DNA from: Pyramidobacter sp. C12-8
Lineage (GTDB): Bacteria; Synergistota; Synergistia; Synergistales; Dethiosulfovibrionaceae
Length of the DNA: 64,000 bases
Direction of reading: 5' to 3'
Assembly: GCF_002007215.1 (NCBI RefSeq)
Contig: NZ_MUHX01000007.1
Coordinates: 1-64,000, forward strand
The position numbers were made by a program, and so were the translations under genes. Each line of letters starts with the position of its first letter. The stretch's first letter is position 1. The notes beneath the pieces were generated by a model. It was given only the letters and a program-made list of their open reading frames with translations. It had not been told where the DNA came from and ran no database searches. Positions 1 through 64,000 of the stretch are shown here, in pieces.

Positions 1-59
1 TCCGCGCCGAGATCACCGAACTCTGCGAGGCGAAACCGCTCTATCCCGGGCTGTACTAA
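1..59 (+). CDS. C-terminal end of a truncated gene, possibly serine hydroxymethyltransferase
   Basis: Only the last 19 codons are inside the window (reading frame begins at base 3, TAA at 57-59). The C-terminal residues LCEAKPLYPGLY resemble the usual ending of GlyA/SHMT proteins (a short helix followed by a P-[LI]-Y-P motif), but this is far too little for a firm call. SHMT would fit the one-carbon genes fhs, fchA and folD further along. The next gene starts 10 bases after the stop with its own ribosome binding site, so the two may be co-transcribed. Confidence 0.35.
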   Translation, partial: RAEITELCEAKPLYPGLY

Positions 60-69
60 GGAGGTAAAC

Positions 70-1464
70 ATGTTTCAATATCTATCTGAAATTACAGATG
101 TCCTTTGGGGAACCCCTCTTACTATTTTGATGATTGGCGTCGGTCTGTATCTAAGCATTCGCACAAAATTTTTTCAATTTACAGGTTTTACGACTATTTA
201 TCGATTAACAGTCAATGAAATGTTCGGGAGAAATAAAAAGACGGATGATGACCATGCTAAACACTCGGGAATGCTGAAGCCTTTTCAGGCGCTCTCGACC
301 GTTTTAGCAGGCACAATCGGGTCAGGTAACATTGCAGGAGTTGCTGCGGCAATTGCCGTAGGCGGCCCCGGGGCTGTTTTTTGGATGTGGATCATTGCAT
401 TTGTCGGTATGATCACAAAAATGGCCGAAGTGACCCTTGCGCTGGCATTCCGCAAAAAAGGGACAGACGGTGAGTTCTATGGCGGACCAATGCATTACAT
501 GCGCAAAGGCCTCAGCAAAGGCGGCAAAACACTCGCGGCTATCTATTCTGTAGCGTTACTCATCTATGTTATTACTGACGCATGCTTTATTCAGGTGCAT
601 ACCTTGGCGGAAACAACACAGAGAGTCTTTCGTGTTCCTCTTCTCATTGCGGGGGCTGTAACGGTTCTCGTCGCAATCGTCATCATCGTAGGCGGCACAA
701 AACGAATCGGTGAGTTCTGCGGCAAAATGGTACCGCCTATGTGCGTGCTTTACATTGTGGGAGCAATTGCAGTTATCATTGCAAACGCAAGTGAAATTTC
801 GCATGCTTTCCAGATGATTTTCAAGTATGCCTTTGCCCCTACTCCCGCGGTAGGTGGATTTTTAGGCGCTACTACCTCGCTGGCAATAGGGCAGGGCGCA
901 GCTCGCGGAATTTTCTCAAACGAAGCCGGCATTGGCACAGCCTCAACCGTCCACGCGACATCAAAGACGGATCATCCGGCGCATCAGGGCATGTACGGCA
1001 TTCTTGAAGTGTTTATTGATACCATTATCGTATGTACGCTCACTGCGTTGGCAATTTTGACCAGTGGCGTATGGACCGGAGGAGAATCCGGCGTCAATCT
1101 GACCATCAGCGCATTTGAAACTGCATGGGGCAGCCAGGGGATTATTGTGCTGGGTATTGCCATCATCCTTTTTACATTTTCGTCGTATCTCGGATTCTTC
1201 GTTGAGTATCGTACCTGTATCGAAACGATTTTCGGGGAGAAAGCGGTTAAATATTTGCAGTGGTTTTTCTTCATACCGCCAATGCTTGCAGTCACAATGC
1301 AGGTAGAAGAGGTTTGGACAATGGCAGATATGGCAATCGGTTTCATTGTCATACCGAATATGATCGCGATAGTAATGCTTTCAAATAAATTTATTGCATA
1401 CTTCAAAGAGTATAAACAGATTCTTGCAGGAAATACTGCAGAGAGAATGCCGTGGGGAGAATAG
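70..1464 (+). CDS. Sodium:alanine/glycine symporter, AGCS family (copy 1)
   Basis: An inner-membrane Na+-coupled symporter of small neutral amino acids. The 464-residue protein has the usual AGCS length. It carries the family signature at residues 84-101 (GSGNIAGVAAAIAVGGPGA) and a later conserved segment around FSNEAGIGTA. The ATG is preceded by AGGAGGT at a good distance. The gene is clearly richer in A and T than its neighbours: bases 121-180 hold 20 G/C of 60, while the equivalent stretch of its paralogue (6481-6540) holds 33 of 60. That suggests a different origin or more recent acquisition than the surrounding genes. The 205-base gap after it is also AT-rich and contains no gene. Confidence 0.93.
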   Translation: MFQYLSEITDVLWGTPLTILMIGVGLYLSIRTKFFQFTGFTTIYRLTVNEMFGRNKKTDDDHAKHSGMLKPFQALSTVLAGTIGSGNIAGVAAAIAVGGPGAVFWMWIIAFVGMITKMAEVTLALAFRKKGTDGEFYGGPMHYMRKGLSKGGKTLAAIYSVALLIYVITDACFIQVHTLAETTQRVFRVPLLIAGAVTVLVAIVIIVGGTKRIGEFCGKMVPPMCVLYIVGAIAVIIANASEISHAFQMIFKYAFAPTPAVGGFLGATTSLAIGQGAARGIFSNEAGIGTASTVHATSKTDHPAHQGMYGILEVFIDTIIVCTLTALAILTSGVWTGGESGVNLTISAFETAWGSQGIIVLGIAIILFTFSSYLGFFVEYRTCIETIFGEKAVKYLQWFFFIPPMLAVTMQVEEVWTMADMAIGFIVIPNMIAIVMLSNKFIAYFKEYKQILAGNTAERMPWGE

Positions 1465-1669
1465 TCATGGAACTGAAGTAAGTCGGATAATATCGCATGC
1501 AGACAACATAAAAACTATGTCTTTTTCTTCCACGGAGCTGTATGTACACTCAAATAGCGGTGCAGGGAAAAGTCTAAAAGTAATGAGTAGTTTTCTCAGG
1601 AGGACTCTGCGACAGAGCCCCCTACGATTCAAACAGCATCACACTTCTAATTTTTAAGGAGGAATCACT

Positions 1670-2755
1670 ATGGTCAGAACGTGTTTTGTGAGAAAGGCAC
1701 TCGCCGCAGCAGCTGTCGTTATGATTTTGGGCGCCGGCACGGCTTCCGCCGCTCCGGAGTATAAGTGGCGTTTTGGGCAGACCTCGGTCCGTGCCTCGCA
1801 GGGCAAGTCCTACAAACTTTTCTGTGAGTTAATCAAGAAATACAGCAACGGCCGTATCGAAGTCGAGTTTTTCCCCGACAATCAGCTCGGGACTCTCAAT
1901 GAGATCTTCCACGCCGTGCAGGACGGCGAAATCGAGATGTGCGGTTTCGCTCCTTACGTCAATCTCGTTCCCGGCGGCATGTTCAACTGGATGCCGTGGA
2001 CCGTCGAATCGTGGGAAGAGTGCAAGATGGCTTTCTCGCGCCCCGACGGATGTCTCTACGTGCCTCTCGAGGAGTCCATGAAGGAAGTCGGCGTTCACAT
2101 TCTGTTCACCGTTTCGCAGGGCTCCTACGGCATCGGCAACAGCGTGCGCCCGATCAAAACGCCGGCTGATTTCAAGAATCTGAAAATGCGTGTTTCTTCG
2201 TCGCTCGGCTGCGTCCGCGGCCTGCAGAACATGGCCGAGGGAACGGGTATGACCGTCGAAACCGTGCCGTGGGGCGATCTTTACAACGCCCTGGCGAAGG
2301 GCGTGGTCGACGGCTGCTGGGATATGTGGCCTTCGCTCGTGGAGGAGCGTCACTGCGAGGTCATGAAGTATTACACGTCTCTGGATTGGATGTGGGACGC
2401 CAATCAAGTCGTCATCAACGCCGAACTTTGGGCGAAGCTGCCCGACGATCTCAAAGCCGCGATCCGGAAGGCGGCCGACGAAGCCGAAGCCGATCAGTAC
2501 GCCATCCAAATCGCCGAAGAGGACAATTTCAAAGAGTTCCTCAAGAAGCAGCCGAACTTCGAAATTTACTATCCGACCGAGGCGGAGCGCGCCGAGTTCC
2601 GCAACCGCGCCCGCAATCTCGACAACTGGAACGATCTTTGCAAGCCGTGGCTCGACAAGCACTTCCCCGGTCAGGATATGACCGTGAAGATTCTCGACCA
2701 GCTCCGAATCAACCGCGAAAAAGTATTAGCCGACAAGGCCGCAGCTGCAAAGTAA
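1670..2755 (+). CDS. dctP: TRAP transporter solute-binding protein, DctP family
   Basis: Periplasmic receptor that captures an organic acid or acylated amino acid and hands it to the DctQM membrane pair. The 361-residue protein starts with a signal peptide (residues 1-27, cleavage likely after ASA). It then has the DctP fold, with the conserved ligand-carboxylate arginine in the segment NLKMRVSSS (R174). The ATG follows a strong AAGGAGG. It is the first gene of a + strand cluster with dctQ, dctM and an N-acyl-D-amino-acid deacylase. This context suggests an acylated amino acid as ligand, but the sequence alone does not show which. A terminator-like hairpin follows it, consistent with the binding protein being made in excess over the membrane parts. 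Confidence 0.93.
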   Translation: MVRTCFVRKALAAAAVVMILGAGTASAAPEYKWRFGQTSVRASQGKSYKLFCELIKKYSNGRIEVEFFPDNQLGTLNEIFHAVQDGEIEMCGFAPYVNLVPGGMFNWMPWTVESWEECKMAFSRPDGCLYVPLEESMKEVGVHILFTVSQGSYGIGNSVRPIKTPADFKNLKMRVSSSLGCVRGLQNMAEGTGMTVETVPWGDLYNALAKGVVDGCWDMWPSLVEERHCEVMKYYTSLDWMWDANQVVINAELWAKLPDDLKAAIRKAADEAEADQYAIQIAEEDNFKEFLKKQPNFEIYYPTEAERAEFRNRARNLDNWNDLCKPWLDKHFPGQDMTVKILDQLRINREKVLADKAAAAK

Positions 2756-2770
2756 CGATCAGTCTCACAA

Positions 2771-2800
2771 GGGGGCGGCCCGAAAGCCGTCCCCTTTTTT
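2771..2800 (+). terminator. Hairpin plus T-run between dctP and dctQ
   Basis: A 9-bp stem (GGGGGCGGC against GCCGTCCCC, one G-U pair) with a short loop is followed by six T residues. Because dctQ and dctM continue on the same strand, it most likely acts as a partial terminator that lowers expression of the membrane subunits relative to DctP. Confidence 0.8.
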
Positions 2801-2836
2801 GAAGCAAGATCTCTGTGACAGAAAAGGCGGTGCATT

Positions 2837-3352
2837 ATGAAAAAACTCTTTTCTTTCCTGCAGAAAACCGAATTCTTTCTCGGCTCTCTCGGGCTCCTGC
2901 TGGCCATAATCCTCACGTTCTGTCAGGTGGTAAACCGCTACTGGCTCCATTTCGAAATCATGTGGATCAGCGACGCGGCGTTGTACATCTTTATTTTCAC
3001 TATTTATGTGGCGATTTCCTACGGAGCCGCCGTGAAGACGCACATCGCCGTCGACATCCTTTCCGACGTCTTGTGCAAGGACAGCCGGGCGAAACGCGCT
3101 CTGTTCGACATGGCGAAGAGCGCCGTCACCGTCGCGATGATCCTGGCCATGTGGAGCCCCACGCTGCGCGTCGTCAAACGCGCCTGGAAGCATCCCGAGT
3201 TCGCCACGCTGGTGCGCTGGTTCAACACGAGCTGGCTCGTGTATGCCATGGGCGTCATGATCGTGTTGAGCGTTCTTCATTACGGCTGGCATGTCTGCGA
3301 GGATATTTTCGAGTTGCAAAAACTCCGTTGGGAAAAAGAGGTGAAGGAGTAA
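2837..3352 (+). CDS. dctQ: TRAP transporter small permease, DctQ family
   Basis: Small inner-membrane subunit of the TRAP transporter. The 171-residue protein has about four hydrophobic segments, including residues 12-30 and 50-70, as expected for DctQ. The motif WISDAALYIFIFTIYVA followed by a short loop and an aspartate-containing helix is typical of the family. Its TAA shares one base with the ATG of dctM (3352), implying translational coupling. It sits 81 bases after dctP, beyond an internal terminator hairpin. Confidence 0.9.
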   Translation: MKKLFSFLQKTEFFLGSLGLLLAIILTFCQVVNRYWLHFEIMWISDAALYIFIFTIYVAISYGAAVKTHIAVDILSDVLCKDSRAKRALFDMAKSAVTVAMILAMWSPTLRVVKRAWKHPEFATLVRWFNTSWLVYAMGVMIVLSVLHYGWHVCEDIFELQKLRWEKEVKE

Positions 3353-4686
3353 TGTTCGATCTCGGCACTTCCACAACTCTCGTTACGTTCCTCGTCGGTA
3401 TCGTCGCGGGGCTGCCCATCGGCTGGGTTTTCATCGGCGCGACCGCCCTCGGCGTCATTCTCGGCGGCGGCACGATGACCTTCATCGCCAACTCCTTTTT
3501 CCATTCGCTCGACTCCTCGACGGTCATGGCCATTGCCTTTTTCGTTTTTTCCGGCGCTCTCATCGGCGAGGCCGGGCTGGCGGACCGCATCGTCAATTTT
3601 TCTTACGCGCTGGTCGGGCGCCTCAAGGGCGGCCTGACGGCCGTCGGCATCGTCGCCACGCTGTTCATGGGGGCGCTTACGGGGTCTTCGGTTCCCTGTA
3701 TCGCCGCGCTGATTCCCCTGCTTGTTCCCAAACTGGAAAAATTCGGTTACAGCCGCGTCTACACGACAGCGCTGCTCTGCTCGTCCAGCTATCTGGGATA
3801 TCTGATTCCGCCCAGCGTGCCGGCCATGATCTATTGTCTGCTGGCCGGACAATCGGTCGGCGCGCTGTTCCTTTCCACCGTCTTTCCCGGTCTGCTGCTG
3901 GCTCTCGGCTACTGCATCCTCAATTACCTTTACGTCGACAAATACACATCCTCCAGCGTTGAAGTCCCGGAGCTGCCCAAGACTTTTATCGCTTCCGTCA
4001 AACAGGTGTGCCACACCGGCTGGGTAGCCCTGCCGGCGCTGGGCTGTCCGGCGCTGATTTTGATCGGCATTTACGGCGGCATCTTTACGCCCAACGAAGC
4101 CGGCGGCATCGCGGCTATTTACTGTCTGCTGGTCGGCTGGTTCGCTTACCGCGAACTGACCTGGAAGCGCCTGAAAAAAGCCTTGTCCAGCACGGTCGGA
4201 ACGTTCGGCATGACCACGCTGCTGTTGGCTGGCGGCACGGTTCTGACCCGTTACCTGACCCGGCAGGGCGTGGCTCAGCAGGTGGCGTCGGCCATGCTTT
4301 CGATGTTTTCGAGCAAGTACATGATTTTGCTCATGCTCAACGTATTCTTGCTCTTCCTCGGCATGTTCCTCGACGGTATTCCCATTCTCATTCTGGTCGT
4401 GCCGCTGGTGCTGCCCCTGATGACGGAACTGGGAGTCAACCTGGTCCACCTCGGCGCGATCATGGTGGTCAACGTCGGCATCGGTGTGATGACGCCGCCG
4501 TTCGCCATGTCGATCTTCGTCGGGTCGCGTCTGTCGGAAATCTCCGCGGCCGACCTGACGAAAGCGATGCTGCCTTTCCTGTTCTACGTTTCCATCCCCG
4601 TCCTGCTGCTGACAACGTATTTCCCTTTCCTGTCGTGCTGGCTGCCCGAGCTGCTTCTGGGCGCGAACGTCGTCGGCGCGTGGTAA
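3352..4686 (+). CDS. dctM: TRAP transporter large permease, DctM family
   Basis: The large membrane subunit that moves solute using the Na+ or H+ gradient. I chose ATG 3352, overlapping the dctQ stop by one base. An open frame extends further upstream but would run antiparallel to the natural unit. This gives 444 residues, normal for DctM. The protein is hydrophobic throughout, with many transmembrane segments and the family's glycine/proline-rich re-entrant segments (LTGSSVPCIAALIPLL, YLGYLIPPSVPAMIY, VGIGVMTPPFAMSIF). It forms the transporter with dctP and dctQ. A D-aminoacylase gene follows after 68 bases. Confidence 0.94.
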   Translation: MFDLGTSTTLVTFLVGIVAGLPIGWVFIGATALGVILGGGTMTFIANSFFHSLDSSTVMAIAFFVFSGALIGEAGLADRIVNFSYALVGRLKGGLTAVGIVATLFMGALTGSSVPCIAALIPLLVPKLEKFGYSRVYTTALLCSSSYLGYLIPPSVPAMIYCLLAGQSVGALFLSTVFPGLLLALGYCILNYLYVDKYTSSSVEVPELPKTFIASVKQVCHTGWVALPALGCPALILIGIYGGIFTPNEAGGIAAIYCLLVGWFAYRELTWKRLKKALSSTVGTFGMTTLLLAGGTVLTRYLTRQGVAQQVASAMLSMFSSKYMILLMLNVFLLFLGMFLDGIPILILVVPLVLPLMTELGVNLVHLGAIMVVNVGIGVMTPPFAMSIFVGSRLSEISAADLTKAMLPFLFYVSIPVLLLTTYFPFLSCWLPELLLGANVVGAW

Positions 4687-4754
4687 ACGGACGGCGGAAG
4701 CTTTAACTCACGTTCGAGAGAGTCTTGATTTAAATTTTTTGAGGAGGGAAGGCA

Positions 4755-6344
4755 ATGACGTACGATCTGTTGCTCAAAAACGGCATGTGCTATGCCGGCG
4801 ACGGCAAGGAAGGCTTTCGCGCCGACGTGGCAGTCAAAGACGGCAAAATTGCCGCCGTCGGCAGCGTTCAGGCCGAGGCACGCCGCACGATCGACGCCGC
4901 GGGGCTGGCGGTGGCTCCCGGTTTTATCGACACGCACAGTCACTCCGACCTGGTGGCTCTGGTCGAACCCGAAATCGCCAATAAAACGACTCAGGGCGTC
5001 ACGACGGACATCATCGGTCAGGACGGGATGTCGCTGGCTCCCGTCGTGCCGGAATTTCTGTCTTCATGGGAAAAGACGATGGCCGGGCTGGAGGGACAGT
5101 ACTCGGTCGACTGGAAATGGCGCTCCGCCGAAGACTATCTGAAACGCCTCGACGCGATGCCGCTGGGGCCCAATCTCGCCTACCTGGCGCCGACGGGCAA
5201 TATCCGCATGTGCGTAATGGGTCTTGAGAACCGCCCCGCCACGGCCAGCGAGATCGACATGATGAAGGATCTGCTGGAAAAATGCATTGGCGCGGGCGCG
5301 GTCGGCCTCTCCACAGGGCTCATCTACCCTCCCAGCAACTATATGACGGAAGATGAGATCGCCGCGGTCACCAGCGTCCTGACCAAATACAATTTGCCGT
5401 TCGTCATTCACCAGCGCAGCGAAGCCGACGACATCCTCAACTCGATGGACGAAGTGTTCCGCATCAGCCGCAAGTCGGGCTGCCCCATTCATTTCTCGCA
5501 TTTCAAAGTCTGCGGCATGAAGAATGCCCATCTCTTCGACGCCGTCATGAAAAAGCTCGACGAAGGGGAAAAAGATATCCAGCTTTCGTTTGACCAGTAC
5601 CCTTACGCCGCCGGCAGCACCACGTTCAGCGTCATTCTGCCGCCGTGGGCCCACGACGGAGGCGCGGAAAAATGTCTTGCCCGTCTCGCCGACAAGGACG
5701 CCCGCGCGCGCATGAAGGCCGACATCGCCAAGGGGATCCCCGGCTGGGACAATTTCGTCGATTTCGCCGGCATGGAAAACATTTTCGTGACGTTCGTGAA
5801 GACGCCGAAGAACGCCGACCTGGTCGGCAAGAATATGATCGAGATCGGCCAGATCCGCGGCAAAGATCCCTTCGACGCCTCGTTCGATTTGCTGCTCGAA
5901 GAGGAACTGGCGGTCGGCCTGGTGGACTTTTACGGACTGGAAGAGCACGTCGAGGCCATCATCGCGCATCGTCTCCAAAATCCTTGCACCGACGGCATTC
6001 TCGGCGCCCGTCCGCATCCGCGCGTATACGGTTCGTTCTCGCGCATTCTCAGTCGTTACGTGCGCGAGCGCAAACTGATGACGCTGCCCGAAGCGATCCG
6101 CAAGATGACCTCCCGTCCCGCCTCCATCTTCAAGCTGAAAGAGCGCGGTTTACTCAGGGAAGGCTATGCCGCCGACATCGCCATTTTCGATCCCGAGACG
6201 GTGGCCGACAAAGCGACTTATACCGATCCCATGCAGTACTCCGCCGGAATTCCATACGTCGTCGTCAACGGCCGGCTGGTTGTCGACGGCAATCAAGTCG
6301 TCAAGGGGAAAGCGGGCAAAGTGCTGCGATTCTATAAGGAGTGA
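4755..6344 (+). CDS. N-acyl-D-amino-acid deacylase (D-aminoacylase), amidohydrolase superfamily
   Basis: Cytoplasmic metal-dependent hydrolase that splits N-acyl-D-amino acids into a carboxylate and a D-amino acid; some members prefer other N-acyl or N-carbamoyl substrates. The 529-residue length matches the family. The N-terminal beta-sandwich residues lead into the metal motif at residues 56-63 (GFIDTHSH; H61 and H63). The C-terminal segment GYAADIAIFDPETV is the usual end of amidohydrolase proteins. A strong GAGGAGGG precedes the ATG. Its position straight after a TRAP transporter and before an Na+/amino acid symporter suggests the transporter brings in its substrate. The exact substrate is inferred, not shown. 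Confidence 0.88.
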   Translation: MTYDLLLKNGMCYAGDGKEGFRADVAVKDGKIAAVGSVQAEARRTIDAAGLAVAPGFIDTHSHSDLVALVEPEIANKTTQGVTTDIIGQDGMSLAPVVPEFLSSWEKTMAGLEGQYSVDWKWRSAEDYLKRLDAMPLGPNLAYLAPTGNIRMCVMGLENRPATASEIDMMKDLLEKCIGAGAVGLSTGLIYPPSNYMTEDEIAAVTSVLTKYNLPFVIHQRSEADDILNSMDEVFRISRKSGCPIHFSHFKVCGMKNAHLFDAVMKKLDEGEKDIQLSFDQYPYAAGSTTFSVILPPWAHDGGAEKCLARLADKDARARMKADIAKGIPGWDNFVDFAGMENIFVTFVKTPKNADLVGKNMIEIGQIRGKDPFDASFDLLLEEELAVGLVDFYGLEEHVEAIIAHRLQNPCTDGILGARPHPRVYGSFSRILSRYVRERKLMTLPEAIRKMTSRPASIFKLKERGLLREGYAADIAIFDPETVADKATYTDPMQYSAGIPYVVVNGRLVVDGNQVVKGKAGKVLRFYKE

Positions 6345-6440
6345 TTTTTTTCAGGCGATAGCGACGGAGCGTTCCATTCGCGCGTAACAAGTCCGGCGTC
6401 TTTCGTATTTCATCACAAGCCAAGAAGGAGGCAAGCGATC

Positions 6441-7793
6441 ATGTCGAAATTTTTAAACTGGCTGGCCGGCGAGCTTTGGGGCTGGCCCATGATGATTCTC
6501 ATCTTCCTGTGCGGTCTGATTTTCGGTTTGGGGACGGGCTTCTTTCAAATCCGCAAGCTTCCTTACGTCCTCAAAGAAACGCTCGGCAAGTGCTTCAGAA
6601 AGGACGCGCTCGAAGGCGAAGGCACGATCACGCCGCTGCAGGCCGTTTCTTCGGCTCTCGCCGGATGTATCGGCAACGGCAATATCGCCGGAGTGGCGAC
6701 CGCGATCGCGACCGGCGGTCCGGGAGCCGTTTTCTGGATGTGGATCATGGGCCTTTTCGGCATGATGACGAAATTCGTCGAGGTCGTTCTGGCCGTTCAT
6801 TTCCGCGAGCAAACGGAGAGCGGCGCCTTTTACGGCGGCCCGATGTACTACATCGAAAAGGGCATGGGTAAAAGATGGAAGCCGCTCGCCATGTTCTACG
6901 GCGTGATGATGATCGTCGGGGCCCTCGGCACCGCCGTATGGGTCCAGCCTCACACGATGGCTTCGGCCCTCAAGAGCACTTTCGGTATCCCGCCCCTGGC
7001 CACCGTCGTCTGCGCCGTCATTCTCACTGCGCTCGTATGCTTCGGCGGTTTCAAACGCATCGGGCGTTTCGCCGAAAGTATCATGCCTTACTTTGTCGTC
7101 GTCTATACCGTATTTTCGCTCGGGGTTATTTTTACGAACATTGCGCGACTGCCCGAAGTGGTCGGCATGATCTTCAAGTACGCTTTCAACCCCCATGCGG
7201 CCGTCGGCGGTTTTGCCGGAGGCACGATGATCCTCGCCGTCCGGTACGGCGCGGCGCGAGGCGTTTTCTCCAACGAAGCCGGACTGGGAACGGCTTCGAT
7301 GGTTCACGCCACGTCGATCACCAGGCACCCCTGCCAGCAGGGTCTGTACGGCATCGTCGAAGTTTTCGTCGATACGATCGTGATGTGTTCGATGACCGCG
7401 TTCGTTATCCTGCTTTCGGCTCCCGACGTGTGGAGCGGCGGTTTGAACGGCATCGCCCTTACCATCTCCGCATTCGATACGCTGTACGGAAAATTCGGCG
7501 CGTGGATCGTCTCCATATCCGTCATGCTCGCAGCTCTCACGACGATGATCGGCTACTACTTCGAATACAAGACGTCCGTCGTTTATGTCTTCGGCGAAAA
7601 AAATATGGGTATCTTCAACGTTTTCTGGCTGATCCCGCCGTTCGTCGCCGTGACGCAGGACGTCGATCTGGTCTGGACGATCGTCGACATTTCAACCGGC
7701 ATCGAAGGCATCCCCAACATGATCGCCATGCTTGCGCTCGCGCCTATATTTTTCAAGGTTTACAAGCAATGGACTAAGGACAACAACTTATAG
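6441..7793 (+). CDS. Sodium:alanine/glycine symporter, AGCS family (copy 2)
   Basis: Inner-membrane Na+/amino acid symporter, 450 residues, with the AGCS signature at residues 76-95 (CIGNGNIAGVATAIATGGPG) and the conserved FSNEAGLGTASMVHATS segment. It is a paralogue of the symporter at 70-1464, but its base composition matches the surrounding genes. A clear AAGGAGG precedes the ATG. It lies between the D-aminoacylase and a YgeY-type hydrolase, so it may take up, or export, the amino acid handled by this cluster. Confidence 0.93.
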   Translation: MSKFLNWLAGELWGWPMMILIFLCGLIFGLGTGFFQIRKLPYVLKETLGKCFRKDALEGEGTITPLQAVSSALAGCIGNGNIAGVATAIATGGPGAVFWMWIMGLFGMMTKFVEVVLAVHFREQTESGAFYGGPMYYIEKGMGKRWKPLAMFYGVMMIVGALGTAVWVQPHTMASALKSTFGIPPLATVVCAVILTALVCFGGFKRIGRFAESIMPYFVVVYTVFSLGVIFTNIARLPEVVGMIFKYAFNPHAAVGGFAGGTMILAVRYGAARGVFSNEAGLGTASMVHATSITRHPCQQGLYGIVEVFVDTIVMCSMTAFVILLSAPDVWSGGLNGIALTISAFDTLYGKFGAWIVSISVMLAALTTMIGYYFEYKTSVVYVFGEKNMGIFNVFWLIPPFVAVTQDVDLVWTIVDISTGIEGIPNMIAMLALAPIFFKVYKQWTKDNNL

Positions 7794-7858
7794 CCAGACT
7801 CAATAATTACGCAGAAAAACCGAAACCATTCATTAAACGTTCAAGGAGGCTTTTCCCG

Positions 7859-9040
7859 ATGAGTGAAAAATGGCAGGACGAATTGGTCGAACTGGTTCGC
7901 GGCATGATTCGCTGTCCCAGTCTTTCCGGGCACGAGGACAAAATCGCCGATTTTGTCGAAAACGCGATGAAGCGCTTCGGCTTCGACTCCACCGAACGCG
8001 ACCGTTACGGCAACGTTTCGGGGCGCATGGTATTCGGCAAAGGCGGCAAAAAGCTGCTCTTCGAAGGCCACATGGATCACGTCGACATCGCCGACCGCTC
8101 CAAATGGACTCACGATCCTTTCGCGGCCGAGATCGTCGGCGGGCGCATGTACGGCCGCGGCACGAGCGACATGAAGGGCAATCTGGGCGCCGCAATCATG
8201 GCGGCCAGACTGCTCAAAGAAAATCATGCCGAACTTAACGGAGAACTGATCGTCTGCGGCGGCGTGCACGAAGAATGCTTCGAGGGCGTCGCTTCCGAGG
8301 AACTGGGGATCCGCTGGAAGCCCGACTGCGTGATCATCGGCGAGGCTTCGTCGCTGAATCTGAAACGCGGCCAGCGCGGCCGCGCCGAAGTGGTTCTGGA
8401 GACTCTGGGGAAATCCGCCCACTCGTCCAATCCCGAGGTCGGCCTTAACGCCGTAAAGACGATGGCGCCGCTTCTGACCGCCATCGAGCGCGATTTCAAG
8501 CCTAAAGAGCAGCCTGTGCTCGGCAAAGGCATTCTCGAACTGACCGACATCATTTCCTCCCCTTATCCCGGCGCCAGCGTCGTGCCCGAAAAGTGCCGCG
8601 TCACGTACGACCGGCGTCTGCTCGTGGGAGAAACCGACGCCGAGGTGCTGAAGCAGATTCAGGACATCGTCGACGCGCAGAAGAAGCTCGATCCCCGTCT
8701 GGACGCCAGAGTTTATCTGGCTACCGGCACGGAAAAGTGCTACACCGGCGAGACGATCTCCGCGACGCGCTACGCGCCCGGTTGGCTGTTCCCCGAAGAC
8801 AACTGGTTCGTCGCGGCGGCGCTGGAAGGGCTGAGGAACGCCGGATTGAATCCGGAATTCTCCCATTACGCTTTCTGCACCAACGGCAGCTATTACGCCG
8901 GCAAGGCGGGGATCCCCACCGTCGGCTTCGGCGGCTCGCTCGAATCGCTGGCCCACGTGGTCGACGAATACATCGAGATCGACCAGCTCTGCAAGGCCTG
9001 CGAAGGCTATCAGGGCATCGTCCGCGCCGTTCTTCGCTAG
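7859..9040 (+). CDS. ygeY: M20-family metallohydrolase of the YgeY type
   Basis: Zinc-dependent amidohydrolase/peptidase, 393 residues. The M20 metal ligands are visible: GHMD (H71, D73), the bridging aspartate in GTSDMKGN (D104) and the catalytic/metal pair HEE (E138, E139). Family knowledge: YgeY proteins are annotated as selenium-metabolism-linked hydrolases because they co-occur with selenium-dependent amino-acid catabolic enzymes. The substrate is not firmly established. No in-frame UGA is present here. A strong AAGGAGG precedes the ATG, and the threonine-synthase-like gene begins only 9 bases after the stop, so the two are co-transcribed. Confidence 0.85.
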   Translation: MSEKWQDELVELVRGMIRCPSLSGHEDKIADFVENAMKRFGFDSTERDRYGNVSGRMVFGKGGKKLLFEGHMDHVDIADRSKWTHDPFAAEIVGGRMYGRGTSDMKGNLGAAIMAARLLKENHAELNGELIVCGGVHEECFEGVASEELGIRWKPDCVIIGEASSLNLKRGQRGRAEVVLETLGKSAHSSNPEVGLNAVKTMAPLLTAIERDFKPKEQPVLGKGILELTDIISSPYPGASVVPEKCRVTYDRRLLVGETDAEVLKQIQDIVDAQKKLDPRLDARVYLATGTEKCYTGETISATRYAPGWLFPEDNWFVAAALEGLRNAGLNPEFSHYAFCTNGSYYAGKAGIPTVGFGGSLESLAHVVDEYIEIDQLCKACEGYQGIVRAVLR

Positions 9041-9049
9041 AGGCACGTC

Positions 9050-10279
9050 ATGGCTTTCTACACGCTCAAATGCGCCCTCTGCGGGCGCGAATTCCCCGCC
9101 GAAAGCACGTTGAAAACGTGTCCCGACTGCGGGATCCACGGCACTATGCACGTGCTGTACGACTACGACGAAGTGAAAAAACAGATCGACCGCACCTCTC
9201 TGGCGGCGGATCCGCGTTTCAGTCTTTGGCGCTACGAAGCCCTGCTTCCGATGCGGAAAAATTCGCGCCGCCCCACGCTTCAGGTCGGCTGGACGCCGCT
9301 CTACGATATGCCCCAGATCGCGTCCGAATACGACGTCGGGCAGCTTCTGATCAAGGACGACGGACGCAATCCCACGGCTTCGCTCAAAGACCGCGCCAGC
9401 GCCGTCGCCGTAACGCTCGCCGCGGAGCTAAACCGCGACGTTCTCGCCTGCGCGTCGACGGGCAACGCCGCCAGTTCGCTCGCGGGTTTCGCCGCCAACA
9501 TGGGATTGAAAAGCGTGATCTTCGTTCCGGAAACGGCGCCAGTCGCCAAAGTGACGCAGCTGCTCGTGTTCGGCGCACGGGTGTTCCTCGTCAAGGGAGA
9601 TTACGCCGCAGCGGTGCGGCTGGCGATCGAGGCCATCGAACATTACGGCTGGTACGACCGCAACTGCGCGATCAACCCGTTCCTCGTCGAAGGGAAAAAG
9701 ACCTGCGCGATGGAGATCGCGGAACAGTGCGACTGGGACGTCCCCGACAAAGTTTTCGTCTCCGTCGGCGACGGCTGCATCGTCAGTTCGACGTACAAGG
9801 GTTTTTACGATCTGTACAAGATCGGCGTCATCGACCATATTCCTCAGATCATCGGCGTTCAGGCGGAGGGCGCCTGCCCGATCCACAGGGCGATTCAGGA
9901 GGGCGCCGATAAAGTCGTATTCGGCCCCTCGCACACGATTGCCGACAGCATCGACGTGGGCGCGCCGCACAACTGGGCGAAAGCGCTTCACGCGATCCGC
10001 GCTTCTCATGGGAATACGACCGCCGTCAGCGACGCCGAGATCCTTTCCGCCGTCGCCGAACTGCCGCGAAAAAGCGGCGTGTTCGCCGAGCCCGCGGGAG
10101 CGACGGCCTACGCCGGTTTCGTCAAATTCGCTCGCGAAAGACGTCTCAAGGCGTCGGACCGCGTCGCCGTGATCATTTCAGGCAACGGCCTCAAAGACGT
10201 CGCCTCGGCGCAGAAAGCGGTTCCGCCGGCTGCAAAAGTCGCCCCAAACATGGAGGAACTGATAAAAATTCTCGGCTGA
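9050..10279 (+). CDS. Threonine-synthase-like PLP enzyme with N-terminal zinc ribbon
   Basis: Fold-type-II pyridoxal-phosphate enzyme of 409 residues. Residues 8-27 contain two CxxC pairs (CALC, CPDC) that would form a small zinc ribbon, as in many archaeal-type threonine synthases. The PLP-binding lysine is in the motif NPTASLKDR (K113), and the glycine-rich phosphate loop is around STGNAASS. A biosynthetic threonine synthase is one possibility. The position between YgeY and a second PLP enzyme in a catabolic cluster makes an elimination or ammonia-lyase role on a hydroxy- or diamino-acid equally plausible. The gap to the preceding gene is 9 bases. Confidence 0.8.
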   Translation: MAFYTLKCALCGREFPAESTLKTCPDCGIHGTMHVLYDYDEVKKQIDRTSLAADPRFSLWRYEALLPMRKNSRRPTLQVGWTPLYDMPQIASEYDVGQLLIKDDGRNPTASLKDRASAVAVTLAAELNRDVLACASTGNAASSLAGFAANMGLKSVIFVPETAPVAKVTQLLVFGARVFLVKGDYAAAVRLAIEAIEHYGWYDRNCAINPFLVEGKKTCAMEIAEQCDWDVPDKVFVSVGDGCIVSSTYKGFYDLYKIGVIDHIPQIIGVQAEGACPIHRAIQEGADKVVFGPSHTIADSIDVGAPHNWAKALHAIRASHGNTTAVSDAEILSAVAELPRKSGVFAEPAGATAYAGFVKFARERRLKASDRVAVIISGNGLKDVASAQKAVPPAAKVAPNMEELIKILG

Positions 10280-10366
10280 CGGCGTTTTTGCCCAAACGAC
10301 TCATCCGCGGCATTTTTATACGCTTCGGCGTTCCCCCCAATTTTATTTATTAAGGAGAGACTCAAA

Positions 10367-11842
10367 ATGTACGACCAAATCAACCTGCTCGTCGACAAGG
10401 AAAGACGAAAGAACGGCATCGAGCGCGCCAAATCGCGGCATATCCTCATCCCCACTTTCCGCCAGATGAAAAACCCCGACAAGGAGACGCCGGCGAAAGT
10501 CAAGGAAGGACTGAAAGAAACCGGCTTGTGGGACGTCAATCCGCTGAACCTGTTCCGCATCACCTGGAAGAACGAGCCCAAAACTTCCGGCGGGCTCTAC
10601 GGCGGCGTCAACTTCATCGAGTTTCCCAGCTCGCTGACGGGAGTGAAGGCGCGCATTTTCGCTCTCGTCGGCAAATGGTTCCCCACCGGGGCCCACAAAG
10701 TCGGCGCAAGTTTCGGCTGCCTTGTACCCCGTCTTGTCACGGGACAGTTCGATCCAACCCGCGATTGGGCCGTCTGGCCTTCGACGGGCAACTATTGCCG
10801 CGGCGGTGCGTACAACTCCCAGCTGCTCGGCTGCCGCTCCATCGCCATCCTCCCCGAAGGCATGAGCAAGGAACGCTTCGACTGGCTCCGCACCGTAGCC
10901 GGCGAGATCATCGCCACGCCCGGCACGGAGAGCAACGTCAAAGAAATTTACGACAAAGTCCATGAACTGCGCTCGACCCGCGACGACGTGGTGATCTTCA
11001 ACCAGTTCGAGGAGTTCGGCAATTATCTGTGGCATTACGAAGTTACGGGCGGCGCGCTCGAAGAAGTGGCGAAAGGCTGCATGCGCCCGGGCGACCGCCT
11101 CGCCGCGGCCGTTTACACGACCGGCTCCGCCGGGACGATCGCCAGCGGCGACTATCTGAAACAGATCTGGCCCGGCATGAAGATCGTCGCCAGCGAAGCG
11201 CTGCAATGCCCCACCTTGCTGCGCAACGGCTGGGGGGCACACCGCATCGAAGGCATCGGCGACAAACACGTGCCCTGGGTACACAACGTGCGCAACACGG
11301 ACATGGTCACCGCCATCGACGATAACGACTGCATGGCACTGATCCGCCTGTTCAACGAACCTGCCGGTCGCGAATTCCTCCGCCGCGCGGGAGTGCCCGC
11401 GGCCCTTACGGAACAGCTGGATCTGCTGGGCATTTCCGGCGTCGCCAATTTGCTGAGCGCGATCAAGGCCGCCAAGTACTACGAAATGGACGAGCACGAC
11501 GTCGTTTTCACCATTCTTACCGACTCGATGGAAATGTACGGCTCGCGCCTGCAGGAACTCGAAGCGGAATTCGGGGCGTACGGCGCCGTTAACGCCGAAG
11601 TCGACTTCGCGAGCCGCCTGCACGGGCAAAAAAGCGATAATGCGCTGGAGCTCACCTATCCCGAACGCCTGCGCGTCCATAACCTGAAGTATTACACATG
11701 GATCGAGCAGCAGGGCAAAACCAGCGAAGAACTGCATAGCCAGTGGTATGACGCCGACAATTACTGGGGCGAGATCCGTACCATGGCTCCGAAGATCGAC
11801 AAACTCATCGAAGAATTCAACGTCGCGACGGGACTGAATTAA
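10367..11842 (+). CDS. TrpB-like fold-type-II PLP enzyme, substrate unknown
   Basis: A 491-residue pyridoxal-phosphate-dependent enzyme. The segment PTGAHKVGASFG (K111 as Schiff-base lysine) closely resembles the TrpB motif TGAHK. A phosphate-binding glycine-rich loop (TTGSAGTIASGD) follows the central domain. It is longer than cysteine synthase or threonine synthase, and no TrpA partner lies nearby, so a tryptophan synthase role is unlikely. AAGGAGAG precedes the ATG. As the last gene of the TRAP/deacylase/YgeY cluster, it probably breaks down or remodels an amino acid freed by the hydrolases. I do not recognise its specific reaction. Confidence 0.75.
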   Translation: MYDQINLLVDKERRKNGIERAKSRHILIPTFRQMKNPDKETPAKVKEGLKETGLWDVNPLNLFRITWKNEPKTSGGLYGGVNFIEFPSSLTGVKARIFALVGKWFPTGAHKVGASFGCLVPRLVTGQFDPTRDWAVWPSTGNYCRGGAYNSQLLGCRSIAILPEGMSKERFDWLRTVAGEIIATPGTESNVKEIYDKVHELRSTRDDVVIFNQFEEFGNYLWHYEVTGGALEEVAKGCMRPGDRLAAAVYTTGSAGTIASGDYLKQIWPGMKIVASEALQCPTLLRNGWGAHRIEGIGDKHVPWVHNVRNTDMVTAIDDNDCMALIRLFNEPAGREFLRRAGVPAALTEQLDLLGISGVANLLSAIKAAKYYEMDEHDVVFTILTDSMEMYGSRLQELEAEFGAYGAVNAEVDFASRLHGQKSDNALELTYPERLRVHNLKYYTWIEQQGKTSEELHSQWYDADNYWGEIRTMAPKIDKLIEEFNVATGLN

Positions 11843-11854
11843 TCGCTCCGCCCG

Positions 11855-11913
11855 AAACGGCGGGCCGCGGATGGAAAAGGCCGAAAGCCTCCGCTCCGCG
11901 TCCCGCCGTTTTT
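11855..11913 (+). terminator. Intrinsic terminator ending the amino-acid catabolic cluster
   Basis: A 17-bp stem (11855-11871 with 11895-11911, one mismatch) ends in a T-rich tract. It lies 12 bases after the PLP-enzyme stop and marks the end of the long + strand cluster. Confidence 0.85.
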
Positions 11914-12123
11914 ATTTGAAGAAACGTTTCTCCCAAACATTACGAACTTTTATTTTTTGCCCTGTGATTTTACAAAGGTATTTTGTGTATCTTGTCCGTA
12001 AAAATGTTATACTTGTTTCTGTTGCATATCGTATATAAATCCTCTACGAAGCGGCAAAAAGCGCGCCGCGGGATCAGGGCGAGCGGTACAGCACAAAATT
12101 CAACGACAGCCAGGGAAAAAACA

Positions 12124-12789
12124 ATGCCTATTCCTCAGAGAAAACAAAAATTCATACGCGAGAGCGCCAAAGAGAAAATCTACAGGACCCTCCAAAGCTG
12201 GATCGTCAACGGCACCATGAAGCCCGGGGAACGCATCAGCGATCAGGAAATCGCCGAGTATTTCGACGTCAGCCGCACGCCGGTGCGCGAAGCGCTGCAG
12301 CGTTTGTCGGAGCAGGGACTGGTGTATGTCGAGCCGTCGAAGGGGACGCACGTCTCCCCGCTCGACGAAAACAACACGTTCACGATCTACGAAGCGCTGG
12401 CGCTGCTTTCAGGCTGCGCGGCGCGGCTCGCCTGCCAGAAGCAGAAAAACGGCGACATACAAAAACTGCGTGAATTGAACGCCGTTTTTCAGAAAGCAAT
12501 CGAAGCGGGAGAAAATCAGAAACTTGCCACCTTCGACAATCAATTCCACGGATATCTTTTGGAGATGGCTGACAACGCTTACATCTCTGATATAATATAC
12601 ACGTTGACGCTTCACGCCAACCGCTGCGAAAATCTGTATTTTGAGAGAGGCCCCGACAAGATGGCGTCCGTACGCGAGCACAACGCCATCATCGACGCCA
12701 TCGAAGCGCACGAGCCGGAGGCAAGCGGCCGTTACGCCGAAGAAAACTGGCTCGGCTTTTACCACCGGCGTCTCGCCAAGATACTGTAA
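12124..12789 (+). CDS. GntR-family transcriptional regulator with FCD domain
   Basis: DNA-binding regulator of 221 residues. The winged helix-turn-helix spans roughly residues 12-75 (ISDQEIAEYFDVSRTPVREALQ region), followed by an all-helical FCD ligand-binding domain. I chose ATG 12124 because it gives the normal FadR/FCD length. The open frame runs 47 codons further upstream, but that stretch is AT-rich and does not look coding. The 5' region 11914-12123 is AT-rich with a TATACT hexamer near 12008, a possible -10 element. Regulators of this class usually control the adjacent catabolic genes, so the TRAP/deacylase cluster just upstream is the likely target; this is inference. Confidence 0.88.
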   Translation: MPIPQRKQKFIRESAKEKIYRTLQSWIVNGTMKPGERISDQEIAEYFDVSRTPVREALQRLSEQGLVYVEPSKGTHVSPLDENNTFTIYEALALLSGCAARLACQKQKNGDIQKLRELNAVFQKAIEAGENQKLATFDNQFHGYLLEMADNAYISDIIYTLTLHANRCENLYFERGPDKMASVREHNAIIDAIEAHEPEASGRYAEENWLGFYHRRLAKIL

Positions 12790-12895
12790 GCGCCCCGCGT
12801 TTCGGCTTGAAGCTTTACGAGCGGTAAAGAAACATAATTACGGCGTCGCAACGATCAGACGGCCGTAAAATTCATTCAGAAGGGTTGGGGTTCAC

Positions 12896-14572
12896 ATGTC
12901 CTACACGTCCGATATCGAGATCGCGCAGTCAACGCCTATGCTTCAGATCGAGGAAGTCGCCCGCGGCGCGGGGATCGACGGGAAGTATCTGGAGTTCTAT
13001 GGCCGCGCCAAAGCCAAGATCGATTACGTCAATCTGCTGAAAGACTGCCCGCGCCCCGACGGCAAACTGGTGCTGGTCACGGCCATCACGCCGACGCCCG
13101 CCGGCGAAGGCAAGACGACGACCACGGTCGGCCTGGCCGACGGCCTGCGCAAGATCGGCAAGAACGTGATGGTGGCGCTGCGCGAGCCTTCGCTCGGGCC
13201 CGTCTTCGGCGTCAAGGGCGGCGCGGCCGGCGGCGGCTACGCCCAGGTCGTGCCCATGGAAGACATCAATCTGCACTTCACCGGCGACTTCCACGCCATC
13301 GGCGCGGCCAACAACCTTCTGGCCGCCATGCTCGACAACCACATCCAGCAGGGCAATTCTCTCGACATCGACACGCGCCGCGTTATCTGGCGGCGCTGCG
13401 TCGACATGAACGACCGCCAGCTGCGCAGCATCGTCTGCGGGCTCGGCGGCAAAGCCAACGGCGTGCCGCGCGAGGACGGCTTCGACATCACCGTCGCGTC
13501 CGAGGTTATGGCCGTTTTCTGTCTCGCGTCCGGCATCGACGACCTCAAATCCCGCCTGGCGCGCATCATCGTCGCCTACAGCCGCAGCGGCAAACCCGTC
13601 ACGGCCGGCGACCTGCACGCTCAGGGCGCCATGGCGGCGCTGCTGGTGGAAGCGCTCAAGCCCAATCTGGTGCAGACGCTGGAGCACACGCCCGCCTTCA
13701 TCCACGGCGGCCCGTTCGCCAACATCGCGCACGGCTGCAATTCCGTCATGGCCACGCGCCTGGCGCTGAAGATGGGCGACTACGCGATCACGGAGGCCGG
13801 ATTCGGCGCCGACCTGGGCGCGGAAAAGTTCCTCGACATCAAGTGCCGCTTCGCCGGGCTCAAGCCCTCGGCCGTCGTTATCGTCGCCACGGTGCGCGCG
13901 CTCAAGCATCACGGCGGCGTCGCCAAGGCCGAGCTGAACGACGAGAATCTGGCCGCGCTCGAAAAGGGGCTGCCCAACCTGCTGCAGCACGTGGAGAACA
14001 TCACCAAGGTCTACAAGCTGCCCGCCGTGGTGGCGATCAATCGTTTCCCCACCGACAGCGAGGCCGAGCTGAAACTCATCGCCGACAAATGCCGCGAGCT
14101 GGGCGTCAACGTGGCCCTGTCGGAAGTCTGGGGCAAGGGCGGCGACGGCGGCGTGGAGCTGGCCAAGGAAGTGGTGCGCCTCTGCGAGCTGCCCAACGAT
14201 TTTGCCTACGCCTACGACCTCGACATGACCATCGAGCAGAAGCTCGACGCCATCGTCAAAAAGATCTACCGCGGCGACGGCGTCGTCCTCACGGCCAACG
14301 CCCGCAAGCAGATGAAACAGTTGGAAGAACTGGGCTTCGGCAATCTGCCCATCTGCATGGCCAAGACGCAGTACAGCTTCTCCGACGATCCCACGCTGCT
14401 GGGCGCGCCCCGCGGTTTCGAAGTCACCGTGCGCAACCTCAAAGTCAGCGCCGGCGCGGGCTTCATCGTGGCGCTGACGGGCGAGATCATGACCATGCCC
14501 GGGCTGCCCAAGGTCCCCGCCGCCGAGCGCATCGACGTCGATTCCGACGGCAAAATCTCGGGGCTGTTCTAA
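12896..14572 (+). CDS. fhs: Formate--tetrahydrofolate ligase
   Basis: Cytoplasmic enzyme joining formate and tetrahydrofolate at the cost of ATP, or making ATP from 10-formyl-THF in fermenters. The 558-residue length matches the family. The P-loop is at residues 66-77 ([12 protein letters not shown]), followed by the conserved [19 protein letters not shown] segment (split here by motif order) and the folate-site stretch around [14 protein letters not shown]. With fchA and folD next to it, it completes the conversion between methylene-THF and formate. In an amino-acid fermenter the likely direction is towards formate and ATP. An intrinsic terminator follows directly. Confidence 0.97.
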
Positions 14573-14579
14573 AAAACTC

Positions 14580-14612
14580 GGGCGGACTGCGTGAAACAGT
14601 CCGCCCTTTTTT
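14580..14612 (+). terminator. Intrinsic terminator after fhs
   Basis: A perfect 10-bp stem (GGGCGGACTG/CAGTCCGCCC) with a 7-base loop is followed by six T residues, beginning 8 bases after the fhs stop. Confidence 0.93.
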
Positions 14613-14637
14613 CAAACGCGCCACGCCGGCGCGAAAA

Positions 14638-14653
14638 TGTTCCACGTGGAAAT
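14638..14653. other. Degenerate parS (ParB-binding) site
   Basis: TGTTCCACGTGGAAAT matches the palindromic parS 16-mer TGTTCCACGTGGAACA at 14 of 16 positions; both mismatches are at the right end. It is intergenic, 25 bases downstream of the fhs terminator T-run. Three perfect copies occur elsewhere in the window (32844, 56471, 60732), which makes chance unlikely. Confidence 0.7.
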
Positions 14654-14744
14654 TCACCCCGTCACACCAGTAAATACCGGACATCAGATTATATGTTTCT
14701 TTTCAAATTCGAATGACCGTACGAAAAAAAGGAGAACCCGTCCC

Positions 14745-15377
14745 ATGAAGATGACCGAAAAATCCTGCGCCGATTTCGTCGCCGTCCTCGCCACCAAAGC
14801 TCCCGTCCCCGGAGGCGGCGGCGCGTCCGCGCTCTGCGGCGCGATCGGAACCGCGCTGGGCAACATGGTGGGCAGCCTCACCGTCGGCAAGAAGAAGTAC
14901 GCCGCCGTCGAGGATGAGATCAAAAGCCTGCAGGCCAAATGCGACGCGCTGCAGGCCGACCTGCTGGCGCTGGTGGAACAGGACGCCGAGGTCTTCGCGC
15001 CGCTGGCCGCCGCTTACGGCCTGCCCAAAGACACGGGAGAACAGCGGGCGGAGAAAGACCGCGTCATGGAAGCGGCGCTGGGCGCCGCCTGCGGCGTGCC
15101 GCTGCGGATCATGGAGAAATGCTGCGAAGCCATCGGCCTGATGGCCGTCTTCGCCGAAAGGGGTTCGCGCCTGGCCGTCAGCGACGCCGGCGTGGGCGCG
15201 GCCCTGTGCCGCGCGGCGCTCGAAGGCGCGGCGCTGAACGTGTTCATCAACACCAAAGCCATGAAAGACCGCGCCAACGCTGCCGCCATCGACGCCCGCG
15301 CCGAAAAGATGCTGGCCGGCAGCCGCGGCCGCGCCGACAAAATCTACGAAACCGTCATGAATTCCCTGCGCGCCTGA
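14745..15377 (+). CDS. fchA: Methenyltetrahydrofolate cyclohydrolase / formimino-THF cyclodeaminase family
   Basis: A 210-residue, mostly helical folate enzyme of the FTCD_C family. It either removes ammonia from 5-formimino-THF (histidine or purine breakdown) or hydrolyses methenyl-THF. Residues 17-30 (PVPGGGGASALCGA) are the hallmark glycine-rich folate-binding segment. I chose ATG 14745, which has AAAGGAGAA upstream; the open frame starts further upstream only because it runs into the parS-like sequence. It lies between fhs and folD, so all three act on C1-THF. Whether it acts as cyclohydrolase or deaminase cannot be told from the sequence. Confidence 0.88.
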   Translation: MKMTEKSCADFVAVLATKAPVPGGGGASALCGAIGTALGNMVGSLTVGKKKYAAVEDEIKSLQAKCDALQADLLALVEQDAEVFAPLAAAYGLPKDTGEQRAEKDRVMEAALGAACGVPLRIMEKCCEAIGLMAVFAERGSRLAVSDAGVGAALCRAALEGAALNVFINTKAMKDRANAAAIDARAEKMLAGSRGRADKIYETVMNSLRA

Positions 15378-15628
15378 CGCGCCTGTCTCAAAAACAACGG
15401 CAACCACGGAGGAACGAAGAAGTGGAGGGCAGACAGGGTGAAGCGCAAAAAAGCAGAGGACGTTTTTTGAACGCCCCTTCAGCGAAGCAGGATATTTGCG
15501 AAATCCTTCAAATCCTTTCGCAGAGCGTTCTGGAAATCCCGTTGTCCTGTTTTCCGTTTCGCCGCTCCGCCGCTTCTCCGCGGCTGCTTTCGTTCTCCGA
15601 TTTCAATCAGGAAAGGCATGTGATTTTT

Positions 15629-16477
15629 ATGGCTCAGATCCTGGACGGCAAGGCCGTGGCCGCCGCCCTCACCGCGCAGCTCAAAAACGACGTGCAGAAG
15701 CTCAAAGACCGCGGCGTTTCCCCCTGCCTCGCCATCGTGCGCATGGGCGAACGCGGCGACGACCTCGCCTACGAGCGAGGAGCGACCAAGCGCGCCGCGA
15801 CCGTGGGACTGGAAGTGAAACAGTTCGCGCTGCCCGCCGAAGCTTCGCAGGACGAACTGCTGGAAGTCATCGCCAAAATCAACGCCGACGCTTCGATCCA
15901 CGGCTGCCTGATCTTCATGCCGCTGCCGAAGCACATCGACGAAGCAGTCGTGCGCGCGGCGCTGGCCCCCGAAAAGGACGTGGACGGCATCACCGCCGCG
16001 TCGCAGGCTGGCGTTTATTCCGGCAAGGCCGTGGGCTTTCCTCCCTGCACGCCATCCGCCTGCATGGAGATCCTCAGGCATTACCGGATCGAACTGAAAG
16101 GCGCGAACGCCGTCGTCTTCGGGCGCAGCCTCGTCGTCGGCCGCCCGCTGGCGATGATGCTGCTGGCGCAGAACGCCACCGTGACCATCTGCCACACCAA
16201 GACCCGCGACGCCGCCGCCGTCGCCCGCGGCGCCGACGTGCTGCTGGCCGCCGTGGGGCACGCGGGAGCCGTCGGCGAGGCGTTCGTCACTCCCGATCAG
16301 GTGCTGATCGACGTGGGCATCAACGTGAACGCCGAGGGCAAGCTCTGCGGCGACGTCGCCCCCGAAGCGGCGCAGAAGGGCCGCGCCTCCACGCCCGTGC
16401 CCGGCGGCGTCGGCTCCGTCACCACCACCGTGCTCGCCAAGCACGTGATCGAAGCGGCGCAGCGGACGCTCGAATAA
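15629..16477 (+). CDS. folD: Bifunctional methylene-THF dehydrogenase / methenyl-THF cyclohydrolase
   Basis: Cytoplasmic enzyme oxidising 5,10-methylene-THF with NAD(P)+ and hydrolysing the product to 10-formyl-THF. The 282-residue length is typical. The active-site tyrosine and lysine are at Y48 and K54 (YERGATK), and the segment FGRSLVVGRPLA binds the nucleotide. TPVPGGVGSVTT near the C-terminus is a signature of the family. ATG 15629 is used; a GTG at 15620 in the same frame sits closer to the purine-rich GGAAAGG and is an alternative start. The 251-base gap before it contains no gene I can support. Confidence 0.96.
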   Translation: MAQILDGKAVAAALTAQLKNDVQKLKDRGVSPCLAIVRMGERGDDLAYERGATKRAATVGLEVKQFALPAEASQDELLEVIAKINADASIHGCLIFMPLPKHIDEAVVRAALAPEKDVDGITAASQAGVYSGKAVGFPPCTPSACMEILRHYRIELKGANAVVFGRSLVVGRPLAMMLLAQNATVTICHTKTRDAAAVARGADVLLAAVGHAGAVGEAFVTPDQVLIDVGINVNAEGKLCGDVAPEAAQKGRASTPVPGGVGSVTTTVLAKHVIEAAQRTLE

Positions 16478-16500
16478 TCAAAAATCTTCGCCAACACAAA

Positions 16501-16536
16501 GCGGCCGAGATCCCCAACGATCCCGGCCGCTTTTTT
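16501..16536 (+). terminator. Intrinsic terminator after folD
   Basis: A 12-bp stem (16501-16512 with 16519-16530, one mismatch) is followed by six T residues. It lies between folD and the convergent Sel1 gene and may serve both strands. Confidence 0.9.
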
Positions 16537-16573
16537 CATCTCCCCGAATCTTGCCCGTCCGCGCGAGCCGCCC

Positions 16574-19015
16574 CTACCGCTGCGGGACGGTCCCGCGCAG
16601 GGCGTCGAGGCGGGATTCTTTTTCCTTCCGGTCGAGGCGCTGCAGGGCTTCGACCGCGCGTTTGCTGCCGGCGTCGCGGGCAAGCTGGTAATATTGGCGC
16701 GCTTTGGCAAGGTCGGCTTCGACGCCGCGTCCTTCTTCATAAGCGCTGCCGAGGTACCAGGCGGCAAGCGCGTGCCCTTGATTGGCCGCCTGTTCGAACC
16801 AGCTGATGGCCGCGGAGGGCTCGCCCTCGGGACTGTAGCTGTAGAGCAGCCCGAGATTGAACTGCGCGGCGGCGGAGCCGCTCTCGGCGGCGGCCTGCAG
16901 CCAGCGCTGCGCCACGTCGAAGGAACGCTTCACCACAACGCCTTCGGAATAAAGCGTGCCCAGCAGGTTCTGAGCGGGAGCGTAACCCGATTTGGCGGAT
17001 TCTTCCAGCCATTTGAGCGCCTCGTCGGCATCTTTCCAGGTGCCGATGCCGCGCAGCCGCATCAGGCCGAGGTTGTACTGCGCCTGCGCGCTGCCGCCTT
17101 CGGCCGCGGCCGTGTACCAGCGGAAAGCCTCGCGTTCGTCCTTGTCCACGCCCGACCCGGCGGCGTACATGGCGGCCACGTTGCACTGCGCCAGTTCGCT
17201 GCCCTGCCGGGCGGCGGCGAGGTACCAGCGGAACGACTCCTGCAGATTGACCGAATAACCGTAGTCGCCGCGCTTCATGATGCCGGCCAGACGGATCTGC
17301 GCGTTGGCGTCGCCGCGTTCGGCGGCGCGCCGGTAATGGATGACGGCGCTGCGGATGTCGCGCTCTCCCAGCTGTCCCTGCTCGTACAGCAGTCCCAGCG
17401 TATACTCGGCGGGGACGTAGCCGGCTTCCGCCGCCCGGTCGATCATTGCCGCGGCGGCGCGGATCTCGCTGTCCTTTTCGGCCGCGTCGAGACGGAACAG
17501 GCCCATGGCGCACATCGCCGCGGGATGCCCCTGTTCGGCGGCGGCGTTGTACCACTTGACGGCGCGGACCAGATCGGGCGCGTGCCAGCGATCGTCGGAG
17601 TAGCATTGCGCCAGCGCGAACTGGGCGTCGGCGGAGCCGCTCTCGGCGGCTTTCTCGTAATATTTCAGAGCCTGCTCCATTTTTTCCCGGTCGGTGTCGG
17701 ATTTGAGCTGCTCGCCCATGATGAACTGCGCGCGCGGATTGCCGCGTTCGGCGGCTTCGCGGTAAAGGCGCAGGGCTTCGCCGCGGTTGGCGGCGACGAT
17801 CTTGCCCTCCATGTAAAACGTTGCCAGGGCGGTCATCGCTTCCGATTCGCCCATCTCGGCCGCTCTTTTCAGCTTGGCCAAACCGGCCTGTTCGTTCTTC
17901 TCGGTACCCAGTCCGTAGATCTCCATGCGTCCCAGATTGTACAGGGCTTCGCCGTTGCCGCCTTCGGCGCCGAGCGCGTAAAGACGGTAAGCGTCCGTAT
18001 AAGACTGCGCGATGCCGTTCCCCTTTTCGGTCAAGCGCCCCAGCTCGTTGCATCCGGCGGGATCGCCGGCATCGGCGGCCATTTTGTAGTAGCGCGCTGC
18101 GGCCGCCGGATCCTTTTTCACGGTCTTGCCTTTTTCGCTCATGCGTCCCAACAGGACGTAGGCGCCCCACGAGCCGTTTTTGCCCGCCTTCAGCAGCAGT
18201 TCGGAAGCTTCGGCGCCTTTGCCTTCGTCCAGAGCGAGGCGTCCCAGCTCGTACATGGAGGGGGCGTAATCCTCCTTGGCCGCCAGCCCGTGGAGTCTTT
18301 TGGCTTCATCCACGCGGCCGCGTTTTTTTTCCATGTCGGCGGCCACGTAATAGGCGGCCGCATCGCCCTTGGCCGCGGCTTTTTTCAGCAGTTCCAGACC
18401 GGCGGCCGCTTCCGCGGCGGATCCGCGTTCGCCCAGCGCCGCGCCGTAAACGGTCATGGCCCAGAGCTGTTCGCCTTCGGCGCATTTTTTCACGTATTCG
18501 AGCGCGTCTCCGCCCTTCCCTTCCTGAAGAAGCACCTGATAATATTCCTGACAGGCCATGGGAATGTTCTTCTCGATGGCGGCCTCGAGCATTTCCATGG
18601 CCTCGCCGGGATGGGCCTCGCGCTCCGGATGCGCGTGCATGAGTTCGTAGAGGGCGTACATGGCGTACGGTTCGCCGGCGGCGGCGGCCATACGGTACCA
18701 GCGCATGCCGACCGCGAAATCTTCGGCGACGCCGCTGCCCATCGTGTACATATAGCCGAGAGCCGTCATGGCCTGGGGCGATCCCTTTTCGGCGTTGGCC
18801 TGAAAAATGCGGTAGGCCAGCTCGTAATCCTTGGAGCTCCACGCCTGGATGCCTTCGTTGAAAGTCGCCGGTTCGCCGGCTTCGGGCGACTGATCGCCGA
18901 GGGCCACCGGAGTTTTATCCCCGCTCGCGGGCGAGGGCGCGCCCCACGCGGCCGCGCTCCACAAAAACACGGCCAGGATCAGGAGCGGCCACCTTTTCAT
19001 TGCATTTTTCGTCAT
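16574..19015 (-). CDS. Secreted Sel1-repeat (SLR/TPR-like) protein
   Basis: An 813-residue protein with a signal peptide (hydrophobic residues 9-24, cleavage near AWGA) followed almost entirely by Sel1-like repeats of about 36 residues. I estimate around twenty, each with the pattern A...LG.MY..G.GV..D...A..WY..AA..G. Such alpha-solenoids bind other proteins and are exported to the periplasm or surface. The function cannot be told from the repeats. It is transcribed alone, with a weak GAGG before the chosen ATG; a second in-frame ATG five codons later (19000) has no ribosome binding site. A second Sel1 protein is encoded at 32870-34849. Confidence 0.85.
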   Translation of the reverse strand: MTKNAMKRWPLLILAVFLWSAAAWGAPSPASGDKTPVALGDQSPEAGEPATFNEGIQAWSSKDYELAYRIFQANAEKGSPQAMTALGYMYTMGSGVAEDFAVGMRWYRMAAAAGEPYAMYALYELMHAHPEREAHPGEAMEMLEAAIEKNIPMACQEYYQVLLQEGKGGDALEYVKKCAEGEQLWAMTVYGAALGERGSAAEAAAGLELLKKAAAKGDAAAYYVAADMEKKRGRVDEAKRLHGLAAKEDYAPSMYELGRLALDEGKGAEASELLLKAGKNGSWGAYVLLGRMSEKGKTVKKDPAAAARYYKMAADAGDPAGCNELGRLTEKGNGIAQSYTDAYRLYALGAEGGNGEALYNLGRMEIYGLGTEKNEQAGLAKLKRAAEMGESEAMTALATFYMEGKIVAANRGEALRLYREAAERGNPRAQFIMGEQLKSDTDREKMEQALKYYEKAAESGSADAQFALAQCYSDDRWHAPDLVRAVKWYNAAAEQGHPAAMCAMGLFRLDAAEKDSEIRAAAAMIDRAAEAGYVPAEYTLGLLYEQGQLGERDIRSAVIHYRRAAERGDANAQIRLAGIMKRGDYGYSVNLQESFRWYLAAARQGSELAQCNVAAMYAAGSGVDKDEREAFRWYTAAAEGGSAQAQYNLGLMRLRGIGTWKDADEALKWLEESAKSGYAPAQNLLGTLYSEGVVVKRSFDVAQRWLQAAAESGSAAAQFNLGLLYSYSPEGEPSAAISWFEQAANQGHALAAWYLGSAYEEGRGVEADLAKARQYYQLARDAGSKRAVEALQRLDRKEKESRLDALRGTVPQR

Positions 19016-19166
19016 TCAGAGAGCCTCGTTTCACTCAGTCTTTTCGTCCGTTCCCACTTCGCGGCAACGGCGGGGCCTCGTCTTTTTTCCCGCCGCCGCC
19101 GTTATTCCGGGTTCATTTTATCTCATTGAACAGCGTCGGTCAAAATTTTGCCCGCGGACGCCAAAC

Positions 19167-19196
19167 AAAAAAAGGGAGCCGCGCTGCGGTTCCCTT
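19167..19196 (-). terminator. Intrinsic terminator of the YjiH-family gene
   Basis: An 11-bp stem (19172-19182 with 19186-19196, one G-U pair) with a three-base loop. On the minus strand it ends in a run of seven T residues. Confidence 0.82.
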
Positions 19197-19244
19197 GTGC
19201 TTTTTGGATCTGCGCGCCTTTCGCGGCGCCGTCCTTTTTTCGCG

Positions 19245-20594
19245 CTATTTCGCGGCCGCCTGCACCGCGTCGCTGAAGCCCATCCACATGCCGATGGGGA
19301 CCGTGATCAGGATCGAGAGCACGACGCGCTCGAACCAGATCACAAGGATATCGCGGATCTTCAGCGGGATGTCGGTGCCCATGATGCAGGGGATGCTGGC
19401 CGAGAAGAACAGGATCTCGGAGATGCTGACCACGGCGATGACGAACTTGAGCAGCATCGTGCCGGAGCCCTTGATCAGGATCGCGGGCAGGAACATCTCC
19501 GGCAGGCAGATCGCCGCCGCCTTGCCGCCGAGCACGGGCTGCGCCACGCCGAAGAGCTTGAAGAACGGGTAGAAGACGTAGCCGAACCAGTCGAACACCG
19601 GCGTGAATTCCGCCAGCCAGAGCCCCAGCAGCCCCACCGAAGTGATCGCGGGGATCACGGCGAAAGCCATTTTCAAACCGGCCCACAGATTGTCGCCGCA
19701 AAGTTTGAACACGTTGGGCTGGGCGGCGGCCGTGCGGATGCCGATCTGCCAGGCGCGTTCGAGGCGGCCGCCCTCGAGGCGAGGCTCGGGCGCCGCCGCG
19801 CCGCCGAAATACGTGTCGGGGATCGAGCACAGCGGCCAGAGACGCGCCGTGATCGCCGTGACGATAAACGTCACCAGCATGGCCACGAAGAAATACGGCG
19901 TCCAGTGATCCATCAGCCCCAGCGTGCGCGCCACGACCAGCAGGAACGTCATCGAGACCGTCGAGAATCCCGTGGCGATGACGGCCGCCTCGCGGGCCGT
20001 GTAGCGGTTGGATCGGTACACGCCGTTGGTGATGATCAGGGCGATGGAATAGCTGCCCACGAACGAGGCCACCGCGTCGATGGCCGAACGCCCCGGCGTG
20101 CGGAACAGCGGACGCATGACGCAGTCGACCAGCACGCCGATGAACTCCATCAGGCCGTAGCTGGCCAAAAAGGCGAGGAACACCGAACCGATGGGGATCA
20201 CCAGCCCGACCGGGATCGCCAGCTTGTCGAACAGGAACGGGCCGATGTCGCCGCGCCACAGCCAGGCGTTGCTCCGCCACAGGCCGAAATACATGATCGT
20301 GCCGATCGCGGCGCCGCAGATTTTGGCTACCGACATGAAAATGTCCATGCCGTTTTTGTTCCACGTGCCTTTGATAAAGGGCATAGCCGCGCCGACGTAC
20401 ATGACCGCGAGGATAAAGATCTTCACGGCCGGCATCGCGCGGCTCTGCAGCGAGCTGACGATGAAATCGACCGGCACGCTCTTCAGGTTCGGGCTCAGCC
20501 ACTCGAGTTTGAAGAAAAACATGAACAGGCCGAACAAACTGAAAACGACGAACTTCCATAAAGCCGAACTGCGGGGCGCTGCGTTTTCGGACAT
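19245..20594 (-). CDS. YjiH-family membrane protein with nucleoside-recognition (Gate) domains
   Basis: A 449-residue polytopic inner-membrane protein of the YjiH/Gate family, with many hydrophobic segments and conserved stretches such as SFVGSYSIALIITNGVY and KAAAICLPEMFLPAILIKG. Family members are presumed transporters or gates of unknown substrate. I chose ATG 20594; the open frame extends 32 codons upstream, but that part would translate a promoter-proximal hairpin and is unlikely to be coding. Transcription probably starts near 20690 from a good promoter. A terminator-like hairpin lies in the leader, so expression may be attenuated. Confidence 0.82.
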   Translation of the reverse strand: MSENAAPRSSALWKFVVFSLFGLFMFFFKLEWLSPNLKSVPVDFIVSSLQSRAMPAVKIFILAVMYVGAAMPFIKGTWNKNGMDIFMSVAKICGAAIGTIMYFGLWRSNAWLWRGDIGPFLFDKLAIPVGLVIPIGSVFLAFLASYGLMEFIGVLVDCVMRPLFRTPGRSAIDAVASFVGSYSIALIITNGVYRSNRYTAREAAVIATGFSTVSMTFLLVVARTLGLMDHWTPYFFVAMLVTFIVTAITARLWPLCSIPDTYFGGAAAPEPRLEGGRLERAWQIGIRTAAAQPNVFKLCGDNLWAGLKMAFAVIPAITSVGLLGLWLAEFTPVFDWFGYVFYPFFKLFGVAQPVLGGKAAAICLPEMFLPAILIKGSGTMLLKFVIAVVSISEILFFSASIPCIMGTDIPLKIRDILVIWFERVVLSILITVPIGMWMGFSDAVQAAAK

Positions 20595-20647
20595 TCGAAC
20601 ACCACAACCTTTCGTAAAATCGCTTGAGGCCGGACGCCTCCTGCGGC

Positions 20648-20678
20648 AAAAAACGGGAACCATCTTCCCGTTTTTTTT
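20648..20678 (-). terminator. Terminator-like hairpin in the YjiH leader
   Basis: A stem CGGGAA/TTCCCG flanked by A- and T-runs on both sides, so it has a T-tail in either direction. On the minus strand it lies about 12 bases after the predicted transcription start and 54 bases before the YjiH start codon. No gene ends just upstream on either strand, so it looks like an attenuator and not an ordinary 3' terminator. Confidence 0.55.
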
Positions 20679-20696
20679 AACTTCGCTCACGCGTTT

Positions 20697-20725
20697 ATTA
20701 TACGTTTTAGGCGCAAAAAAATCAA
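20697..20725 (-). promoter_or_regulatory. Sigma-70-type promoter for the YjiH-family gene
   Basis: On the minus strand: TTGATT (-35), 17-base spacer, TATAAT (-10). The start point would be near 20690, giving a leader of about 95 bases that contains the hairpin at 20648-20678. The remainder of the 359-base intergenic stretch (20595-20953) holds this promoter and the divergent one at 20835. Confidence 0.7.
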
Positions 20726-20834
20726 TATCATCGTTAATTTCTCTTGTTTCTTTGCCGGACTCGCTTTCGGCGACGCGACAGCCGTACGAACTGCGCGCGG
20801 CGCATCTCCGTCCCGCGGGAAGAAACCGGCCGTA

Positions 20835-20863
20835 TTGACTTTGTCAGGCGCGAATGAGATACT
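20835..20863 (+). promoter_or_regulatory. Promoter for the MGMT-like gene
   Basis: TTGACT, 17-base spacer, GATACT on the + strand, about 90 bases before the start codon at 20954. It is divergent from the YjiH promoter. It probably also serves dinB, since no terminator is visible between the two repair genes. Confidence 0.55.
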
Positions 20864-20953
20864 CATAGTGTCTAAATAACTTTGTTGATGACAAATTGAT
20901 TTTCGACCGCGCAGGCGCCGTTTTGCGCAGACGATCAAACAGGAGGCGAACCG

Positions 20954-21322
20954 ATGAGAAACGAAAAATTTGCGGGCGAGATCCCCATCACGCCGGCCTT
21001 TGAACGGGCCGTCCATAAGATCGTGGCGGCCATTCCCAGAGGGAAAGTCGCCACCTACGGTCAGGTCGCGGAAATGGCGGGAATGCCCGGCGCCGCCCGC
21101 GAGGCGGGACACGTGATGTCCCGCGTCAGAGCGGAACAGGATCTCCCCTGCCACAGAGTCGTGAACAAGACGGGAACGCTGGCGCCCGACTTCGCCTTCG
21201 GCGGGCGGGAGCGGCAGCGCAGTATGCTGGAAGCGGAAGGCGTCACGTTCCTCGCCGACGGCCGCATCGACATGTCGCGGCATCAATGGGGCCGCGGCGA
21301 ACAGCTGACGCTGTTTCCGTAA
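20954..21322 (+). CDS. MGMT-domain DNA alkyltransferase-like protein (short form)
   Basis: A 122-residue protein equal to the C-terminal catalytic domain of O6-alkylguanine-DNA alkyltransferase. It has the helix-turn-helix and arginine finger region and the active-site cysteine in LPCHRVV (C66). Because the motif is PCHR and not PWHR, it is not an Atl-type protein and could accept an alkyl group. It lacks the N-terminal domain present in Ogt and Ada (usual length about 160-180), so its activity is uncertain. AGGAGGCG precedes the ATG. dinB follows after 140 bases on the same strand, which links it with tolerance of damaged bases. Confidence 0.85.
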   Translation: MRNEKFAGEIPITPAFERAVHKIVAAIPRGKVATYGQVAEMAGMPGAAREAGHVMSRVRAEQDLPCHRVVNKTGTLAPDFAFGGRERQRSMLEAEGVTFLADGRIDMSRHQWGRGEQLTLFP

Positions 21323-21462
21323 AGGAGCGACGGGAAGCCGTCTTGGCGTCTCGGCGAAGGGAAACGGCGCGCCCGTCGACCGGAAGCGGCCGGCCCGCTT
21401 CCGGGGAAAAGGACCGTCAGGCGGTGCGTACGGGCAGCCACGGGGAAAAAGGAGGGGGGATC

Positions 21463-22728
21463 ATGACGCAAGCGGCCGTAAAGACGCCCATACAAAGGAC
21501 CGTCATCCACGTCGACATGGACGCGTTCTACGCCGCAGTCGAGATCCGCGACAACCCGGCCCTGAAAGGCCGGCCGCTGATCATCGGCGCGCTGCCCGAC
21601 GAGCGCGGCGTCGTCGCCACGTGCAGCTACGAAGCGCGCCGGTTCGGCGTGCGTTCGGCCATGAACATCAAGGAAGCGTACCGGCGCTGCCCGCGGGGGA
21701 TCTTCATGCACCCCAACCGGGAAAAGTACCGCCGGGCTTCGGCCCGGCTGCACGCCATCTGGAGCTCTTACGCCGACGCCGCCGAATACGTGGCGCTCGA
21801 CGAAGGCTACCTCGACGTCACCCGTTCCGCGCGCCGGTTCGGCGGCGCCCGGCGCATCGCCCGCCTCATCAAGGAGCGCACGAGAGCCGAAACCGGCCTG
21901 ACCTGCTCCGTCGGCATCGGCTACTCGAAAACATCCGCCAAGCTCGCCAGCGAGGAAAAGAAGCCCGACGGCTACTTCGAGATCCTCACGCCGCAGGATT
22001 TCATCGACCTCATCGTCGATCGCGACATCACCGTGCTCTACGGCGTCGGCGCCAGGACCGCGGAAAAACTCTACCACGCCGGCATCCACACCGTGCGCGA
22101 CGTCCAGAACAACCGCGAACGGCTCGCCGCCCTGCTCGGAGACAAAACCGGACGGCACCTCGCCGAACTGTCCCTCGGCATCGACGACCGCCCCGTCACT
22201 CCCGCCGACGCCGCCGACGCCAAGTCCGTCAGCCGCGAAGTCACGTTCCAGAAAGACACCTCGCATTTCGGCTACCTGCGCGACGTGCTCCTGCTGCTGT
22301 CGTTCGACCTGGGCAGCAGGCTGCGCGCGCTCGGCCTCAACGGGCGCACCGTCACGATCAAGGCGACCTACTGGAACATGAAGACCGTCACACGCTCCCG
22401 CAGCGGCGAAAGCGTCGACCATCCCTACGAGATCTATCAGGCGGCCTCGGCCCTGCTCGCCGGGATCGAGAAGAGCGCCGTGCGCCTGATCGGCGTCGGC
22501 CTCCAGAACCTCAGCGAAACGTACGCGCGCCAGCTCACCTTCGATACTCTCGGCGGCGAACGCGAACGCCGGCACGCCGAACGCCTCCGCGCCCGCCTGC
22601 TGGACCTGCAGCGCCGTTACCGCGTGGACCTGCGCCCGGCGCTGCAGGACGAGACCGGAGAACTTCTGTACCACGTCATTGACCTGATGCAGACCCGCGT
22701 CTTCCCGACGACGCCCAACGGGGCATGA
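21463..22728 (+). CDS. dinB: DNA polymerase IV (Y-family)
   Basis: Translesion polymerase that copies past damaged bases. I chose ATG 21463, preceded by GGAGGGGGG; the open frame continues upstream without a sensible start. The 421 residues hold the Y-family catalytic carboxylates D18 (HVDMDAFYAAVE) and D113-E114 (ALDEGYLD), the SYEARRFGVRSAM finger motif, and the little-finger domain at the C-terminal end. The catalytic loop reads DEGY where most members have DEAY. The last codons and the stop lie inside a perfect 30-bp inverted repeat. It is probably co-transcribed with the MGMT-like gene. Confidence 0.95.
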   Translation: MTQAAVKTPIQRTVIHVDMDAFYAAVEIRDNPALKGRPLIIGALPDERGVVATCSYEARRFGVRSAMNIKEAYRRCPRGIFMHPNREKYRRASARLHAIWSSYADAAEYVALDEGYLDVTRSARRFGGARRIARLIKERTRAETGLTCSVGIGYSKTSAKLASEEKKPDGYFEILTPQDFIDLIVDRDITVLYGVGARTAEKLYHAGIHTVRDVQNNRERLAALLGDKTGRHLAELSLGIDDRPVTPADAADAKSVSREVTFQKDTSHFGYLRDVLLLLSFDLGSRLRALGLNGRTVTIKATYWNMKTVTRSRSGESVDHPYEIYQAASALLAGIEKSAVRLIGVGLQNLSETYARQLTFDTLGGERERRHAERLRARLLDLQRRYRVDLRPALQDETGELLYHVIDLMQTRVFPTTPNGA

Positions 22729-22784
22729 AAAAGTTCCGCGGCACACCGACCCAACGGTGTGCCGCGGAACTTTTTCATGCCCCG
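22719..22784. terminator. Perfect 30-bp inverted repeat between convergent dinB and CdaR genes
   Basis: Left arm 22719-22748 and right arm 22755-22784 are exactly complementary over 30 bases, with a six-base loop (ACCCAA). The left arm includes the last codons and TGA of dinB. A T-run lies inside each arm, so a shorter inner stem (22726-22777) can work as a bidirectional terminator. The perfect outer arms are longer than needed for termination. Confidence 0.85.
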
Positions 22785-22812
22785 TTTTCTCTCGGCGTTT
22801 CGACCGCCCGCT

Positions 22813-23967
22813 TTATAAATGCAGCGCGCCGGCCGCCGTGTCGGATCTCAGCGTCTTGAGAATGGCGAGGGCGACCTCGAAGATCGCCGCATTTTTCAGG
22901 CTGCGCGGATCGAGACGGGTCAGTCTGTGGATGCGGCGCAGCTTGTACTGCACGGTGTTTTTATGCAGACAAAGCTCTTTCGCAGCGGCCTGAATCGAAC
23001 CGTCGCAGCGAAAATAGACGGGCAGGAAATCCATGATTTCGCCGCAGTCGCGCTCGGAACACCCTCGAAAAAGGCGCGCGATGAAATCCCGGCGCGCTTT
23101 GAGGGGCATTTCGCCGGCGATAAATTCGATATCGACGCCGTTATAAAAGGCGCAGCGCTCCCCATTCTGCACCGCGGCCCGAAGCGCCTTGCCGGCGCGA
23201 TCGTAAGCGCCGCGCACGTGCCGGCAGTCGACAGGCTCGGCGTCGATGCCGATGAAAGAGCGAAAACCGCAGCGCTCCACGTTTTCATAGACGCGGCCGG
23301 CCATCTCGCGCAGCCGCTCCTCGCCGACGGGAGATACGAAACAGACATAACGGAAAGGCAGTTTGTAGTAAAAACCTCCCGTCGCCTCCCGCACGACCTG
23401 CCGGACCGCCTCCTCGACGCGACCGAGGCGCTCCTGCTCTTCCGCCGCGCCGCGCTGCTCCAGCGCGACGACAAAAATCTGAAACGGCTTGCGGATGTCG
23501 ATGCCGAGCTCGAGCCCGTGCTCGACGAAACGCTCGCCGACCAACTCTGCGGACGAGAAAAGCCATTCCTCCATGAACTGGCTCCACATGGCGGCGCGAA
23601 GCTGCTTCTGACGCTCGCCCCAGGAATCCAGCAGCAGGATCTCGGTCATCTTCTTGATGATCTGGCTGTATTGCTGCACTTCGCTCCCCTTGCCGGTGAT
23701 GCCGATCACGCCCACCGTCGCGCCTTCGAAGCAGACGGGCAGGTTGATGCCCCGGCGGGCGCCCGGATATTCGCCGTCGCCGCTCACGATGAGCTCGCCG
23801 AGCCCCTGCCGAAGCAGTTCGCGCGCGCCGCTGTGGAACGTGCCGAGCCGTTCCGGATCGGTGCTGGCGATGATGATGCCTTGCTCGTCCATCATGTTGA
23901 CGTCGTGTCCGATGATGGAACTCATTTCGGTGACGATGCGCATGGCGCTGTCGCGAGAGATGTTCAT
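22813..23967 (-). CDS. CdaR/PucR-family transcriptional regulator (sugar-diacid type)
   Basis: A 384-residue activator-like protein. The N-terminal putative sugar-diacid recognition domain spans about residues 1-135 (start MNISRDSAMRIV). A middle region follows, and a PucR-type helix-turn-helix lies near the C-terminus (QAAAKELCLHKNTVQYKLRR). ATG 23967 is chosen because GGAGGAGGA lies at the right distance; the open frame upstream is not credible. It is divergent from a glycerate kinase gene. In E. coli, CdaR controls glycerate kinase and sugar-diacid genes, so this protein probably regulates the glycerate kinase, carrier and peptidase genes to its right. Confidence 0.87.
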   Translation of the reverse strand: MNISRDSAMRIVTEMSSIIGHDVNMMDEQGIIIASTDPERLGTFHSGARELLRQGLGELIVSGDGEYPGARRGINLPVCFEGATVGVIGITGKGSEVQQYSQIIKKMTEILLLDSWGERQKQLRAAMWSQFMEEWLFSSAELVGERFVEHGLELGIDIRKPFQIFVVALEQRGAAEEQERLGRVEEAVRQVVREATGGFYYKLPFRYVCFVSPVGEERLREMAGRVYENVERCGFRSFIGIDAEPVDCRHVRGAYDRAGKALRAAVQNGERCAFYNGVDIEFIAGEMPLKARRDFIARLFRGCSERDCGEIMDFLPVYFRCDGSIQAAAKELCLHKNTVQYKLRRIHRLTRLDPRSLKNAAIFEVALAILKTLRSDTAAGALHL

Positions 23968-24082
23968 CTTACAGAGTCCTCCTCCGTTTGCGAGGCGCGC
24001 GCCCCCCGCGTCCCCCAGGACGCGCGTCGGGACGCGAAAACGCGTCTTGAAAAAACGCCTGCACAAGAACGGGATGTTTTTC

Positions 24083-24096
24083 ATAATAGTATTATA
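24083..24096. promoter_or_regulatory. CdaR-family gene -10 element with overlapping palindrome
   Basis: On the minus strand TATAAT (24091-24096) is a good -10, but no clear -35 is present. It overlaps a 13-base palindrome ATAATAGTATTAT (24083-24095) that could be an operator for autoregulation. The 227-base divergent gap (23968-24194) is AT-rich. Confidence 0.45.
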
Positions 24097-24143
24097 CATA
24101 AAATTTTATTTTACAAGACATGGCAATGGCGTACGACTTTTTT

Positions 24144-24149
24144 TATAAT
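24144..24149 (+). promoter_or_regulatory. -10 element for the glycerate kinase operon
   Basis: TATAAT on the + strand, 46 bases before the GTG start of glycerate kinase. The -35 is weak (ATGGCA with an 18-base spacer), which fits a promoter that needs an activator such as the divergent CdaR-type regulator. Confidence 0.45.
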
Positions 24150-24194
24150 CGTTTTACGGAATTCGAATACCCCGGTTTGAAGGAGACGATCAGC

Positions 24195-25355
24195 GTGAAG
24201 ATTGTGGTGGCGCCGGATTCATTCAAGGGATGCTGCACGGCTGCGGCAGCTTCGCGCGCGTTCGCGCAAGGGATCGCGACCGTTTTTCCGCAAGCCGAGG
24301 TCGTGCGTCTGCCCGCGGCCGACGGCGGCGAGGGCACGGCCGCCGCGCTGCTGTCGGCGCTGGGCGGCGCGAAGAAAACGGCGAACGTTACAGGCCCCTT
24401 GGGCGAACCGGCCGCAGCCGAGTTTGCGATCCTGCCCGACGGGACGGCCGTCATCGAGACGGCGGCGGCTTCGGGGCTGCCGCTGGTACCGCGTCAAAGG
24501 CTGGATCCGCTGCTCGCCACAAGCCGCGGCACGGGAGAACTGATCCGGGCGGCGCTGGACGAGGGCTGCCGGAAATTTCTGATCGGCCTCGGCGGCTCGG
24601 CGACGAACGACGCGGGCATGGGCATGGCGCAAGCCCTGGGCGTTTCGTTTTCCGACGCCGCGGGGCGCGAACTCGGCCCCGGCGGCGCCGGGCTGGAGCG
24701 GCTGGACCGCATCGACGCGTCGCGCCTCGATGCGCGGCTGGCGGGATGCCGCTTCACGGCGGCCTGCGACGTGAGAAACCCGCTCTGCGGACCGGACGGC
24801 GCGTCGACGGTCTACGGGCCGCAAAAGGGCGCGACGCCCGAGATGATCGCGCGGCTTGACGCGGCGCTGTATCGTTTCGCGCAGACCGCGCGGCGCGACC
24901 TGGGGCGCGACGTACTGGACGTTCCCGGCTGCGGCGCGGCCGGCGGACTGGGAGCGGCGCTGGTCCTGTTCTGCGGCGCCCGGATCCAGCCGGGTATCGA
25001 CACCGTGCTCGACCTGATCCATTTTGACGCGCACATGAGCGGCTGCGATCTGGTGATCACCGGCGAAGGCAGCATCGACGGGCAGTCAGCGTATGGCAAA
25101 GTGCCCGTCGGCGTGGCCCGGAGAGCCAAACGTCACGGGCGGATCCCCGTGGCGGCCGTCGTCGGCGCCATGAAACCGGGCGCAGAAAAAGTATACGACC
25201 ACGGCGTCGACGTGATCATGCCGGCGGCGACAGGCCCAATGACGCTCGACGAGTCGATCGCCCGCGCCCCGGAACTGCTGTCCGGCGCGGCGGAACGACT
25301 GATGAGGGCGTTTCGCGCCGCGGCACACTTTCCGATGGACGTTTGCCGTCGTTGA
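24195..25355 (+). CDS. glxK: Glycerate 2-kinase (GlxK/GarK family)
   Basis: Phosphorylates glycerate with ATP, feeding it into lower glycolysis. The 386-residue protein starts with the family's KIVVAPDSFKGC motif and contains RGTGELIRAALDEG, the glycine-rich LGGSATNDAGMG and ITGEGSIDGQSAYGK. I chose GTG 24195 because AAGGAGA lies nine bases upstream and this gives the family's N-terminus; an ATG 25 codons upstream would translate the promoter. It is the first gene of a unit with a YfcC-type carrier and a C69 dipeptidase, opposite a CdaR-type regulator. Confidence 0.93.
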   Translation: MKIVVAPDSFKGCCTAAAASRAFAQGIATVFPQAEVVRLPAADGGEGTAAALLSALGGAKKTANVTGPLGEPAAAEFAILPDGTAVIETAAASGLPLVPRQRLDPLLATSRGTGELIRAALDEGCRKFLIGLGGSATNDAGMGMAQALGVSFSDAAGRELGPGGAGLERLDRIDASRLDARLAGCRFTAACDVRNPLCGPDGASTVYGPQKGATPEMIARLDAALYRFAQTARRDLGRDVLDVPGCGAAGGLGAALVLFCGARIQPGIDTVLDLIHFDAHMSGCDLVITGEGSIDGQSAYGKVPVGVARRAKRHGRIPVAAVVGAMKPGAEKVYDHGVDVIMPAATGPMTLDESIARAPELLSGAAERLMRAFRAAAHFPMDVCRR

Positions 25356-25402
25356 CGGCTTGCGTTGAGAGAGAGGCATAATCTTTCAAGGAGGCTTTAT
25401 CT

Positions 25403-26797
25403 ATGAGCGACAGGAGAAAAGAGGTCAAGAATTTCAACCCCAATCTGGTGCTGATCGTCATGGTCGTGCTGTGCACGATCGCCTCGTATTTCGTGGCGGC
25501 CGGCGCCTATGACCGCGAGACGATCAACGGCGTGACGCGCGTGGTGGCGACGAGCTATCACGAGGTGGCGCGCACGCCGGTGTCGATCTTCAAAATGTTC
25601 CAGTCGATCCCGCAGGGCCTGACGGGCGCGGCCATGATGATGTTCGCCGTGATGATCATCGGCGGCGTGGTCGAAATCTACAACGCCACGGGCGTCATGG
25701 GCGCGGCCATCAACTCGGTGCTCAAGCTCTCGAAAAAGGTGGGCAGCCAGCTGATCATCGCCATCGTGATGCTGGTGTTCATGTTTATCGGCGGCATTCT
25801 CGGCTGGTCGGAACAGATCATCCCGTTCGTGCCGATCGTCGTTTCCCTGGCGATCTCGCTGGGCTATGATTCGCTGGTGGGAATGACCATTTCCGGCTTC
25901 GCCTGCTTGATCTCGTTCGCCGTCGGTCCTTTCAACGTCTTCACGGTCGGCACGTCGCACGCTATCGCCGAGCTGCCGATGTTCTCCGGCTGGCAATTCC
26001 GCCTCGCGGTTCTCGCCGTGATCGCCGCCTCGAGCCTGACGTGGGTGCTGCGCTATGCCGCGAAGATCAAAAACGATCCTTCCAAAAGCCTGATGAACGA
26101 TATCGACACTTCGTCGCTGGTGATCCCGATCGAAGATTCGAACGCGCTCGACGGCGTCAAGACGTTTTCGCTGCTGGTCATGGGAGTGTGCTTCGGCTTC
26201 ACGGTCTGGGGGCTGCTGACGATGGGCTGGGGCTTCGGCGAAATGAGCGCCATCTTCCTGATCGGCGGCGTCGTCGTCGGCGTCGTCAACCGCATGACGG
26301 CCTCCGAGATCTGCGACACGATCGTCAAGGGCGCGCTCGGCGCCTTCGGCGGTGCGCTGATCATCGGACTGGCCCGCTCGGTGCAGTGGGTGATGACGCA
26401 GGGCGGCCTGGTCGATCCGCTCGTCCACGGTCTGACGAGCATGATGAGCACGGCCTCGTCCTACGTCACGTCGGTGATCATGTTCATCGTCAACTTCTTT
26501 ATCAACGCGCTGATCCCTTCCGGTTCCGGGCAGGCGATGGCGGTCATGCCGATCATGATCCCGATGGCGGACATGCTTCACATCACGCGCCAGACGGCGG
26601 TGCTGGCGTTCCAGTTCGGCGACGGCATCTCCAACACGCTGTGGTTCACGAACGGCACGCTGCTGATCTACTGCGGGCTGGCCAAGGTGCCCTTGAAGAA
26701 ATGGTACCGCTTCATCATCCCGCTGCAGATTTTCTTCTTCCTCGTGCAGCTGGGATTCCTGTACCTGGCCGACAAGATCGGCTACGGCCCGATGTAA
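25403..26797 (+). CDS. YfcC-family inner-membrane carrier
   Basis: A 464-residue polytopic membrane protein of the YfcC family (related to C4-dicarboxylate and arginine/ornithine antiporters). It has many transmembrane segments and conserved stretches such as GWSEQIIPFVPI, SFAVGPFNVFTVGTSHAIAE and NALIPSGSGQAMAVMPIM. Substrates of YfcC proteins are mostly unknown; basic amino acids or peptides are likely. AAGGAGG precedes the ATG. The next gene, a dipeptidase, starts 16 bases after the stop, suggesting that the carrier imports a peptide or amino acid that the hydrolase processes. Confidence 0.88.
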   Translation: MSDRRKEVKNFNPNLVLIVMVVLCTIASYFVAAGAYDRETINGVTRVVATSYHEVARTPVSIFKMFQSIPQGLTGAAMMMFAVMIIGGVVEIYNATGVMGAAINSVLKLSKKVGSQLIIAIVMLVFMFIGGILGWSEQIIPFVPIVVSLAISLGYDSLVGMTISGFACLISFAVGPFNVFTVGTSHAIAELPMFSGWQFRLAVLAVIAASSLTWVLRYAAKIKNDPSKSLMNDIDTSSLVIPIEDSNALDGVKTFSLLVMGVCFGFTVWGLLTMGWGFGEMSAIFLIGGVVVGVVNRMTASEICDTIVKGALGAFGGALIIGLARSVQWVMTQGGLVDPLVHGLTSMMSTASSYVTSVIMFIVNFFINALIPSGSGQAMAVMPIMIPMADMLHITRQTAVLAFQFGDGISNTLWFTNGTLLIYCGLAKVPLKKWYRFIIPLQIFFFLVQLGFLYLADKIGYGPM

Positions 26798-26813
26798 AGA
26801 GGAGTCCCCGAAA

Positions 26814-28204
26814 ATGCCATGGGACAAACAGTCGTGCGACACGCTGGGGGTATGCGCTTCTCACAGCCGCGTCCGCAGCAACATGATGGCGAAAAACAGC
26901 GATCGCCCCATCGCCGAGGCGCAGCCGCTGGTCTGGTTCCCCGCCGCCGTTCACGCGTCCGGAGAGAAGCTGGACTGTTCGGGGTTCGTGATCCCGCAGG
27001 CGTCCCGCACCTACGGCGTACTCGGCTCAAAGCCGTACTGGATCTGGGGCTTCGAGATGGGCGTCAACGATCGGGGCGTGGTCATCGGCAACGAAGCGGA
27101 ATACAGCCGCGACTTCGGCAAGGAAAAGGACGAAGGGCTGCTGGGCATGGATCTGCTGCGCCTCGGCCTGGAGCGCGGCGCTACGGCCCACGAGGCGCTG
27201 GACGTGATCGTGGAGCTTCTGAGCGCTACGGCCAGAACCACAACGCCAACGCGCTGCACGACGCGCGTTACGAGAACTCGTTCCTGATCATGGACCCGCG
27301 GGAAATCTGGGCGCTGGAAACGGCCGGACGCCGTTACGCGGCCAAGCGCGTCAGCGCCTATCACGCCGTGGGCAACACCTACTCCATCGGCGAAAACATC
27401 GACCTCGCTTCGCCGGATCTGGAAGCTCACGCCCGCGAAAACGGCTGGCTGATGCCTTACGACCGTTTCGACTTCGCGAAAGCCTATTCGGCTCCTATCC
27501 CCAATCTGACGCTGTCCACGCCGCGGCGGCGGCGCGTCATGCAGCTCGCGGGCATGACGGAAGAGCACGACTTCGACACGCTGAAGCGGATCTTCCGCGA
27601 CCATTACGAGGGAGAACTCTGCGCCCCGCGCTTCGGCGCCTCCTCCGGCGTTTTCCCCACCGTCTGCCGCCATGCGCTGAACGCCGACGCCAGCCAGACG
27701 GCCGCTTCGATGTTGGTTCGCTACCGCGAAGGCATCGGCCCCGTGATCCGTCAGGCGTATTCGCAGCCCTGCTGCTCCGTTTACCTGCCGGCCTACGTGG
27801 GGCTGGACATGCCGGAAGCGATGAGCCGAGGCGAAGGCGCATTCGACGAAAAATCGCTGTGGTGGCTGACGGACCGTCTCAATAAAATCGTCGCGCTCGA
27901 CTACGACCGCTACGCTCCGGCCGTTCACGAAGCGATCCGCGCTCTCGAGGAACGGATCGAGACGCGGGCCGCCGAAACCGAGGACAAAGCCGCGGCGCTG
28001 GTACAAAAAGGCGACGACGAAGGCTCCCGTAAGATTTTGGCAGCGCTGATGGAAGAGTGCTCCGCCGCCGCGGTAACGCTGACCAAAGAACAATTCGAGA
28101 GAATCCGCGGCGACCTGCGCGCCCACGGCGTCAGCGGAATCATGGGACCTCATCGGGATTTTCTGCAAAAATACAGCGACCTCGCAAAGATGAAGCTTCT
28201 GTAA
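26814..28204 (+). pseudogene. C69-family dipeptidase (secernin-like), interrupted by a one-base frameshift
   Basis: Read in one frame from ATG 26814, the protein matches the secernin/C69 N-terminus: SCDTLGVC near residues 7-14 (likely N-terminal-nucleophile cysteine C8), then KNSDRP and GFEMGVNDRGVVIGNEA. Homology breaks at base 27221, and the same protein continues one frame back as ERYGQNHN... to the stop at 28204. Restoring one G after 27221 (CTGAG to CTGGAG) gives one open frame of about 463 residues with normal C69 sequence. No slippery heptamer is present, so programmed frameshifting is unlikely. It is either a recent loss of function or a sequencing error. Confidence 0.88.
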
Positions 28205-28240
28205 GGGTAAAAAACTTTTCCGATCAACGAAGCATCAAAG

Positions 28241-28305
28241 ATACGGCAACGGCCGGAGCGCGAAGGGAAAATTTCCTTTCACGCTCCGGCCGCTGCCGTA
28301 TTTTT
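28241..28305. terminator. Long hairpin terminator between convergent genes
   Basis: A 28-bp stem (28241-28268 with 28274-28301, three mismatches) with a T-run at 28301-28305. It lies between the C69 gene (+) and the RND permease gene (-) and can terminate both. Confidence 0.9.
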
Positions 28306-28362
28306 CGCAGGATACCGGCGTTCGATCTTTCAGTCCGGCCGCCGCGGCGCGGACGCTTTCGG

Positions 28363-31300
28363 TCAGTCGCGTTTTCTCGGCGGGCAGGGGACGTTGTAGA
28401 CGACGGCGATGAGGACGGGGATGACGATCAGGGTCAGGATGGTGCTCACGGTGAGCCCGGCCATGATGGTGACGGCCATGGGGCCGAACATCAGGTCCCA
28501 GATCAGCGGGACCATGCCGAGCACGGTAGTGAGCGCCGACATGGCGACGGGGCGTAGGCGTCCGACGCCGTCCACGACGATGGCTTCGTAGCGGTCGCGC
28601 CCGGCGGCGAAATCGGCGCTGACCTGATCGAGCAGCACGATCGAGTTCTTGGCCAGCATCCCCACAAGGCTGAGCAGGCCGACGATGGCCAGAAAGCTCA
28701 TGTTCATGCCGGCCAGCCACAGGCCGGGCACGACGCCGATGAGGATCAGCGGCAGCACGCCGAAGATGATCAGCGGCTGGCGGAAGCCGTTGAACAGGAA
28801 CACCATGATCGTGAACATGATCAGCAGCGCGGGCAGAAAGGCCACCTTCATGCCGCCGATGGCGTCGTCGGAAAGTTCCTTCTCGCCGCCCCATTCCAGC
28901 GAGTAACCCACGGGCAGCTCGATGGCCTCGATCGGGGCGCGCACGCGTTCCAGCATGGCGTCGGCGTTATGCCCCAGCTTGACCTCGCTGGCCACGGTGA
29001 GCACGCGGCTGCGGTTGCGGCGCATGACGATGTTGTCCTCGTAATCCACGTCGAGGGACGAGATCACGGTGCCCAGCGGCACGGTGGCGTTCGCGGCCGG
29101 CGCCCAGACGGGCAGCGATTTGATCCGGTCGATCTGGTTGCGCTGCTCCGGCACGAGGGCCGCCATGATCGCCAGCGTTTTGTCGCCGTCGCGGAACGCG
29201 CCGATCGGCAGCCCCGTGGTGGCGATGAGCAGAGCCTGATTGAGCTGCGGGCGCGTCAGGCCGAGATTCTGCATCTGATCCTTGAGCACGCGCGGATGGA
29301 TCACTTCCACAGGCTGGCGCCAGTCGATGCGCGCGAAATTGTGGCTGGGATCGGCCTCGACGATGCGCAGCGCCTGTTCGCCCAAATCGCGCAGCACGGC
29401 CGGATCCTCGCCGTAAAAGCGGGCTTCGAGTTTCGGCGCCATGCCGCTGCCCTTGGAGAAGAGCTTGCACACGCCCGTCAGCTGCGGCATTTCCTCGTCG
29501 AGACGTTTCTGCGTCCGCAGCAGCATGGCGCGGGTGTCTTCGGGATCTTTCATCTCCACCAGCAACTGCGCGTAGGCCGTGTCGGGATCGGGCGGCGAAT
29601 AGGTGAGCATGAAGCGCAGACTGCCGCCGCCGATGAAACCGGTGACGTTTTTCACGTTGGGCTGCGAGCGCAAAAACCGCTCCAGATCCATGGCGGCGGA
29701 ACGCTGCGCCGCCAGCGACGCGCCCTCGTCGCTCCACAGATCGACGGTGTAGTAGACCGTGTTGGCGTCCGGGAAGAACGACGTGTCAAGGCGCGCCAGA
29801 CCCCAGCAGGAGAGCGCGAACAGCGCCGCCGTCAGCGCCATGGAGATGAAACGATGGCGCAGGCAGCTCTCGAGCAGGGCTCGGTAGGCGCGGAACAGCG
29901 GCCGGTCGTAAGGGTCGTCCTTCTGCGGCGACGGCTTGAGCATGAGCTGTCCGAAGACGGGCGTCACGGTCAGCGCCGCGCCCCAGCTCAACATCATGGA
30001 GATGCCCACGACCTGCAGCAGCGAACGGCAGAACTCGCCCGTGCTGTCCTGCGACAGGCCGATGGGGGCGAAGGCCAGCACGGCGATGAAGGTGCCGCCC
30101 AGCATGGCCCATTTGGAGCCTTCTACGGCCTGATCGGCGGCGTCTTCGGCGTTCATGCCGCGCTCCACGCCGACGAGCATGCCCTCGGAAACGACGATGG
30201 CGTTGTCCACCAGCGAGCCGAGCGCGATGATCAGCGAGGCCAGCGAGACGATCTGCAAAAAGATGCCGCAGGCGTTCATAATCGCGAACGTGCCCGCCAC
30301 GGTGAGCAGCAGCACGGCGCCGATGATCAGCCCGGTACGCATGCCCATGAACACGAGCAGCACGCCGACGACGATGGCCAGCGACTCGATCAGGTTGACG
30401 ATGAAATTCTGCACCGAGCGCGTCACCTGGTCGGACTGCATGTAGATCTCGTTCAGCTCCATGCCGATCGGGCGGTGCACTTCCAGCTCGCGCAGGCGCC
30501 TCGAAACGCCCTCGCCCATCGTCACGACGTTGCCGCCGGTGACCGTGGCGATGCCGATGCCCAGCGCCGGACGGCCGTTGAAACGCATCATGAAACTCTG
30601 CGGATCGACGAAATCACGGCGCACCGTCGCCACCTCGCGCAGGCGGATCAGCTGCCCGCCGACGCCGCCGATGACGAGATCGCCGATGTCGTCCACCGAC
30701 ATGATGGCGCCCGTCGGCGAGACGCGCACAAAGCGGTCGCCCAGCGTCGTCGTGCCCAGAGCCGAAAGAGTGTTCTGCTGGTTCAGCACGTTGAAGATGG
30801 CTCCCGGCGACAGCCCCAGCGACGACAGGCGCGTGGCCGAGAACTCCACGTAAACGGCTTCCTTCTGTTCGCCGAGGATCTTCACGCTGGCCACGCCGGG
30901 CACGAGCACGAGCTGCTTTTTGAGGAAATCGGCGTAATCCCACAGCTCCTTCATCGTGTACCCGTCTCCGACGAGCGCGTAATACTGACCGTAAACGTCG
31001 CCGAAGTCGTTGTCGACCATGATCGTGCTGCCGGCGGGCATGAAGACCTGCACGTCGTTCAGCTTCTGGCGCAGCACGTCCCAGATCTCCGGCAGGTCTT
31101 TCGACGCGTATTTATCCTTGATGTCCACGTAGACGATCGCCATGCCGGGAACGGAACGCGAGCGGATGCGCTTGATCTCGCCCATGGCCTGCACGGCGTC
31201 CTCGACGCGGCTGGTCACTTCGCGTTCCACCTCGTAGGCCGTGGAGCCCGGATAGACGATGGTGACCACGGCGGTCTTGATCGTGAAAGAAGGGTCTTCC

Positions 31301-31404
31301 AGCTTGCCGATGCGGAAATACGCCGCCACGCCCGCGATCGCCACCAGGGTGCAGAGGAACAGGACGACGGCGCGGCGTTTCAGACTGGCGCGCGCGACGC
31401 TCAT
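28363..31404 (-). CDS. RND-family efflux permease
   Basis: A 1013-residue proton-driven inner-membrane pump. The sequence has the RND layout: an N-terminal helix (residues 10-28), a first large periplasmic domain, transmembrane block 2-6 with the ion-relay aspartate in LVDNAIVVSEG, helix 7 followed by a second periplasmic domain (from about 540), and a final membrane block. It starts four bases inside the end of the adaptor gene (ATGA overlap), so translation is coupled. No TolC-type outer-membrane gene is nearby; it must use one encoded elsewhere. The substrate cannot be told from sequence. Confidence 0.95.
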   Translation of the reverse strand: MSVARASLKRRAVVLFLCTLVAIAGVAAYFRIGKLEDPSFTIKTAVVTIVYPGSTAYEVEREVTSRVEDAVQAMGEIKRIRSRSVPGMAIVYVDIKDKYASKDLPEIWDVLRQKLNDVQVFMPAGSTIMVDNDFGDVYGQYYALVGDGYTMKELWDYADFLKKQLVLVPGVASVKILGEQKEAVYVEFSATRLSSLGLSPGAIFNVLNQQNTLSALGTTTLGDRFVRVSPTGAIMSVDDIGDLVIGGVGGQLIRLREVATVRRDFVDPQSFMMRFNGRPALGIGIATVTGGNVVTMGEGVSRRLRELEVHRPIGMELNEIYMQSDQVTRSVQNFIVNLIESLAIVVGVLLVFMGMRTGLIIGAVLLLTVAGTFAIMNACGIFLQIVSLASLIIALGSLVDNAIVVSEGMLVGVERGMNAEDAADQAVEGSKWAMLGGTFIAVLAFAPIGLSQDSTGEFCRSLLQVVGISMMLSWGAALTVTPVFGQLMLKPSPQKDDPYDRPLFRAYRALLESCLRHRFISMALTAALFALSCWGLARLDTSFFPDANTVYYTVDLWSDEGASLAAQRSAAMDLERFLRSQPNVKNVTGFIGGGSLRFMLTYSPPDPDTAYAQLLVEMKDPEDTRAMLLRTQKRLDEEMPQLTGVCKLFSKGSGMAPKLEARFYGEDPAVLRDLGEQALRIVEADPSHNFARIDWRQPVEVIHPRVLKDQMQNLGLTRPQLNQALLIATTGLPIGAFRDGDKTLAIMAALVPEQRNQIDRIKSLPVWAPAANATVPLGTVISSLDVDYEDNIVMRRNRSRVLTVASEVKLGHNADAMLERVRAPIEAIELPVGYSLEWGGEKELSDDAIGGMKVAFLPALLIMFTIMVFLFNGFRQPLIIFGVLPLILIGVVPGLWLAGMNMSFLAIVGLLSLVGMLAKNSIVLLDQVSADFAAGRDRYEAIVVDGVGRLRPVAMSALTTVLGMVPLIWDLMFGPMAVTIMAGLTVSTILTLIVIPVLIAVVYNVPCPPRKRD

Positions 31405-32573
31405 GACCGTTCACCGGCTTTCATCAGGCGGACTTTCTGACCGTCCTTCAAAAAATGCACGCCGGCCGTGACGATCAGGTCGCCGTCGCGCAGCATCTTT
31501 CCGCTCACTTCGAGGCGGGCGCCCTTCCAGCCGGCGACAGCGACGGGCACGCGCCGGACCTGCCCGTCTTCGAAGCGCCACAGCCAGCGCGCTCCGTCCT
31601 CGCCGGTCAGCACGGCCGGCTCGGGCACGAGGAAGCGGTTTTCCGCCGCGCCGGCGGAGAAATCCACCGTCACGGTGACGGCCATGCCGGGCAGCACGCG
31701 CGCGCCCTCCGGCTGAGGCATGGTGACGGTGACGGGATACGTTTTGGTGCGCGGATCGGCCTGCGCGGCGAATTCCTTGAGGCGCACGGGGAACGACCGG
31801 CCCGCGATGGCGTCGAAGCGGGCCTCCATGCCGAAGGAGGCGGCGTATCGCGCCAGATCGCGGGCGTCGGCGCCGGCCGGCACGGGGGCGCTGAGCACGT
31901 CCTTGTCGGGCACGGCGAAGACGATCTCCAGCGTGGAAATGTCCTGAAGGCTGAGGATGGGCTGCTTGGGCAGCACGTCCTGAAACTTCTCGGCCATGCG
32001 GTCGACGACGACGCCGTCGAAGGGGGCGCGCAGCTCGGTGTCGCGCAGCGCGTCGGCGGCCGTGCGCGCCTGGGCCTCGGCCTGCTGCACGGCGGAGCGC
32101 GCCACGTTCAGCTGCGTCTTGTAGGCGTCGTACTGCGCCGCGGCGATGACTTTCTGCCTGTAAAGCTCGTCGTAACGTTTGAAGTTGGTGGCGGCGTCGC
32201 TGTACTGGGCGCGCGCCTGCGACAGCGCGGCCTGCGCCTGCGTCAGGCGGGTCTGGAAATCGCGCGGATCGATGCGGCCCAGCAGTTCGCCTTTCTTCAC
32301 GGCGACGCCCTTTTCGGCCGGCAGTTCGAGCAGCGGCCCCGAGACGCGGAACGACAGGTTGACGCGCTGCGCCCCCTGCACGGTGCCGAAATAGCGATGT
32401 ACGTTCTCGCCCGCGCCGCTGTCGAGCCTGACCGTGCGCACGGGGCGGACGATCTCCGGCTCGGGCTTCGGCTCGCGCAGCTGACGGAATCCCTCGATCC
32501 CCGCGCAGGCGGCGAAGATCGCGGCCAGCCCGGCGGCCATTTTCAGCAGCGAAAAAGCGGAAAACTTTTTCAT
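31401..32573 (-). CDS. RND efflux adaptor (membrane-fusion protein, HlyD/AcrA type)
   Basis: A periplasmic adaptor of 390 residues linking the RND pump to an outer-membrane channel. It has an N-terminal membrane anchor (residues 6-24), a lipoyl/barrel-sandwich half with KGVAVKKGELLGRIDPRDF, a coiled-coil hairpin of about residues 110-170, then the second lipoyl half and a beta-barrel. I chose ATG 32573 over the in-frame ATG two codons earlier because GGAGGA lies eight bases away from it and would abut the other start. The stop overlaps the permease start. Confidence 0.93.
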   Translation of the reverse strand: MKKFSAFSLLKMAAGLAAIFAACAGIEGFRQLREPKPEPEIVRPVRTVRLDSGAGENVHRYFGTVQGAQRVNLSFRVSGPLLELPAEKGVAVKKGELLGRIDPRDFQTRLTQAQAALSQARAQYSDAATNFKRYDELYRQKVIAAAQYDAYKTQLNVARSAVQQAEAQARTAADALRDTELRAPFDGVVVDRMAEKFQDVLPKQPILSLQDISTLEIVFAVPDKDVLSAPVPAGADARDLARYAASFGMEARFDAIAGRSFPVRLKEFAAQADPRTKTYPVTVTMPQPEGARVLPGMAVTVTVDFSAGAAENRFLVPEPAVLTGEDGARWLWRFEDGQVRRVPVAVAGWKGARLEVSGKMLRDGDLIVTAGVHFLKDGQKVRLMKAGERS

Positions 32574-32790
32574 CCTCATTCCTCCAGTGCCATTCTTTCG
32601 CTTCCGCAGGCGGCGAAAAAAACGCCCGCAAACTCCGGAAATCCACCGCGTTGATTGTACCACGCGCCCCATCCCTTTGCACGGAGGGCGCGGACAAAAC
32701 CGCCGCGGGACGGGAGGAAATTTCGTCATGCTATTGGCACCCCGCGGAAAGCGATTTTACGAAAAGAGCCTTTTGAACCACGTCCGACGA

Positions 32791-32840
32791 AAAGCGGCTG
32801 GAGGCCGATGGATCCTCGATCATCGGCTTCCAGCCGCTTT
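32791..32840. terminator. 20-bp hairpin beside a parS site
   Basis: Left arm 32791-32810 and right arm 32821-32840 pair over 20 bases with one mismatch. Minus-strand transcripts from the Sel1 gene (ending at 32870) would reach it after crossing the parS palindrome. The T-tail is short, so its strength as a terminator is uncertain. It ends directly against the 22-bp parS palindrome. Confidence 0.6.
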
Positions 32841-32843
32841 CAA

Positions 32844-32859
32844 TGTTCCACGTGGAACA
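32844..32859. other. parS (ParB-binding) site, perfect
   Basis: TGTTCCACGTGGAACA, a 16-bp palindrome equal to the bacterial parS type recognised by chromosomal ParB. Here the palindrome extends to 22 bp (32841-32862). It is intergenic, ten bases past the stop of the Sel1 gene. Identical copies lie at 56471 and 60732. Confidence 0.88.
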
Positions 32860-32869
32860 TTGGCACCGG

Positions 32870-34849
32870 TCAGCGGTTCTCCGTTTCATCGTCCGCGGAC
32901 GACGAAGCGTTCATCTGTTCAAAGAGTTTCTGCGCGGCCTCCCGGGCGCGTTCGCATTTTTCCGCCGAAAGCCTGGCGCTGCGGAACATGCCGCGCCCTT
33001 CCAGCCTGTTGATGAGGGGCGCCGTGCCGACGGCGCCGTTCAGGCGAGCCAGCCACGTCCACTTATAGGCCTCCTCGTCGTCGCGGGGCACGCCGGCCCC
33101 TTTGCTGTACAGTTCGCCAAGGGCCTTCTGCGCGGGAGCGTAGTTCTGACGGGCGCTTTTCAAGAACCACGAAGCGGCCTCGGCCAGGTTTTGTCCAACG
33201 CCGCGGCCGGCGCGATAGCAGGCGCCGAGGCTGAACTGCGCCCGCTCGTTGCCCTGGCGGGCGGCGCGCAGATACCAGCGGGCCGCTTCGTCGGCGTCTT
33301 TCTTCACGCCGGCGCCCCGTTCGCACAGACTGGCGTAGCGTTCCTGGGCGGCGTCGCTGCCTTGCTCGGCGGCCAGCCGGTACCATTTGGCCGCTTCGAA
33401 AGGCTCTTTTTCGCCGCCCCAGCCGTTTTCGCAGATCTGACCGAGCAGGAACTGCGCGCGCTCGCGTCCTTGACCGGCATAGACGCGGCAAAAGTTCGCC
33501 AGCGCCGCGTAATTTTTGCCGTCGCGCCGCGCCAGATCTTCGTGACGGGCCAGCAGAGCGCCTGCCCGGACGCGCCCCTGAGGCACGCCGCGCCGCAGCT
33601 GCGCCTCCACATAGCAGGGCACGGGAGCGCCGGGGTGGAGGCGCTGCAGTTCCGCCGCCATGCGCCGCGCCGCGCCGTCCTCGTGATTGAACCACGCCGT
33701 CAGCAGATCCAGCGTCTCCACAGGCGCGTTCACGTTCGCCAGCACGCGCCAAAAACCGCGGCGAAAGTGCGTCATGTCGAAATCGCCGGACTCCATGGAC
33801 TCGAGCACCACAGGGCTGATCTGCGTCTCCGCCTCGAACAGCACGTTGTTGCGCACGGCAGTCATCCCTGCCTTGCGGTCCCCCAGCGCCCAGCTGACCG
33901 TGCCGCAAAAGAGATTGTCGAGCCAATCGCGCGGCCCGATGTTCTCCCTGATCTCGGCCAGCAGCTCTTTGAGGCGGGACGGCGGCAGACTTTTGTCGAG
34001 CAGGATGCGCTGTTTGGCCGTCTGCACCCTGTAGGGGTCGCGGCGCAGCACGCGCCGCCATTGGCGGTCGAACTCGTCGAAGCAGGCCAGCGCCGTCTTC
34101 ACATCGCCGCAGCGGCCGGCCGCCTCGCCATAGTAATACCAGAACGGAGGATAGGCGCCGAACGACTTCTTCAGCGCCGGGAACATCAGCAGCGCCTTGT
34201 GCTTGTCGGGCTGCGCCAGCGTCTGTTCGAGATAGTCCAGATCCTCCTGGCTGATGCGGTAGGCGTCGGGCAGGCGGTATTTGCGCAGCAGCGCCCACGA
34301 GTCGGCCAGCAGCTCCTTCTGCAAGTCGTTCAGCGCCGTCAGCGCTTCTTTTTTCAGCGACCACATCTTCTGATCCATCGTGTTGCGGATCTCCGCCATC
34401 TCGCTGCGGTAACCGAAATAAGCCGTGATGCCGCCGCTGAACAGCGAGGCGAAGAAACTGTCGAGGTCGCCGCCGACCGGCCACATCTTCGACAGCGACG
34501 AGATCAGGGCATGACGCTGCTGCGTGTCGTACACGCCCTGAAAAACTTTGCTTTCCTCCTCGGTCAGACGGTAGGTATTGATCGTGTCCAGCAGCCGGCT
34601 GTAAAGTTTGACGATCTCGTCGTCGCTGGCGATGTCGCCGAGACTGAGATTGTTGATGATGCTGCGGTACTCCTGATCGAGCACGATCCGGTCGCGGCTG
34701 GCCGTCATGTGCTTGACCGAGACCACGGCCATGTTCAGCGCCACCGCCGTGTTGACCGGATCGTAATCGTCGGCCGCCGACGCCGTGGGCACGACGCACA
34801 GCCACAGCGCCGCCAGCGCCGCGGGAATCCTCCTGATGAACCGTTTCAT
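32870..34849 (-). CDS. Exported protein with unrecognised N-terminal half and C-terminal Sel1 repeats
   Basis: A 659-residue protein with a signal peptide (residues 1-25, cleavage near ASA). Residues about 26-450 form a mainly helical region that I do not recognise, with a short hydrophobic stretch around FFASLFSGGITAYFGY. Residues about 465-620 contain four or so Sel1 repeats (AQFLLGQICENGWGGEKEP, AQERYASLCERGAGVKKDA, AQFSLGACYRAGRGVGQN). Four cysteines occur in the middle part. The gene is monocistronic, with GGGAGAAGG upstream. The Sel1 part suggests protein binding in the periplasm or outside the cell. Confidence 0.8.
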   Translation of the reverse strand: MKRFIRRIPAALAALWLCVVPTASAADDYDPVNTAVALNMAVVSVKHMTASRDRIVLDQEYRSIINNLSLGDIASDDEIVKLYSRLLDTINTYRLTEEESKVFQGVYDTQQRHALISSLSKMWPVGGDLDSFFASLFSGGITAYFGYRSEMAEIRNTMDQKMWSLKKEALTALNDLQKELLADSWALLRKYRLPDAYRISQEDLDYLEQTLAQPDKHKALLMFPALKKSFGAYPPFWYYYGEAAGRCGDVKTALACFDEFDRQWRRVLRRDPYRVQTAKQRILLDKSLPPSRLKELLAEIRENIGPRDWLDNLFCGTVSWALGDRKAGMTAVRNNVLFEAETQISPVVLESMESGDFDMTHFRRGFWRVLANVNAPVETLDLLTAWFNHEDGAARRMAAELQRLHPGAPVPCYVEAQLRRGVPQGRVRAGALLARHEDLARRDGKNYAALANFCRVYAGQGRERAQFLLGQICENGWGGEKEPFEAAKWYRLAAEQGSDAAQERYASLCERGAGVKKDADEAARWYLRAARQGNERAQFSLGACYRAGRGVGQNLAEAASWFLKSARQNYAPAQKALGELYSKGAGVPRDDEEAYKWTWLARLNGAVGTAPLINRLEGRGMFRSARLSAEKCERAREAAQKLFEQMNASSSADDETENR

Positions 34850-34905
34850 TGTGATCGCCTTCTCCCTTCCAGCGGAAAAAACGCGTCCTTTCCCCGCAGA
34901 GCCTT

Positions 34906-34935
34906 ATTATACACAGATTGCCCAACGCGCGTAAA
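34906..34935 (-). promoter_or_regulatory. Promoter for the Sel1 gene at 32870-34849
   Basis: On the minus strand: TTTACG, 18-base spacer, TATAAT, about 60 bases before the start codon. Confidence 0.5.
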
Positions 34936-34997
34936 TTCCCGCCGAAAGCAAACGACGAACACGCCCGCGGGAAGTTCCGTACAGGGCGCTTGACCTA

Positions 34998-35315
34998 GTG
35001 GGAAGCGGGGAGTATTCTCTCTTTGCGCACCCCGTCGCAGGGAATGGACGTCTTCTGCGCAATCCTTACCGCACGGTGATTCTGACTCAGCCCCCGGCGG
35101 CGCGCGGACGCATCCCGCAGGATCGGCAGACGGCCTTCATCGACAGAGCCCTGAACAAGGCGGAAGACATCGAATACGGCGAGATTCCCGCCGGAACTCA
35201 CGCGGATTACGCGACCGTCGATTTCGAGCTTTTCAAGACGACGATGAACAGCGCTGAAAACGGGGAGCGGCAAGAGCCCCTTCCTCTTCGGCAGCAAAAA
35301 CTCAAAACGAGGTGA
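34998..35315 (+). CDS. Short protein resembling the C-terminal part of GrdX
   Basis: A 105-codon open frame starting at GTG with no convincing ribosome binding site. The frame is open to 34935 but without another start. Third codon positions are rich in G and C, as in real genes here. The segment FAHPVAGNGRLLRNPYRTVILT recalls the GrdX pattern of HPL.G...PN..PY.S. followed by an acidic C-terminal helix (here HADYATVDFELFKTTM). GrdX usually has about 120-135 residues, so about 30-55 N-terminal residues would be missing; this may be a truncated remnant. It ends five bases before ridA. The assignment comes from memory of the family and is tentative. Confidence 0.4.
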   Translation: MGSGEYSLFAHPVAGNGRLLRNPYRTVILTQPPAARGRIPQDRQTAFIDRALNKAEDIEYGEIPAGTHADYATVDFELFKTTMNSAENGERQEPLPLRQQKLKTR

Positions 35316-35320
35316 TCGGC

Positions 35321-35806
35321 ATGAGCATCAAAGAAAGACTGAAAGAACTGGGCATCGAGCTTCCGCCCGCGAACAAGCCCACGGGATCCTACGTGCCCGC
35401 CACGGCTTCGGAAACGCTGTGCTTCTCCTCCGGACAGACGCCGCGCGTCAACGGCGAGGTCGCGTATGCCGGCACGATGGGCGCAGAAAACGGTCCCAGC
35501 CTCGAGGAGGCCTACGCGGCCGCCCGCGTCTGCGCCATCAACTGTCTGGCCGCCGTCGACATGGCCGCCGGATTGGACAACGTGGCCCGCGTCCTCAAGG
35601 TCACGGGCTTCATCAACGCCGCTCCGGGCTTCACGCAGACGGCCAAAGTGCTGAACGGCGCCTCCGACCTGTTGCTCGAGGTCTTCGGTCGGGCCGGCCG
35701 CCACGCCCGCAGCGCCATCGGCATCCAAGCCTTGCCCGGCAATGCGGTCGTCGAGGTGGAGATCGTTGTCCGCCTCAAGGAACCGCGCGAATTCCCCGCG
35801 GACTGA
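35321..35806 (+). CDS. RidA/YjgF-family protein (longer Rid subfamily)
   Basis: Small trimeric protein, 161 residues. Archetypal RidA hydrolyses reactive enamines/imines released by PLP enzymes. This sequence belongs to the longer subfamily starting with KERLKELGIELPPANKPTGSYVPA and containing LCFSSGQTP, whose members may lack the classical arginine and whose substrates are less clear. I chose ATG 35321, seven bases after GAGGTGA, over an upstream GTG (35312). PLP-dependent amino acid enzymes are abundant in this genome, which gives it an obvious role. An intrinsic terminator follows. Confidence 0.9.
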   Translation: MSIKERLKELGIELPPANKPTGSYVPATASETLCFSSGQTPRVNGEVAYAGTMGAENGPSLEEAYAAARVCAINCLAAVDMAAGLDNVARVLKVTGFINAAPGFTQTAKVLNGASDLLLEVFGRAGRHARSAIGIQALPGNAVVEVEIVVRLKEPREFPAD

Positions 35807-35822
35807 CCCCACGCTCTGCAAA

Positions 35823-35853
35823 AAATCCCTGCCGCTTTCGCGGGCAGGGATTT
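35823..35853 (+). terminator. Intrinsic terminator after the RidA gene
   Basis: An 11-bp stem (AAATCCCTGCC/GGCAGGGATTT) with a nine-base loop and a short T-rich end, 17 bases after the stop. Confidence 0.8.
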
Positions 35854-35919
35854 CTTCATGCCGCCCCAAAACAGGAACGCTTTCGCAGCTTCCTGCCGCC
35901 GCGGCTCTTCGCAATGAGA

Positions 35920-35957
35920 AAACCGCCTTCCTGACGCCGGCGCCGGGAAGGCGGTTT
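35920..35957 (-). terminator. Intrinsic terminator after iadA
   Basis: A perfect 12-bp stem (AAACCGCCTTCC/GGAAGGCGGTTT) that ends in T-rich sequence on the minus strand, downstream of the iadA stop. Confidence 0.8.
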
Positions 35958-35985
35958 CTGATCCTCCGTGATTTTTCGCGGACCG

Positions 35986-37125
35986 TTACGCTTCGAAGGT
36001 ACCCTTGGCGAGCACCTCGCCGTCGCGCATCATCACGCGGCCGCGGCCGATCAGCGTGCGCAGGCGGTAATCCTTGTCGAGGATCATCAGGTCGGCGTCG
36101 AAGCCCTTTTCCAGACGGCCCTTGCCGGGCAGCTTGAGCCAGGCGGCCGGATTGGCGCCGGCGAACGCGAAGATCTTTTCCAGCGGAGCGTCGCCTGCGC
36201 GCGCGCAGTCGCCGATCGCCTGCAGGATGGAAGCCGGGTCGCCCACGCCCATGCCGGCGAAATTCCCCGCCGCGTCGAAGCGCGGCATGCTGCCGTTGCC
36301 GTCGGAGCTGAAGCAGACGTGCGACAGGTCGGCCCTCTCGGCCACGTAGCGGGCAACCGCGCCGGGCGTCTTTTCGTCGGCGGTGATGTCGGCCACGCCG
36401 CCGGCCTTGACCCAGGCGACCGCGTCGTCGAGAAGCTCGGGGCAGCGCGTCGTGTGCGTCGGCATGAACTGGCTCAGCGGCACGCCGGTGCCTTTGACGG
36501 CCTCGCGCAGCGGTTCCAGCCCCGAAGCCTCGCTGCCCATATGCACGCAGACGACGCCGGCTTTGCCGGACAGCATCCCGGCCACGCGCGCTTCGGAAAC
36601 CAGCGCGCGGATCGTCTCCACCGCAGGATGCGAAGAGCGGTGATCGGACAGCGCGATCTTGCAGCCGATGACCTTGTCGATCCAGGCGATGTCGTGGCCA
36701 ACCTTGCCCGTGATCGTCGGTCCGGGCAGCTGATAGGAGCCGGTGTACATCCACGTGCTCAGACCTTCGATGTCGAGCGCGCGGGCTTTGGCCAGCAGTT
36801 CGGTGAGCGAGCGGCTGAAGCCGTCGGTGCCCAGCAGGCCGACCGCGGTCGTGATGCCGGCCTTGACGAACGTGGAAAGCTGCGCGGGCGGCGTGCGGAA
36901 GTTGAACGCGCCCTCGCCGCCGGCGCCGCCGAAATGATTGTGATGATCGACGATGCCGGGCGCGGCGATCAGCCCCCCCGCGTCGATCGTCTCGAGACCG
37001 GGGATCTTTACGTCGAGCCCTTTTTCCATAGCGGCGATTGCGCCGCCAAGGATCAGCAGATCGGTCAGGCCCACGTGCTCGGGCGCGTACAGGTCGATAT
37101 TCTTCAGAAGCAGCGGATTATGCAT
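35986..37125 (-). CDS. iadA: Isoaspartyl dipeptidase
   Basis: Binuclear-zinc amidohydrolase that cleaves beta-aspartyl dipeptides formed by protein ageing. The 379-residue length fits. All metal ligands of the family are visible: H62 and H64 (DHHNHFGG), the carboxylated lysine K156 (GCKIALSDHRSS), H195 (CVHMGSEA), H224 (MPTHTTR) and the catalytic D275 (SSDGNGSMP). It is preceded on the same strand by an NhaC antiporter, separated by a hairpin. In this fermenter it would recover aspartate from damaged peptides. Confidence 0.93.
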   Translation of the reverse strand: MHNPLLLKNIDLYAPEHVGLTDLLILGGAIAAMEKGLDVKIPGLETIDAGGLIAAPGIVDHHNHFGGAGGEGAFNFRTPPAQLSTFVKAGITTAVGLLGTDGFSRSLTELLAKARALDIEGLSTWMYTGSYQLPGPTITGKVGHDIAWIDKVIGCKIALSDHRSSHPAVETIRALVSEARVAGMLSGKAGVVCVHMGSEASGLEPLREAVKGTGVPLSQFMPTHTTRCPELLDDAVAWVKAGGVADITADEKTPGAVARYVAERADLSHVCFSSDGNGSMPRFDAAGNFAGMGVGDPASILQAIGDCARAGDAPLEKIFAFAGANPAAWLKLPGKGRLEKGFDADLMILDKDYRLRTLIGRGRVMMRDGEVLAKGTFEA

Positions 37126-37175
37126 TTATTTTTTTCCTCGATTCGCAACAAACGATCCATAAAACTTCACGAAAA

Positions 37176-37206
37176 GAAATCGCAGGCCGGTGCGGTCTGC
37201 GATTTC
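37176..37206 (-). terminator. Hairpin between nhaC and iadA
   Basis: A 12-bp stem (37177-37188 with 37194-37205, one G-U pair) ending in TTCTTTTC on the minus strand. It probably terminates most nhaC transcripts and lets some read into iadA. Confidence 0.7.
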
Positions 37207-37222
37207 CTGTCCCAAAACGCGA

Positions 37223-38653
37223 TTATTTGCTTTCCGCAGTCTTGTTGCGGAAAATCGCGATGTTGCAGAACGCGTAGATCCAGGCCAGCACCGCGCCCGA
37301 GTAGCACATGATCGTCCAGGGCAGATACTCCAGCACCGGCACGTCGAGCACCGACGCCATGTAAACGCCGGCGGCCGACCAGGGGATCAGCGGCACGACC
37401 ACCGTGCCGGAATCCTCGAGCGTGCGGGACAGCACGTTGCGGCGGATGCCGAACTCGTCGAAAGGATCGCGGTACATGATGCCGGGCATGATGATGCTCA
37501 GGTAGGAGTTGCCCGTGCCGAGCGCGGTGATGATGCCCGTCAGCGAGGTGGAGAACACCAGGCGGCCGACGCTGCTCTTGATGAAACGCTCGCGCATGGC
37601 GTTGGTGATCACCTTGATCGTGCCGGTGCACTCGAGCTGCCCGGCGAAGATGTAGGCGAAGAACACGACCACGACCGAGCCGGACATGAAGGAAAGCCCG
37701 CCGCGGCTGAGCAGGCTGTCGACCATCTTGACGCCCGTCGCCGCCTTGGGGCCGCTGGCCATGATCTTGACGATCGCGGGCAGCGAATGGCCCTGCATCA
37801 TCGCGAACGGTATGGCCGAAACCATCGACGCCCAGAGCACGGGGATCGTCGGCTTGCCCATGTAGGAGAGCACCAGCATGACGCCCGCGGGGATCAGCAC
37901 GAGCGGCGTCAGCTTGTAGGATTTCTCGATCGCGCCGACGATCTCGTTGATGCGAGTCATGTCCATTGTGTCGGCGCTGGACGAGCCGACGTAGGCGTAC
38001 ACGGCCAGGCCGATGCAGAACGCCGGCAGCGTTGTCCACATCATCGACTTGATGTGGTCCATGATGTCGCACTCGGCGGTCGCGGCCGCCAGGACCGTGG
38101 TGTCGGAAATGGGGCTGATCTTGTCGCCGAAGTAGCTGCCCGCGATGACCGCGCCCGCGGTGGCGGCGGGATTGATGCCAAGACCGTGGCCGATGCCCAT
38201 CAGCGCCACGCCGAACGTGGCGGCCGAGCCCCACGAAGTGCCCGTCAGCACCGAGGAGATGGCGCAGATCACCGAGGCCGAGATCAGGAACGTGCTGGGA
38301 CGGAGGATCGACAGGCCGACTTTGATCAGATAGGGTACCGTGCCTCCGGCCATCCAGATGGCGATCATCGGGCCGACGATCAGCAGGATCAGGATCGCGC
38401 CCGAAGCGCGGGCGACCATCGGGATGACGCCTTCCTTGAACATATAATCCCACGTGAAGCCGTAGCCGAACACGTACACGACCGTCGTCGCCAGCGCGAC
38501 GATCAGGCACAGCATGCCCGTGTCGAAATTCATGAACAGTTTGCCGACGACCATGATCGCGAGGATCATCACCATGATCGCAATCGCGCCGCCCAGTCCG
38601 ACTTCCTTGTGCGGCTTTGCTGCTTTGTGCGGCTTTGCTGCTTTCTCTGCCAT
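37223..38653 (-). CDS. nhaC: NhaC-family Na+/H+ (or Na+/organic solute) antiporter
   Basis: A 476-residue polytopic inner-membrane antiporter. Family features are the segments TGTSWGSAATFGVALMGIG and AGSYFGDKISPISDTT, which hold the ion-binding residues, and a hydrophobic profile over the whole length. Some NhaC-like proteins exchange amino or organic acids rather than Na+/H+, so the substrate is open. The N-terminus carries an exact duplication of six residues (KAAKPHKAAKPHKE) just before the first helix. GGAGGTTGAAGGAG precedes the ATG. It has a near-perfect promoter at 38805-38833. Confidence 0.9.
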   Translation of the reverse strand: MAEKAAKPHKAAKPHKEVGLGGAIAIMVMILAIMVVGKLFMNFDTGMLCLIVALATTVVYVFGYGFTWDYMFKEGVIPMVARASGAILILLIVGPMIAIWMAGGTVPYLIKVGLSILRPSTFLISASVICAISSVLTGTSWGSAATFGVALMGIGHGLGINPAATAGAVIAGSYFGDKISPISDTTVLAAATAECDIMDHIKSMMWTTLPAFCIGLAVYAYVGSSSADTMDMTRINEIVGAIEKSYKLTPLVLIPAGVMLVLSYMGKPTIPVLWASMVSAIPFAMMQGHSLPAIVKIMASGPKAATGVKMVDSLLSRGGLSFMSGSVVVVFFAYIFAGQLECTGTIKVITNAMRERFIKSSVGRLVFSTSLTGIITALGTGNSYLSIIMPGIMYRDPFDEFGIRRNVLSRTLEDSGTVVVPLIPWSAAGVYMASVLDVPVLEYLPWTIMCYSGAVLAWIYAFCNIAIFRNKTAESK

Positions 38654-38804
38654 ACTCCTTCAACCTCCTGCACCAAAAACAAAACCGTGCCCTTCGTCAG
38701 GGCCCTTTACGCCGCCAGCCGGCGCCAAAACGCCGGCCGCAAAAAAGCGAGGCGTCGCCCGGCGGGCGACAAAAGATTGGATACAGATTCGAATCCACGC
38801 GATT

Positions 38805-38833
38805 AGTATAATTAAAAATATTTCTCCTGTCAA
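38805..38833 (-). promoter_or_regulatory. Strong sigma-70-type promoter for nhaC
   Basis: On the minus strand: TTGACA, 17-base spacer, TATACT. The transcript would start near 38798, leaving a leader of about 145 bases with no obvious riboswitch. Together with the GntR-gene terminator (38902-38942), this accounts for the 301-base gap 38654-38954. Confidence 0.8.
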
Positions 38834-38901
38834 CGGAAAATTTTTCGGTGCGGAAAAACGTCCCCAACGCGGCCGGAAATGGAAAAGACGGGAACGCGCG
38901 C

Positions 38902-38942
38902 AAAAAAAATGACGGAGCGCCCGCCGAGAGCGTCCCGTCATT
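38902..38942 (-). terminator. Intrinsic terminator after the GntR/FCD gene
   Basis: A 13-base imperfect stem (38908-38920 with 38930-38942) followed on the minus strand by eight T residues. Confidence 0.82.
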
Positions 38943-38954
38943 GAAAAACGCGCG

Positions 38955-39662
38955 TTACTGCCTTTCTGTTTCCTCCAACAGAGAACGGTAACGGAACGTG
39001 TTCAGCACGTGCTCTTCCATCAGCCGGCGGCTGCGCTCGGCCTCGTGGGCCTCGAGCGCGTCGATGATCAAGGAATGTTCCTTCCAGCTCGGCACGTTTT
39101 CCCCCGTCGAACGCGTTCGTTCCCGATAAAAACGGGTATAAAGCAGCGTGTACATCGTGGAGCGCCAATAACTGCTGTTGAAGAAACGCAGCAGGTACAC
39201 GTTGCCGGAAAAAGAGACGATCAGGCGGTGCAGCTCTTCGTTCAGCTGCGCGTACTGCGCTTTCTCCTCGGGAGTTTGCCGCTTTCGTCCAAACAGCTCC
39301 GCCTCTTTGGCGTTGATCGCGCGCAGCACCGTCACGTGCTCCGGCGTGCAGCCATGCGCCAGCCACGCCGCGGCGGCCCCCTCCACGGCGGCGCGGCTGT
39401 AGAAGATCTGCCGCATGTCCTCCGACGACAACGCCGGCAGCAGATAGCCTTTGCGCCCCCGCTCCTTGATCAGGATGCCCTCCGCGACCAGCCGGCTGAG
39501 CGCGGTGCGCAGCGGCGTGCGGCTCATCGACAGCCGTTCGGACAGATCCGGCTCGAAAAGCCGCTGCCCGGGAACGATCTCGCGCTGACGGATCAGCTCC
39601 ACCACGGTGTTGAACGCGCGCAGCTCGGCGTTTTGCTTCAACGCTTCTACCTCCTGCTCCAT
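38955..39662 (-). CDS. GntR-family transcriptional regulator with FCD domain
   Basis: A 235-residue regulator. The winged helix-turn-helix lies in residues 12-75 (FEPDLSERLSMSRTPLRTALSRLVAEGILI), followed by an all-helical FCD domain that binds a small carboxylic acid in many members. Its gene is on the same strand as nhaC and iadA and lies upstream of them, behind a terminator, so those genes are possible targets; the MATE exporter upstream is another. It shares fold, but little detail, with the regulator at 12124. Confidence 0.9.
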   Translation of the reverse strand: MEQEVEALKQNAELRAFNTVVELIRQREIVPGQRLFEPDLSERLSMSRTPLRTALSRLVAEGILIKERGRKGYLLPALSSEDMRQIFYSRAAVEGAAAAWLAHGCTPEHVTVLRAINAKEAELFGRKRQTPEEKAQYAQLNEELHRLIVSFSGNVYLLRFFNSSYWRSTMYTLLYTRFYRERTRSTGENVPSWKEHSLIIDALEAHEAERSRRLMEEHVLNTFRYRSLLEETERQ

Positions 39663-39761
39663 CGAAAATCTCCCTTCCGACGTCGCTCTCGACGCTCGAA
39701 AAACGTTCCTCCGGCAATGAAGCTCCGCCGAACGGGAACTCTCTTTCCGGATATCCGCTCT

Positions 39762-41156
39762 CTATTGGCTGGTGCGCGCGGCGAGACGACGGCTTTTCAG
39801 CTTCCAGCGGCCGGAGTTGAAATAAAGCCACAGCAGCGCGCCGCGCACGCCCAGGTCGAGATCCATGGCATACCACGCGCCGGCCAGTCCCAGCCCCAGC
39901 CTGTTCACAAACAGCCAGGCCGCGCCCAGACGCAGCCCCAGCATGGAAAAAATGCCCAGCCACAGCGGCATGACCGTGTCGCCCGCGCCGCGCAGCGCGC
40001 CCGAACTGGTCAGCGCCGCGCCGAAAAGCGTCTCAACCCACGCCACGATGCGCAGCGCCCGCGCGCCCTGTTCGATCACCGCCGTGTCGGACGTGAACAC
40101 GCGGATCAGCCATTCGGCCCCGAAATACATGCCCGTGCTCACCACCGCCATCACGGCCAGACAAAGATGGATGCAGGCCCGCCCCTCGGCCTCGGCGCGC
40201 CGTTCGTCGCCCGCGCCTAAAGCCTGACCGACCAGAGTCGTGGCGGCGATGGCAATACCGTAAACGGGATTGTAGCACACGCCTTCGGCCGTCGTCGCCA
40301 GATAATGCGCCGAAACGGCCACCGTGCCCAGCGCGGAGATCACCGACATGTAGAGGATCTGCCCGCTGGAGAGCACGATGCGTTCGGCCGCGATCGGCAA
40401 ACCGACGCGCAACAGATCGTTCAGGCGTTTTTTCTCGAAGCGCAGGAACCGCGGCGCCGACAGTTCGAGATCGCTCCGGCGCCGTCTCAGCGCGGCCGCC
40501 ATGGCAACCGCCGCCAAAACGATCGAAACCGCCGTCGACACCGCTGCGCCGCGCACGCCCCAGCCCATGCCCCACACCGGCAGGCCGCCCAGCCAGTCAA
40601 GATTCCGGCTGGGATAGATGAGCAGAAAGTTGCCCGCCACGTTGCACAGGTTGGCGGCGACGGAGATCTTCATCGGCGTCACCGTGTCGCCGGCGGACTG
40701 GAGCACGCTCGCCATCGAGCGTTCCGCCACGAGGAAAGGCAGGGACGCGCCGACGATGCGCATATAGGCCGCCGCGTCGGGCGCCACGTCGGGGGCGGCG
40801 CGCATCCAGGCGACGTACAGGCCGGCGCCAGTTTCGGCGGCCGCGGTCATGCACAGGCCGATCAGCGCGCCGAGCGCGACCGCCTGCGCGGCGTAACGCC
40901 CCGCCAAGGCGTAATCCTTCGCGCCCCAGCAGCGCGCCACCAGCACGGAAGCGCCGCCGGCGGCGATCATCGTCACCGCGTAGGCCAGCCACATGGGCTG
41001 CGCGTTCAGCGCCGCGGCCGCCGTCGCCACGGCTCCCAGCGAACCGACCATGGCCACGTCGACGATATTCACCAACGTGAACATCACGTTTTCGAAGACA
41101 GCCGGCAGCGCCAGACGGATCACCCGTCTCAGCGTGTCCCGACGTTTTTCTTCCAT
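39762..41156 (-). CDS. MATE-family multidrug exporter
   Basis: A 464-residue inner-membrane exporter of about twelve helices, normal for MATE proteins. It uses Na+ or H+ to expel cationic drugs and other compounds. Family segments include ALPAVFENVMFTLVNIVDVAMVG at the start, NAQPMWLAYAVTMIAAGGASVLVAR, and a homologous second half beginning GLPIAAERIVLSSGQILYM. It stands alone, 99 bases upstream of the GntR gene on the same strand, so it may be under the same control. Confidence 0.94.
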   Translation of the reverse strand: MEEKRRDTLRRVIRLALPAVFENVMFTLVNIVDVAMVGSLGAVATAAAALNAQPMWLAYAVTMIAAGGASVLVARCWGAKDYALAGRYAAQAVALGALIGLCMTAAAETGAGLYVAWMRAAPDVAPDAAAYMRIVGASLPFLVAERSMASVLQSAGDTVTPMKISVAANLCNVAGNFLLIYPSRNLDWLGGLPVWGMGWGVRGAAVSTAVSIVLAAVAMAAALRRRRSDLELSAPRFLRFEKKRLNDLLRVGLPIAAERIVLSSGQILYMSVISALGTVAVSAHYLATTAEGVCYNPVYGIAIAATTLVGQALGAGDERRAEAEGRACIHLCLAVMAVVSTGMYFGAEWLIRVFTSDTAVIEQGARALRIVAWVETLFGAALTSSGALRGAGDTVMPLWLGIFSMLGLRLGAAWLFVNRLGLGLAGAWYAMDLDLGVRGALLWLYFNSGRWKLKSRRLAARTSQ

Positions 41157-41226
41157 GCCCTTCCCCGTCCCTTCGCGCCCACTTTACCAGTTTCGCGGCG
41201 TTTTTGCAAAAAACAGACGGGCCGCG

Positions 41227-41263
41227 AAAAAAGCCGTCGATCGGAGTAATCGACGGCTTTTTT
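41227..41263. terminator. Intrinsic terminator after the DUF362 gene
   Basis: A perfect 15-bp stem (AAAAAAGCCGTCGAT with its complement) with a short loop and T-runs in both directions. It sits between the DUF362 gene and the MATE gene. Confidence 0.9.
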
Positions 41264-41332
41264 TGTATATCATGTTTTTCCTCGCGGCGCCAAGCCGGCC
41301 GCTTTTCGAAACGGCGCGGGCGTTACCCGATT

Positions 41333-42475
41333 TTACTCGCCTTCGCCCTCTTCGATGTGGACCGTCCTCAGCTCGTAGTCGAGCGAGCCCATGCCGATCT
41401 TGGCGCCGTGCTCGAACTGGGCGTGGGGAGCGGTAGTCGGATGAAGGAGCTGGAACTTGTCGTCGCCCTCGTGGAAATGATGTTCCTCTACAGCCGAACC
41501 CGAAGCGGCCATGACCATATCGTAGCAGGCTTTGTCGAGCGCCACGGGATCGGTGCTGGCGGCGACGCCGATGTTGGGGACGATGGGCGTGTCGCTCCAG
41601 CCGCAGCAGTCGCACAACGGCGTGATGTCCATCATGACGTTGATGAAGAGGGGACGTTCCTTGTCCTTGATCGCGCCCCAGGCGTACTCGGCCATGCGGC
41701 AATTGAAGCTCGACTTGTCCTCATCGGCCGTCCAGATCATGCCGACGGCCTGAGTGGGACAGACGGTCATGCACTCGCAGCAGCCCAGGCACGGCTCGGC
41801 GTGGATATGCGACGTCGTTCTGCCGGCGGCGTCTTTCTCCATCGTGATGGCGTGGCCGGGGCAGTTGCGGAAGCAGCGTCCGCAGCCGATGCACTTTTCC
41901 TCGTCGACTTCGAGACGCACCGCGTGCTGGGCTTTTTTGCCGCGGGCCGGCGCGCAGCCCATGGCGAGGTTCTTGATCGCGCCGCCGTAACCGGCCGCCA
42001 CGTGTCCCTTGAAGTGCGAGACGACGACGAGCGCGTCGGCTTCGGCGACGGCGGCCGAGACTTCGACTTTTTTGAAATACTGGCCGTCGATCTCCACCTC
42101 GCGGAAATCGTTGCTCTTCAAGCCGTCGGCGATAATCAGCGGCGCGCCGGTGACTTCGTAACCGAAGCCGTTCTCGATGGCGGTGATCAGATGATCGACG
42201 GAATTCTTGCGGCTGCCCACGTAGAGCGTGTTGCTGTCGACGAGGAACGGCTTGCCGCCGCACTTCTTGATCTCGTCCACGACGGCGCGGATGAAAATGG
42301 GGCGCAGATAGGTGTCGTTGCCTTTTTCGCCGAAGTGCAGCTTCACGGCCGTGAGCGCGTCTTTCGTCACAGTCTTTTTGAAGTCGAGGGCCTCGACGGC
42401 TTTTTTCAGCACGTCCACCTTGCTGACTGCGGGCGTGAAGGGCGCGAACCAGACGACCGGCTTTTTGTTTTTCAT
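41333..42475 (-). CDS. DUF362 protein with two [4Fe-4S] ferredoxin clusters
   Basis: A 380-residue cytoplasmic iron-sulfur protein. Residues 1-185 are the DUF362 domain (KLHFGEKGNDTYLRPI, VVVSHFKGHVAAGYGGAIKNLAMGC). Two classical ferredoxin motifs follow: C195-C198-C201-C205 and C229-C232-C235-C239, each ending in CP. Family knowledge: these proteins are common in anaerobes and poorly characterised, presumably carrying electrons or helping cluster assembly. I chose ATG 42475, preceded by AGGGGGGA. A terminator follows, and it appears to be monocistronic. Confidence 0.9.
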   Translation of the reverse strand: MKNKKPVVWFAPFTPAVSKVDVLKKAVEALDFKKTVTKDALTAVKLHFGEKGNDTYLRPIFIRAVVDEIKKCGGKPFLVDSNTLYVGSRKNSVDHLITAIENGFGYEVTGAPLIIADGLKSNDFREVEIDGQYFKKVEVSAAVAEADALVVVSHFKGHVAAGYGGAIKNLAMGCAPARGKKAQHAVRLEVDEEKCIGCGRCFRNCPGHAITMEKDAAGRTTSHIHAEPCLGCCECMTVCPTQAVGMIWTADEDKSSFNCRMAEYAWGAIKDKERPLFINVMMDITPLCDCCGWSDTPIVPNIGVAASTDPVALDKACYDMVMAASGSAVEEHHFHEGDDKFQLLHPTTAPHAQFEHGAKIGMGSLDYELRTVHIEEGEGE

Positions 42476-42632
42476 TGCGTGATCCCCCCTGTGGATTTTT
42501 CCGCGGCCGGTCCCCCCGGGCCGGCCGCGGCGGTTCGATTGGAAGTCTACCACATAAAGCGAGCTTCAGGTCAAGGGTTTCGCGCGGCAAAACAGGAGAT
42601 TCCGCCGATTCGCATTTTCGCGCGCGCTGGCT

Positions 42633-42638
42633 TATAAT
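42633..42638 (+). promoter_or_regulatory. -10 element for the MscS-family gene
   Basis: TATAAT 43 bases before the start codon; the -35 (TTCGCA, 18-base spacer) is weak. Confidence 0.4.
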
Positions 42639-42680
42639 TTCTTTCTGGACGATATCATCAGGATTCAAGGAGTGTTGCCG

Positions 42681-44987
42681 ATGAAAAAATTTTTCCCGTT
42701 CGCCGCGCTTTTGTTCGCGTGCGTTTCCGTTCGCCCGGCCGGAGCCGTCGACGCGCTGTCGGTCATAACCGGCGGCGCGGCGGGGACCGCCGTCGCGGCG
42801 TCCGCCGATCAGACAGCCGCCAAAGACGAGATCCCCCAGCCTTACGTCCCATCAGCCGACGCCGAAGCCGGCAACGCGCGCCTCGCCGAGATCGAACAGA
42901 TCTTCGCCGAATGGGAACACCTGACCGCCGACGAAGCCGCCGCGCGTTTCGGCGTCACCGCCGAAGAGGTCACCCGCCGCATCGAAAACCTGACGCTGCT
43001 GAAAAACGCCTATCCGCGTCTCGTCAACGCCATCGGGCGCAAAAAGCAGGACGACGCCGACCTGGCCCGGCAGAAGGGCGATCCCAGCTCGCCCGAACTG
43101 GCGCTGAACGACAAGCCGCCCTACAAGCTCGGCTACTACGACGCGTACATCGCCGGCCTCGACGATATCCGCAAGCAGATCGACGACGCCAAAGAAGGCC
43201 TGGCGCGTTTCGACTCGTACGCCGCGGCCTCGCAGAAGCTCGTCGAGGAGCGCGAGGCGGCGTGGCGCCTTGCCCGCGACAATTATCAGAAAGCGCGGAA
43301 CCAGAAGACCTCCTGGCAGCTCCAGGACGCCGCGTATCTGCTGGAAATCGCCCGGGCCCAGCTGATCCTCGACGGTTTTGAAAAAGACCGCGCCGCCACC
43401 GCCCTCGCGAAATACGAGCTGCAGTACCAGCGCCGCGGCTATCTGCAAAAATATATCCGCGAGAACCTCGACCTGAGCGCGGAGGGCTTTGCCGCCCAGA
43501 TCGCCGCGCTGAACGCCGAGATCAAGAAGCTGGAAGACACGCGCCCGGCCCTGAACCGCCAGGTCAAACAGGCGGAAGCCGCCGCCGAAACCGCCGAGAT
43601 GAAATACGCCGCCGTCGCCGACGGCAAAGACAAGGGCGCCGCCCAGCTGGAAATGAGCTACCGCACCGCCGAGCGCGACCGCTACCGCCTGCAGCTCGAA
43701 CAGCTTCAGGAGACGCTGGTGCTCCTCGCCGAACGCAAGCGCCTGTGGACGCTGCGCTACGACCTGGCCCGCGGCGCCGTCGACGAAACCACCATTCCCG
43801 CCGCCGTGAAGAACATGAACGCCGAAGTGCAAACGCTCGAAAGCAATCTCCTCGACGTGCAGAAGGACCTGCTCTCGCTGCAGAGCCGCCAGTCCGCCAT
43901 CGGCAAAATGCTCGACAGCGGCGCTACCGAGGCCAAATACCTGCCGGGACTGAAAAAATACAGCTCCGCCGTGCAGGCCGCCATCGACAGCTGCCTCGGC
44001 TACATCGCCGCCGTTATCTCCCTGTCCGCGCAGGAGCGCGCCTTCATCGGCGAACTGCAGGAGACTTACAGGACCGTGTCCGCCTTCGACAAGCTCCGCG
44101 CCTTCTGGAAAGCGCACGCCGCCACGCTGCTGAACACCGAGCTGTGGCAGAGCGGCGGCTACGCCGTGCGCCTCAAGGAATTCCTGATCGCGCTCGCCAT
44201 CATCGTCTTCGGCACATGGGGCGCCCGCAAACTGGTGCACATGTTCTCGTGGGCCGTGGGCAAATACTTCAAGTTCGACGAGACCAGCCGCCGCACCTTC
44301 GACCGCTTCGTGTTCTACCTCGCCGGCATCGCCATCTTCCTGACGGCGCTGCACATCGTCGGCATCCCTCTGACGGCCTTCGCGTTCCTCGGCGGTTCCG
44401 TAGCCATCGCCATCGGTTTCGGCGCTCAGAACATGTTCAAGAACCTCATGGGCGGCATCCTGCTGACGCTCAACCGCCCCTTCCGCATCGGCGACGTCAT
44501 CGAAGTGGCCGGCGTCTCCGGCACCGTCACCGACCTGAGCGTGCGCTCCACGCTGATCCGCACGTTCGACGAGAAGGAAGTCCTCGTCCCCAACAGCCAG
44601 CTGCTCGACAACCAGCTCATCAACTGGAGCCTGTCCGACGCGCTGCTGCGGGTCAACGTCGACTTCGGCGTCGAGTACGGCACGCCGGCGAAGAAAGTCA
44701 GGGACGCGGTCCTGCGCATCGCCGACGCCAATCCAAAGATCCTCAAGACGCCCGCGCCGTGGGTCCATTTCGCCGATTTCGGCGACAGCGAGCTCAACTT
44801 CTCGCTCTACTTCTGGGTCAACCAGAAGATCGCCAGCGGCATGAAAGTCAGCGGCGAGATCCGCGAGGCCATTCAGGACGTCTTCGCCGAGGAGGGGCTG
44901 CGCATGGCCTATCCGCACATGGACGTCAGCATTTCCTCCGCCGGCGTGAAAAACGGCGCGCCCCAAGCTGCGGAGAGCGAAAAATAA
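42681..44987 (+). CDS. Large MscS-family mechanosensitive channel with periplasmic coiled-coil domain
   Basis: A 768-residue channel that opens on hypo-osmotic shock to release solutes. It has a signal peptide (residues 1-22) followed by about 450 residues that are mostly charged and helical, with long coiled-coil stretches (residues about 190-400), as in MscK/MscM-type proteins but shorter. The channel core follows: helices near 495-560, the pore helix (GSVAIAIGFGAQNMFKNLMGGILL, about 565-590) and the MscS beta and C-terminal domains to about 745. I chose ATG 42681 over a GTG three codons earlier because AAGGAG lies seven bases before it. Confidence 0.93.
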   Translation: MKKFFPFAALLFACVSVRPAGAVDALSVITGGAAGTAVAASADQTAAKDEIPQPYVPSADAEAGNARLAEIEQIFAEWEHLTADEAAARFGVTAEEVTRRIENLTLLKNAYPRLVNAIGRKKQDDADLARQKGDPSSPELALNDKPPYKLGYYDAYIAGLDDIRKQIDDAKEGLARFDSYAAASQKLVEEREAAWRLARDNYQKARNQKTSWQLQDAAYLLEIARAQLILDGFEKDRAATALAKYELQYQRRGYLQKYIRENLDLSAEGFAAQIAALNAEIKKLEDTRPALNRQVKQAEAAAETAEMKYAAVADGKDKGAAQLEMSYRTAERDRYRLQLEQLQETLVLLAERKRLWTLRYDLARGAVDETTIPAAVKNMNAEVQTLESNLLDVQKDLLSLQSRQSAIGKMLDSGATEAKYLPGLKKYSSAVQAAIDSCLGYIAAVISLSAQERAFIGELQETYRTVSAFDKLRAFWKAHAATLLNTELWQSGGYAVRLKEFLIALAIIVFGTWGARKLVHMFSWAVGKYFKFDETSRRTFDRFVFYLAGIAIFLTALHIVGIPLTAFAFLGGSVAIAIGFGAQNMFKNLMGGILLTLNRPFRIGDVIEVAGVSGTVTDLSVRSTLIRTFDEKEVLVPNSQLLDNQLINWSLSDALLRVNVDFGVEYGTPAKKVRDAVLRIADANPKILKTPAPWVHFADFGDSELNFSLYFWVNQKIASGMKVSGEIREAIQDVFAEEGLRMAYPHMDVSISSAGVKNGAPQAAESEK

Positions 44988-45021
44988 CGCGCCGCCAAAG
45001 CTCTCCCGCGCGGAACGCGAC

Positions 45022-45068
45022 GAGGGGAGGCGGACGACCGCAGAGTCGTCCGCCTCCCCTCTTTTTTT
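45022..45068 (+). terminator. Intrinsic terminator after the MscS gene
   Basis: A perfect 17-bp stem (45022-45038 with 45045-45061) followed by seven T residues. Confidence 0.95.
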
Positions 45069-45100
45069 GTTTTGTCCTCCCGTTCCCCGCCCGCGCGACG

Positions 45101-45577
45101 CTACGGCAGTTCCCTGTGCGGGATCAGCGAACGGTGGATCTTCGCCACGATCTTGCGGATCCGCCCCGGCGTTCCCGGCGCCACGCAGGGACGGTGGGCG
45201 TCCCCGGGGAAGAAGACGGCGAACATGCCGCCCGTGCAGTCCAGCGTCAGCCCTTCGCCCTTGAAGAACTGGATGTCGCGCTTTTCGTCGTACTCCCCAA
45301 GCGGCGTCACCCGAGCCAGCGGCGCATAGCCGATCAGCTCGTCGCCGGCGAGCGTCATCTGCACGTCCACGAACTCGCGATGCGCCTCGAAAAGCGTCCG
45401 CTCGAGCGGCTTCGTCTCCGGCTCGTCGATGGAAAACCACGCCTTGCCGGGAATCAGCTCCGTCGTGCCGACCGGCAGCTCCTTCAGGTCGGCGCGGGCC
45501 AGCTGGCGCACGGCCCAGGCAAAGACCTCGCCGAGGCCGCTGTAATTCCTCGCATCGTCGATATGCGCGTAAATCAT
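45101..45577 (-). CDS. YhcH/YjgK/YiaL-family protein
   Basis: A 158-residue cupin-like protein of the YhcH/DUF386 family. Visible features are HREFVDVQMTLAGDELIGY and FFPGDAHRPCVAPG, which contain the conserved metal-site residues. Members are linked to sialic acid or other sugar-acid metabolism (YhcH as a proposed anomerase), but no such pathway is visible nearby. The gene is downstream of the HD-domain gene on the same strand with a 31-base gap and is probably co-transcribed. The MscS terminator lies just beyond its end. Confidence 0.88.
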   Translation of the reverse strand: MIYAHIDDARNYSGLGEVFAWAVRQLARADLKELPVGTTELIPGKAWFSIDEPETKPLERTLFEAHREFVDVQMTLAGDELIGYAPLARVTPLGEYDEKRDIQFFKGEGLTLDCTGGMFAVFFPGDAHRPCVAPGTPGRIRKIVAKIHRSLIPHRELP

Positions 45578-45608
45578 GGACTCTCTCTCCTTCGGATAAA
45601 AACGCCGT

Positions 45609-46802
45609 TTACTTGAAACTGTCGAAAAGCCCCTTCACCTCGTAGCCGGCCACCCGGCGCGAGGCGAAAGAATCGTACAGGCGCATGGACGCTTCTTCCA
45701 GCGCCGCGGGGCGCACGCCGATGCGGATCGACTCGCGCGCTTCGATGTAGGCCGACAGCTTGTCGCAGACCTCTATGACGCGGCCGTCGACGGGATCCAT
45801 CTCGTCGCGCCCCTCGGCGTCGGCGAGATCGCGGCCGATGACGCGCACGCGGCCGTTCGTGCGGACGCGGTTTTCGAACTCGTCCATGACCATGTAGAGC
45901 ACGTCGTCGCGCCACGCCGGCGGCAGCAGCGGGAACAGGTTCTCCTCGACGCCGCGGCGTTCCAGCTTCTTGACCAGCTCGTCGAGTCCCTTGACGGAGC
46001 GCTTCACGGGCGAAATGATGTCGCGCGTCAGCACCTCGGGCAGGTCGTGGAAGAGACCGCCGTAAAAATCGTTGCGCCGCCGCCGCGCGCCCGCGCCGAT
46101 CTCGAGCGAGATGAGCCAGCTCAGCAGCGCGACCACCAGCAGATGGCCGAGCACCGACGTGGGCGGCAGGCGCTGGATCTGCGCCCAGCGCTTCTGGAAC
46201 TGCAGCTGCCCGACGAGGCTGATCAGATCGTTGAAGGCGCTGTGCTCCGACGAAAGGATGTCGCCCACCGCGGCCAGATCGCGGTATTTTTCGATCTCGC
46301 CCATGATCTCTTCACGCGTCTTTTCGATGCCGTACAGCGGCTTGCTCCAATAGTAGATGAAGCCGAACTCCCAGCGCGTGGCGACGTAGTGCGCGGCGCC
46401 GAGGATACGGTCTTCGAGGCTGTCGGGGACCGATCCGAGATAGGCGCGGCACTGCTCGCACAGCGGATAACCGAGCGGCGACAACAGCGGTTCGAGCTGG
46501 GCGTAGACCCAATCGTTGAGCTGACGCTGCTGCGCGCGGTCCTGCATGAGGCGGTGAAAGACGGGCGGCTTGATGTCGGTGACGAGCACGCGGTGCAAAA
46601 AACTGAACGCGCCGTTGGCGATGAGCCGGTTCCAGTCGACGGCGCGGCCGCGGTCCTCCTCGGCGCGGGCGATGAAATAGGCGATCATCGCCTTGTGCGC
46701 CTGCTTGTCGATCTCGGTGAACTGGGCCGTGCGCGGATGGTCGTTCCAGCGTTCGATGCTCGAAGCGGAAAAAATCAATTCCATCAGGCCTTTTGAAATC
46801 AT
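45609..46802 (-). CDS. HD-domain hydrolase (YfbR-related)
   Basis: A 397-residue cytoplasmic protein. The N-terminal half is helical and unrecognised. The C-terminal half has the HD-superfamily metal motif: a histidine in VLGHLLVVALLSW, then HD in GGLFHDLPEVLTRDIISPVK, and an aspartate in EVCDKLSAYIE. YfbR/5'-nucleotidase-type proteins have this ELLHD.PE.. pattern and act on nucleotides. The function here is inferred as phosphohydrolase only. It precedes a YhcH-family gene in one unit. Confidence 0.83.
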   Translation of the reverse strand: MISKGLMELIFSASSIERWNDHPRTAQFTEIDKQAHKAMIAYFIARAEEDRGRAVDWNRLIANGAFSFLHRVLVTDIKPPVFHRLMQDRAQQRQLNDWVYAQLEPLLSPLGYPLCEQCRAYLGSVPDSLEDRILGAAHYVATRWEFGFIYYWSKPLYGIEKTREEIMGEIEKYRDLAAVGDILSSEHSAFNDLISLVGQLQFQKRWAQIQRLPPTSVLGHLLVVALLSWLISLEIGAGARRRRNDFYGGLFHDLPEVLTRDIISPVKRSVKGLDELVKKLERRGVEENLFPLLPPAWRDDVLYMVMDEFENRVRTNGRVRVIGRDLADAEGRDEMDPVDGRVIEVCDKLSAYIEARESIRIGVRPAALEEASMRLYDSFASRRVAGYEVKGLFDSFK

Positions 46803-46949
46803 GAAACGTTCGTCCCTCCTTCAGCGGGGATTCCGCACCGATTATAATGGATCGGGACGTTTTATGACAGCCCCGCCGGTCTTCATGTATTATAATAAAG
46901 GATCTTCGAAACCGCGCTCTCGTTTCGAAGACGAACAGGAGGTTTGACC

Positions 46950-48998
46950 ATGAAAAAAATCATCCGGACGCTGCTGACGTTTCTGATCCTGACAGTCCCG
47001 CCGCTGACGGCGGCGGCGCAGCAGCCTTCCCCCGAAGAACAGGCCGCGGAGAAATTCTTCTTGAGCCGCAACTGGAAGTCCATCGAAACGCTGCTCGAAC
47101 AGCGGGAAAAACTTTCGCCGCGCGCCCTGTCGCTGGCGGCGAACGCGCTTTGGTATCAGTCGCGCTGGGGCGACGCTCTGGGAGTGATGGAACAGATCGG
47201 CGGCCGCTATCCCAGAAGCGTCGTCCCCTATGCGAGCCTGCTCAAAGCGCTGGCACTGGAACGCACCGAACGGCCCCGGGAAGCCTATCAGGCCGGGCTG
47301 GCGCTCTATCAGGCAAAAGCCACGCCGCGGCTGGCGCGCTACTACGCCATGTATCTGCTCTTCCGCCTCACCGAGAACGTCGACGAGAAGGAAAAGTGGC
47401 TGCGGCGCATGGCCGACGCGACCACCAGCGACGACCAGGAAGCGGAGATGCTGAGCGAGCTGGCCAAGCTCGGGCGCATGAAGTCCGCCGACGCGCTGCG
47501 CCTGCTCAAACTGGAGCCGCGCAACGCCGCCGCGCTCAAGATCGCCGCAAAAGCGCCCTCGTCGCTGCAGCGCAGCTACCGCCTCGGCTACGCCGCCTAC
47601 CTCGCCGGCCGCTACCAGGACGGCGTCAACTTCCTGAGCCAACTCAAATGGGGCGGCGCTTACGGCGAGTCGGGGACCTACTATCTGGCCATGTGCTGGC
47701 AGCGCTTGGGGAAGCCGCAGCTGGCCGCGCCGTTTTTCGAGAAGCTCGTTTTCAAAAAAGACGGCGATTACGTGGCCCGCTCGCTCTCGCGCCTGTCGCT
47801 GATGATCGGCGGTCCGGCGGAAAAAGCGGCGCTGGCCGCCCTGCTCAAGGCCGCCGACGACAAAGACGCGTTCCGCGCCTCGTCGGCGCTCTATTCGCTG
47901 GCTACCAGCCGATGGAGCAAAGCCGAAGAAGCCCGCGACGACTACATCGAACGCTTTCCCAGTGGGACGCGCGCGAACGCGCTGCTTTGGGGCAAGGGCT
48001 GGGACGCTTTCTGCCGCAAAGATTACGAGACGGCGCTGAAAAACTGGAAACTTTCGGCCGCTCACCCCGGCGACCTGAGCGCCGCCCGCCTGCTCTACTG
48101 GCACGTCAGAGCGCTGAACGCTCTGGGGCGCGTCGGCGAAGCGGAAAAATACGAGAAAGAACTGGGAGACGACCACGCCCTGAGCATCTACAGCTTTATG
48201 GCTTTCGACGGCGGCTCGCTCAAAATCGCCGACGCGCCGCTGCCGGAGGACCTCGCCCCCGCGCCCGCGAGCGAGCTGGAACGCTGGGGCTTCATGACCC
48301 ACGCCCGCATGCTGCTGACCGGCAGAAACGACCTGCCCAGCCGGATGCGCCGCTCTCAGCTGGCCCGCTGGCTCGGCCTCGAGGGGCCGGCGTACGCCGA
48401 CCTGCACGGCGCCATCGAGAGCAAACTGAAAGGCCGCGAGATTCCCCGCCCTCTGCTGGAGCTCGTCTACCCGCGTCCCTACCGCGCCGCCGTCGAGGCG
48501 CAGGCCGAAAAATACGGCGTCGATCCGCTCCTGGTCTGGTCGATCATGAAGCAAGAAAGCTCGTTCGATCCCCGCGCCACCAGCTGGGTGGGCGCGGCCG
48601 GCCTGATGCAGCTCATGCCGGCCACGGCGGCCGGCGAAGCCAAAAAGATCGGCCTGAAAAAGTACAGCTCCTACAATCCCGCCGACAACATCGCCATGGG
48701 CGCGTCGCACATCGGCGGCCTGATCGCCCGCTTCAAGCGCCTCGACTGGGCCGTATCGGCCTACAACGCCGGCGGCGGCAACGTGAACAAGTGGAACGCC
48801 GAACGCGGCGGCTGGGAGCAGGACGCCTGGATGGAAGGCGTTCCCTTCCGCGAGACCAACGATTACGTCAAAAAAGTCCTCGGCAACTACGAAGTGTACA
48901 AAAAGCTCTACGGCGACTTCTACGCCAGGCAGAAAGAGAAGCGCGAAGCCGCCCGGAAGGCGGCGCCCGGCGATCAGACGCCGCCCGTCCATGAGTAA
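46950..48998 (+). CDS. Soluble lytic murein transglycosylase (Slt type)
   Basis: A periplasmic peptidoglycan-cleaving enzyme, 682 residues. It has a signal peptide (residues 1-24), a long helical superhelical region (residues about 30-500) and a C-terminal SLT domain. The catalytic glutamate is E536 (SIMKQESSFDP), followed by GAAGLMQLMPATA, AYNAGGGNVNKW and ETNDYVKKVLGNY, all hallmark motifs. I chose ATG 46950, seven bases after AGGAGGT; a TTG two codons earlier is less likely. TATAAT sequences at 46843 and 46891 may serve it. The stop overlaps the start of thiN by eight bases. Confidence 0.95.
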   Translation: MKKIIRTLLTFLILTVPPLTAAAQQPSPEEQAAEKFFLSRNWKSIETLLEQREKLSPRALSLAANALWYQSRWGDALGVMEQIGGRYPRSVVPYASLLKALALERTERPREAYQAGLALYQAKATPRLARYYAMYLLFRLTENVDEKEKWLRRMADATTSDDQEAEMLSELAKLGRMKSADALRLLKLEPRNAAALKIAAKAPSSLQRSYRLGYAAYLAGRYQDGVNFLSQLKWGGAYGESGTYYLAMCWQRLGKPQLAAPFFEKLVFKKDGDYVARSLSRLSLMIGGPAEKAALAALLKAADDKDAFRASSALYSLATSRWSKAEEARDDYIERFPSGTRANALLWGKGWDAFCRKDYETALKNWKLSAAHPGDLSAARLLYWHVRALNALGRVGEAEKYEKELGDDHALSIYSFMAFDGGSLKIADAPLPEDLAPAPASELERWGFMTHARMLLTGRNDLPSRMRRSQLARWLGLEGPAYADLHGAIESKLKGREIPRPLLELVYPRPYRAAVEAQAEKYGVDPLLVWSIMKQESSFDPRATSWVGAAGLMQLMPATAAGEAKKIGLKKYSSYNPADNIAMGASHIGGLIARFKRLDWAVSAYNAGGGNVNKWNAERGGWEQDAWMEGVPFRETNDYVKKVLGNYEVYKKLYGDFYARQKEKREAARKAAPGDQTPPVHE

Positions 48999-49635
48999 GC
49001 CCGTCTGCTGGATCGCGGGAGCCGGCGAGTTTTACGCCCCCGCCTTCGCACCGCTGCCCGGCGATTACGTGATCGCGGCCGACGGCGGCTATGAATCGCT
49101 GCGCCGCCGCGGCGCCACGATCGACATGGCGCTGGGCGACTTCGACTCGCTGGGCTATGTGCCCGAACACCGCAACGTCGTGCGCTGCAATCCCGTCAAG
49201 GACGACACCGACATGGCGCTCGCCGTCAAAGAAGGACTGTCGCGCGGCTACGAGCGCTTCGCGCTGCTGGGGGGGCTTGGCGGTCGGCTGGCGCACACGC
49301 TCGCCAACCTGCAGACGCTGATGTACCTTTCGCGCCGCGGCGCGCGCGGCTTTTTGGCCGGAGAAAACGAGACCGCCACGGCGCTGACCGACGGCGAACT
49401 GCGCTTCAGCGCCGCGCACCGCGGCTACCTCTCGCTGTTCTGCCTGAGCGAGCCGGCCTGCGGCGTCACGCTGCGGGGCCTCAAATACGAACTGACGGAC
49501 GCCGTGCTGGAAAGTTCCGTCGCCCTCGGCGTCAGCAACGAATTCACCGGCCGGGAAAGCTCCGTGGCCGTCGCCCGCGGCACGCTCGTCGCGCTGTGGC
49601 AGGACGGCCGTCTGGAAGAAATGCTGCGCGCTTGA
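48991..49635 (+). CDS. thiN: Thiamine pyrophosphokinase
   Basis: Converts thiamine to thiamine pyrophosphate with ATP, in the cytoplasm. The 214-residue protein shows the family motifs AADGGYESLRRRG, MALGDFDSLG, KDDTDMALAV and GLGGRLAHTLANLQ. It begins within the end of the transglycosylase gene (eight-base overlap), so it belongs to that transcript and is not behind the TPP riboswitch. The riboswitch promoter lies across its stop codon. With thiE and thiD downstream, it makes up a TPP synthesis and salvage set. Confidence 0.95.
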   Translation: MSKPVCWIAGAGEFYAPAFAPLPGDYVIAADGGYESLRRRGATIDMALGDFDSLGYVPEHRNVVRCNPVKDDTDMALAVKEGLSRGYERFALLGGLGGRLAHTLANLQTLMYLSRRGARGFLAGENETATALTDGELRFSAAHRGYLSLFCLSEPACGVTLRGLKYELTDAVLESSVALGVSNEFTGRESSVAVARGTLVALWQDGRLEEMLRA

Positions 49636-49659
49636 CGCGGGCGCCGCAGGGACTATAAT
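49632..49659 (+). promoter_or_regulatory. Promoter of the TPP riboswitch-thiED unit
   Basis: TTGACG, 16-base spacer, TATAAT. The -35 hexamer overlaps the thiN stop codon (49633-49635), so the promoter is partly inside a coding region. Transcription would start near 49666, just ahead of the riboswitch. Confidence 0.78.
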
Positions 49660-49679
49660 TTCAAACGGGAACTCCATCA

Positions 49680-49769
49680 CGCAGGGGAGTCCGCACAGGC
49701 GGGCTGAGAGGAGGCCGCTCGGCCTCGACCCTTTGAACCTGATACGGGATCATGCCGGCGAAGGAAGCG
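49680..49769 (+). ncRNA. TPP riboswitch (THI element)
   Basis: The aptamer shows the conserved THI-box blocks: GGGGAGTCC with the pyrimidine-sensor core GGCTGAGAGG, then ACCCTTTGAACCTGAT and the closing GCCGGCGAAGG. It binds thiamine pyrophosphate and lowers expression when TPP is plentiful. The hairpin terminator at 49777-49824 follows directly, so control is by premature transcription termination ahead of thiE and thiD. Confidence 0.96.
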
Positions 49770-49776
49770 CTTTCTG

Positions 49777-49824
49777 AAAAATGACGGGGGAGAGCCGGCG
49801 CGCCGGTTCTCCCCCGTCATTTTT
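49777..49824 (+). terminator. Expression-platform terminator of the TPP riboswitch
   Basis: A 24-bp stem with one G-U pair (49777-49800 with 49801-49824) ending in five T residues, seven bases after the aptamer. It is not followed by any gene end, so it is the regulated terminator for thiED. Confidence 0.92.
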
Positions 49825-49892
49825 CTGCGGCGAGAATCGCCCCCGCGGCGAACGCCCCTGGTGAACACCTCTGATGGAAAGAAGGGAAACTG

Positions 49893-50534
49893 ATGAACTG
49901 CTCAAGAGAATCGCTGCGCCTCTACGCCGTCACCGACCGCCATTGGCTGGGCGCGAAAACGCTGGCGCAGGCGGTGGAAGAAGCGCTGCGCGGCGGCGCC
50001 ACGATGGTGCAGCTGCGCGAGAAGGATCTGCCCGACGGCCTTTTTCTGGCCGAAGCGCTGGCGATCGGATCCGTCGTGAAAAGATACAACGTGCCGCTGA
50101 TCGTCAACGACCGCGTCGAGATCGCGCTGGCCTGCGGCGCCGACGGCGTCCACCTCGGACAGGACGACGCGGATCCGCGCGCGGCGCGTCTGCGGCTCGG
50201 GCCGCGCAAAATCATCGGCGTCTCGGCCCACAGCGTGGCGGAGGCCGTCGCCGCCGAGCGGGACGGCGCCGATTATCTCGGCTCGGGGGCGTTGTTTCCG
50301 ACCGGCACCAAGGACAACGCCGCCGCGCTGCCGCTGGACGAGCTGAAACGCATCGCCGCCGCCGTCTCCATTCCCGTCGTGGGCATCGGCGGCATCACGG
50401 CGGACAATCTGCCGCGGCTGAAAGGCACGGGGCTGTGCGGCGCGGCCGTCGTCTCGGCGCTCTTCGCCGCGCCCGACGTCGAAGCGTCGGCGCGCCGCCT
50501 GCGCCGCCTCGCCGACGAAATCTTCGGCGCCTGA
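49893..50534 (+). CDS. thiE: Thiamine-phosphate synthase
   Basis: Joins hydroxymethylpyrimidine diphosphate and thiazole phosphate to make thiamine phosphate. The 213-residue protein has the TMP-synthase motifs MVQLREKDL, LIVNDRVEIALACGADGVHLGQDD, the phosphate-binding GSGALFPTGTKD and GIGGITADN. It is behind the TPP riboswitch and has thiD as the next gene (26 bases). No thiC, thiG or thiM gene is in the window. Confidence 0.97.
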   Translation: MNCSRESLRLYAVTDRHWLGAKTLAQAVEEALRGGATMVQLREKDLPDGLFLAEALAIGSVVKRYNVPLIVNDRVEIALACGADGVHLGQDDADPRAARLRLGPRKIIGVSAHSVAEAVAAERDGADYLGSGALFPTGTKDNAAALPLDELKRIAAAVSIPVVGIGGITADNLPRLKGTGLCGAAVVSALFAAPDVEASARRLRRLADEIFGA

Positions 50535-50560
50535 AATTTTTCCGCAAAGGAGTCTTTCCG

Positions 50561-51355
50561 ATGATATGCAAAGTCCTCACGATCGCCGGTTCCGACTGCT
50601 CCGGCGGCGCCGGCGTCCAGGCCGACCTCAAGACCATGGCGGCCCACAAGGTGTACGGTATGAGCGCGATCACGGCGCTGACCGCCCAGAACACCACCGG
50701 CGTCTTCGGCGTGCTCGAAGCTTCGCCGGAATTCGTGGCGCAGCAGATCGACTGCGTCTTCGACGACATCCGCCCCGACGCCGTGAAAATCGGCATGGTG
50801 TCCAGCGCCGCCATCATCTCGACCATCGCCGCCCGGCTCAAGGCTTTCGGCGCGCGCAACGTCGTCGTCGACCCCGTCATGGTCGCCACCAGCGGCTCGC
50901 GCCTGCTCGACGAAGACGCGACCGGCGCGCTGCGCGGCGAACTGCTGCCATTGGGGACGGTGATCACGCCCAACATCCCCGAGGCGGAAGCGCTCTGCGG
51001 CTTCGCCATCGCCGATCACGGCGACATGGAACGGGCGGCGCGGCGCCTCGCCGCCGGCCTGGGCGGCGCCGTGCTGATCAAGGGCGGCCATCTGAGCGAC
51101 TGCGCCGACGACCTGCTCCTCAGCGAAGGACGCCTCGTCTGGCTGAATTCGCCGCGCCTGGACAATCCCAACACGCACGGCACAGGCTGCACGCTCTCGT
51201 CGGCCATCGCCTGCCATCTCGCCATGGGCCGCGGCGTCGAAGAAAGCGTGCGCCGCGCCAAAGCCTACGTCACCGGCGCGCTGCGGGCCGGGCTGGATCT
51301 CGGGCGCGGCTCGGGGCCGCTCGACCACGCCTGGGCCGTCAGAGAAGCGGACTGA
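50561..51355 (+). CDS. thiD: Hydroxymethylpyrimidine (phosphate) kinase
   Basis: Phosphorylates hydroxymethylpyrimidine and its monophosphate to provide the pyrimidine diphosphate used by ThiE. The 264-residue protein has TIAGSDCSGGAGVQADLKT at the start, KIGMVSS, VVDPVMVATSG and the anion-hole motif NTHGTGCTLSSAIA. AAAGGAG lies ten bases upstream of ATG 50561. It completes the riboswitch-controlled unit. Two small hairpins (51362-51410) follow the stop. Confidence 0.96.
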   Translation: MICKVLTIAGSDCSGGAGVQADLKTMAAHKVYGMSAITALTAQNTTGVFGVLEASPEFVAQQIDCVFDDIRPDAVKIGMVSSAAIISTIAARLKAFGARNVVVDPVMVATSGSRLLDEDATGALRGELLPLGTVITPNIPEAEALCGFAIADHGDMERAARRLAAGLGGAVLIKGGHLSDCADDLLLSEGRLVWLNSPRLDNPNTHGTGCTLSSAIACHLAMGRGVEESVRRAKAYVTGALRAGLDLGRGSGPLDHAWAVREAD

Positions 51356-51361
51356 ATACTG

Positions 51362-51410
51362 ATTTTCAATGATGGCTTCCCATTGAAAATGCGGCGCTTC
51401 GGAGCGCCGC
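51362..51410 (+). terminator. Two consecutive hairpins after thiD
   Basis: ATTTTCAATG/CATTGAAAAT (51362-51371 with 51381-51390), followed at once by GCGGCGC/GCGCCGC (51391-51410). There is no T-run, so a factor-independent terminator is doubtful; they may protect the 3' end or help factor-dependent termination. Confidence 0.4.
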
Positions 51411-51498
51411 CGCGCGCTGCCGGCCGAAACGTTTTTCCGACTCTGCCGGAGTTGAAAACCATTTTTCCCAACTTCGATTCCTACGCTGAATCGTCACG

Positions 51499-51527
51499 TT
51501 GACACCGTGAGACGCCATTGTTATAAT
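51499..51527 (+). promoter_or_regulatory. Perfect sigma-70 consensus promoter
   Basis: TTGACA, 17-base spacer, TATAAT: all twelve positions match consensus, with optimal spacing. The start point would be near 51534, 83 bases before the first YtcJ-type gene. The leader is AT-rich and includes a small GCCGTCAAAAGCTGACGG hairpin (51569-51586). Confidence 0.9.
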
Positions 51528-51616
51528 TTCGAAAAATCGCATAAAAAAATTTAAATAGCCACAGAACGGCCGTCAAAAGCTGACGGTATCATACACACAA
51601 GACGAGGTGTTTGCGC

Positions 51617-53248
51617 ATGTCGTTATGGATCCGCAACGCGGCGATCGCCACCATGGACCGCGAGAACCCGGCCGCCGATTCGGCGGTCGTCGTCGGGGAT
51701 TTCTTCGCGTACGTGGGCAGCGACAGGGGGGCGGAAGCCTATCTGCAGGAGCATCCGCAAAAAGATCTCGAAGTGCTGGACTGCGGCGGGGCATTTTTGA
51801 TGCCCGGCTTCAACGACAGCCACATGCACTTCCTCCATTACGCCAAGTCGAAGCTGGGCGCCGTCGATCTGCGCGGCACGAAATCCGTCGGCGAAGTGGT
51901 CGAGCGCATGAAGAAGGGGCTGGAGAAGTACGACCCGGCCTCGGGGCTGTGGCTGCTCGGCGAGGGCTGGAATCACGACTACTTCGCCGACGAGAAGCGC
52001 TATCCCGCGGCGGCCGATCTCGACGCCGTGACGACGGAGTACCCGCTGCTGGTCATGCGCACGTGCTTCCACATCGGCGTGCTCAACTCCAAAGCCATGG
52101 AGCTGATCGGGCTCGACAAGGCCGCGGCGGAGAAGATGGGCGATTTCGCCGGCAAAAATCCCGACGGCACGCCCGACGGCGTCGTCAAGGAACATATCGT
52201 CGACAACATCAAGGCCAACCTGCCCGCGCCCGATTTGAAAACGCTGCTGGACATGGTGCTGGCCTGCCAGAAGGATCTGTTCGCCCGCGGCATCACCAGC
52301 ATCCAGTCGGACGACTTCAAGTACACGCCCGACGGCTGCGCCTACGAGATGATGCGCCTGCTGCGCGACGCCTCGGAGGACGGGCGGCTCAAGGTGCGCT
52401 GGGGCGAGCAGGCGCTGCTGCCCACCAAGGCCGAGATCGACGAGTTCTTCGACCGCAAAGGCTGCGACGACAGCTACGGCAACCGCAGCTTCAAGATCTC
52501 CACGGTCAAGCTGCTCACCGACGGCTCGCTCGGGGCGCGCACGGCCTACATGCGACGGCCCTACGCCGACGATCCTTCGACGCGCGGCCTGCCGACCTAC
52601 ACGCAGGAAGAACTCGACGCGCTGGTGCTGAAGGCGCACGAGAACAACATGCCCGTGGCCATGCACGCCATCGGCGACGGCGCCATGGAGATGGCGCTGA
52701 ACTCCATCGAGCGCGCCCGCAAGGCGATGCCCTACGTGCACCCGCGCCACGGCGTCGTCCACTGCCAGATCACCGACCGGCGCCAGGTGGAGCGCTTCAG
52801 GGAGCTCGACGCGATCGCCTTTATCCAGCCGATCTTTATCGACTACGACATGCACATCGTTTTCGACCGCGTCGGCAAAGAGCTGGGAAGCACGTCTTAC
52901 GCCTGGAAGGATTACATCGAATCGGGCGTGCACGCGCCGTTCGGCACCGACGCGCCGGTGGAAGACTTCAACCCCATGCGCGGCCTGTACTGCGCCGTCA
53001 CCAGCCGCGACCTGAACGGCGAGGGGCCGTTTTTGCCGCGGCAGATCCTCAGCCGCGAGCAGGCGCTCTACGGCTACACGGCGGCGGGCGCCTGGGCGAC
53101 GCGCGACGAGGACGTGAAGGGCAAGATCAAACCCGGCATGTACGCCGACTTCATCACGGTGGACCGCGACCTGCTGAAATGCCCGGAACGCGACATCCTC
53201 GCCGCCACGGTCACGGCGACGTATATCGGCGGCGAAAAAGTGTTTTAA
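51617..53248 (+). CDS. YtcJ-type metal-dependent amidohydrolase (copy 1)
   Basis: A 543-residue amidohydrolase-superfamily protein of the YtcJ/COG1574 group. The metal motif is at H69 and H71 (GFNDSHMHF). Later motifs are GVVHCQITDRRQVERF, DYDMHIVF and GTDAPVEDFNP, and the C-terminus is the usual beta-sandwich (KIKPGMYADFITVDRD). Substrates of this group are poorly known and include N-substituted formamides and other amides. I chose ATG 51617, seven bases after GAGGTG. It follows a consensus promoter and is the first gene of a unit with an APC permease and a paralogue. Confidence 0.9.
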   Translation: MSLWIRNAAIATMDRENPAADSAVVVGDFFAYVGSDRGAEAYLQEHPQKDLEVLDCGGAFLMPGFNDSHMHFLHYAKSKLGAVDLRGTKSVGEVVERMKKGLEKYDPASGLWLLGEGWNHDYFADEKRYPAAADLDAVTTEYPLLVMRTCFHIGVLNSKAMELIGLDKAAAEKMGDFAGKNPDGTPDGVVKEHIVDNIKANLPAPDLKTLLDMVLACQKDLFARGITSIQSDDFKYTPDGCAYEMMRLLRDASEDGRLKVRWGEQALLPTKAEIDEFFDRKGCDDSYGNRSFKISTVKLLTDGSLGARTAYMRRPYADDPSTRGLPTYTQEELDALVLKAHENNMPVAMHAIGDGAMEMALNSIERARKAMPYVHPRHGVVHCQITDRRQVERFRELDAIAFIQPIFIDYDMHIVFDRVGKELGSTSYAWKDYIESGVHAPFGTDAPVEDFNPMRGLYCAVTSRDLNGEGPFLPRQILSREQALYGYTAAGAWATRDEDVKGKIKPGMYADFITVDRDLLKCPERDILAATVTATYIGGEKVF

Positions 53249-53299
53249 GGGGCCGCGCACGCGGATAAAACGACTTTTCTCAGGGGGGAAAACAAAAAA

Positions 53300-54676
53300 A
53301 TGGCGGACAATCAGAATCTCGTTTCTCAGCTCAGTTCCGAAAAGACGGAGTTCAAGCGCGAGATCACGCTGTTCGGCGGCGTCAGCATCCTCGGCGGCAT
53401 CATGATCGGCGGCGGCATCTTCTATCTCGGCTCCTACGTTTTGCAGCGGGCCGGCTTCAGCCTCGGGCTGGCGCTGCTGTGCTGGTTCGTGGGCGGCGTC
53501 ATTTCGTTGCTGGGCGGCCTGTGCTTCGCCGAACTGGGGGCGATGATCCCCAAGGCCGGCGGCGTCACGGTGTACCTGAACACGGCCTACCACCCGCTGG
53601 TCGGCTTCATCAGCGGCTTCAACAGCTGGCTCCTGACCGGCCCCGCTTCGTTGGCCGCGGGCGCGGTGGCGCTGACGGCCATGTTCGGCCTCGGCGGCGT
53701 GGCGGCGCAGATCGTCGCTTCCGCCATCCTGATCGCCTTCACGGCCTACAACTGCTTCGGCATCAAGCGCGGCTCCGTGCTGCAGAACGTCACGATGGTC
53801 GCCAAGCTGATCCCCATCTTCATCATCATGGGCTCGGCGTTTTTCATGGGCGACGTCTCGCCCGATCTTTCCTTCACGCCCATGGACGGGCCGGTTCCGT
53901 TTTCCAAGGTGCTGAACATGATCGGCTTCGCCACGCTGGCGACGCTGTGGGCTTACGAGGGCTGGACGAACCTCAACGCCGTCACCGAGGAGATCAGGGA
54001 CCCCAAGCGCAACCTGCCGCTGTCGCTGATCATCTCCATCTCCGGCATCGCCGTGCTCTACATGCTGTTCAACTACGCCATCTACCGCGTGCTGCCTCTG
54101 GCCGAGATCCGCGCCATGATCGAGGCGAAAAAGCTCTATCTGGGCACCGAAGTCGCTCTGCGCCTGCTGGGCGGCGCGGGCGGCATCCTCGTCACCGTGG
54201 GCATGGTCGTCTCCATGCTCGGCTCCATCAACGGCATGGTCATCGCCTTCCCGCGCAACTACTACGCCATGGCCAAGGAAGGGCATTTCTTCCGCTCGTT
54301 CGCCAGGCTTCACCCCGCCTACAAGGTCCCCACCGCGCCGATCCTCTGCCAGTGCGCCATCTCCATCGCCTACATCTGGGTGCGCAGCCTCGACCAGCTC
54401 ACCAACCTGGTGGTCTTCGGCTCGATGCTCATCAACGTGCTGATCATCGCCGCCGTGCTGGTGCTGCGCAAAAAGCTGCCCGACCTCGAGCGTCCCTACA
54501 AGGTGTGGGGCGGCGCGTTCACCGTCTGCCTGACGCTGCTGATCAACTTCGGCATGATGGTCAACACGCTGGTCAACGACCCCGTCACCTGCGTCACCGG
54601 GCTTTCCGTCCCCTGCGTGGCGGCCTGCGTTTACTTCTACTTCGGCTACAGGAACAAAAGGGAAGAACAGCGGTAA
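53300..54676 (+). CDS. APC-superfamily amino acid permease
   Basis: A 458-residue inner-membrane amino acid transporter. It begins with a short charged N-terminus followed by GGVSILGGIMIGGGIFYLGSYV, the unwound first helix typical of APC proteins, and has about twelve hydrophobic segments. The segment LWAYEGWTNLNAVTEEIRDPKRNLP is characteristic of the family. It lies between two YtcJ-type amidohydrolases, 51 bases after the first. The three genes suggest uptake of an amide- or acyl-amino-acid compound and its cleavage; the transported amino acid is not identifiable. Confidence 0.93.
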   Translation: MADNQNLVSQLSSEKTEFKREITLFGGVSILGGIMIGGGIFYLGSYVLQRAGFSLGLALLCWFVGGVISLLGGLCFAELGAMIPKAGGVTVYLNTAYHPLVGFISGFNSWLLTGPASLAAGAVALTAMFGLGGVAAQIVASAILIAFTAYNCFGIKRGSVLQNVTMVAKLIPIFIIMGSAFFMGDVSPDLSFTPMDGPVPFSKVLNMIGFATLATLWAYEGWTNLNAVTEEIRDPKRNLPLSLIISISGIAVLYMLFNYAIYRVLPLAEIRAMIEAKKLYLGTEVALRLLGGAGGILVTVGMVVSMLGSINGMVIAFPRNYYAMAKEGHFFRSFARLHPAYKVPTAPILCQCAISIAYIWVRSLDQLTNLVVFGSMLINVLIIAAVLVLRKKLPDLERPYKVWGGAFTVCLTLLINFGMMVNTLVNDPVTCVTGLSVPCVAACVYFYFGYRNKREEQR

Positions 54677-54698
54677 GCTTCCGCACGGCCGAAAAACC

Positions 54699-54741
54699 GC
54701 GCCGCGGAGCAGGGCGGCCCGCCCTGTTCCGCGGCGCTTTT
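54699..54741 (+). terminator. Terminator-like hairpin between the APC permease and second YtcJ gene
   Basis: A 19-bp stem (54699-54717 with 54719-54737, one G-U pair and a very small loop) followed by TTTTG. It probably acts as a partial terminator and reduces read-through into the second amidohydrolase. Confidence 0.65.
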
Positions 54742-54779
54742 GCGACGGAGCGGAACGCTCCATCGGAGGTACGAAAAAA

Positions 54780-56405
54780 ATGAAAAAATTCGCCCTTGTT
54801 AACGGGAAAATCTACGTGGAGCGCGGCCGCTTCGCGCAGGCGCTTTACGCCGAAGACGGCTTGATCCGCCTCGTCGGACGCGACGACGAGATCGGATCGG
54901 CCGCCGGGCGCGGCGTGGAAATATTCGACTGCGAAGGCCGCACGGTGATCCCCGGCCTCAACGACAGCCACATGCACCTGCTCGGCGTCGGCATGGAGAT
55001 GTCGCAGCTGCGGCTGAACGGCGCGCGCTCCGTCGGCGAGATCGTCGCGCGCAGCCGGAAGTTCCTCGCCGAGCATCCCGATCTGTGCCGCCACGGCGTC
55101 GCCGGTATCGGCTGGAACCAGGACCTTTTCGACGAAGGCGAAAAGCGCCTGCCCAACCGCCACGATCTCGACAAAATCTCCGCCGACGTTCCTATCGTCG
55201 TCGAGCGCGTCTGCCGCCATATCGCCGCCGTCAACACCAAAGCCATCGAAATGCTCGGCCTGGGCAAAAATTCGCCCCAGTACGAAAACGGCGAGTTCGA
55301 GCTGGAAGCCGACGGCTTCCCCAGCGGCGTCTTCAAGGAACAGGCCGTCGTTCACGCCAGCCGGCTGATTCCGCCGCACTCCGCGGCCGAATACGAGGAC
55401 ATGTTCGTCAAAGCCGCCGATTACGCCGTCGCCCACGGCCTCACCAGCGTGCAGTCGAACGACGCCGGCTTCGTCCCCGTTCCCGTCGGCGCGCTGCTGG
55501 AGATCGTCGCCCGCGCCCACGCCGGCGGCCGCACGGCGCTGCGCTACCGCCATCAGATGACCTTCCGCGGCGTCGGCGACTTCGAAGACTTTCTGCGCGG
55601 CGGCGCGCGCGAAAAATATCACGACCCCGCCGCCCACGTCGAGATCGGGCCGCTCAAGCTCTTCAAGGACGGCTCGCTGGGCGGCCGCAGCGCCGCCATG
55701 AGCCGCGATTACCGCGACGATCCCGGCAACCGCGGCGTGGAAACGCTCTCCAACGAGGAGATGGACCGCTTCTGCCGGGCCGCCCGCGACGCCGGCGTGC
55801 AGGTCATCACCCACGCCATCGGCGACCGGGCCGTCGCCGACACGGTCGCCTGCTACGAGCGCGTCATGGAGGGCGGGAAAAACCCGCTGCGCCACATCGT
55901 CAACCACTGCCAGATCACCGACCGCCCGCTGCTCGAACGCATCGCCGCGGACCGCCTCTGCGTCGCCTATCAGCCGATCTTCCTCGACTACGACATGCAC
56001 ATCGCCGAGTCGCGCTGCGGCGCGGAGCTGGCGAGCACGTCCTACGCCTTCGGCACGGCCGCCGCGCTCGGCATACCCGTCGGCTACGGCACCGACGCGC
56101 CGGTCGAGGACTGCAACCCGTTCCCCTGCATCTACTCCGCCGTCACCCGCATGGACCGCCTCGGCCGGCCCGAGGGCGGCTGGTTCCCGCAGGAGAAAGT
56201 CGACGTCGAGACGGCGATCGACGCCTACACGGCCGGCAGCGCCTATCTCGAATTCCACGAACGCGACAAGGGACGCCTCAAGCCCGGCTTCGTCGCCGAC
56301 CTGGCCGTGCTCGACCGCGACATCTTCGCCTGCCCGATCGAGCAGATCCGCGAGATCCTGCCCGCGGCGACCGTGATCGGCGGCGAGATCGTCTACCGCC
56401 GCTAG
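54780..56405 (+). CDS. YtcJ-type metal-dependent amidohydrolase (copy 2)
   Basis: A 541-residue paralogue of the protein at 51617-53248, with the same domain order. The metal histidines are H64 and H66 (GLNDSHMHLLG). It also has HIVNHCQITDRPLLER, DYDMHIAESRCGAELASTSYAFG and GTDAPVEDCNPF. CGGAGGT precedes the ATG. The two copies share motifs but differ substantially elsewhere, suggesting different substrates and not a recent duplication. It follows the APC permease after 103 bases. Confidence 0.9.
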   Translation: MKKFALVNGKIYVERGRFAQALYAEDGLIRLVGRDDEIGSAAGRGVEIFDCEGRTVIPGLNDSHMHLLGVGMEMSQLRLNGARSVGEIVARSRKFLAEHPDLCRHGVAGIGWNQDLFDEGEKRLPNRHDLDKISADVPIVVERVCRHIAAVNTKAIEMLGLGKNSPQYENGEFELEADGFPSGVFKEQAVVHASRLIPPHSAAEYEDMFVKAADYAVAHGLTSVQSNDAGFVPVPVGALLEIVARAHAGGRTALRYRHQMTFRGVGDFEDFLRGGAREKYHDPAAHVEIGPLKLFKDGSLGGRSAAMSRDYRDDPGNRGVETLSNEEMDRFCRAARDAGVQVITHAIGDRAVADTVACYERVMEGGKNPLRHIVNHCQITDRPLLERIAADRLCVAYQPIFLDYDMHIAESRCGAELASTSYAFGTAAALGIPVGYGTDAPVEDCNPFPCIYSAVTRMDRLGRPEGGWFPQEKVDVETAIDAYTAGSAYLEFHERDKGRLKPGFVADLAVLDRDIFACPIEQIREILPAATVIGGEIVYRR

Positions 56406-56470
56406 AGCCGCGTTTTTCCGGAACGGGACGCCGGAAGCGCGGCGTCTCCTTTTCCGCGGGCGAAAGAAAA

Positions 56471-56486
56471 TGTTCCACGTGGAACA
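56471..56486. other. parS (ParB-binding) site, perfect
   Basis: TGTTCCACGTGGAACA, the same 16-bp palindrome as at 32844 and 60732. It is intergenic, 65 bases after the second YtcJ gene and 133 bases from the end of the adhesin gene. Confidence 0.9.
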
Positions 56487-56568
56487 TCCGCTCATGAAAC
56501 GTTGAAAAAACCGCGACCGGCACGCATCGAAAAAAACACGTTCCGGCGCGGCAGTCATAAAACAAACG

Positions 56569-56609
56569 GAAAGGCGCGGACCGAGAGACGAATCCAGTCC
56601 GCGCCTTTC
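56569..56609 (-). terminator. Terminator hairpin after the adhesin gene
   Basis: A perfect 13-bp stem (GAAAGGCGCGGAC and its complement) followed on the minus strand by T-rich GTTTGTTTTATG. Confidence 0.75.
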
Positions 56610-56619
56610 ATACGATTTC

Positions 56620-58812
56620 TTACGGTTTCCCCGCCTGCCGGGCCCTCCCCGAGGCGCGCAGCAGGCGTTCCAGTTCCGCCATGCGCGCTTTCAGTTCGGT
56701 CTGTTGGCGAGCCTGCGAAGCCTTCAGTTCCGCAATTTCCTGAGCCTGCGAAGCCTTCATCTCCGCCATCTCGTGCTCCATCGAGGCCACCTGGGCCTGC
56801 AATTCGGCGTTCTCCTTCTGCATCACGTAGACGCTGCCGATCGGGCCCTTGCGGTAGCGCGCCGGGATCGCGTCCTTGTCTTCCCTGCGCCCGATCTTCC
56901 ACGTCAGCCCGGCGTTGGCCATCGACTCGCCGTGGTCGGAAATCGACACGCCGGCGTGAACCATGAAGTCTTCCCTGACGTAATGCGCCACGCCCAGCGC
57001 CAGCGCCCACGTGTCGCGGTAGTTGCCGAAGCCGGCCATGATCTGGCTGGGTTCGACGGGATCGTACTGCATCGGTTTCAGTCCGGCGAGCGCGGAGCCC
57101 AGCGCGCCGACGTTCTTGACGTCGCTTCGCAGCTCGTCCATCTGGTTGTAAACGCTGCCGAAGTTGTTGTAGATGTTGGTGAATTCGGTGTCGACGGCGC
57201 TGAGGGCGTCGCCGACGTTATGGTACGTGCCGCCGCGGATGGTGTAGGCAGGCGCGCTGATCGAGCCGTCGGAATTGACCGTGGAGCCGCCGCCGAAGTG
57301 ATTGGAGACGCTCGACGAGACGCCCCACAGCTGCGAGCCGTTGACCGCGTCGGCGCTGGTCTGGCTGACTTCGCCCTTGGCGACGTTGGCGATCTTTTTG
57401 TTTCCGGCGTCGATGCCGGCCTTGGTGACCGAGGGGCCGTTGTGGATGACGAGGCCGTTGTCGGTGATCGAGGTGCCGCCGGCCGTAAAGGTGTTCGCGG
57501 TGACGCTGTTGAAGTTCACGTCGGCTTTCGTGGCGACGGTGACGTTTTTGTCGTCGCGGGTGATGGTGATGTTGTCGCCGCTGGTGAACGTCACCGTGTC
57601 GTCGGGATTGACGGCGGCCGGGGGCTGCGCGCCGGGCTTGGTGTCGAGGTTCCAGGAGCCGCCGGCGCCGTCGAGTTCGAGGACAAGGGTCTGGCCCTCG
57701 ACGGTCAGTTTCAGTCCTTCGCCGGCCTTGAAGGCCGGGGCGGCCGCGGCGCTTTCCATGTCCAGCGCGCCCAGGAGCGCGCCGCTTGAGTCGAAGGCGC
57801 GGAACGAGAGGCCGCGCTTGAGCTGGGCGACGTTGACGGCGTCGGTGCCGTGCGTGCCGCCGGCCACGCCGGTGATCTGGCGGCTGGCGACCTGCACGGT
57901 TTCCGTAACGAGATTGCCGTTCAGTTTGGTATAAGTGTAATTGTACGGCGTCCGGTTGCCCACGGCGACGGCGTTGTGCGTGGATTTCCAAGCCGGCTCC
58001 GTCTGCCCGCCGGCCAAAAAGGCCGTTTCCCCGGCGGGAGTGTCCGCGGTGGCGGCGCTGCCGAGGGCTACGGAACCGGCCAGTTTGGCGTGGGCGCCCC
58101 AGCCCGCGGCGAAGGAGTTTTCCGCCGCTTCCTCAGCGACGCCGCCCGACGCGGCCAGGGAGTTCTCGCCTTTCGCCTGCGAAGCGTATCCCATGGCGGT
58201 GGAATAGTCGCCGCTGGCGATCGTGTAACTCCCCATCGCGGTGGAAGAGAAACCGCTGGCGGTCGTCCCCTTCCCCATCGCGGTGGAAGCGCCATCGCCG
58301 CTGGCGGTCGCCTCCCATCCCATCGCGGTGGAAAATTGGCCGCTGGCGGTTGTTTCCCCTCCCATCGCGGTGGAATAGATGCCGCTGGCGGTCGTTTTCC
58401 ATCCCATCGCGGTGGAATAGTCGCCGCTGGCGATCGTTTCCCCTCCCATGGCGGTGGAATAGTCGCCGCTGGCGGCCGTTTTCCATCCCATGGCGGTGGA
58501 ATAGTCGCCACTGGCGGTCGTTTCCCCTCCCATCGCAGTGGAAGAGCCGCCGCTGGCGGTCGTTTGCTGTCCCATCGCGATGGAAGAGAAACCGATGGCG
58601 GCCGTCCCCTTCCCCATCGCGATGGCGTCAGCGCCGGTCGCCTGCGAGTCGGAGCCGATCACGACGAGCGCGCCCACGCCCGGAAGGGCGGCGCTGCCGA
58701 TCTGCAGCTGGTCTCCCGTCACGACGATGCCCCAGCCGGCTTCCGCTGTCGTGACCGCCAGCGCCAGAGCCAGAAGCGCCCGCGCGGCGCAGAATTTTCC
58801 CTTCGTTTTCAT
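56620..58812 (-). CDS. YadA-like trimeric autotransporter adhesin with C-terminal coiled-coil extension
   Basis: A 730-residue surface adhesin. Order of parts: signal peptide (1-25); head of about eleven 14-residue YadA head repeats (60-214, pattern [14 protein letters not shown]); a first neck-type motif (315-332, DAVNVAQLK); stalk; a second neck motif (474-497, [24 protein letters not shown] in part); a coiled-coil stalk; and the four-strand YadA membrane anchor (about 568-640, ending NAGLTWKIG). Unusually, 90 residues follow the anchor, including a strong coiled coil at about 664-718 (heptads around [15 protein letters not shown]). The ATG at 58812 has AAGGAGA upstream; a much longer open frame beyond it is not coding. 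Confidence 0.92.
58171..58635 (-). repeat. 42-bp tandem repeats encoding the adhesin head
   Basis: About eleven consecutive units of 42 bases, one of 45, encode the 14-residue head repeats. Several units are nearly identical at DNA level, with two sub-types alternating (MGGET and MGWKT). Such repeats can gain or lose units by slippage or recombination and so vary the length of the adhesin head. Confidence 0.9.
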
Positions 58813-59047
58813 CTTGATCCGTCTCCTTTGTGTGGCACGCCGCATGGAGCGGCGTACGATATGTTGTCTTTTGACATTTACAAGTTTAACACCCCCCGTA
58901 AAGATAACAAATTGTATTCGTCGCGGCGCGGATTTTTCATCGCAAAGCGCGCCGCCGAGGGAGTCGGCGGAGGGCCCGCGGAAGCTCCCGCCTTTCGGGG
59001 CGGCGGGGCCGCGGCCGCCGCCCGAGCGACGTTTCGCGCGAAAATCC

Positions 59048-59076
59048 TTGAACAAATCGTTTTTCAGGAGTAGAGT
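59048..59076 (+). promoter_or_regulatory. Probable promoter for TSUP gene 1
   Basis: TTGAAC, 17-base spacer, TAGAGT, with the start about 34 bases before the gene. It is divergent from the adhesin gene. The 297-base gap (58813-59109) otherwise contains no gene; the adhesin promoter is not clear, though TTGTTA-16-TAAACT on the minus strand is possible. Confidence 0.45.
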
Positions 59077-59109
59077 AAGCGGGAAATCACCCAGAAACGG
59101 AGACCTGCC

Positions 59110-59835
59110 ATGAATGTCCTCACCCTCGCGCTTTTGATGAGCTCCGCGGCCGCCGGCGGGATCATCAACACTGTCTGCGGCTTCGGGCTCGGCGCCGTGG
59201 CCATGTCCGTCTGGCCTTACCTGATGCCCTACATGCAGTCCGTATCGGTGGTCACTCTCTGCGGGCTGACGATCGATCTGCTGCTGCTGTCCAGCACGTA
59301 CCGCTTCATCAGCTGGAAAAAGCTGGTGCCGTGCCTGATCTGCGGGATGATCTTTTCCAGTCTGTCGGTCTATCTTTCCGTCGGCGCTGCCGAAAAGGTG
59401 CTCGTGCGCTCGCTGGGCGTCATCCTCATCGCTCTGGGCGTGTATTCGGTGTTCTTCAGCGGCCGGATCCGCATCAAAGCGTCGCCGTTCAACGGCTGCA
59501 TCGCCGGCGCGCTGGCCGGCACTTTTTCGGGGCTCTTCTCCGTCGGCGGGCCGCCGGTGGCCATATACCTCCTCGCGGGGACCGACTCCAACAGCGAATA
59601 CCGCGCCACGCTGAACGCGTACTTCTGCTTCATCAACGTGAGCACTACGTGGGCGCGCTGGCGCAACGGCATCATCACGGCGCAGGTGCTGCAGGTCTGG
59701 CTGCTGCTGGCCGCCGCCGTCGGGCTGAGCATTCTCGTCGGCAACAAAGTCTTCCACAAACTCGACGGGGCGAAGCTGCGCAAAATAGTTTACGCTTACC
59801 TGATCTTCTCGGGCGTGCTGCTGCTCTTCCGCTGA
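59110..59835 (+). CDS. TSUP-family (TauE/SafE) anion permease, copy 1
   Basis: A 241-residue inner-membrane permease of the sulfite-exporter TauE/SafE family, normal in length, with about seven or eight hydrophobic segments. The two internal repeats each carry a conserved glycine-rich motif: [18 protein letters not shown] near the start and [14 protein letters not shown] in the middle. Typical substrates are sulfite, sulfoacetate or other sulfur-containing or organic anions. A paralogue with the same length follows after 117 bases. Confidence 0.92.
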
Positions 59836-59890
59836 GTTTCGAGCGCCGGCGGGGACCGCCCCGTGGAAAGCGGCCTTTGTTTTTTCGCGC

Positions 59891-59919
59891 TTGAAAAGGC
59901 GCGCCGAAAAGCGTAAAGT
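59891..59919 (+). promoter_or_regulatory. Promoter for TSUP gene 2
   Basis: TTGAAA, 17-base spacer, TAAAGT, 34 bases before the start codon. It suggests the second copy can be expressed separately. Confidence 0.55.
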
Positions 59920-59952
59920 GGATACATTCCCCTTTAAAAAGGAGTTTTCTTC

Positions 59953-60678
59953 ATGCCGCCTCTTACTTTCGCCGCAGCCTTTTCGGTCAGCCTGATCGGC
60001 GCGGTCATCCAGGCCGTCTGCGGTTTCGGCTACGGGCCGGTGAACATGTCGCTGCTGCCCTACCTCTTTCCCTACGCGCAGGCGGTCGCCCTCTCCGGCC
60101 TGTGCGGCTCGACGACGGCCGTTTTTGTCGCCGCCAGCAGCTTCAGGTACATCCGCTGGAAGACCGTGCTGCCCTGCGCTTTGACGGCGCTTGTTTTTGC
60201 GGCTCTGTCGGTGCAGCTGTCCGCCGGCGCCGCCGACGGGTTCATGGTTCGCAGCCTCGGCGCCGCGCTGGTCGCGCTGGGCGTTTATTCGATCTTCTTC
60301 AGCGGCCGCCTCCGCATCAGGCCGACGCCGCGCAACGGAACCATCGCCGGCGCGCTGGCCGGTGCGCTCTCGGGGCTCTTTTCCGTCGGCGGCCCGCCCA
60401 TGGCCCTCTACCTGCTGGCCGCCACCGACAGCAACGACGAATACCGCGCTTCGCTGAACGCTCATTTTTGCTTCACCGCCTGCATCACCACGTTCATGCG
60501 CTGGCGCAACGGGGCCTTTACCGCTGCCACGATCCGCGCGTACGGACTTGTCCTCGTTTCGCTGCTGCTGGGCGCCTGGATCGGCGGGAAAAATTTCCGC
60601 CGTCTCGACCCCAAGCGTCTGCGCCTGCTCGTCTATGGCTATCTGATCGCCTCCGGGCTCCTGATGCTCTTCAAGTAA
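59953..60678 (+). CDS. TSUP-family (TauE/SafE) anion permease, copy 2
   Basis: A 241-residue paralogue of the preceding gene, also with the motifs [18 protein letters not shown] and [21 protein letters not shown]. The two proteins are colinear without gaps and share many identical positions, so they arose by tandem duplication followed by divergence. AAGGAG precedes the ATG, and the gene has its own promoter. They might form a heterodimer or use different anions; neither can be read from sequence. Confidence 0.92.
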
Positions 60679-60731
60679 GAAAAAAATCATCTTCCGCCCG
60701 AAAGCGTTTCCGCGCTGCGCTCTCGATCGGT

Positions 60732-60747
60732 TGTTCCACGTGGAACA
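60732..60747. other. parS (ParB-binding) site, perfect
   Basis: TGTTCCACGTGGAACA between the second TSUP gene and a bidirectional terminator that begins 13 bases further on. Third perfect copy in the window. Confidence 0.9.
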
Positions 60748-60760
60748 TTTGCTTTCGCAA

Positions 60761-60805
60761 AAAAAACGGTTCTCCGGCATTCGTCATGCCGGAGAACCGT
60801 TTTTT
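60761..60805. terminator. Bidirectional terminator between convergent genes
   Basis: A perfect 20-bp stem (60761-60780 with 60786-60805) with a five-base loop; six-base A- and T-runs give a T-tail on both strands. It serves TSUP gene 2 (+) and the M20D hydrolase (-). Confidence 0.93.
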
Positions 60806-60819
60806 GTCGCCGCGGAATC

Positions 60820-62010
60820 TCAGCGGCCGTGGCGCGCCAGCCACGTCATGGCGCTGCCGGCGGCCATGGCGGCGCCGCGCCAGAGGATGCTGTCGTCGAT
60901 CTCGAAGCGCGGGCTGTGCTGCGGCGTGGGGCCGTGGGACGAAGGCGTGTACATGAGCAGGAAGGTTCCCGGCCCCTTGAGCAGATAGCCGGCGAAATCC
61001 TCGCCGCCCGTGGTGGGCAGCGGCACGCGCAGGAAGGCTTCGTCGCCGAAGAGTTCGCGCCCGATGGCGACGACTTCTTCGGTCGCCGCCGGATCATTGA
61101 CCAGGTTGGCGGCGCCGCGCGTCCAGACCAGCTCGGCCGTGGCGCCCGACGCCTCGGCGATCAGCTCCGCCATGTTCCTCATGCGCTCTTCGATGCGGCA
61201 GCGCTCCTCCTCGGAAAGGGCGCGGGCCGTACCGTTCATCACGCAGGTGTCGGGGATGATGTTGAAGGCCGCGCCGGGCGTGCGCACCTTGCAGACCGAC
61301 AGGACCATCGGCTTCGTGGCGCTCTGTTCGCGGCTGACGAGGCTCTGCCAGGCGTCGATGACGCGGGCGGCGATCAGCACGGGATCGACGGCCAGCGACG
61401 GGAAGGCGCCGTGACCGCCCTTGCCGGTGATGGTGCACTGCCAGCTGTCGAGGAAGGACATGAACGCGCCGGGATAGAATCCGAACGTGCCCGCCGGCCA
61501 GTCGTGCGGCGCGATGGAACCGGCGTGAAGGCCGACGATGAAATCGGTGTGCGGATTCTCGAGGCAGCCGTCGGCGATCATGGCGTTGGCGCCGTTGCCG
61601 GTCTCCTCGCCGGGCTGGAAGAGGATCTTCACCGTGCCGTTCAGTTCGTCTTTGTGTTTCATCAGCAAGGATGCCGCGCCCAGCGCCATGGCGGCGTGCG
61701 TGTCGTGGCCGCAGGCGTGCATGCAGCCGTTTTTCGAGGCGTAGTCCACCGGCGTCTGTTCCACGACGGGCAGGCCGTCGCAGTCGGCGCGCCAGGTGAA
61801 GCACTTGCCGGGACGCCCTTCGATCAGGGCGACGACGCCGTGACCGCCCACGCCTTTGCGGTACGGCACGCCGAGCGAATCGAGCGCCGCGCAGATGTAG
61901 GCTTCGGTCTGGGGAGTTTCCAGCCCCAGCTCGGGGAACTGGTGCAGCTCGCGCCGCCAGGCGACGATCTGGGAACTGAGCTCTTTCGCTTCGTCAAGGA
62001 TCGTTTTCAT
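60820..62010 (-). CDS. M20D-family amidohydrolase (hippurate/N-acyl-amino-acid hydrolase type), copy 1
   Basis: A cytoplasmic metal-dependent hydrolase of N-acyl-amino acids, 396 residues. The M20D motifs are present: REL HQFPELG near residue 20, the metal site CMHACGHDTHAAMALGAA, FQPGEETGNGA with the catalytic glutamate pair, and TITGKGGHGAFP. I chose ATG 62010 because AAGGAGGG lies at the right distance; the longer frame runs back into the preceding gene. It starts one base after the stop of its paralogue (TGACATG), so translation is coupled. Substrate specificity is unknown. Confidence 0.92.
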   Translation of the reverse strand: MKTILDEAKELSSQIVAWRRELHQFPELGLETPQTEAYICAALDSLGVPYRKGVGGHGVVALIEGRPGKCFTWRADCDGLPVVEQTPVDYASKNGCMHACGHDTHAAMALGAASLLMKHKDELNGTVKILFQPGEETGNGANAMIADGCLENPHTDFIVGLHAGSIAPHDWPAGTFGFYPGAFMSFLDSWQCTITGKGGHGAFPSLAVDPVLIAARVIDAWQSLVSREQSATKPMVLSVCKVRTPGAAFNIIPDTCVMNGTARALSEEERCRIEERMRNMAELIAEASGATAELVWTRGAANLVNDPAATEEVVAIGRELFGDEAFLRVPLPTTGGEDFAGYLLKGPGTFLLMYTPSSHGPTPQHSPRFEIDDSILWRGAAMAAGSAMTWLARHGR

Positions 62011-62011
62011 G

Positions 62012-63205
62012 TCATTCGCCCTCCTTCGCAAGCCACTCGAGCGCCAGCGCCGCGAACAGCGCCGTGCCGCGCCACAGCCAGCGGTCGTCGATGCGGAAAT
62101 GGCAGTTGTGCATGTTGTACGCGGGTCCGTCGGGCGGCGGCACGACGAGGAACGCCATGGCGCCGGGAACATGTTCCGTGTAAAAGGCGAAATCGTCGCC
62201 GGCCAGCATCGGCTCGTTCACGAACAGCGCGTTTTCGTCGCCGAACAGCGCCGCCGCCGTCTTGTGCGCCGCGCCGATCACCCGTTCGTCGTTCAGCAAG
62301 GGCGGAGCGCCGCGCGTGTACTTCACGCCGGCTTTCACGCCCATGCTCTCCGCCGTCAGGCGGGCGATCTCGCCCAGGCGCCGTTCGATCAGGTCGCGCG
62401 TCTGCGGCCACAGCGTGCGCGCCGTGCCCACCAGACGGGCCGTCTCGGGGATGACGTTGGACGTCTCGCCGGCCTCGAACTGGCACACGGAGACGACCGA
62501 GGGGCACATCGGGCAGGCGTTGCGGCTGACGATGGTCTGCACTCCGGTGACGATCCGTCCCGCCGCCACGACGGGATCGCGCGACATCTCGGGGATGGCG
62601 CCGTGGCTGCCCTTGCCCGTCAGGTCGATCTCGAACCTGTCCATGCAGGCCAGCGCCGCGCCCTTGATGAAGTGGAAGGAGCCTGCTTTTTTGCGTTCGC
62701 CCGACCCCATCGACACGTGGATCGCGAACGCCGCGTCGGGGACGGGATCTTCGAGGCAGCCGCCGGCCATCATCGCCTTCGCGCCCGCGCCGATCTCCTC
62801 GGCGGGTTGGAACAGCACCTTGACCGCGCCGTTCAGTTCGCGCCGGCGCGCCAGCAGCAGCTTGACCGCGCCCAGCCCCATGGCGCTGTGGGCGTCGTGC
62901 CCGCAGGCGTGCATGTTTTCGTTGCGCGACGAAAACGATTCGCCCGATTCCTCGCGGATCGGCAGGCCGTCGCAGTCGCAGCGGAACATCAGGCATCCGC
63001 CCGGCCGCGCTCCCCTGACCACGGCGACGACGCCGTGGCCGCCCACGCCGCGGCGGTATTCGGCCCCCATGGCGTCGAGCTGGCGGCACAGGTATTCTTC
63101 CGTCCGCGGCGTTTCCAGCCCGACCTCGGGGAAGGCGTGGAGCTCGCGCCGCCAGCCGCGGATCTGTTCCTGAAGCGCCTGGGCCTCGTTCAAAACAGTG
63201 TCCAT
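62012..63205 (-). CDS. M20D-family amidohydrolase, copy 2
   Basis: A 397-residue paralogue of the downstream gene, with the same motifs: WRRELHAFPEVGLETPRTEEY at the start, NMHACGHDAHSAMGLGAV (metal site), LFQPAEEIGAGA and DLTGKGSHGAIPE. ATG 63205 is chosen with AAGGAGAG upstream. Similar proteins act on N-acyl or aromatic-acyl amino acids (hippurate, IAA-amino acids, aminobenzoyl-glutamate). It lies between a small membrane protein and copy 1 in one transcription unit. Confidence 0.92.
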   Translation of the reverse strand: MDTVLNEAQALQEQIRGWRRELHAFPEVGLETPRTEEYLCRQLDAMGAEYRRGVGGHGVVAVVRGARPGGCLMFRCDCDGLPIREESGESFSSRNENMHACGHDAHSAMGLGAVKLLLARRRELNGAVKVLFQPAEEIGAGAKAMMAGGCLEDPVPDAAFAIHVSMGSGERKKAGSFHFIKGAALACMDRFEIDLTGKGSHGAIPEMSRDPVVAAGRIVTGVQTIVSRNACPMCPSVVSVCQFEAGETSNVIPETARLVGTARTLWPQTRDLIERRLGEIARLTAESMGVKAGVKYTRGAPPLLNDERVIGAAHKTAAALFGDENALFVNEPMLAGDDFAFYTEHVPGAMAFLVVPPPDGPAYNMHNCHFRIDDRWLWRGTALFAALALEWLAKEGE

Positions 63206-63233
63206 TGCGTACTCTCCTTTAGTTTTCATGAAA

Positions 63234-63262
63234 TTCCGCCTGCCCGGGACGGACAGGCGGAA
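63234..63262 (-). terminator. Hairpin between the membrane protein and M20D genes
   Basis: A nine-base stem (TTCCGCCTG/CAGGCGGAA) with an 11-base loop and only a short T-rich end on the minus strand; probably a weak attenuator. Confidence 0.4.
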
Positions 63263-63270
63263 CGGCGAAT

Positions 63271-63954
63271 TTACTTCTTGATGATGCCGGCTTTGTAAAG
63301 CGCCCGCGCCGTGATGATCGTGCCGAACACGGCGCCGAGGATCAGCGTGGCCGGATGCTGCAGCGCCGGCCTGCCGCTGGCGAAGAGCAGCCCGGGGATG
63401 CCGATGCCGGGAACGGCCAGCAGCGGTTCCTTGATGACGCAGGAAACGAACATGGCGCCGAAAACGGCCGGCACGGCGCAGCTCTTGAAGGACGCGACGA
63501 TGCCGGCGGGCAGCGCGGAGAGCACCGAAGCTCCCGCCAGCGCCGCCAGCGTGACGAAGAACAGGTTGACGACCACCGAGCCCGTCAATCCCACGGTGGA
63601 AACGATCAGCGCCTCGGGCGAGCCGCTCTCGGTGCCGACGGCTTCCTGAGCCGCCGCCGAGCAGGGCACGCGCAGGTTGCCGATGTTGCCCGTCAGGAAG
63701 GCGATGTAGATGCCCACTTCGCCGAGCACGGGGAAGTAGGAGATCGGTTCGATGAAGTACACGGCGCCGCAGATCGAGACGATCATCAGCCAGGCCTGGA
63801 ACGCCGCGCCCCAGCCGGGCCACGCGCCGTGGACGAGATAAAGGTACAGGTTCGGGAAGAAGCAGGCCGCGATCACGATCCACAGCGTCGTCACGCCGAT
63901 GCCGCGGGCCGGACGGTTCCACACGCCGCCGAAAGCCGAAAGTTTGTCAGACAT
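63271..63954 (-). CDS. Unrecognised inner-membrane protein upstream of the M20D pair
   Basis: A 227-residue protein that I do not recognise. It has about six hydrophobic segments: residues about 22-41, 50-75, 80-95, 115-145, 160-180 and 205-220, and a conserved-looking loop NIGNLRVPCSAAAQEAVGTESGS in part. There is no signal peptide beyond the first membrane helix. AAAGGGG precedes the ATG. As the first gene seen in a unit with two N-acyl-amino-acid hydrolases, it may be their transporter or part of one. Further genes may lie upstream beyond the window end. Confidence 0.7.
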   Translation of the reverse strand: MSDKLSAFGGVWNRPARGIGVTTLWIVIAACFFPNLYLYLVHGAWPGWGAAFQAWLMIVSICGAVYFIEPISYFPVLGEVGIYIAFLTGNIGNLRVPCSAAAQEAVGTESGSPEALIVSTVGLTGSVVVNLFFVTLAALAGASVLSALPAGIVASFKSCAVPAVFGAMFVSCVIKEPLLAVPGIGIPGLLFASGRPALQHPATLILGAVFGTIITARALYKAGIIKK

Positions 63955-64000
63955 GAGTTTTCCCCTTTCTTCCCGCGATCAAAAAAACGCGGCCACGATC

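Follow-up and report, generated by a model that had tools for sequence, protein, structure and literature searches.

A conserved TRAP-transporter cassette of Pyramidobacter sp. C12-8 that may form a salvage module related to the lower half of the reductive uric-acid pathway

The reductive uric-acid pathway and the Pyramidobacter cassette

The breakdown of uric acid by gut anaerobes was described as a pathway only in 2025. In this reductive route, XdhD converts uric acid to yanthine, reduction and opening by YgfK or UacX and SsnA follow, and HyuA opens the ring to give 2,3-diureidopropionate (PMC12507026). The lower half leads from 2,3-diureidopropionate to albizziin (UacY or YgeW), then to 2,3-diaminopropionate (YgeY) and finally to pyruvate (YgeX). 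In C. difficile, the D-aminoacylase homologue UacY takes the place of YgeW, and both the pathway and this exchange have been shown biochemically (PMC12507026). According to a commentary, the order of ureido removal and its stereochemistry were left open (PMC12990295). The neighbourhood survey of the original study scored YgeX only as Pfam PF00291, and Synergistota are not mentioned in its main text (PMC12507026).

Here we analyse a 64,000-nucleotide stretch of the Pyramidobacter sp. C12-8 genome (NZ_MUHX01000007.1:1-64000; hereafter the window). ORFs and family models place eight genes on one strand, with inter-gene gaps of 10-97 bp (Table 1). The initial annotation had described a ten-kilobase same-strand cassette of these families followed by a terminator and a GntR/FCD regulator, and this layout was confirmed at about the same positions. 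A terminator hairpin with a U tract ends the operon and separates it from the regulator gene, beyond which lie one-carbon folate genes that are possibly linked to the cassette. The window starts where its contig (C166) starts, and the view upstream of the cassette in its own genome ends there. A second AGCS symporter gene (AGCS1, 70-1464) lies upstream of the cassette. At the corresponding place in a same-species genome, G113 (L188:15993-19893), we found a transposase-like gene (IS110-like) together with an M20 peptidase and a transporter, which indicates a rearrangement at the strain level; because gene order differs there, AGCS1 was left out of the cassette. Elsewhere in the window, a TPP riboswitch was found at 49673-49783 (Rfam RF00059, 59 bits).

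Table 1. Features of the cassette and its downstream neighbours, in window coordinates
Feature	Position	Strand	Length	Basis
DctP, TRAP substrate-binding protein	1670-2755	+	361 aa	PF03480, 173 bits; NF037995 over cut-off
DctQ, TRAP small permease subunit	2837-3352	+	171 aa	PF04290 over cut-off
DctM, TRAP large permease subunit	~3394-4686	+	about 430 aa	TIGR00786 over cut-off; PF06808, 306 bits
UacY-type D-aminoacylase family amidohydrolase	4755-6344	+	529 aa	Best PDB matches 1m7j, 3gip
AGCS, Na+/alanine-type symporter	6441-7793	+	450 aa	TIGR00835 over cut-off
M20 metallohydrolase, distant YgeY paralogue	7859-9040	+	393 aa	PRK13004, 461 bits (cut-off 321)
ThrS, threonine-synthase-like PLP enzyme	9050-10279	+	409 aa	TIGR00260 over cut-off; PRK08197, 297 bits (cut-off 303)
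PLPb, CBS/OASS-like fold-type-II PLP enzyme	10367-11842	+	491 aa	Family models, structure search, co-occurrence
Intrinsic terminator	11854-11912 (approx.)	+		Fold energy -39.9 kcal/mol, z -3.9, then UUUUUAUUU
GntR/FCD regulator	12124-12789	+		ATG at 12124; PF00392 and PF07729
One-carbon folate genes Fhs (12896-14572), FchA (within 14637-15377) and FolD (ending at 16477)	12896-16477	+		ORFs; named by sequence resemblance

The initial annotation named no described pathway for these families, but one with a matching set exists: the final UacY-YgeY-PLP-lyase stage of reductive uric-acid degradation (PMC12507026), which has the same functional order of a D-aminoacylase-type hydrolase, an M20 hydrolase and a fold-type-II PLP enzyme. 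Unlike that pathway, the cassette has a dedicated TRAP importer, its M20 enzyme is a YgeY paralogue, and PLPb together with a threonine-synthase-like enzyme occupies the place of YgeX. With moderate confidence, we read the cassette as a stand-alone salvage module that corresponds to the pathway's lower half, equipped with its own importer and with PLPb/ThrS in the role of YgeX.

Enzymes and importer

Among PDB entries, the UacY-type hydrolase matches D-aminoacylase (1m7j) and N-acyl-D-Glu deacylase (3gip) best, at 254 bits, and the OngB structure 9kb1 (227 bits) is also one of its top matches. It shares its fold family and its metal- and D-amino-acid carboxylate-binding residues with C. difficile UacY and D-aminoacylase (1M7J, 3GIQ). 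The residues were read off motif strings, the printed positions being one behind 1M7J numbering. All are kept except the metal ligand Cys96, which is Asp in every window-type UacY (defined by 50% identity or more); this comparison is with D-aminoacylase, C. difficile UacY itself lying outside it. The hydrolase may act on 2,3-diureidopropionate, although relatives of D-aminoacylase are also active on N-acetyl amino acids and sugar acids, which counts against so narrow a reading. The match to OngB, which we take to have a role in the use of oxidised chitin, raises a different possibility, namely that the cassette imports an N-acetylated amino sugar acid and degrades it by a deacetylase and subsequent PLP-dependent deamination. 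Since D-aminoacylase and N-acyl-D-Glu deacylase score higher, and since the neighbourhood in all relatives inspected is of the ureide/purine kind and not a sugar one, we regard this as very improbable.

The M20 enzyme carries the metal-ligand motifs and had been called a YgeY hydrolase, a name that holds at the level of the broad YgeY model. Its score against TIGR03526 is 268 bits, below the cut-off of 321.5, and its 32% identity to E. coli YgeY and its separate clade in the tree rule out a plain YgeY assignment. Similar M20 paralogues are found, too, in clusters where YgeY is already present.

The ThrS-like enzyme shares the PLP lysine, the STGN loop and the overall family models with threonine synthase (ThrC, 1UIM, 2ZSJ). 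It does not keep S155, R160 and N188 (T. thermophilus numbering), which we take to be the homoserine-phosphate-binding positions; at R160, and likewise at N188, 95 of the 96 homologues from these loci have a different residue. A threonine synthase role was therefore rejected, and the earlier label 'threonine-synthase-like' is apt for the family models and not for the phosphate-binding residues. Most of the genomes checked also encode a distinct ThrC with a higher score; none such was found in the window's own genome.

In PLPb, TGAHK-type and STGN motifs are invariant in the alignment. Its predicted structure (pLDDT 82.8, pTM 0.87) is closest by Foldseek to beta-cyanoalanine synthase, O-acetylserine sulfhydrylase (OASS) and cystathionine beta-synthase (CBS), with TM-scores by target of 0.77-0.83 for the best single-domain matches. 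The catalytic core fold is shared with these enzymes at about 23-26% identity, and PLPb has extra N- and C-terminal regions. In sequence and fold it is thus nearer to the cysteine synthase, cystathionine beta-synthase and beta-cyanoalanine synthase group than to TrpB, to which it had first been likened. Enzymes of this group catalyse beta-elimination and beta-replacement, the kind of reaction that diaminopropionate requires to lose its beta-amino group, and PLPb/ThrS may act on that compound. An OrtB-type thiolase was also considered for PLPb and dropped, as no OrtB model matched.

The transport genes comprise a complete DctP, DctQ and DctM set, and alignment shows that DctP, 83% identical to its Fretibacterium counterpart, keeps the conserved substrate-carboxylate arginine at residue 174. 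Carboxylates are the usual substrates of TRAP systems that use a DctP-type binding protein; a carboxylate is present in diureidopropionate, albizziin and acyl-diaminopropionates and absent from uric acid and hydantoins. This rule points to a ureido- or acyl-diaminopropionate-type carboxylate as the probable ligand. Solved relatives did not narrow it further: the best PDB sequence match of DctP, 4ngu, is a remote TRAP protein, and the literature on its ligand was unhelpful. The 'unidentified acylated amino acid' of the initial annotation can be narrowed to a likely substrate class, the ureido- or acyl-2,3-diaminopropionates. Its outline of import, deacylation and PLP-dependent elimination of an N-substituted, probably D-configured amino acid fits the retained hydrolase residues and DctP arginine. 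The AGCS symporter is missing at the cassette in Fretibacterium and most relatives, and we count it as accessory because it is found in that place only within the window's genus.

Gene neighbourhoods and exchange patterns

A scan with the 491-aa PLPb as query returned more than 550 relatives, the best in Fretibacterium fastidiosum (81% identity) and the next mostly in Chloroflexota (63-70%). The F. fastidiosum locus (L001) reads GntR-DctPQM-UacY-M20-ThrS-PLPb at 64-83% identity, has no AGCS gene, and carries directly upstream of DctP a GntR/FCD protein 65% identical to the window regulator. The UacY-M20-ThrS-PLPb part recurs in the remaining Synergistia genomes that have a window-type UacY. 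In genome G101 (L193) a sodium/solute symporter stands in the TRAP place and PLPb-ThrS-M20-UacY is kept, and a Desulfuromonadaceae MAG (L022/G190) shows ThrS-PLPb-M20-UacY-DctQ-DctM as far as its short contig goes. Conservation of this neighbourhood in relatives had been set as a test of the cassette at the outset; the set is conserved far beyond chance, and the cassette is real.

In Halanaerobiales, KSB1, Spirochaetes and Chloroflexota, PLPb is accompanied by varying subsets of YgeW, YgeY, hydantoinase, carbamate kinase and xanthine dehydrogenase homologues. These are the genes of the reductive uric-acid route. The recurring gene-order core is LysR-M20-ThrS-SHMT-PLPb, and its partners are alternatively TRAP, YgeY and YgeW (with a BMP-type ABC transporter), YgeY, YgeW and UacX/XDH, or TRAP, UacY and M20, as in the window. 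Relatives of the cassette also sit inside complete uricolytic clusters, which ties it to the pathway. One such cluster (L165) reads M20-ThrS-PLPb-YgeY-YgeW-UacX-XDH-SsnA-XdhD-permease in a genome with no YgeX, and its YgeX counterpart (L168) lies in a genome without PLPb. At L139 and L166, PLPb lies inside a uricolytic cluster with ThrS not nearby. This arrangement suggests that the essential substitution is by PLPb, with ThrS in an accessory role.

Two further features of these neighbourhoods were observed. In another Synergistia family (L122, L132, L134), ThrS-PLPb has as neighbours an arylformamidase-like protein and a trans-4-hydroxyproline dehydratase, the latter exceeding the NF043068 cut-off in L122. 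The LysR gene that lies upstream of M20-ThrS-PLPb (L112:13269-14168, and in the same place elsewhere in Synergistia) has as its best match a selenium-metabolism-associated LysR model at 163.9 bits (cut-off 250), a sub-cut-off match that fits a link to the selenium/purine gene set.

We surveyed 183 Synergistia genomes and found PLPb in 74, YgeX in 46, YgeW in 73 and a window-type UacY in 13; SsnA was above the cut-off in 46 and lower-scoring but clearly separate in 20 more. The SsnA-positive genomes divided into 18 with PLPb only, 21 with YgeX only, three with both and four with neither (p = 3.6e-6; p = 0.008 when collapsed to genera, or 0.0005 with the lower SsnA tier added). PLPb is present, and YgeW missing, in every one of the 13 genomes that carry a window-type UacY, while 45 of the 61 other PLPb-positive genomes do have YgeW (p = 6.5e-7; at genus level p = 2e-4, or 0.03 with mixed genera counted against). 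Because genomes are related, the genome-level p-values overstate the evidence and the genus-level values are safer. In each of two genera (g10 and g11), some species are of the UacY type and others of the YgeW type, so the exchange took place on more than one occasion; it mirrors the published YgeW-UacY exchange. Outside Synergistota, 28 of the 30 PLPb-positive genomes carry SsnA (25 above the cut-off and three at 429-453 bits against a cut-off of 455.5). YgeX of any score is found in five of these 30 and above the cut-off in one. One of the two SsnA-less genomes is the Desulfuromonadaceae carrier of the window-like cassette (G190). The near-exclusive split among SsnA-positive genomes, together with the rarity of YgeX in PLPb-positive genomes of other phyla, argues that PLPb, usually with a ThrS-like partner, probably replaces YgeX.

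An apparent lower half lacking its upper part, and the possible fate of its carbon

The window's own genome (G000) is 99.3% complete. No TIGR03314 (SsnA) match at E <= 1e-40 was found in it or its genus, YgeW was absent from it in the Synergistia survey, and nothing in it exceeded the TIGR02033 (HyuA) cut-off; the cassette itself contains neither XdhD nor YgfK/UacX. The step assigned to YgeW or UacY is represented by the UacY-type hydrolase. YgeX is missing from the cassette and present at an unrelated locus in this genome and genus, so that PLPb fills no gap there. With SsnA and YgeW lacking and no HyuA above the cut-off, the three pathway genes that the genome search covered, the cassette looks like a lower half without its upper half, plus an importer. 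A whole uric-acid pathway in this organism was rejected on the absence of SsnA and YgeW. It could still be argued that an upper half is encoded elsewhere in unrecognised form, with the cassette as its lower half and the TRAP system serving another solute: two weaker dihydropyrimidinase/allantoinase-like genes (297 and 277 bits) lie away from the cassette on contig C144, and three UacY-type genomes besides the window's (G025, G026, G099) carry SsnA-like genes. Given the empty SsnA search in so complete a genome and its genus, and the lack of SsnA in the Desulfuromonadaceae carrier as well, we consider this quite unlikely.

The region around these genes (G000:C144:99000-118900, L190) is a second ureide locus, with a UacY-like protein (35%), the two dihydropyrimidinase/allantoinase-like enzymes, a TRAP system, a small hydantoin/aspartate-racemase-like protein and an N-carbamoyl amidohydrolase (TIGR01879). 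It is likely a hydantoin/ureide uptake operon.

In 30 of 74 genomes, less than 200 bp separate PLPb from a serine hydroxymethyltransferase (SHMT) paralogue, which often lies between the ThrS-like gene and PLPb; in nine more the two are within 20 kb of each other. The presence of this paralogue is tied to that of PLPb (p = 3e-16). Homologues of Fhs, FolD and FchA stand beside the cassette in unrelated genera (L120, L126, L144, L191). For these two reasons, serine leading to glycine and one-carbon units is kept as an alternative product to pyruvate. In the same-species genome G113, 14.6 kb separate the SHMT paralogue from PLPb, and the gene occurs twice, with identical scores (G113:C1:420792-422033 and 551636-552877); no copy was found in G000, whose assembly is fragmented and may have lost the gene as a repeat.

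The SHMT paralogue and nearby one-carbon genes would also suit a general scavenging of N-acyl-D-amino acids from cell walls or diet in which ureides play no part: the TRAP system would import an N-acetyl-D-amino acid, the deacylase would free it, and the PLP enzymes, as D-serine/D-threonine-type dehydratases, would yield pyruvate, with a link to SHMT. The D-aminoacylase family acts on such substrates, the binding residues are kept, and the genome lacks SsnA and YgeW. This explanation leaves unaccounted for both the company that PLPb keeps with SsnA, YgeW and YgeY across phyla and the mutual exclusion of UacY and YgeW, and we judge it unlikely.

We return to the stand-alone lower half as the preferred reading. 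In this scheme, the TRAP system would import a carboxylate of the 2,3-diureidopropionate, albizziin or N-acyl-diaminopropionate type, produced by other microbes or taken from the diet; for genomes without SsnA, this substrate is suggested by the enzymes. The UacY-type hydrolase would remove the group from the D-configured alpha-amino group, and the M20 enzyme that from the beta-amino group, giving 2,3-diaminopropionate. PLPb, usually with its ThrS-like partner, would then act in place of the ammonia-lyase YgeX, either eliminating ammonia to form pyruvate or adding water to form serine. In the many relatives with SHMT and Fhs/FolD/FchA alongside, the carbon could finally yield glycine and a one-carbon unit, with a gain of ATP.

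We tentatively propose a wider picture, in which an undescribed terminal module of PLPb and a ThrS-like enzyme, often with a dedicated SHMT, replaces YgeX across Synergistota, Chloroflexota and other phyla and turns diaminopropionate into serine, glycine and one-carbon units. The TRAP-equipped version could let non-uricolytic anaerobes cross-feed on ureido-acid intermediates from uric-acid degraders. If PLPb/ThrS is an alternative last step, surveys based on PF00291 (PMC12507026) cannot separate two different enzymes, and the fate of the carbon, pyruvate on the one hand and serine, glycine and one-carbon units on the other, would differ between lineages. A stand-alone lower half equipped with an importer would suggest that intermediates of the pathway are traded between microbes.

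Follow-up and report, generated by a model that had tools for sequence, protein, structure and literature searches.

The chromosome of Pyramidobacter sp. C12-8 and its close relatives carries about 60 copies of the parS palindrome, which are spread over both arms and become scarce near the terminus. On balance, it is probable that these are dispersed, selected, predicted ParB-loading sites, which would allow ParA and SMC to operate on the arms but spare the terminus. This reading builds on the sequence, number, distribution, conservation and gene context of the sites, on a single matching ParB and on the presence of parA and SMC. The job of the sites would be an arm-wide organisation linked to ParA and SMC, or a nucleoid-occlusion role like that of Noc.

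In the window, that is, the whole analysed stretch of 64,000 nucleotides, the exact 16-mer is located at 32844..32859, 56471..56486 and 60732..60747, and a degenerate parS with two mismatches, TGTTCCACGTGGAAAT, at 14638..14653; none of the sites has a strand. The rescan recovered all four sites named in the original prediction, and the mismatch scan of the 64-kb window found no further matches at up to three mismatches. Shuffling of the window gave a mean of 0.16 matches and none of 100 shuffles reached four, and the ORF layout together with the scanned neighbouring genes bears out the intergenic position proposed for all four.

The degenerate site lies between genes of FTHFS and FTCD_C, and an intrinsic-terminator-like hairpin with a T-tract, read from the sequence (14580..14612, + strand), follows the FTHFS gene and precedes the site. 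The orthologous position in the sister species G001 (L112) contains an intact TGTTCCACGTGGAACA, as revealed by the orthologue alignment. The 32844 site, flanked by HlyD-like and Sel1 genes, is also intact in G001 (C8:39794), and a terminator-like hairpin AAGCGGCTGGAGGCCGATG...CATCGGCTTCCAGCCGCTT (32790..32841, no strand) ends 2 nt before it; similar hairpins adjoin other Pyramidobacter parS sites. The gene upstream of the 56471 site, the only side covered by the scan, encodes Amidohydro_3, and a terminator-like hairpin read from the sequence (56428..56453, + strand) is placed after this amidohydrolase gene and before the site, while the orthologous place in G001 has no site. The 60732 site occupies the convergent gap between the TauE and M20 peptidase genes and adjoins a terminator-like hairpin CGGTTCTCCGGCA...TGCCGGAGAACCG, again read from the sequence (60768..60805, no strand); its core is intact in G001 (first base C) despite diverged flanks.

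The genome-wide scan (2.67 Mb) found 55 exact 16-mers, 61 copies of the core GTTNCACGTGNAAC and 76 matches at up to two mismatches, against one match for the reversed-pattern control, so the window sites do not form the "cluster" in 46 kb that had been described. Four Pyramidobacter genomes contain 61, 61, 63 and 65 core copies, and two incomplete ones contain 11 and 3 sites. The remaining 179 of the 185 Synergistota genomes have at most four sites each (0–4), and the best explanation is that the number of parS in Pyramidobacter grew to about 60 from the 0–4 typical of the rest of the phylum. Among the matches listed, a search of open-licence papers found none that deals, by title or abstract start, with dispersed parS in Pyramidobacter or Synergistota. 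One G001 copy, C11:7469 (GTTGCACGTGGAAC), is probably a chance match; it was kept in the G001 total of 61 and left out of the gene-context count.

In the near-closed genome of the same species, the number of sites per fifth of the way from parB to the terminus is 24, 18, 9, 4 and 4, and the spread is uneven (Rayleigh p 1.6e-6). The widest site-free gap comprises 389 kb and includes the GC-skew terminus. Independently of this genome, the first 357 kb of the G001 contig C1, around the skew flip, contain no sites, where 8.7 are expected. The window was placed at about 480–546 kb of the near-closed genome by extrapolation from one 5.85-kb match and one site flank, and parB is located at about 162 kb, which makes the distance between them roughly 0.32–0.38 Mb. 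The parS sites of Pyramidobacter are thus not confined to the origin region, and since such confinement is a usual but not strictly defining trait, the system can be called a ParABS variant.

At least 35 of 51 sites are retained between genome G000 and the sister species G001; this count consists of 33 sites from the main alignment (32 distinct ones, as two local copies correspond to a single G001 site), plus C122:9008 and C104:16798 from other alignments, and leans on G001 stretches picked around G001's own sites. At C104:16798 the site is present between aligned flanks, and the C122:26797 site is intact in the orthologue alignment. The expected retention of an unchanged 14-mer is 6% at near-flank identity and 34% at far, mostly coding identity. 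Core columns are identical in 477 of 496 cases (96%), compared with an identity of 79–85% in the flanks within 80 nt. The best reading of these alignments is that the sites are probably maintained by selection. Besides, parS sites are over-represented in convergent gaps (23 of 56 G001 sites vs 22% expected) and under-represented in divergent ones (2 of 56 G001 sites and 3 of 42 G000 sites vs 21% expected). The ORFs for these and the TTTT counts come from a home-made GC-bias picker, and some sites scored as lying inside genes fall in shadow ORFs, such as a 1386-aa frame over 60733.

The profile search yielded one HTH_ParB match in each of five Pyramidobacter genomes. An ORF with the motif MKTIAVINQKGGVGKTT, which we take from this motif to be ParA, lies directly upstream of parB (locus L016), and the ParB retains the region GRGLGALL, the place where ParBs carry the ParA peptide. 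Residues 173/179/184/201, placed by motif in Caulobacter numbering, are R-K-S-G in G000, G001 and G003 and R-K-Q-G in G004; the ParB of G002 is partial and stands outside this reading. The RXXG code of ParB has been tied to parS recognition (PMC7383237). The assignment of the palindrome to the parS type in the original prediction is supported by the contact residues R173/G201 of the single ParB found and by the matching chromosomal parAB in the genome, and it seems that this ParB, encoded beside parA, reads the dispersed sites. The CTP box is GERR[FY]HAC in Pyramidobacter and mostly GERRWRAA in relatives (His for Arg), but 12 non-Pyramidobacter genomes with the same His-type box have only 1–2 parS sites, so this change is not supported as the driver of the expansion. 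SMC was found above the family cut-off in G000, G138, G001 and G002, and as split pieces in G003 and G004; its presence leads to rejection of the idea that the loss of SMC freed parS.

The preferred explanation supposes that at each of the approximately 60 parS, spread over two arms and sparser towards the terminus, ParB dimers would bind in the cell and load on DNA as CTP clamps. Placement in convergent gaps, often just behind terminators, would mean that bound ParB blocks no promoters and is also not swept off by RNA polymerase. The array may let ParA and SMC work along the arms, and ParABS would then handle the bulk of the chromosome and not the origin alone, leaving the terminus free. However, in Caulobacter and P. 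aeruginosa, parS that were added or moved outside about 500–650 kb around the native parS or the origin were disfavoured or did not function (PMC5815017, PMC5098823), and strong parS placed far apart caused noticeable SMC collisions (PMC8357415). The mid-arm sites of Pyramidobacter run against the expectation from these three papers, and this counts against the explanation, as does the His in the CTP box of its ParB.

The original prediction regarded the window sites as an origin-proximal parS cluster marking oriC. parS are usually found near oriC, and the window density (3 exact copies in 64 kb) is higher than the average for the genome (55 copies over 2.67 Mb), but about 60 copies over most of the chromosome and a window about 0.35 Mb from parAB refute this reading, which is rejected by the genome-wide count and scarcely credible. 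Copies spread evenly round the chromosome had been named as an observation that would speak against it; the copies do cover most of the chromosome, but unevenly, with few of them close to the terminus. A role as transcription-factor operators, suggested by intergenic palindromes in many places, is just as improbable: the sequence is exactly that of parS, and the near avoidance of divergent, promoter-promoter gaps already disfavours it. It is very unlikely that the palindromes are transcription terminators acting as RNA hairpins. They do occupy 3'-end positions, TTTT follows within 3–20 nt in 31 of 122 arms (25%) vs 14% for points drawn at random from non-divergent gaps, and one site lies inside a longer palindrome with compensatory changes (L004/L065). 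Nevertheless, the 16-mer is unvaried, loop included, at 53 of 61 G001 sites and does not covary, many sites have separate full terminators beside them, and neither a terminus bias nor a restriction to one genus is expected of terminators. A neutral or selfish spread, in which copies without a role multiply by chance or hitch-hike on terminator repeats, has a small probability. Some sites have flanking hairpins of a common family or are duplicates of a nearby site (C6:861/2030; C155:79553/81603), and gains and losses of sites occur. This reading is already strained by the conservation of the core far above the near flanks, and also has against it the near-equal totals in four genomes, the strong terminus bias and the rarity of short flank similarity: of the 1830 pairs that the 61 G001 sites can form, just 46 show any at E 0.01.

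It is possible, albeit unlikely, that ParB took over nucleoid occlusion and that terminus-poor parS act like Noc-binding sites, signalling unsegregated DNA to the division machinery. The 61–65 sites and their terminus-poor dispersal, a trait of Noc systems present in Pyramidobacter, resemble the NBS of B. subtilis, roughly 70 in number and underrepresented in Ter (PMC4726725). A second HTH_ParB protein is encoded in 13 of 21 non-Pyramidobacter genomes examined, against the single match in the five Pyramidobacter genomes; all eight of the 13 paralogs that were read carry Q173-K179-x-R201. Of 12 genomes that encode the paralog, 11 contain the NBS motif, as against none of the three Pyramidobacter genomes tested, where the search for NBS ATTTCCCGGGAAAT as ATTNCCCGGGNAAT gave 0 copies (G000, G001, G003). 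Meanwhile, the Pyramidobacter ParB retains the ParA-peptide region, and its R/K/S/G does not match the Noc code Q173/K179/K184/R201. By a weak measure, the N-terminal 11 residues of this ParB show no amphipathic character (muH 0.04 vs 0.34–0.46 in four Noc-type N-termini); the best-window muH is 0.65–0.67 in ordinary ParBs, 0.47–0.48 in the Pyramidobacter ParB and 0.34–0.60 in Noc-type N-termini, and since ordinary ParBs exceed the Noc types, muH does not separate them. The nucleoid_noc profile also separates little, with 204 bits for the Pyramidobacter ParB and 220 and 227 for two Noc-type paralogs. Genomes G006, G020, G021 and G044 have one ParB match and only 1–2 parS, so the loss of the paralog alone brings no dispersal, and Noc loss is not supported as the sole explanation. 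The NBS motif of relatives occurs in only 1–4 copies, at least one of them at parB, and thus a dispersed ancestral Noc system is not seen. Tentatively, a point centromere could have turned chromosome-wide, one ParB performing both segregation and the timing of nucleoid occlusion, with the Noc paralog gone and about 60 terminus-poor parS replacing Noc and NBS.

The Pyramidobacter system resembles the chromosomal ParABS of B. subtilis, P. aeruginosa, Caulobacter and Streptomyces in its parS sequence (the P. aeruginosa consensus is TGTTCCACGTGGAACM; PMC5098823), parS-type ParB residues, parA beside parB and SMC. It differs in having 61–65 sites over both arms, whereas known systems have from one to about 20–23 near the origin (PMC7333895, PMC10197239); in the literature consulted, no natural array extends further than that of B. 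subtilis, with eight parS over about 0.75 Mb (PMC8357415). A 2020 review asks why the number of parS varies and why parS stays clustered (PMC7333895), and extra mid-arm parS are disfavoured in Caulobacter (PMC5815017). Pyramidobacter is a natural counter-example, with about three times the 20–23 sites, over most of the chromosome and apparently kept by selection. The incomplete sister genomes with 3 and 11 sites, together with 0–4 sites elsewhere in the phylum, make a before-and-after series for studying the way a cell deals with SMC collisions, segregation by ParA and the control of division once parS is no longer a point.

Other dispersed systems are similar in part. Noc/NBS of Firmicutes shares the number and the terminus-poor spread of ParB-family palindromes (PMC4726725), but the Pyramidobacter site is parS and its protein has R173/G201, not Q173/R201, and no clear Noc-like N-terminus by the weak muH measure. 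In P. aeruginosa, half-parS binding at hundreds of 7-bp sites likewise brings ParB into contact with DNA all over the genome, and a part in shaping the nucleoid has been proposed for these contacts (PMC7022226), while Pyramidobacter has full 16-bp palindromes, conserved and intergenic, instead of common 7-mers. The SBS of E. coli SlmA are also dispersed, terminus-poor palindromes (PMC4726725), although this TetR-family protein and its site are unrelated to those of Pyramidobacter.

A pattern search recovered three exact copies of the parS palindrome reported in the original prediction, at 32844, 56471 and 60732, together with one two-mismatch copy at 14638; the window holds no further copies at up to three mismatches. 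All four sites are indeed intergenic, and the supposed improbability of chance occurrence was upheld, since four matches were reached in 0 of 100 shuffles of the window. The genome-wide search with up to two mismatches, proposed earlier as a check, returned 76 copies in the source genome (2.67 Mb, 182 contigs) versus 1 for the reversed pattern; the exact 16-mer occurs 55 times and its inner 14-mer, the core GTTNCACGTGNAAC, 61 times.

In a scan of 185 Synergistota genomes, the core was counted 61 times in the source genome, 65 in the near-closed genome of the same species (G138), 61 in the sister species (G001) and 63, 11 and 3 in the Pyramidobacter genomes G003, G002 and G004; the remaining 179 genomes have 0 to 4 copies each. 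In a search of named genomes that may skip close relatives of the source genome, ParB with at least 50% identity was found at 2 of 14 loci, L049 and L050, both Pyramidobacter sp., and their genomes (G185 and G186) carry 3 and 11 core sites, as in G004 and G002. The genus therefore shows a series of 3, 11 and 61–65, at the low end of which G002 and G004 are 82–83% complete. The 11 sites of G186, a MAG, are distributed over 10 contigs; five read GTTTCACGTGAAAC and six combine one T half with one C half, and this genome is a possible intermediate stage. One review gives up to 20–23 parS near the origin (PMC7333895), and another gives one to 20 (PMC10197239).

The G138 assembly comprises a 2,777,081-base contig and a second of 18 kb. 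The large contig repeats the same parS flanks at 4154, 2729423 and 2755211, which suggests that its ends are redundant over about 26 kb. Of its 65 sites, a one-sided pattern listed 61 distinct ones, leaving four unlisted and unplaced; two were dropped as copies in the redundant ends, which gave 59 sites on a circle of 2.725 Mb. GC skew in 59 evenly spaced 10-kb stretches put the terminus near 1.19 Mb and, less sharply, the origin side between about 2.6 and 0.28 Mb; parB was placed near 162 kb by the matching flanks of source-genome C122 sites and by locus L018, at 186 kb. From parB to the far side, successive fifths contain 24, 18, 9, 4 and 4 sites (44 in the near half, 15 in the far half; Rayleigh p 1.6e-6 for non-uniformity), and the largest gap among the listed sites, 1.101–1.491 Mb, includes the skew terminus (P 0.007 if sites were placed uniformly). 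The sister species, for which all 61 sites were listed, agrees with this distribution: its 402-kb contig C1 has a skew flip near 255 kb and zero parS in the first 357 kb versus 8.7 expected (P0 1.7e-4), and density differs among contigs (Monte Carlo p 0.013). The window has an inverted match to G138 at 511–517 kb with 98.2% identity, and its site 60732 corresponds by flank to the G138 site 483407, so the window lies in the site-dense half, though not at the origin, and the suggested origin-proximal placement was not borne out.

Divergence between the source genome and the sister species is about 7% in the mostly coding far flanks and 15–21% within 80 nt of the sites; 477 of 496 core columns are identical. 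Among the 51 of 61 source-genome sites included in the comparison, 35 are present in the sister species (33 plus C122:9008 and C104:16798), five are missing from positions whose flank was compared (C122:8891, C122:18827, C105:13432, C127:10154 and C166:56472) and 11 had no ortholog among the sister stretches compared; 35/51 is a safer figure than 35/40 because the sister stretches were chosen around that genome's own sites. C155:79553 and 81603, both among the retained sites, form a local duplicate that corresponds to a single sister site. At 82% identity about 6% of 14-mers would be expected to stay unchanged, and at 92.6% identity 34%. Despite gain and loss of individual sites, totals remain steady at 61–65 per genome.

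The exact 16-mer is present at 53 of the 61 sister-species sites, where preference extends outwards (A at −1 in 49, T at +1 in 43, A/G at −2 in 56 and T/C at +2 in 58 of 61), giving roughly the consensus RATGTTCCACGTGGAACATY. Some parS are embedded in extended palindromes; one in the source genome spans 46 bp and shows compensatory changes in the sister species (L004/L065). TTTT lies 3–20 nt from the site in a quarter of arms (31/122), compared with 14% of random points in non-divergent gaps and 10% of those in convergent gaps, and in many such arms the T run forms the tail of a strong terminator hairpin that precedes the site by about 8 nt. A recurring hairpin family (GCGGCCGG-AGCCGATG...CATCGGCTTCCGGCCGC) directly adjoins several parS, at 32790–32841 in the window and at C1:361939, C4:86958, C8:39794, C11:34879, C12:66181 and C13:58696 in the sister species. 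Gene context, called with a home-made ORF picker, was convergent for 23, codirectional for 31, divergent for 2, inside genes for 2 and at an edge for 2 of 60 sister-species sites, and 18, 21, 3, 7 and 2, respectively, for 51 source-genome sites; a cruder first pass over the sister-species sites gave 27, 23, 1, 8 and 2. By intergenic length, 22% convergent and 21% divergent would be expected (59 G138 stretches).

A single HTH_ParB (PF17762) match was detected in each of the source genome and G001–G004, at a contig end in G002, and parB directly follows parA. The contact residues at 173, 179, 184 and 201 (Caulobacter numbering) are R-K-S-G; the codes RXXG for parS and QKKR for the Noc-binding site (NBS) are reported in PMC7383237. 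The protein exceeds the NCBIfam parB_part cut-off and falls under that of nucleoid_noc (204 of 315 bits). Its CTP box is GERR[FY]HAC in all five Pyramidobacter genomes, mostly GERRWRAA in relatives; CTP-dependent clamp loading is established for ParB generally, according to PMC7053999 and PMC8494293. SMC is also present. Judging from sequence, matching residues and conservation, the dispersed sites are very probably ParB-binding sites.

It seems somewhat likelier than otherwise that ParB is loaded along the chromosome arms, tied to ParA and SMC. A take-over of nucleoid occlusion by ParB would suit the spread of the sites, which resembles that of Noc (about 70 NBS, sparse in Ter; PMC4726725), but the Pyramidobacter protein resembles a ParA-linked ParB, and this explanation appears rather unlikely, though the two are not necessarily exclusive. 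Neither a Noc paralog nor, in the three Pyramidobacter genomes searched, an NBS was found. Against arm-wide loading stand reports from other species of permissive zones for parS and of SMC collisions; Pyramidobacter must therefore tolerate such effects or load SMC differently.

Among 21 genomes outside Pyramidobacter, 13 have a second HTH_ParB protein, five have only one (including G012, 66% complete) and three have none. G006, G020, G021 and G044 have one ParB match but 1–2 parS, and loss of the paralog is therefore not enough for dispersal. All eight second paralogs read (L041–L048) show Q173-K179-x-R201, and some begin with MDVVRFL or MWDVLRFL; two scored 220 and 227 bits against nucleoid_noc (cut-off 315), little above ParB itself, so their assignment to Noc rests on residues, not score. 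According to PMC7383237, noc genes occur in Firmicutes only. The NBS motif ATTNCCCGGGNAAT is present in 11 of 12 genomes with a second paralog, with at least one copy beside parB, and in none of seven without it, two of which have no ParB; G006 has two off-consensus copies away from parB.

The main ParB carries R201 in G005, G010, G007 and G009 (L023, L027, L028 and L029), a position described as an absolutely conserved G in ParB orthologs (PMC7383237). These genomes have 0–1 canonical parS each, and their centromere may therefore be altered; none of the four parB loci showed a G/C hybrid site. G014, G015 and G018 have no HTH_ParB match and 0 core parS; in G014 a full SMC match is absent as well.

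At 11 of 18 Synergistota parB loci read (L021, L022, L023, L026, L028, L029, L031, L032, L034, L035 and L037), the final codons and the stop (FPGK/FPGE-stop) overlap a Noc-type site, TATTTCCCGGGAAATA or a variant differing by one base, which seems to be written into the coding end of the gene. It is missing from this end at L016, L019, L025 and L030; at L019 (G044, one ParB match) the FPGK peptide is kept via other codons. L020 carries ATTTCCGCGGAAAT instead, and displaced sites occur 31 nt before the parB stop in L033 and 227 nt after it in L027.
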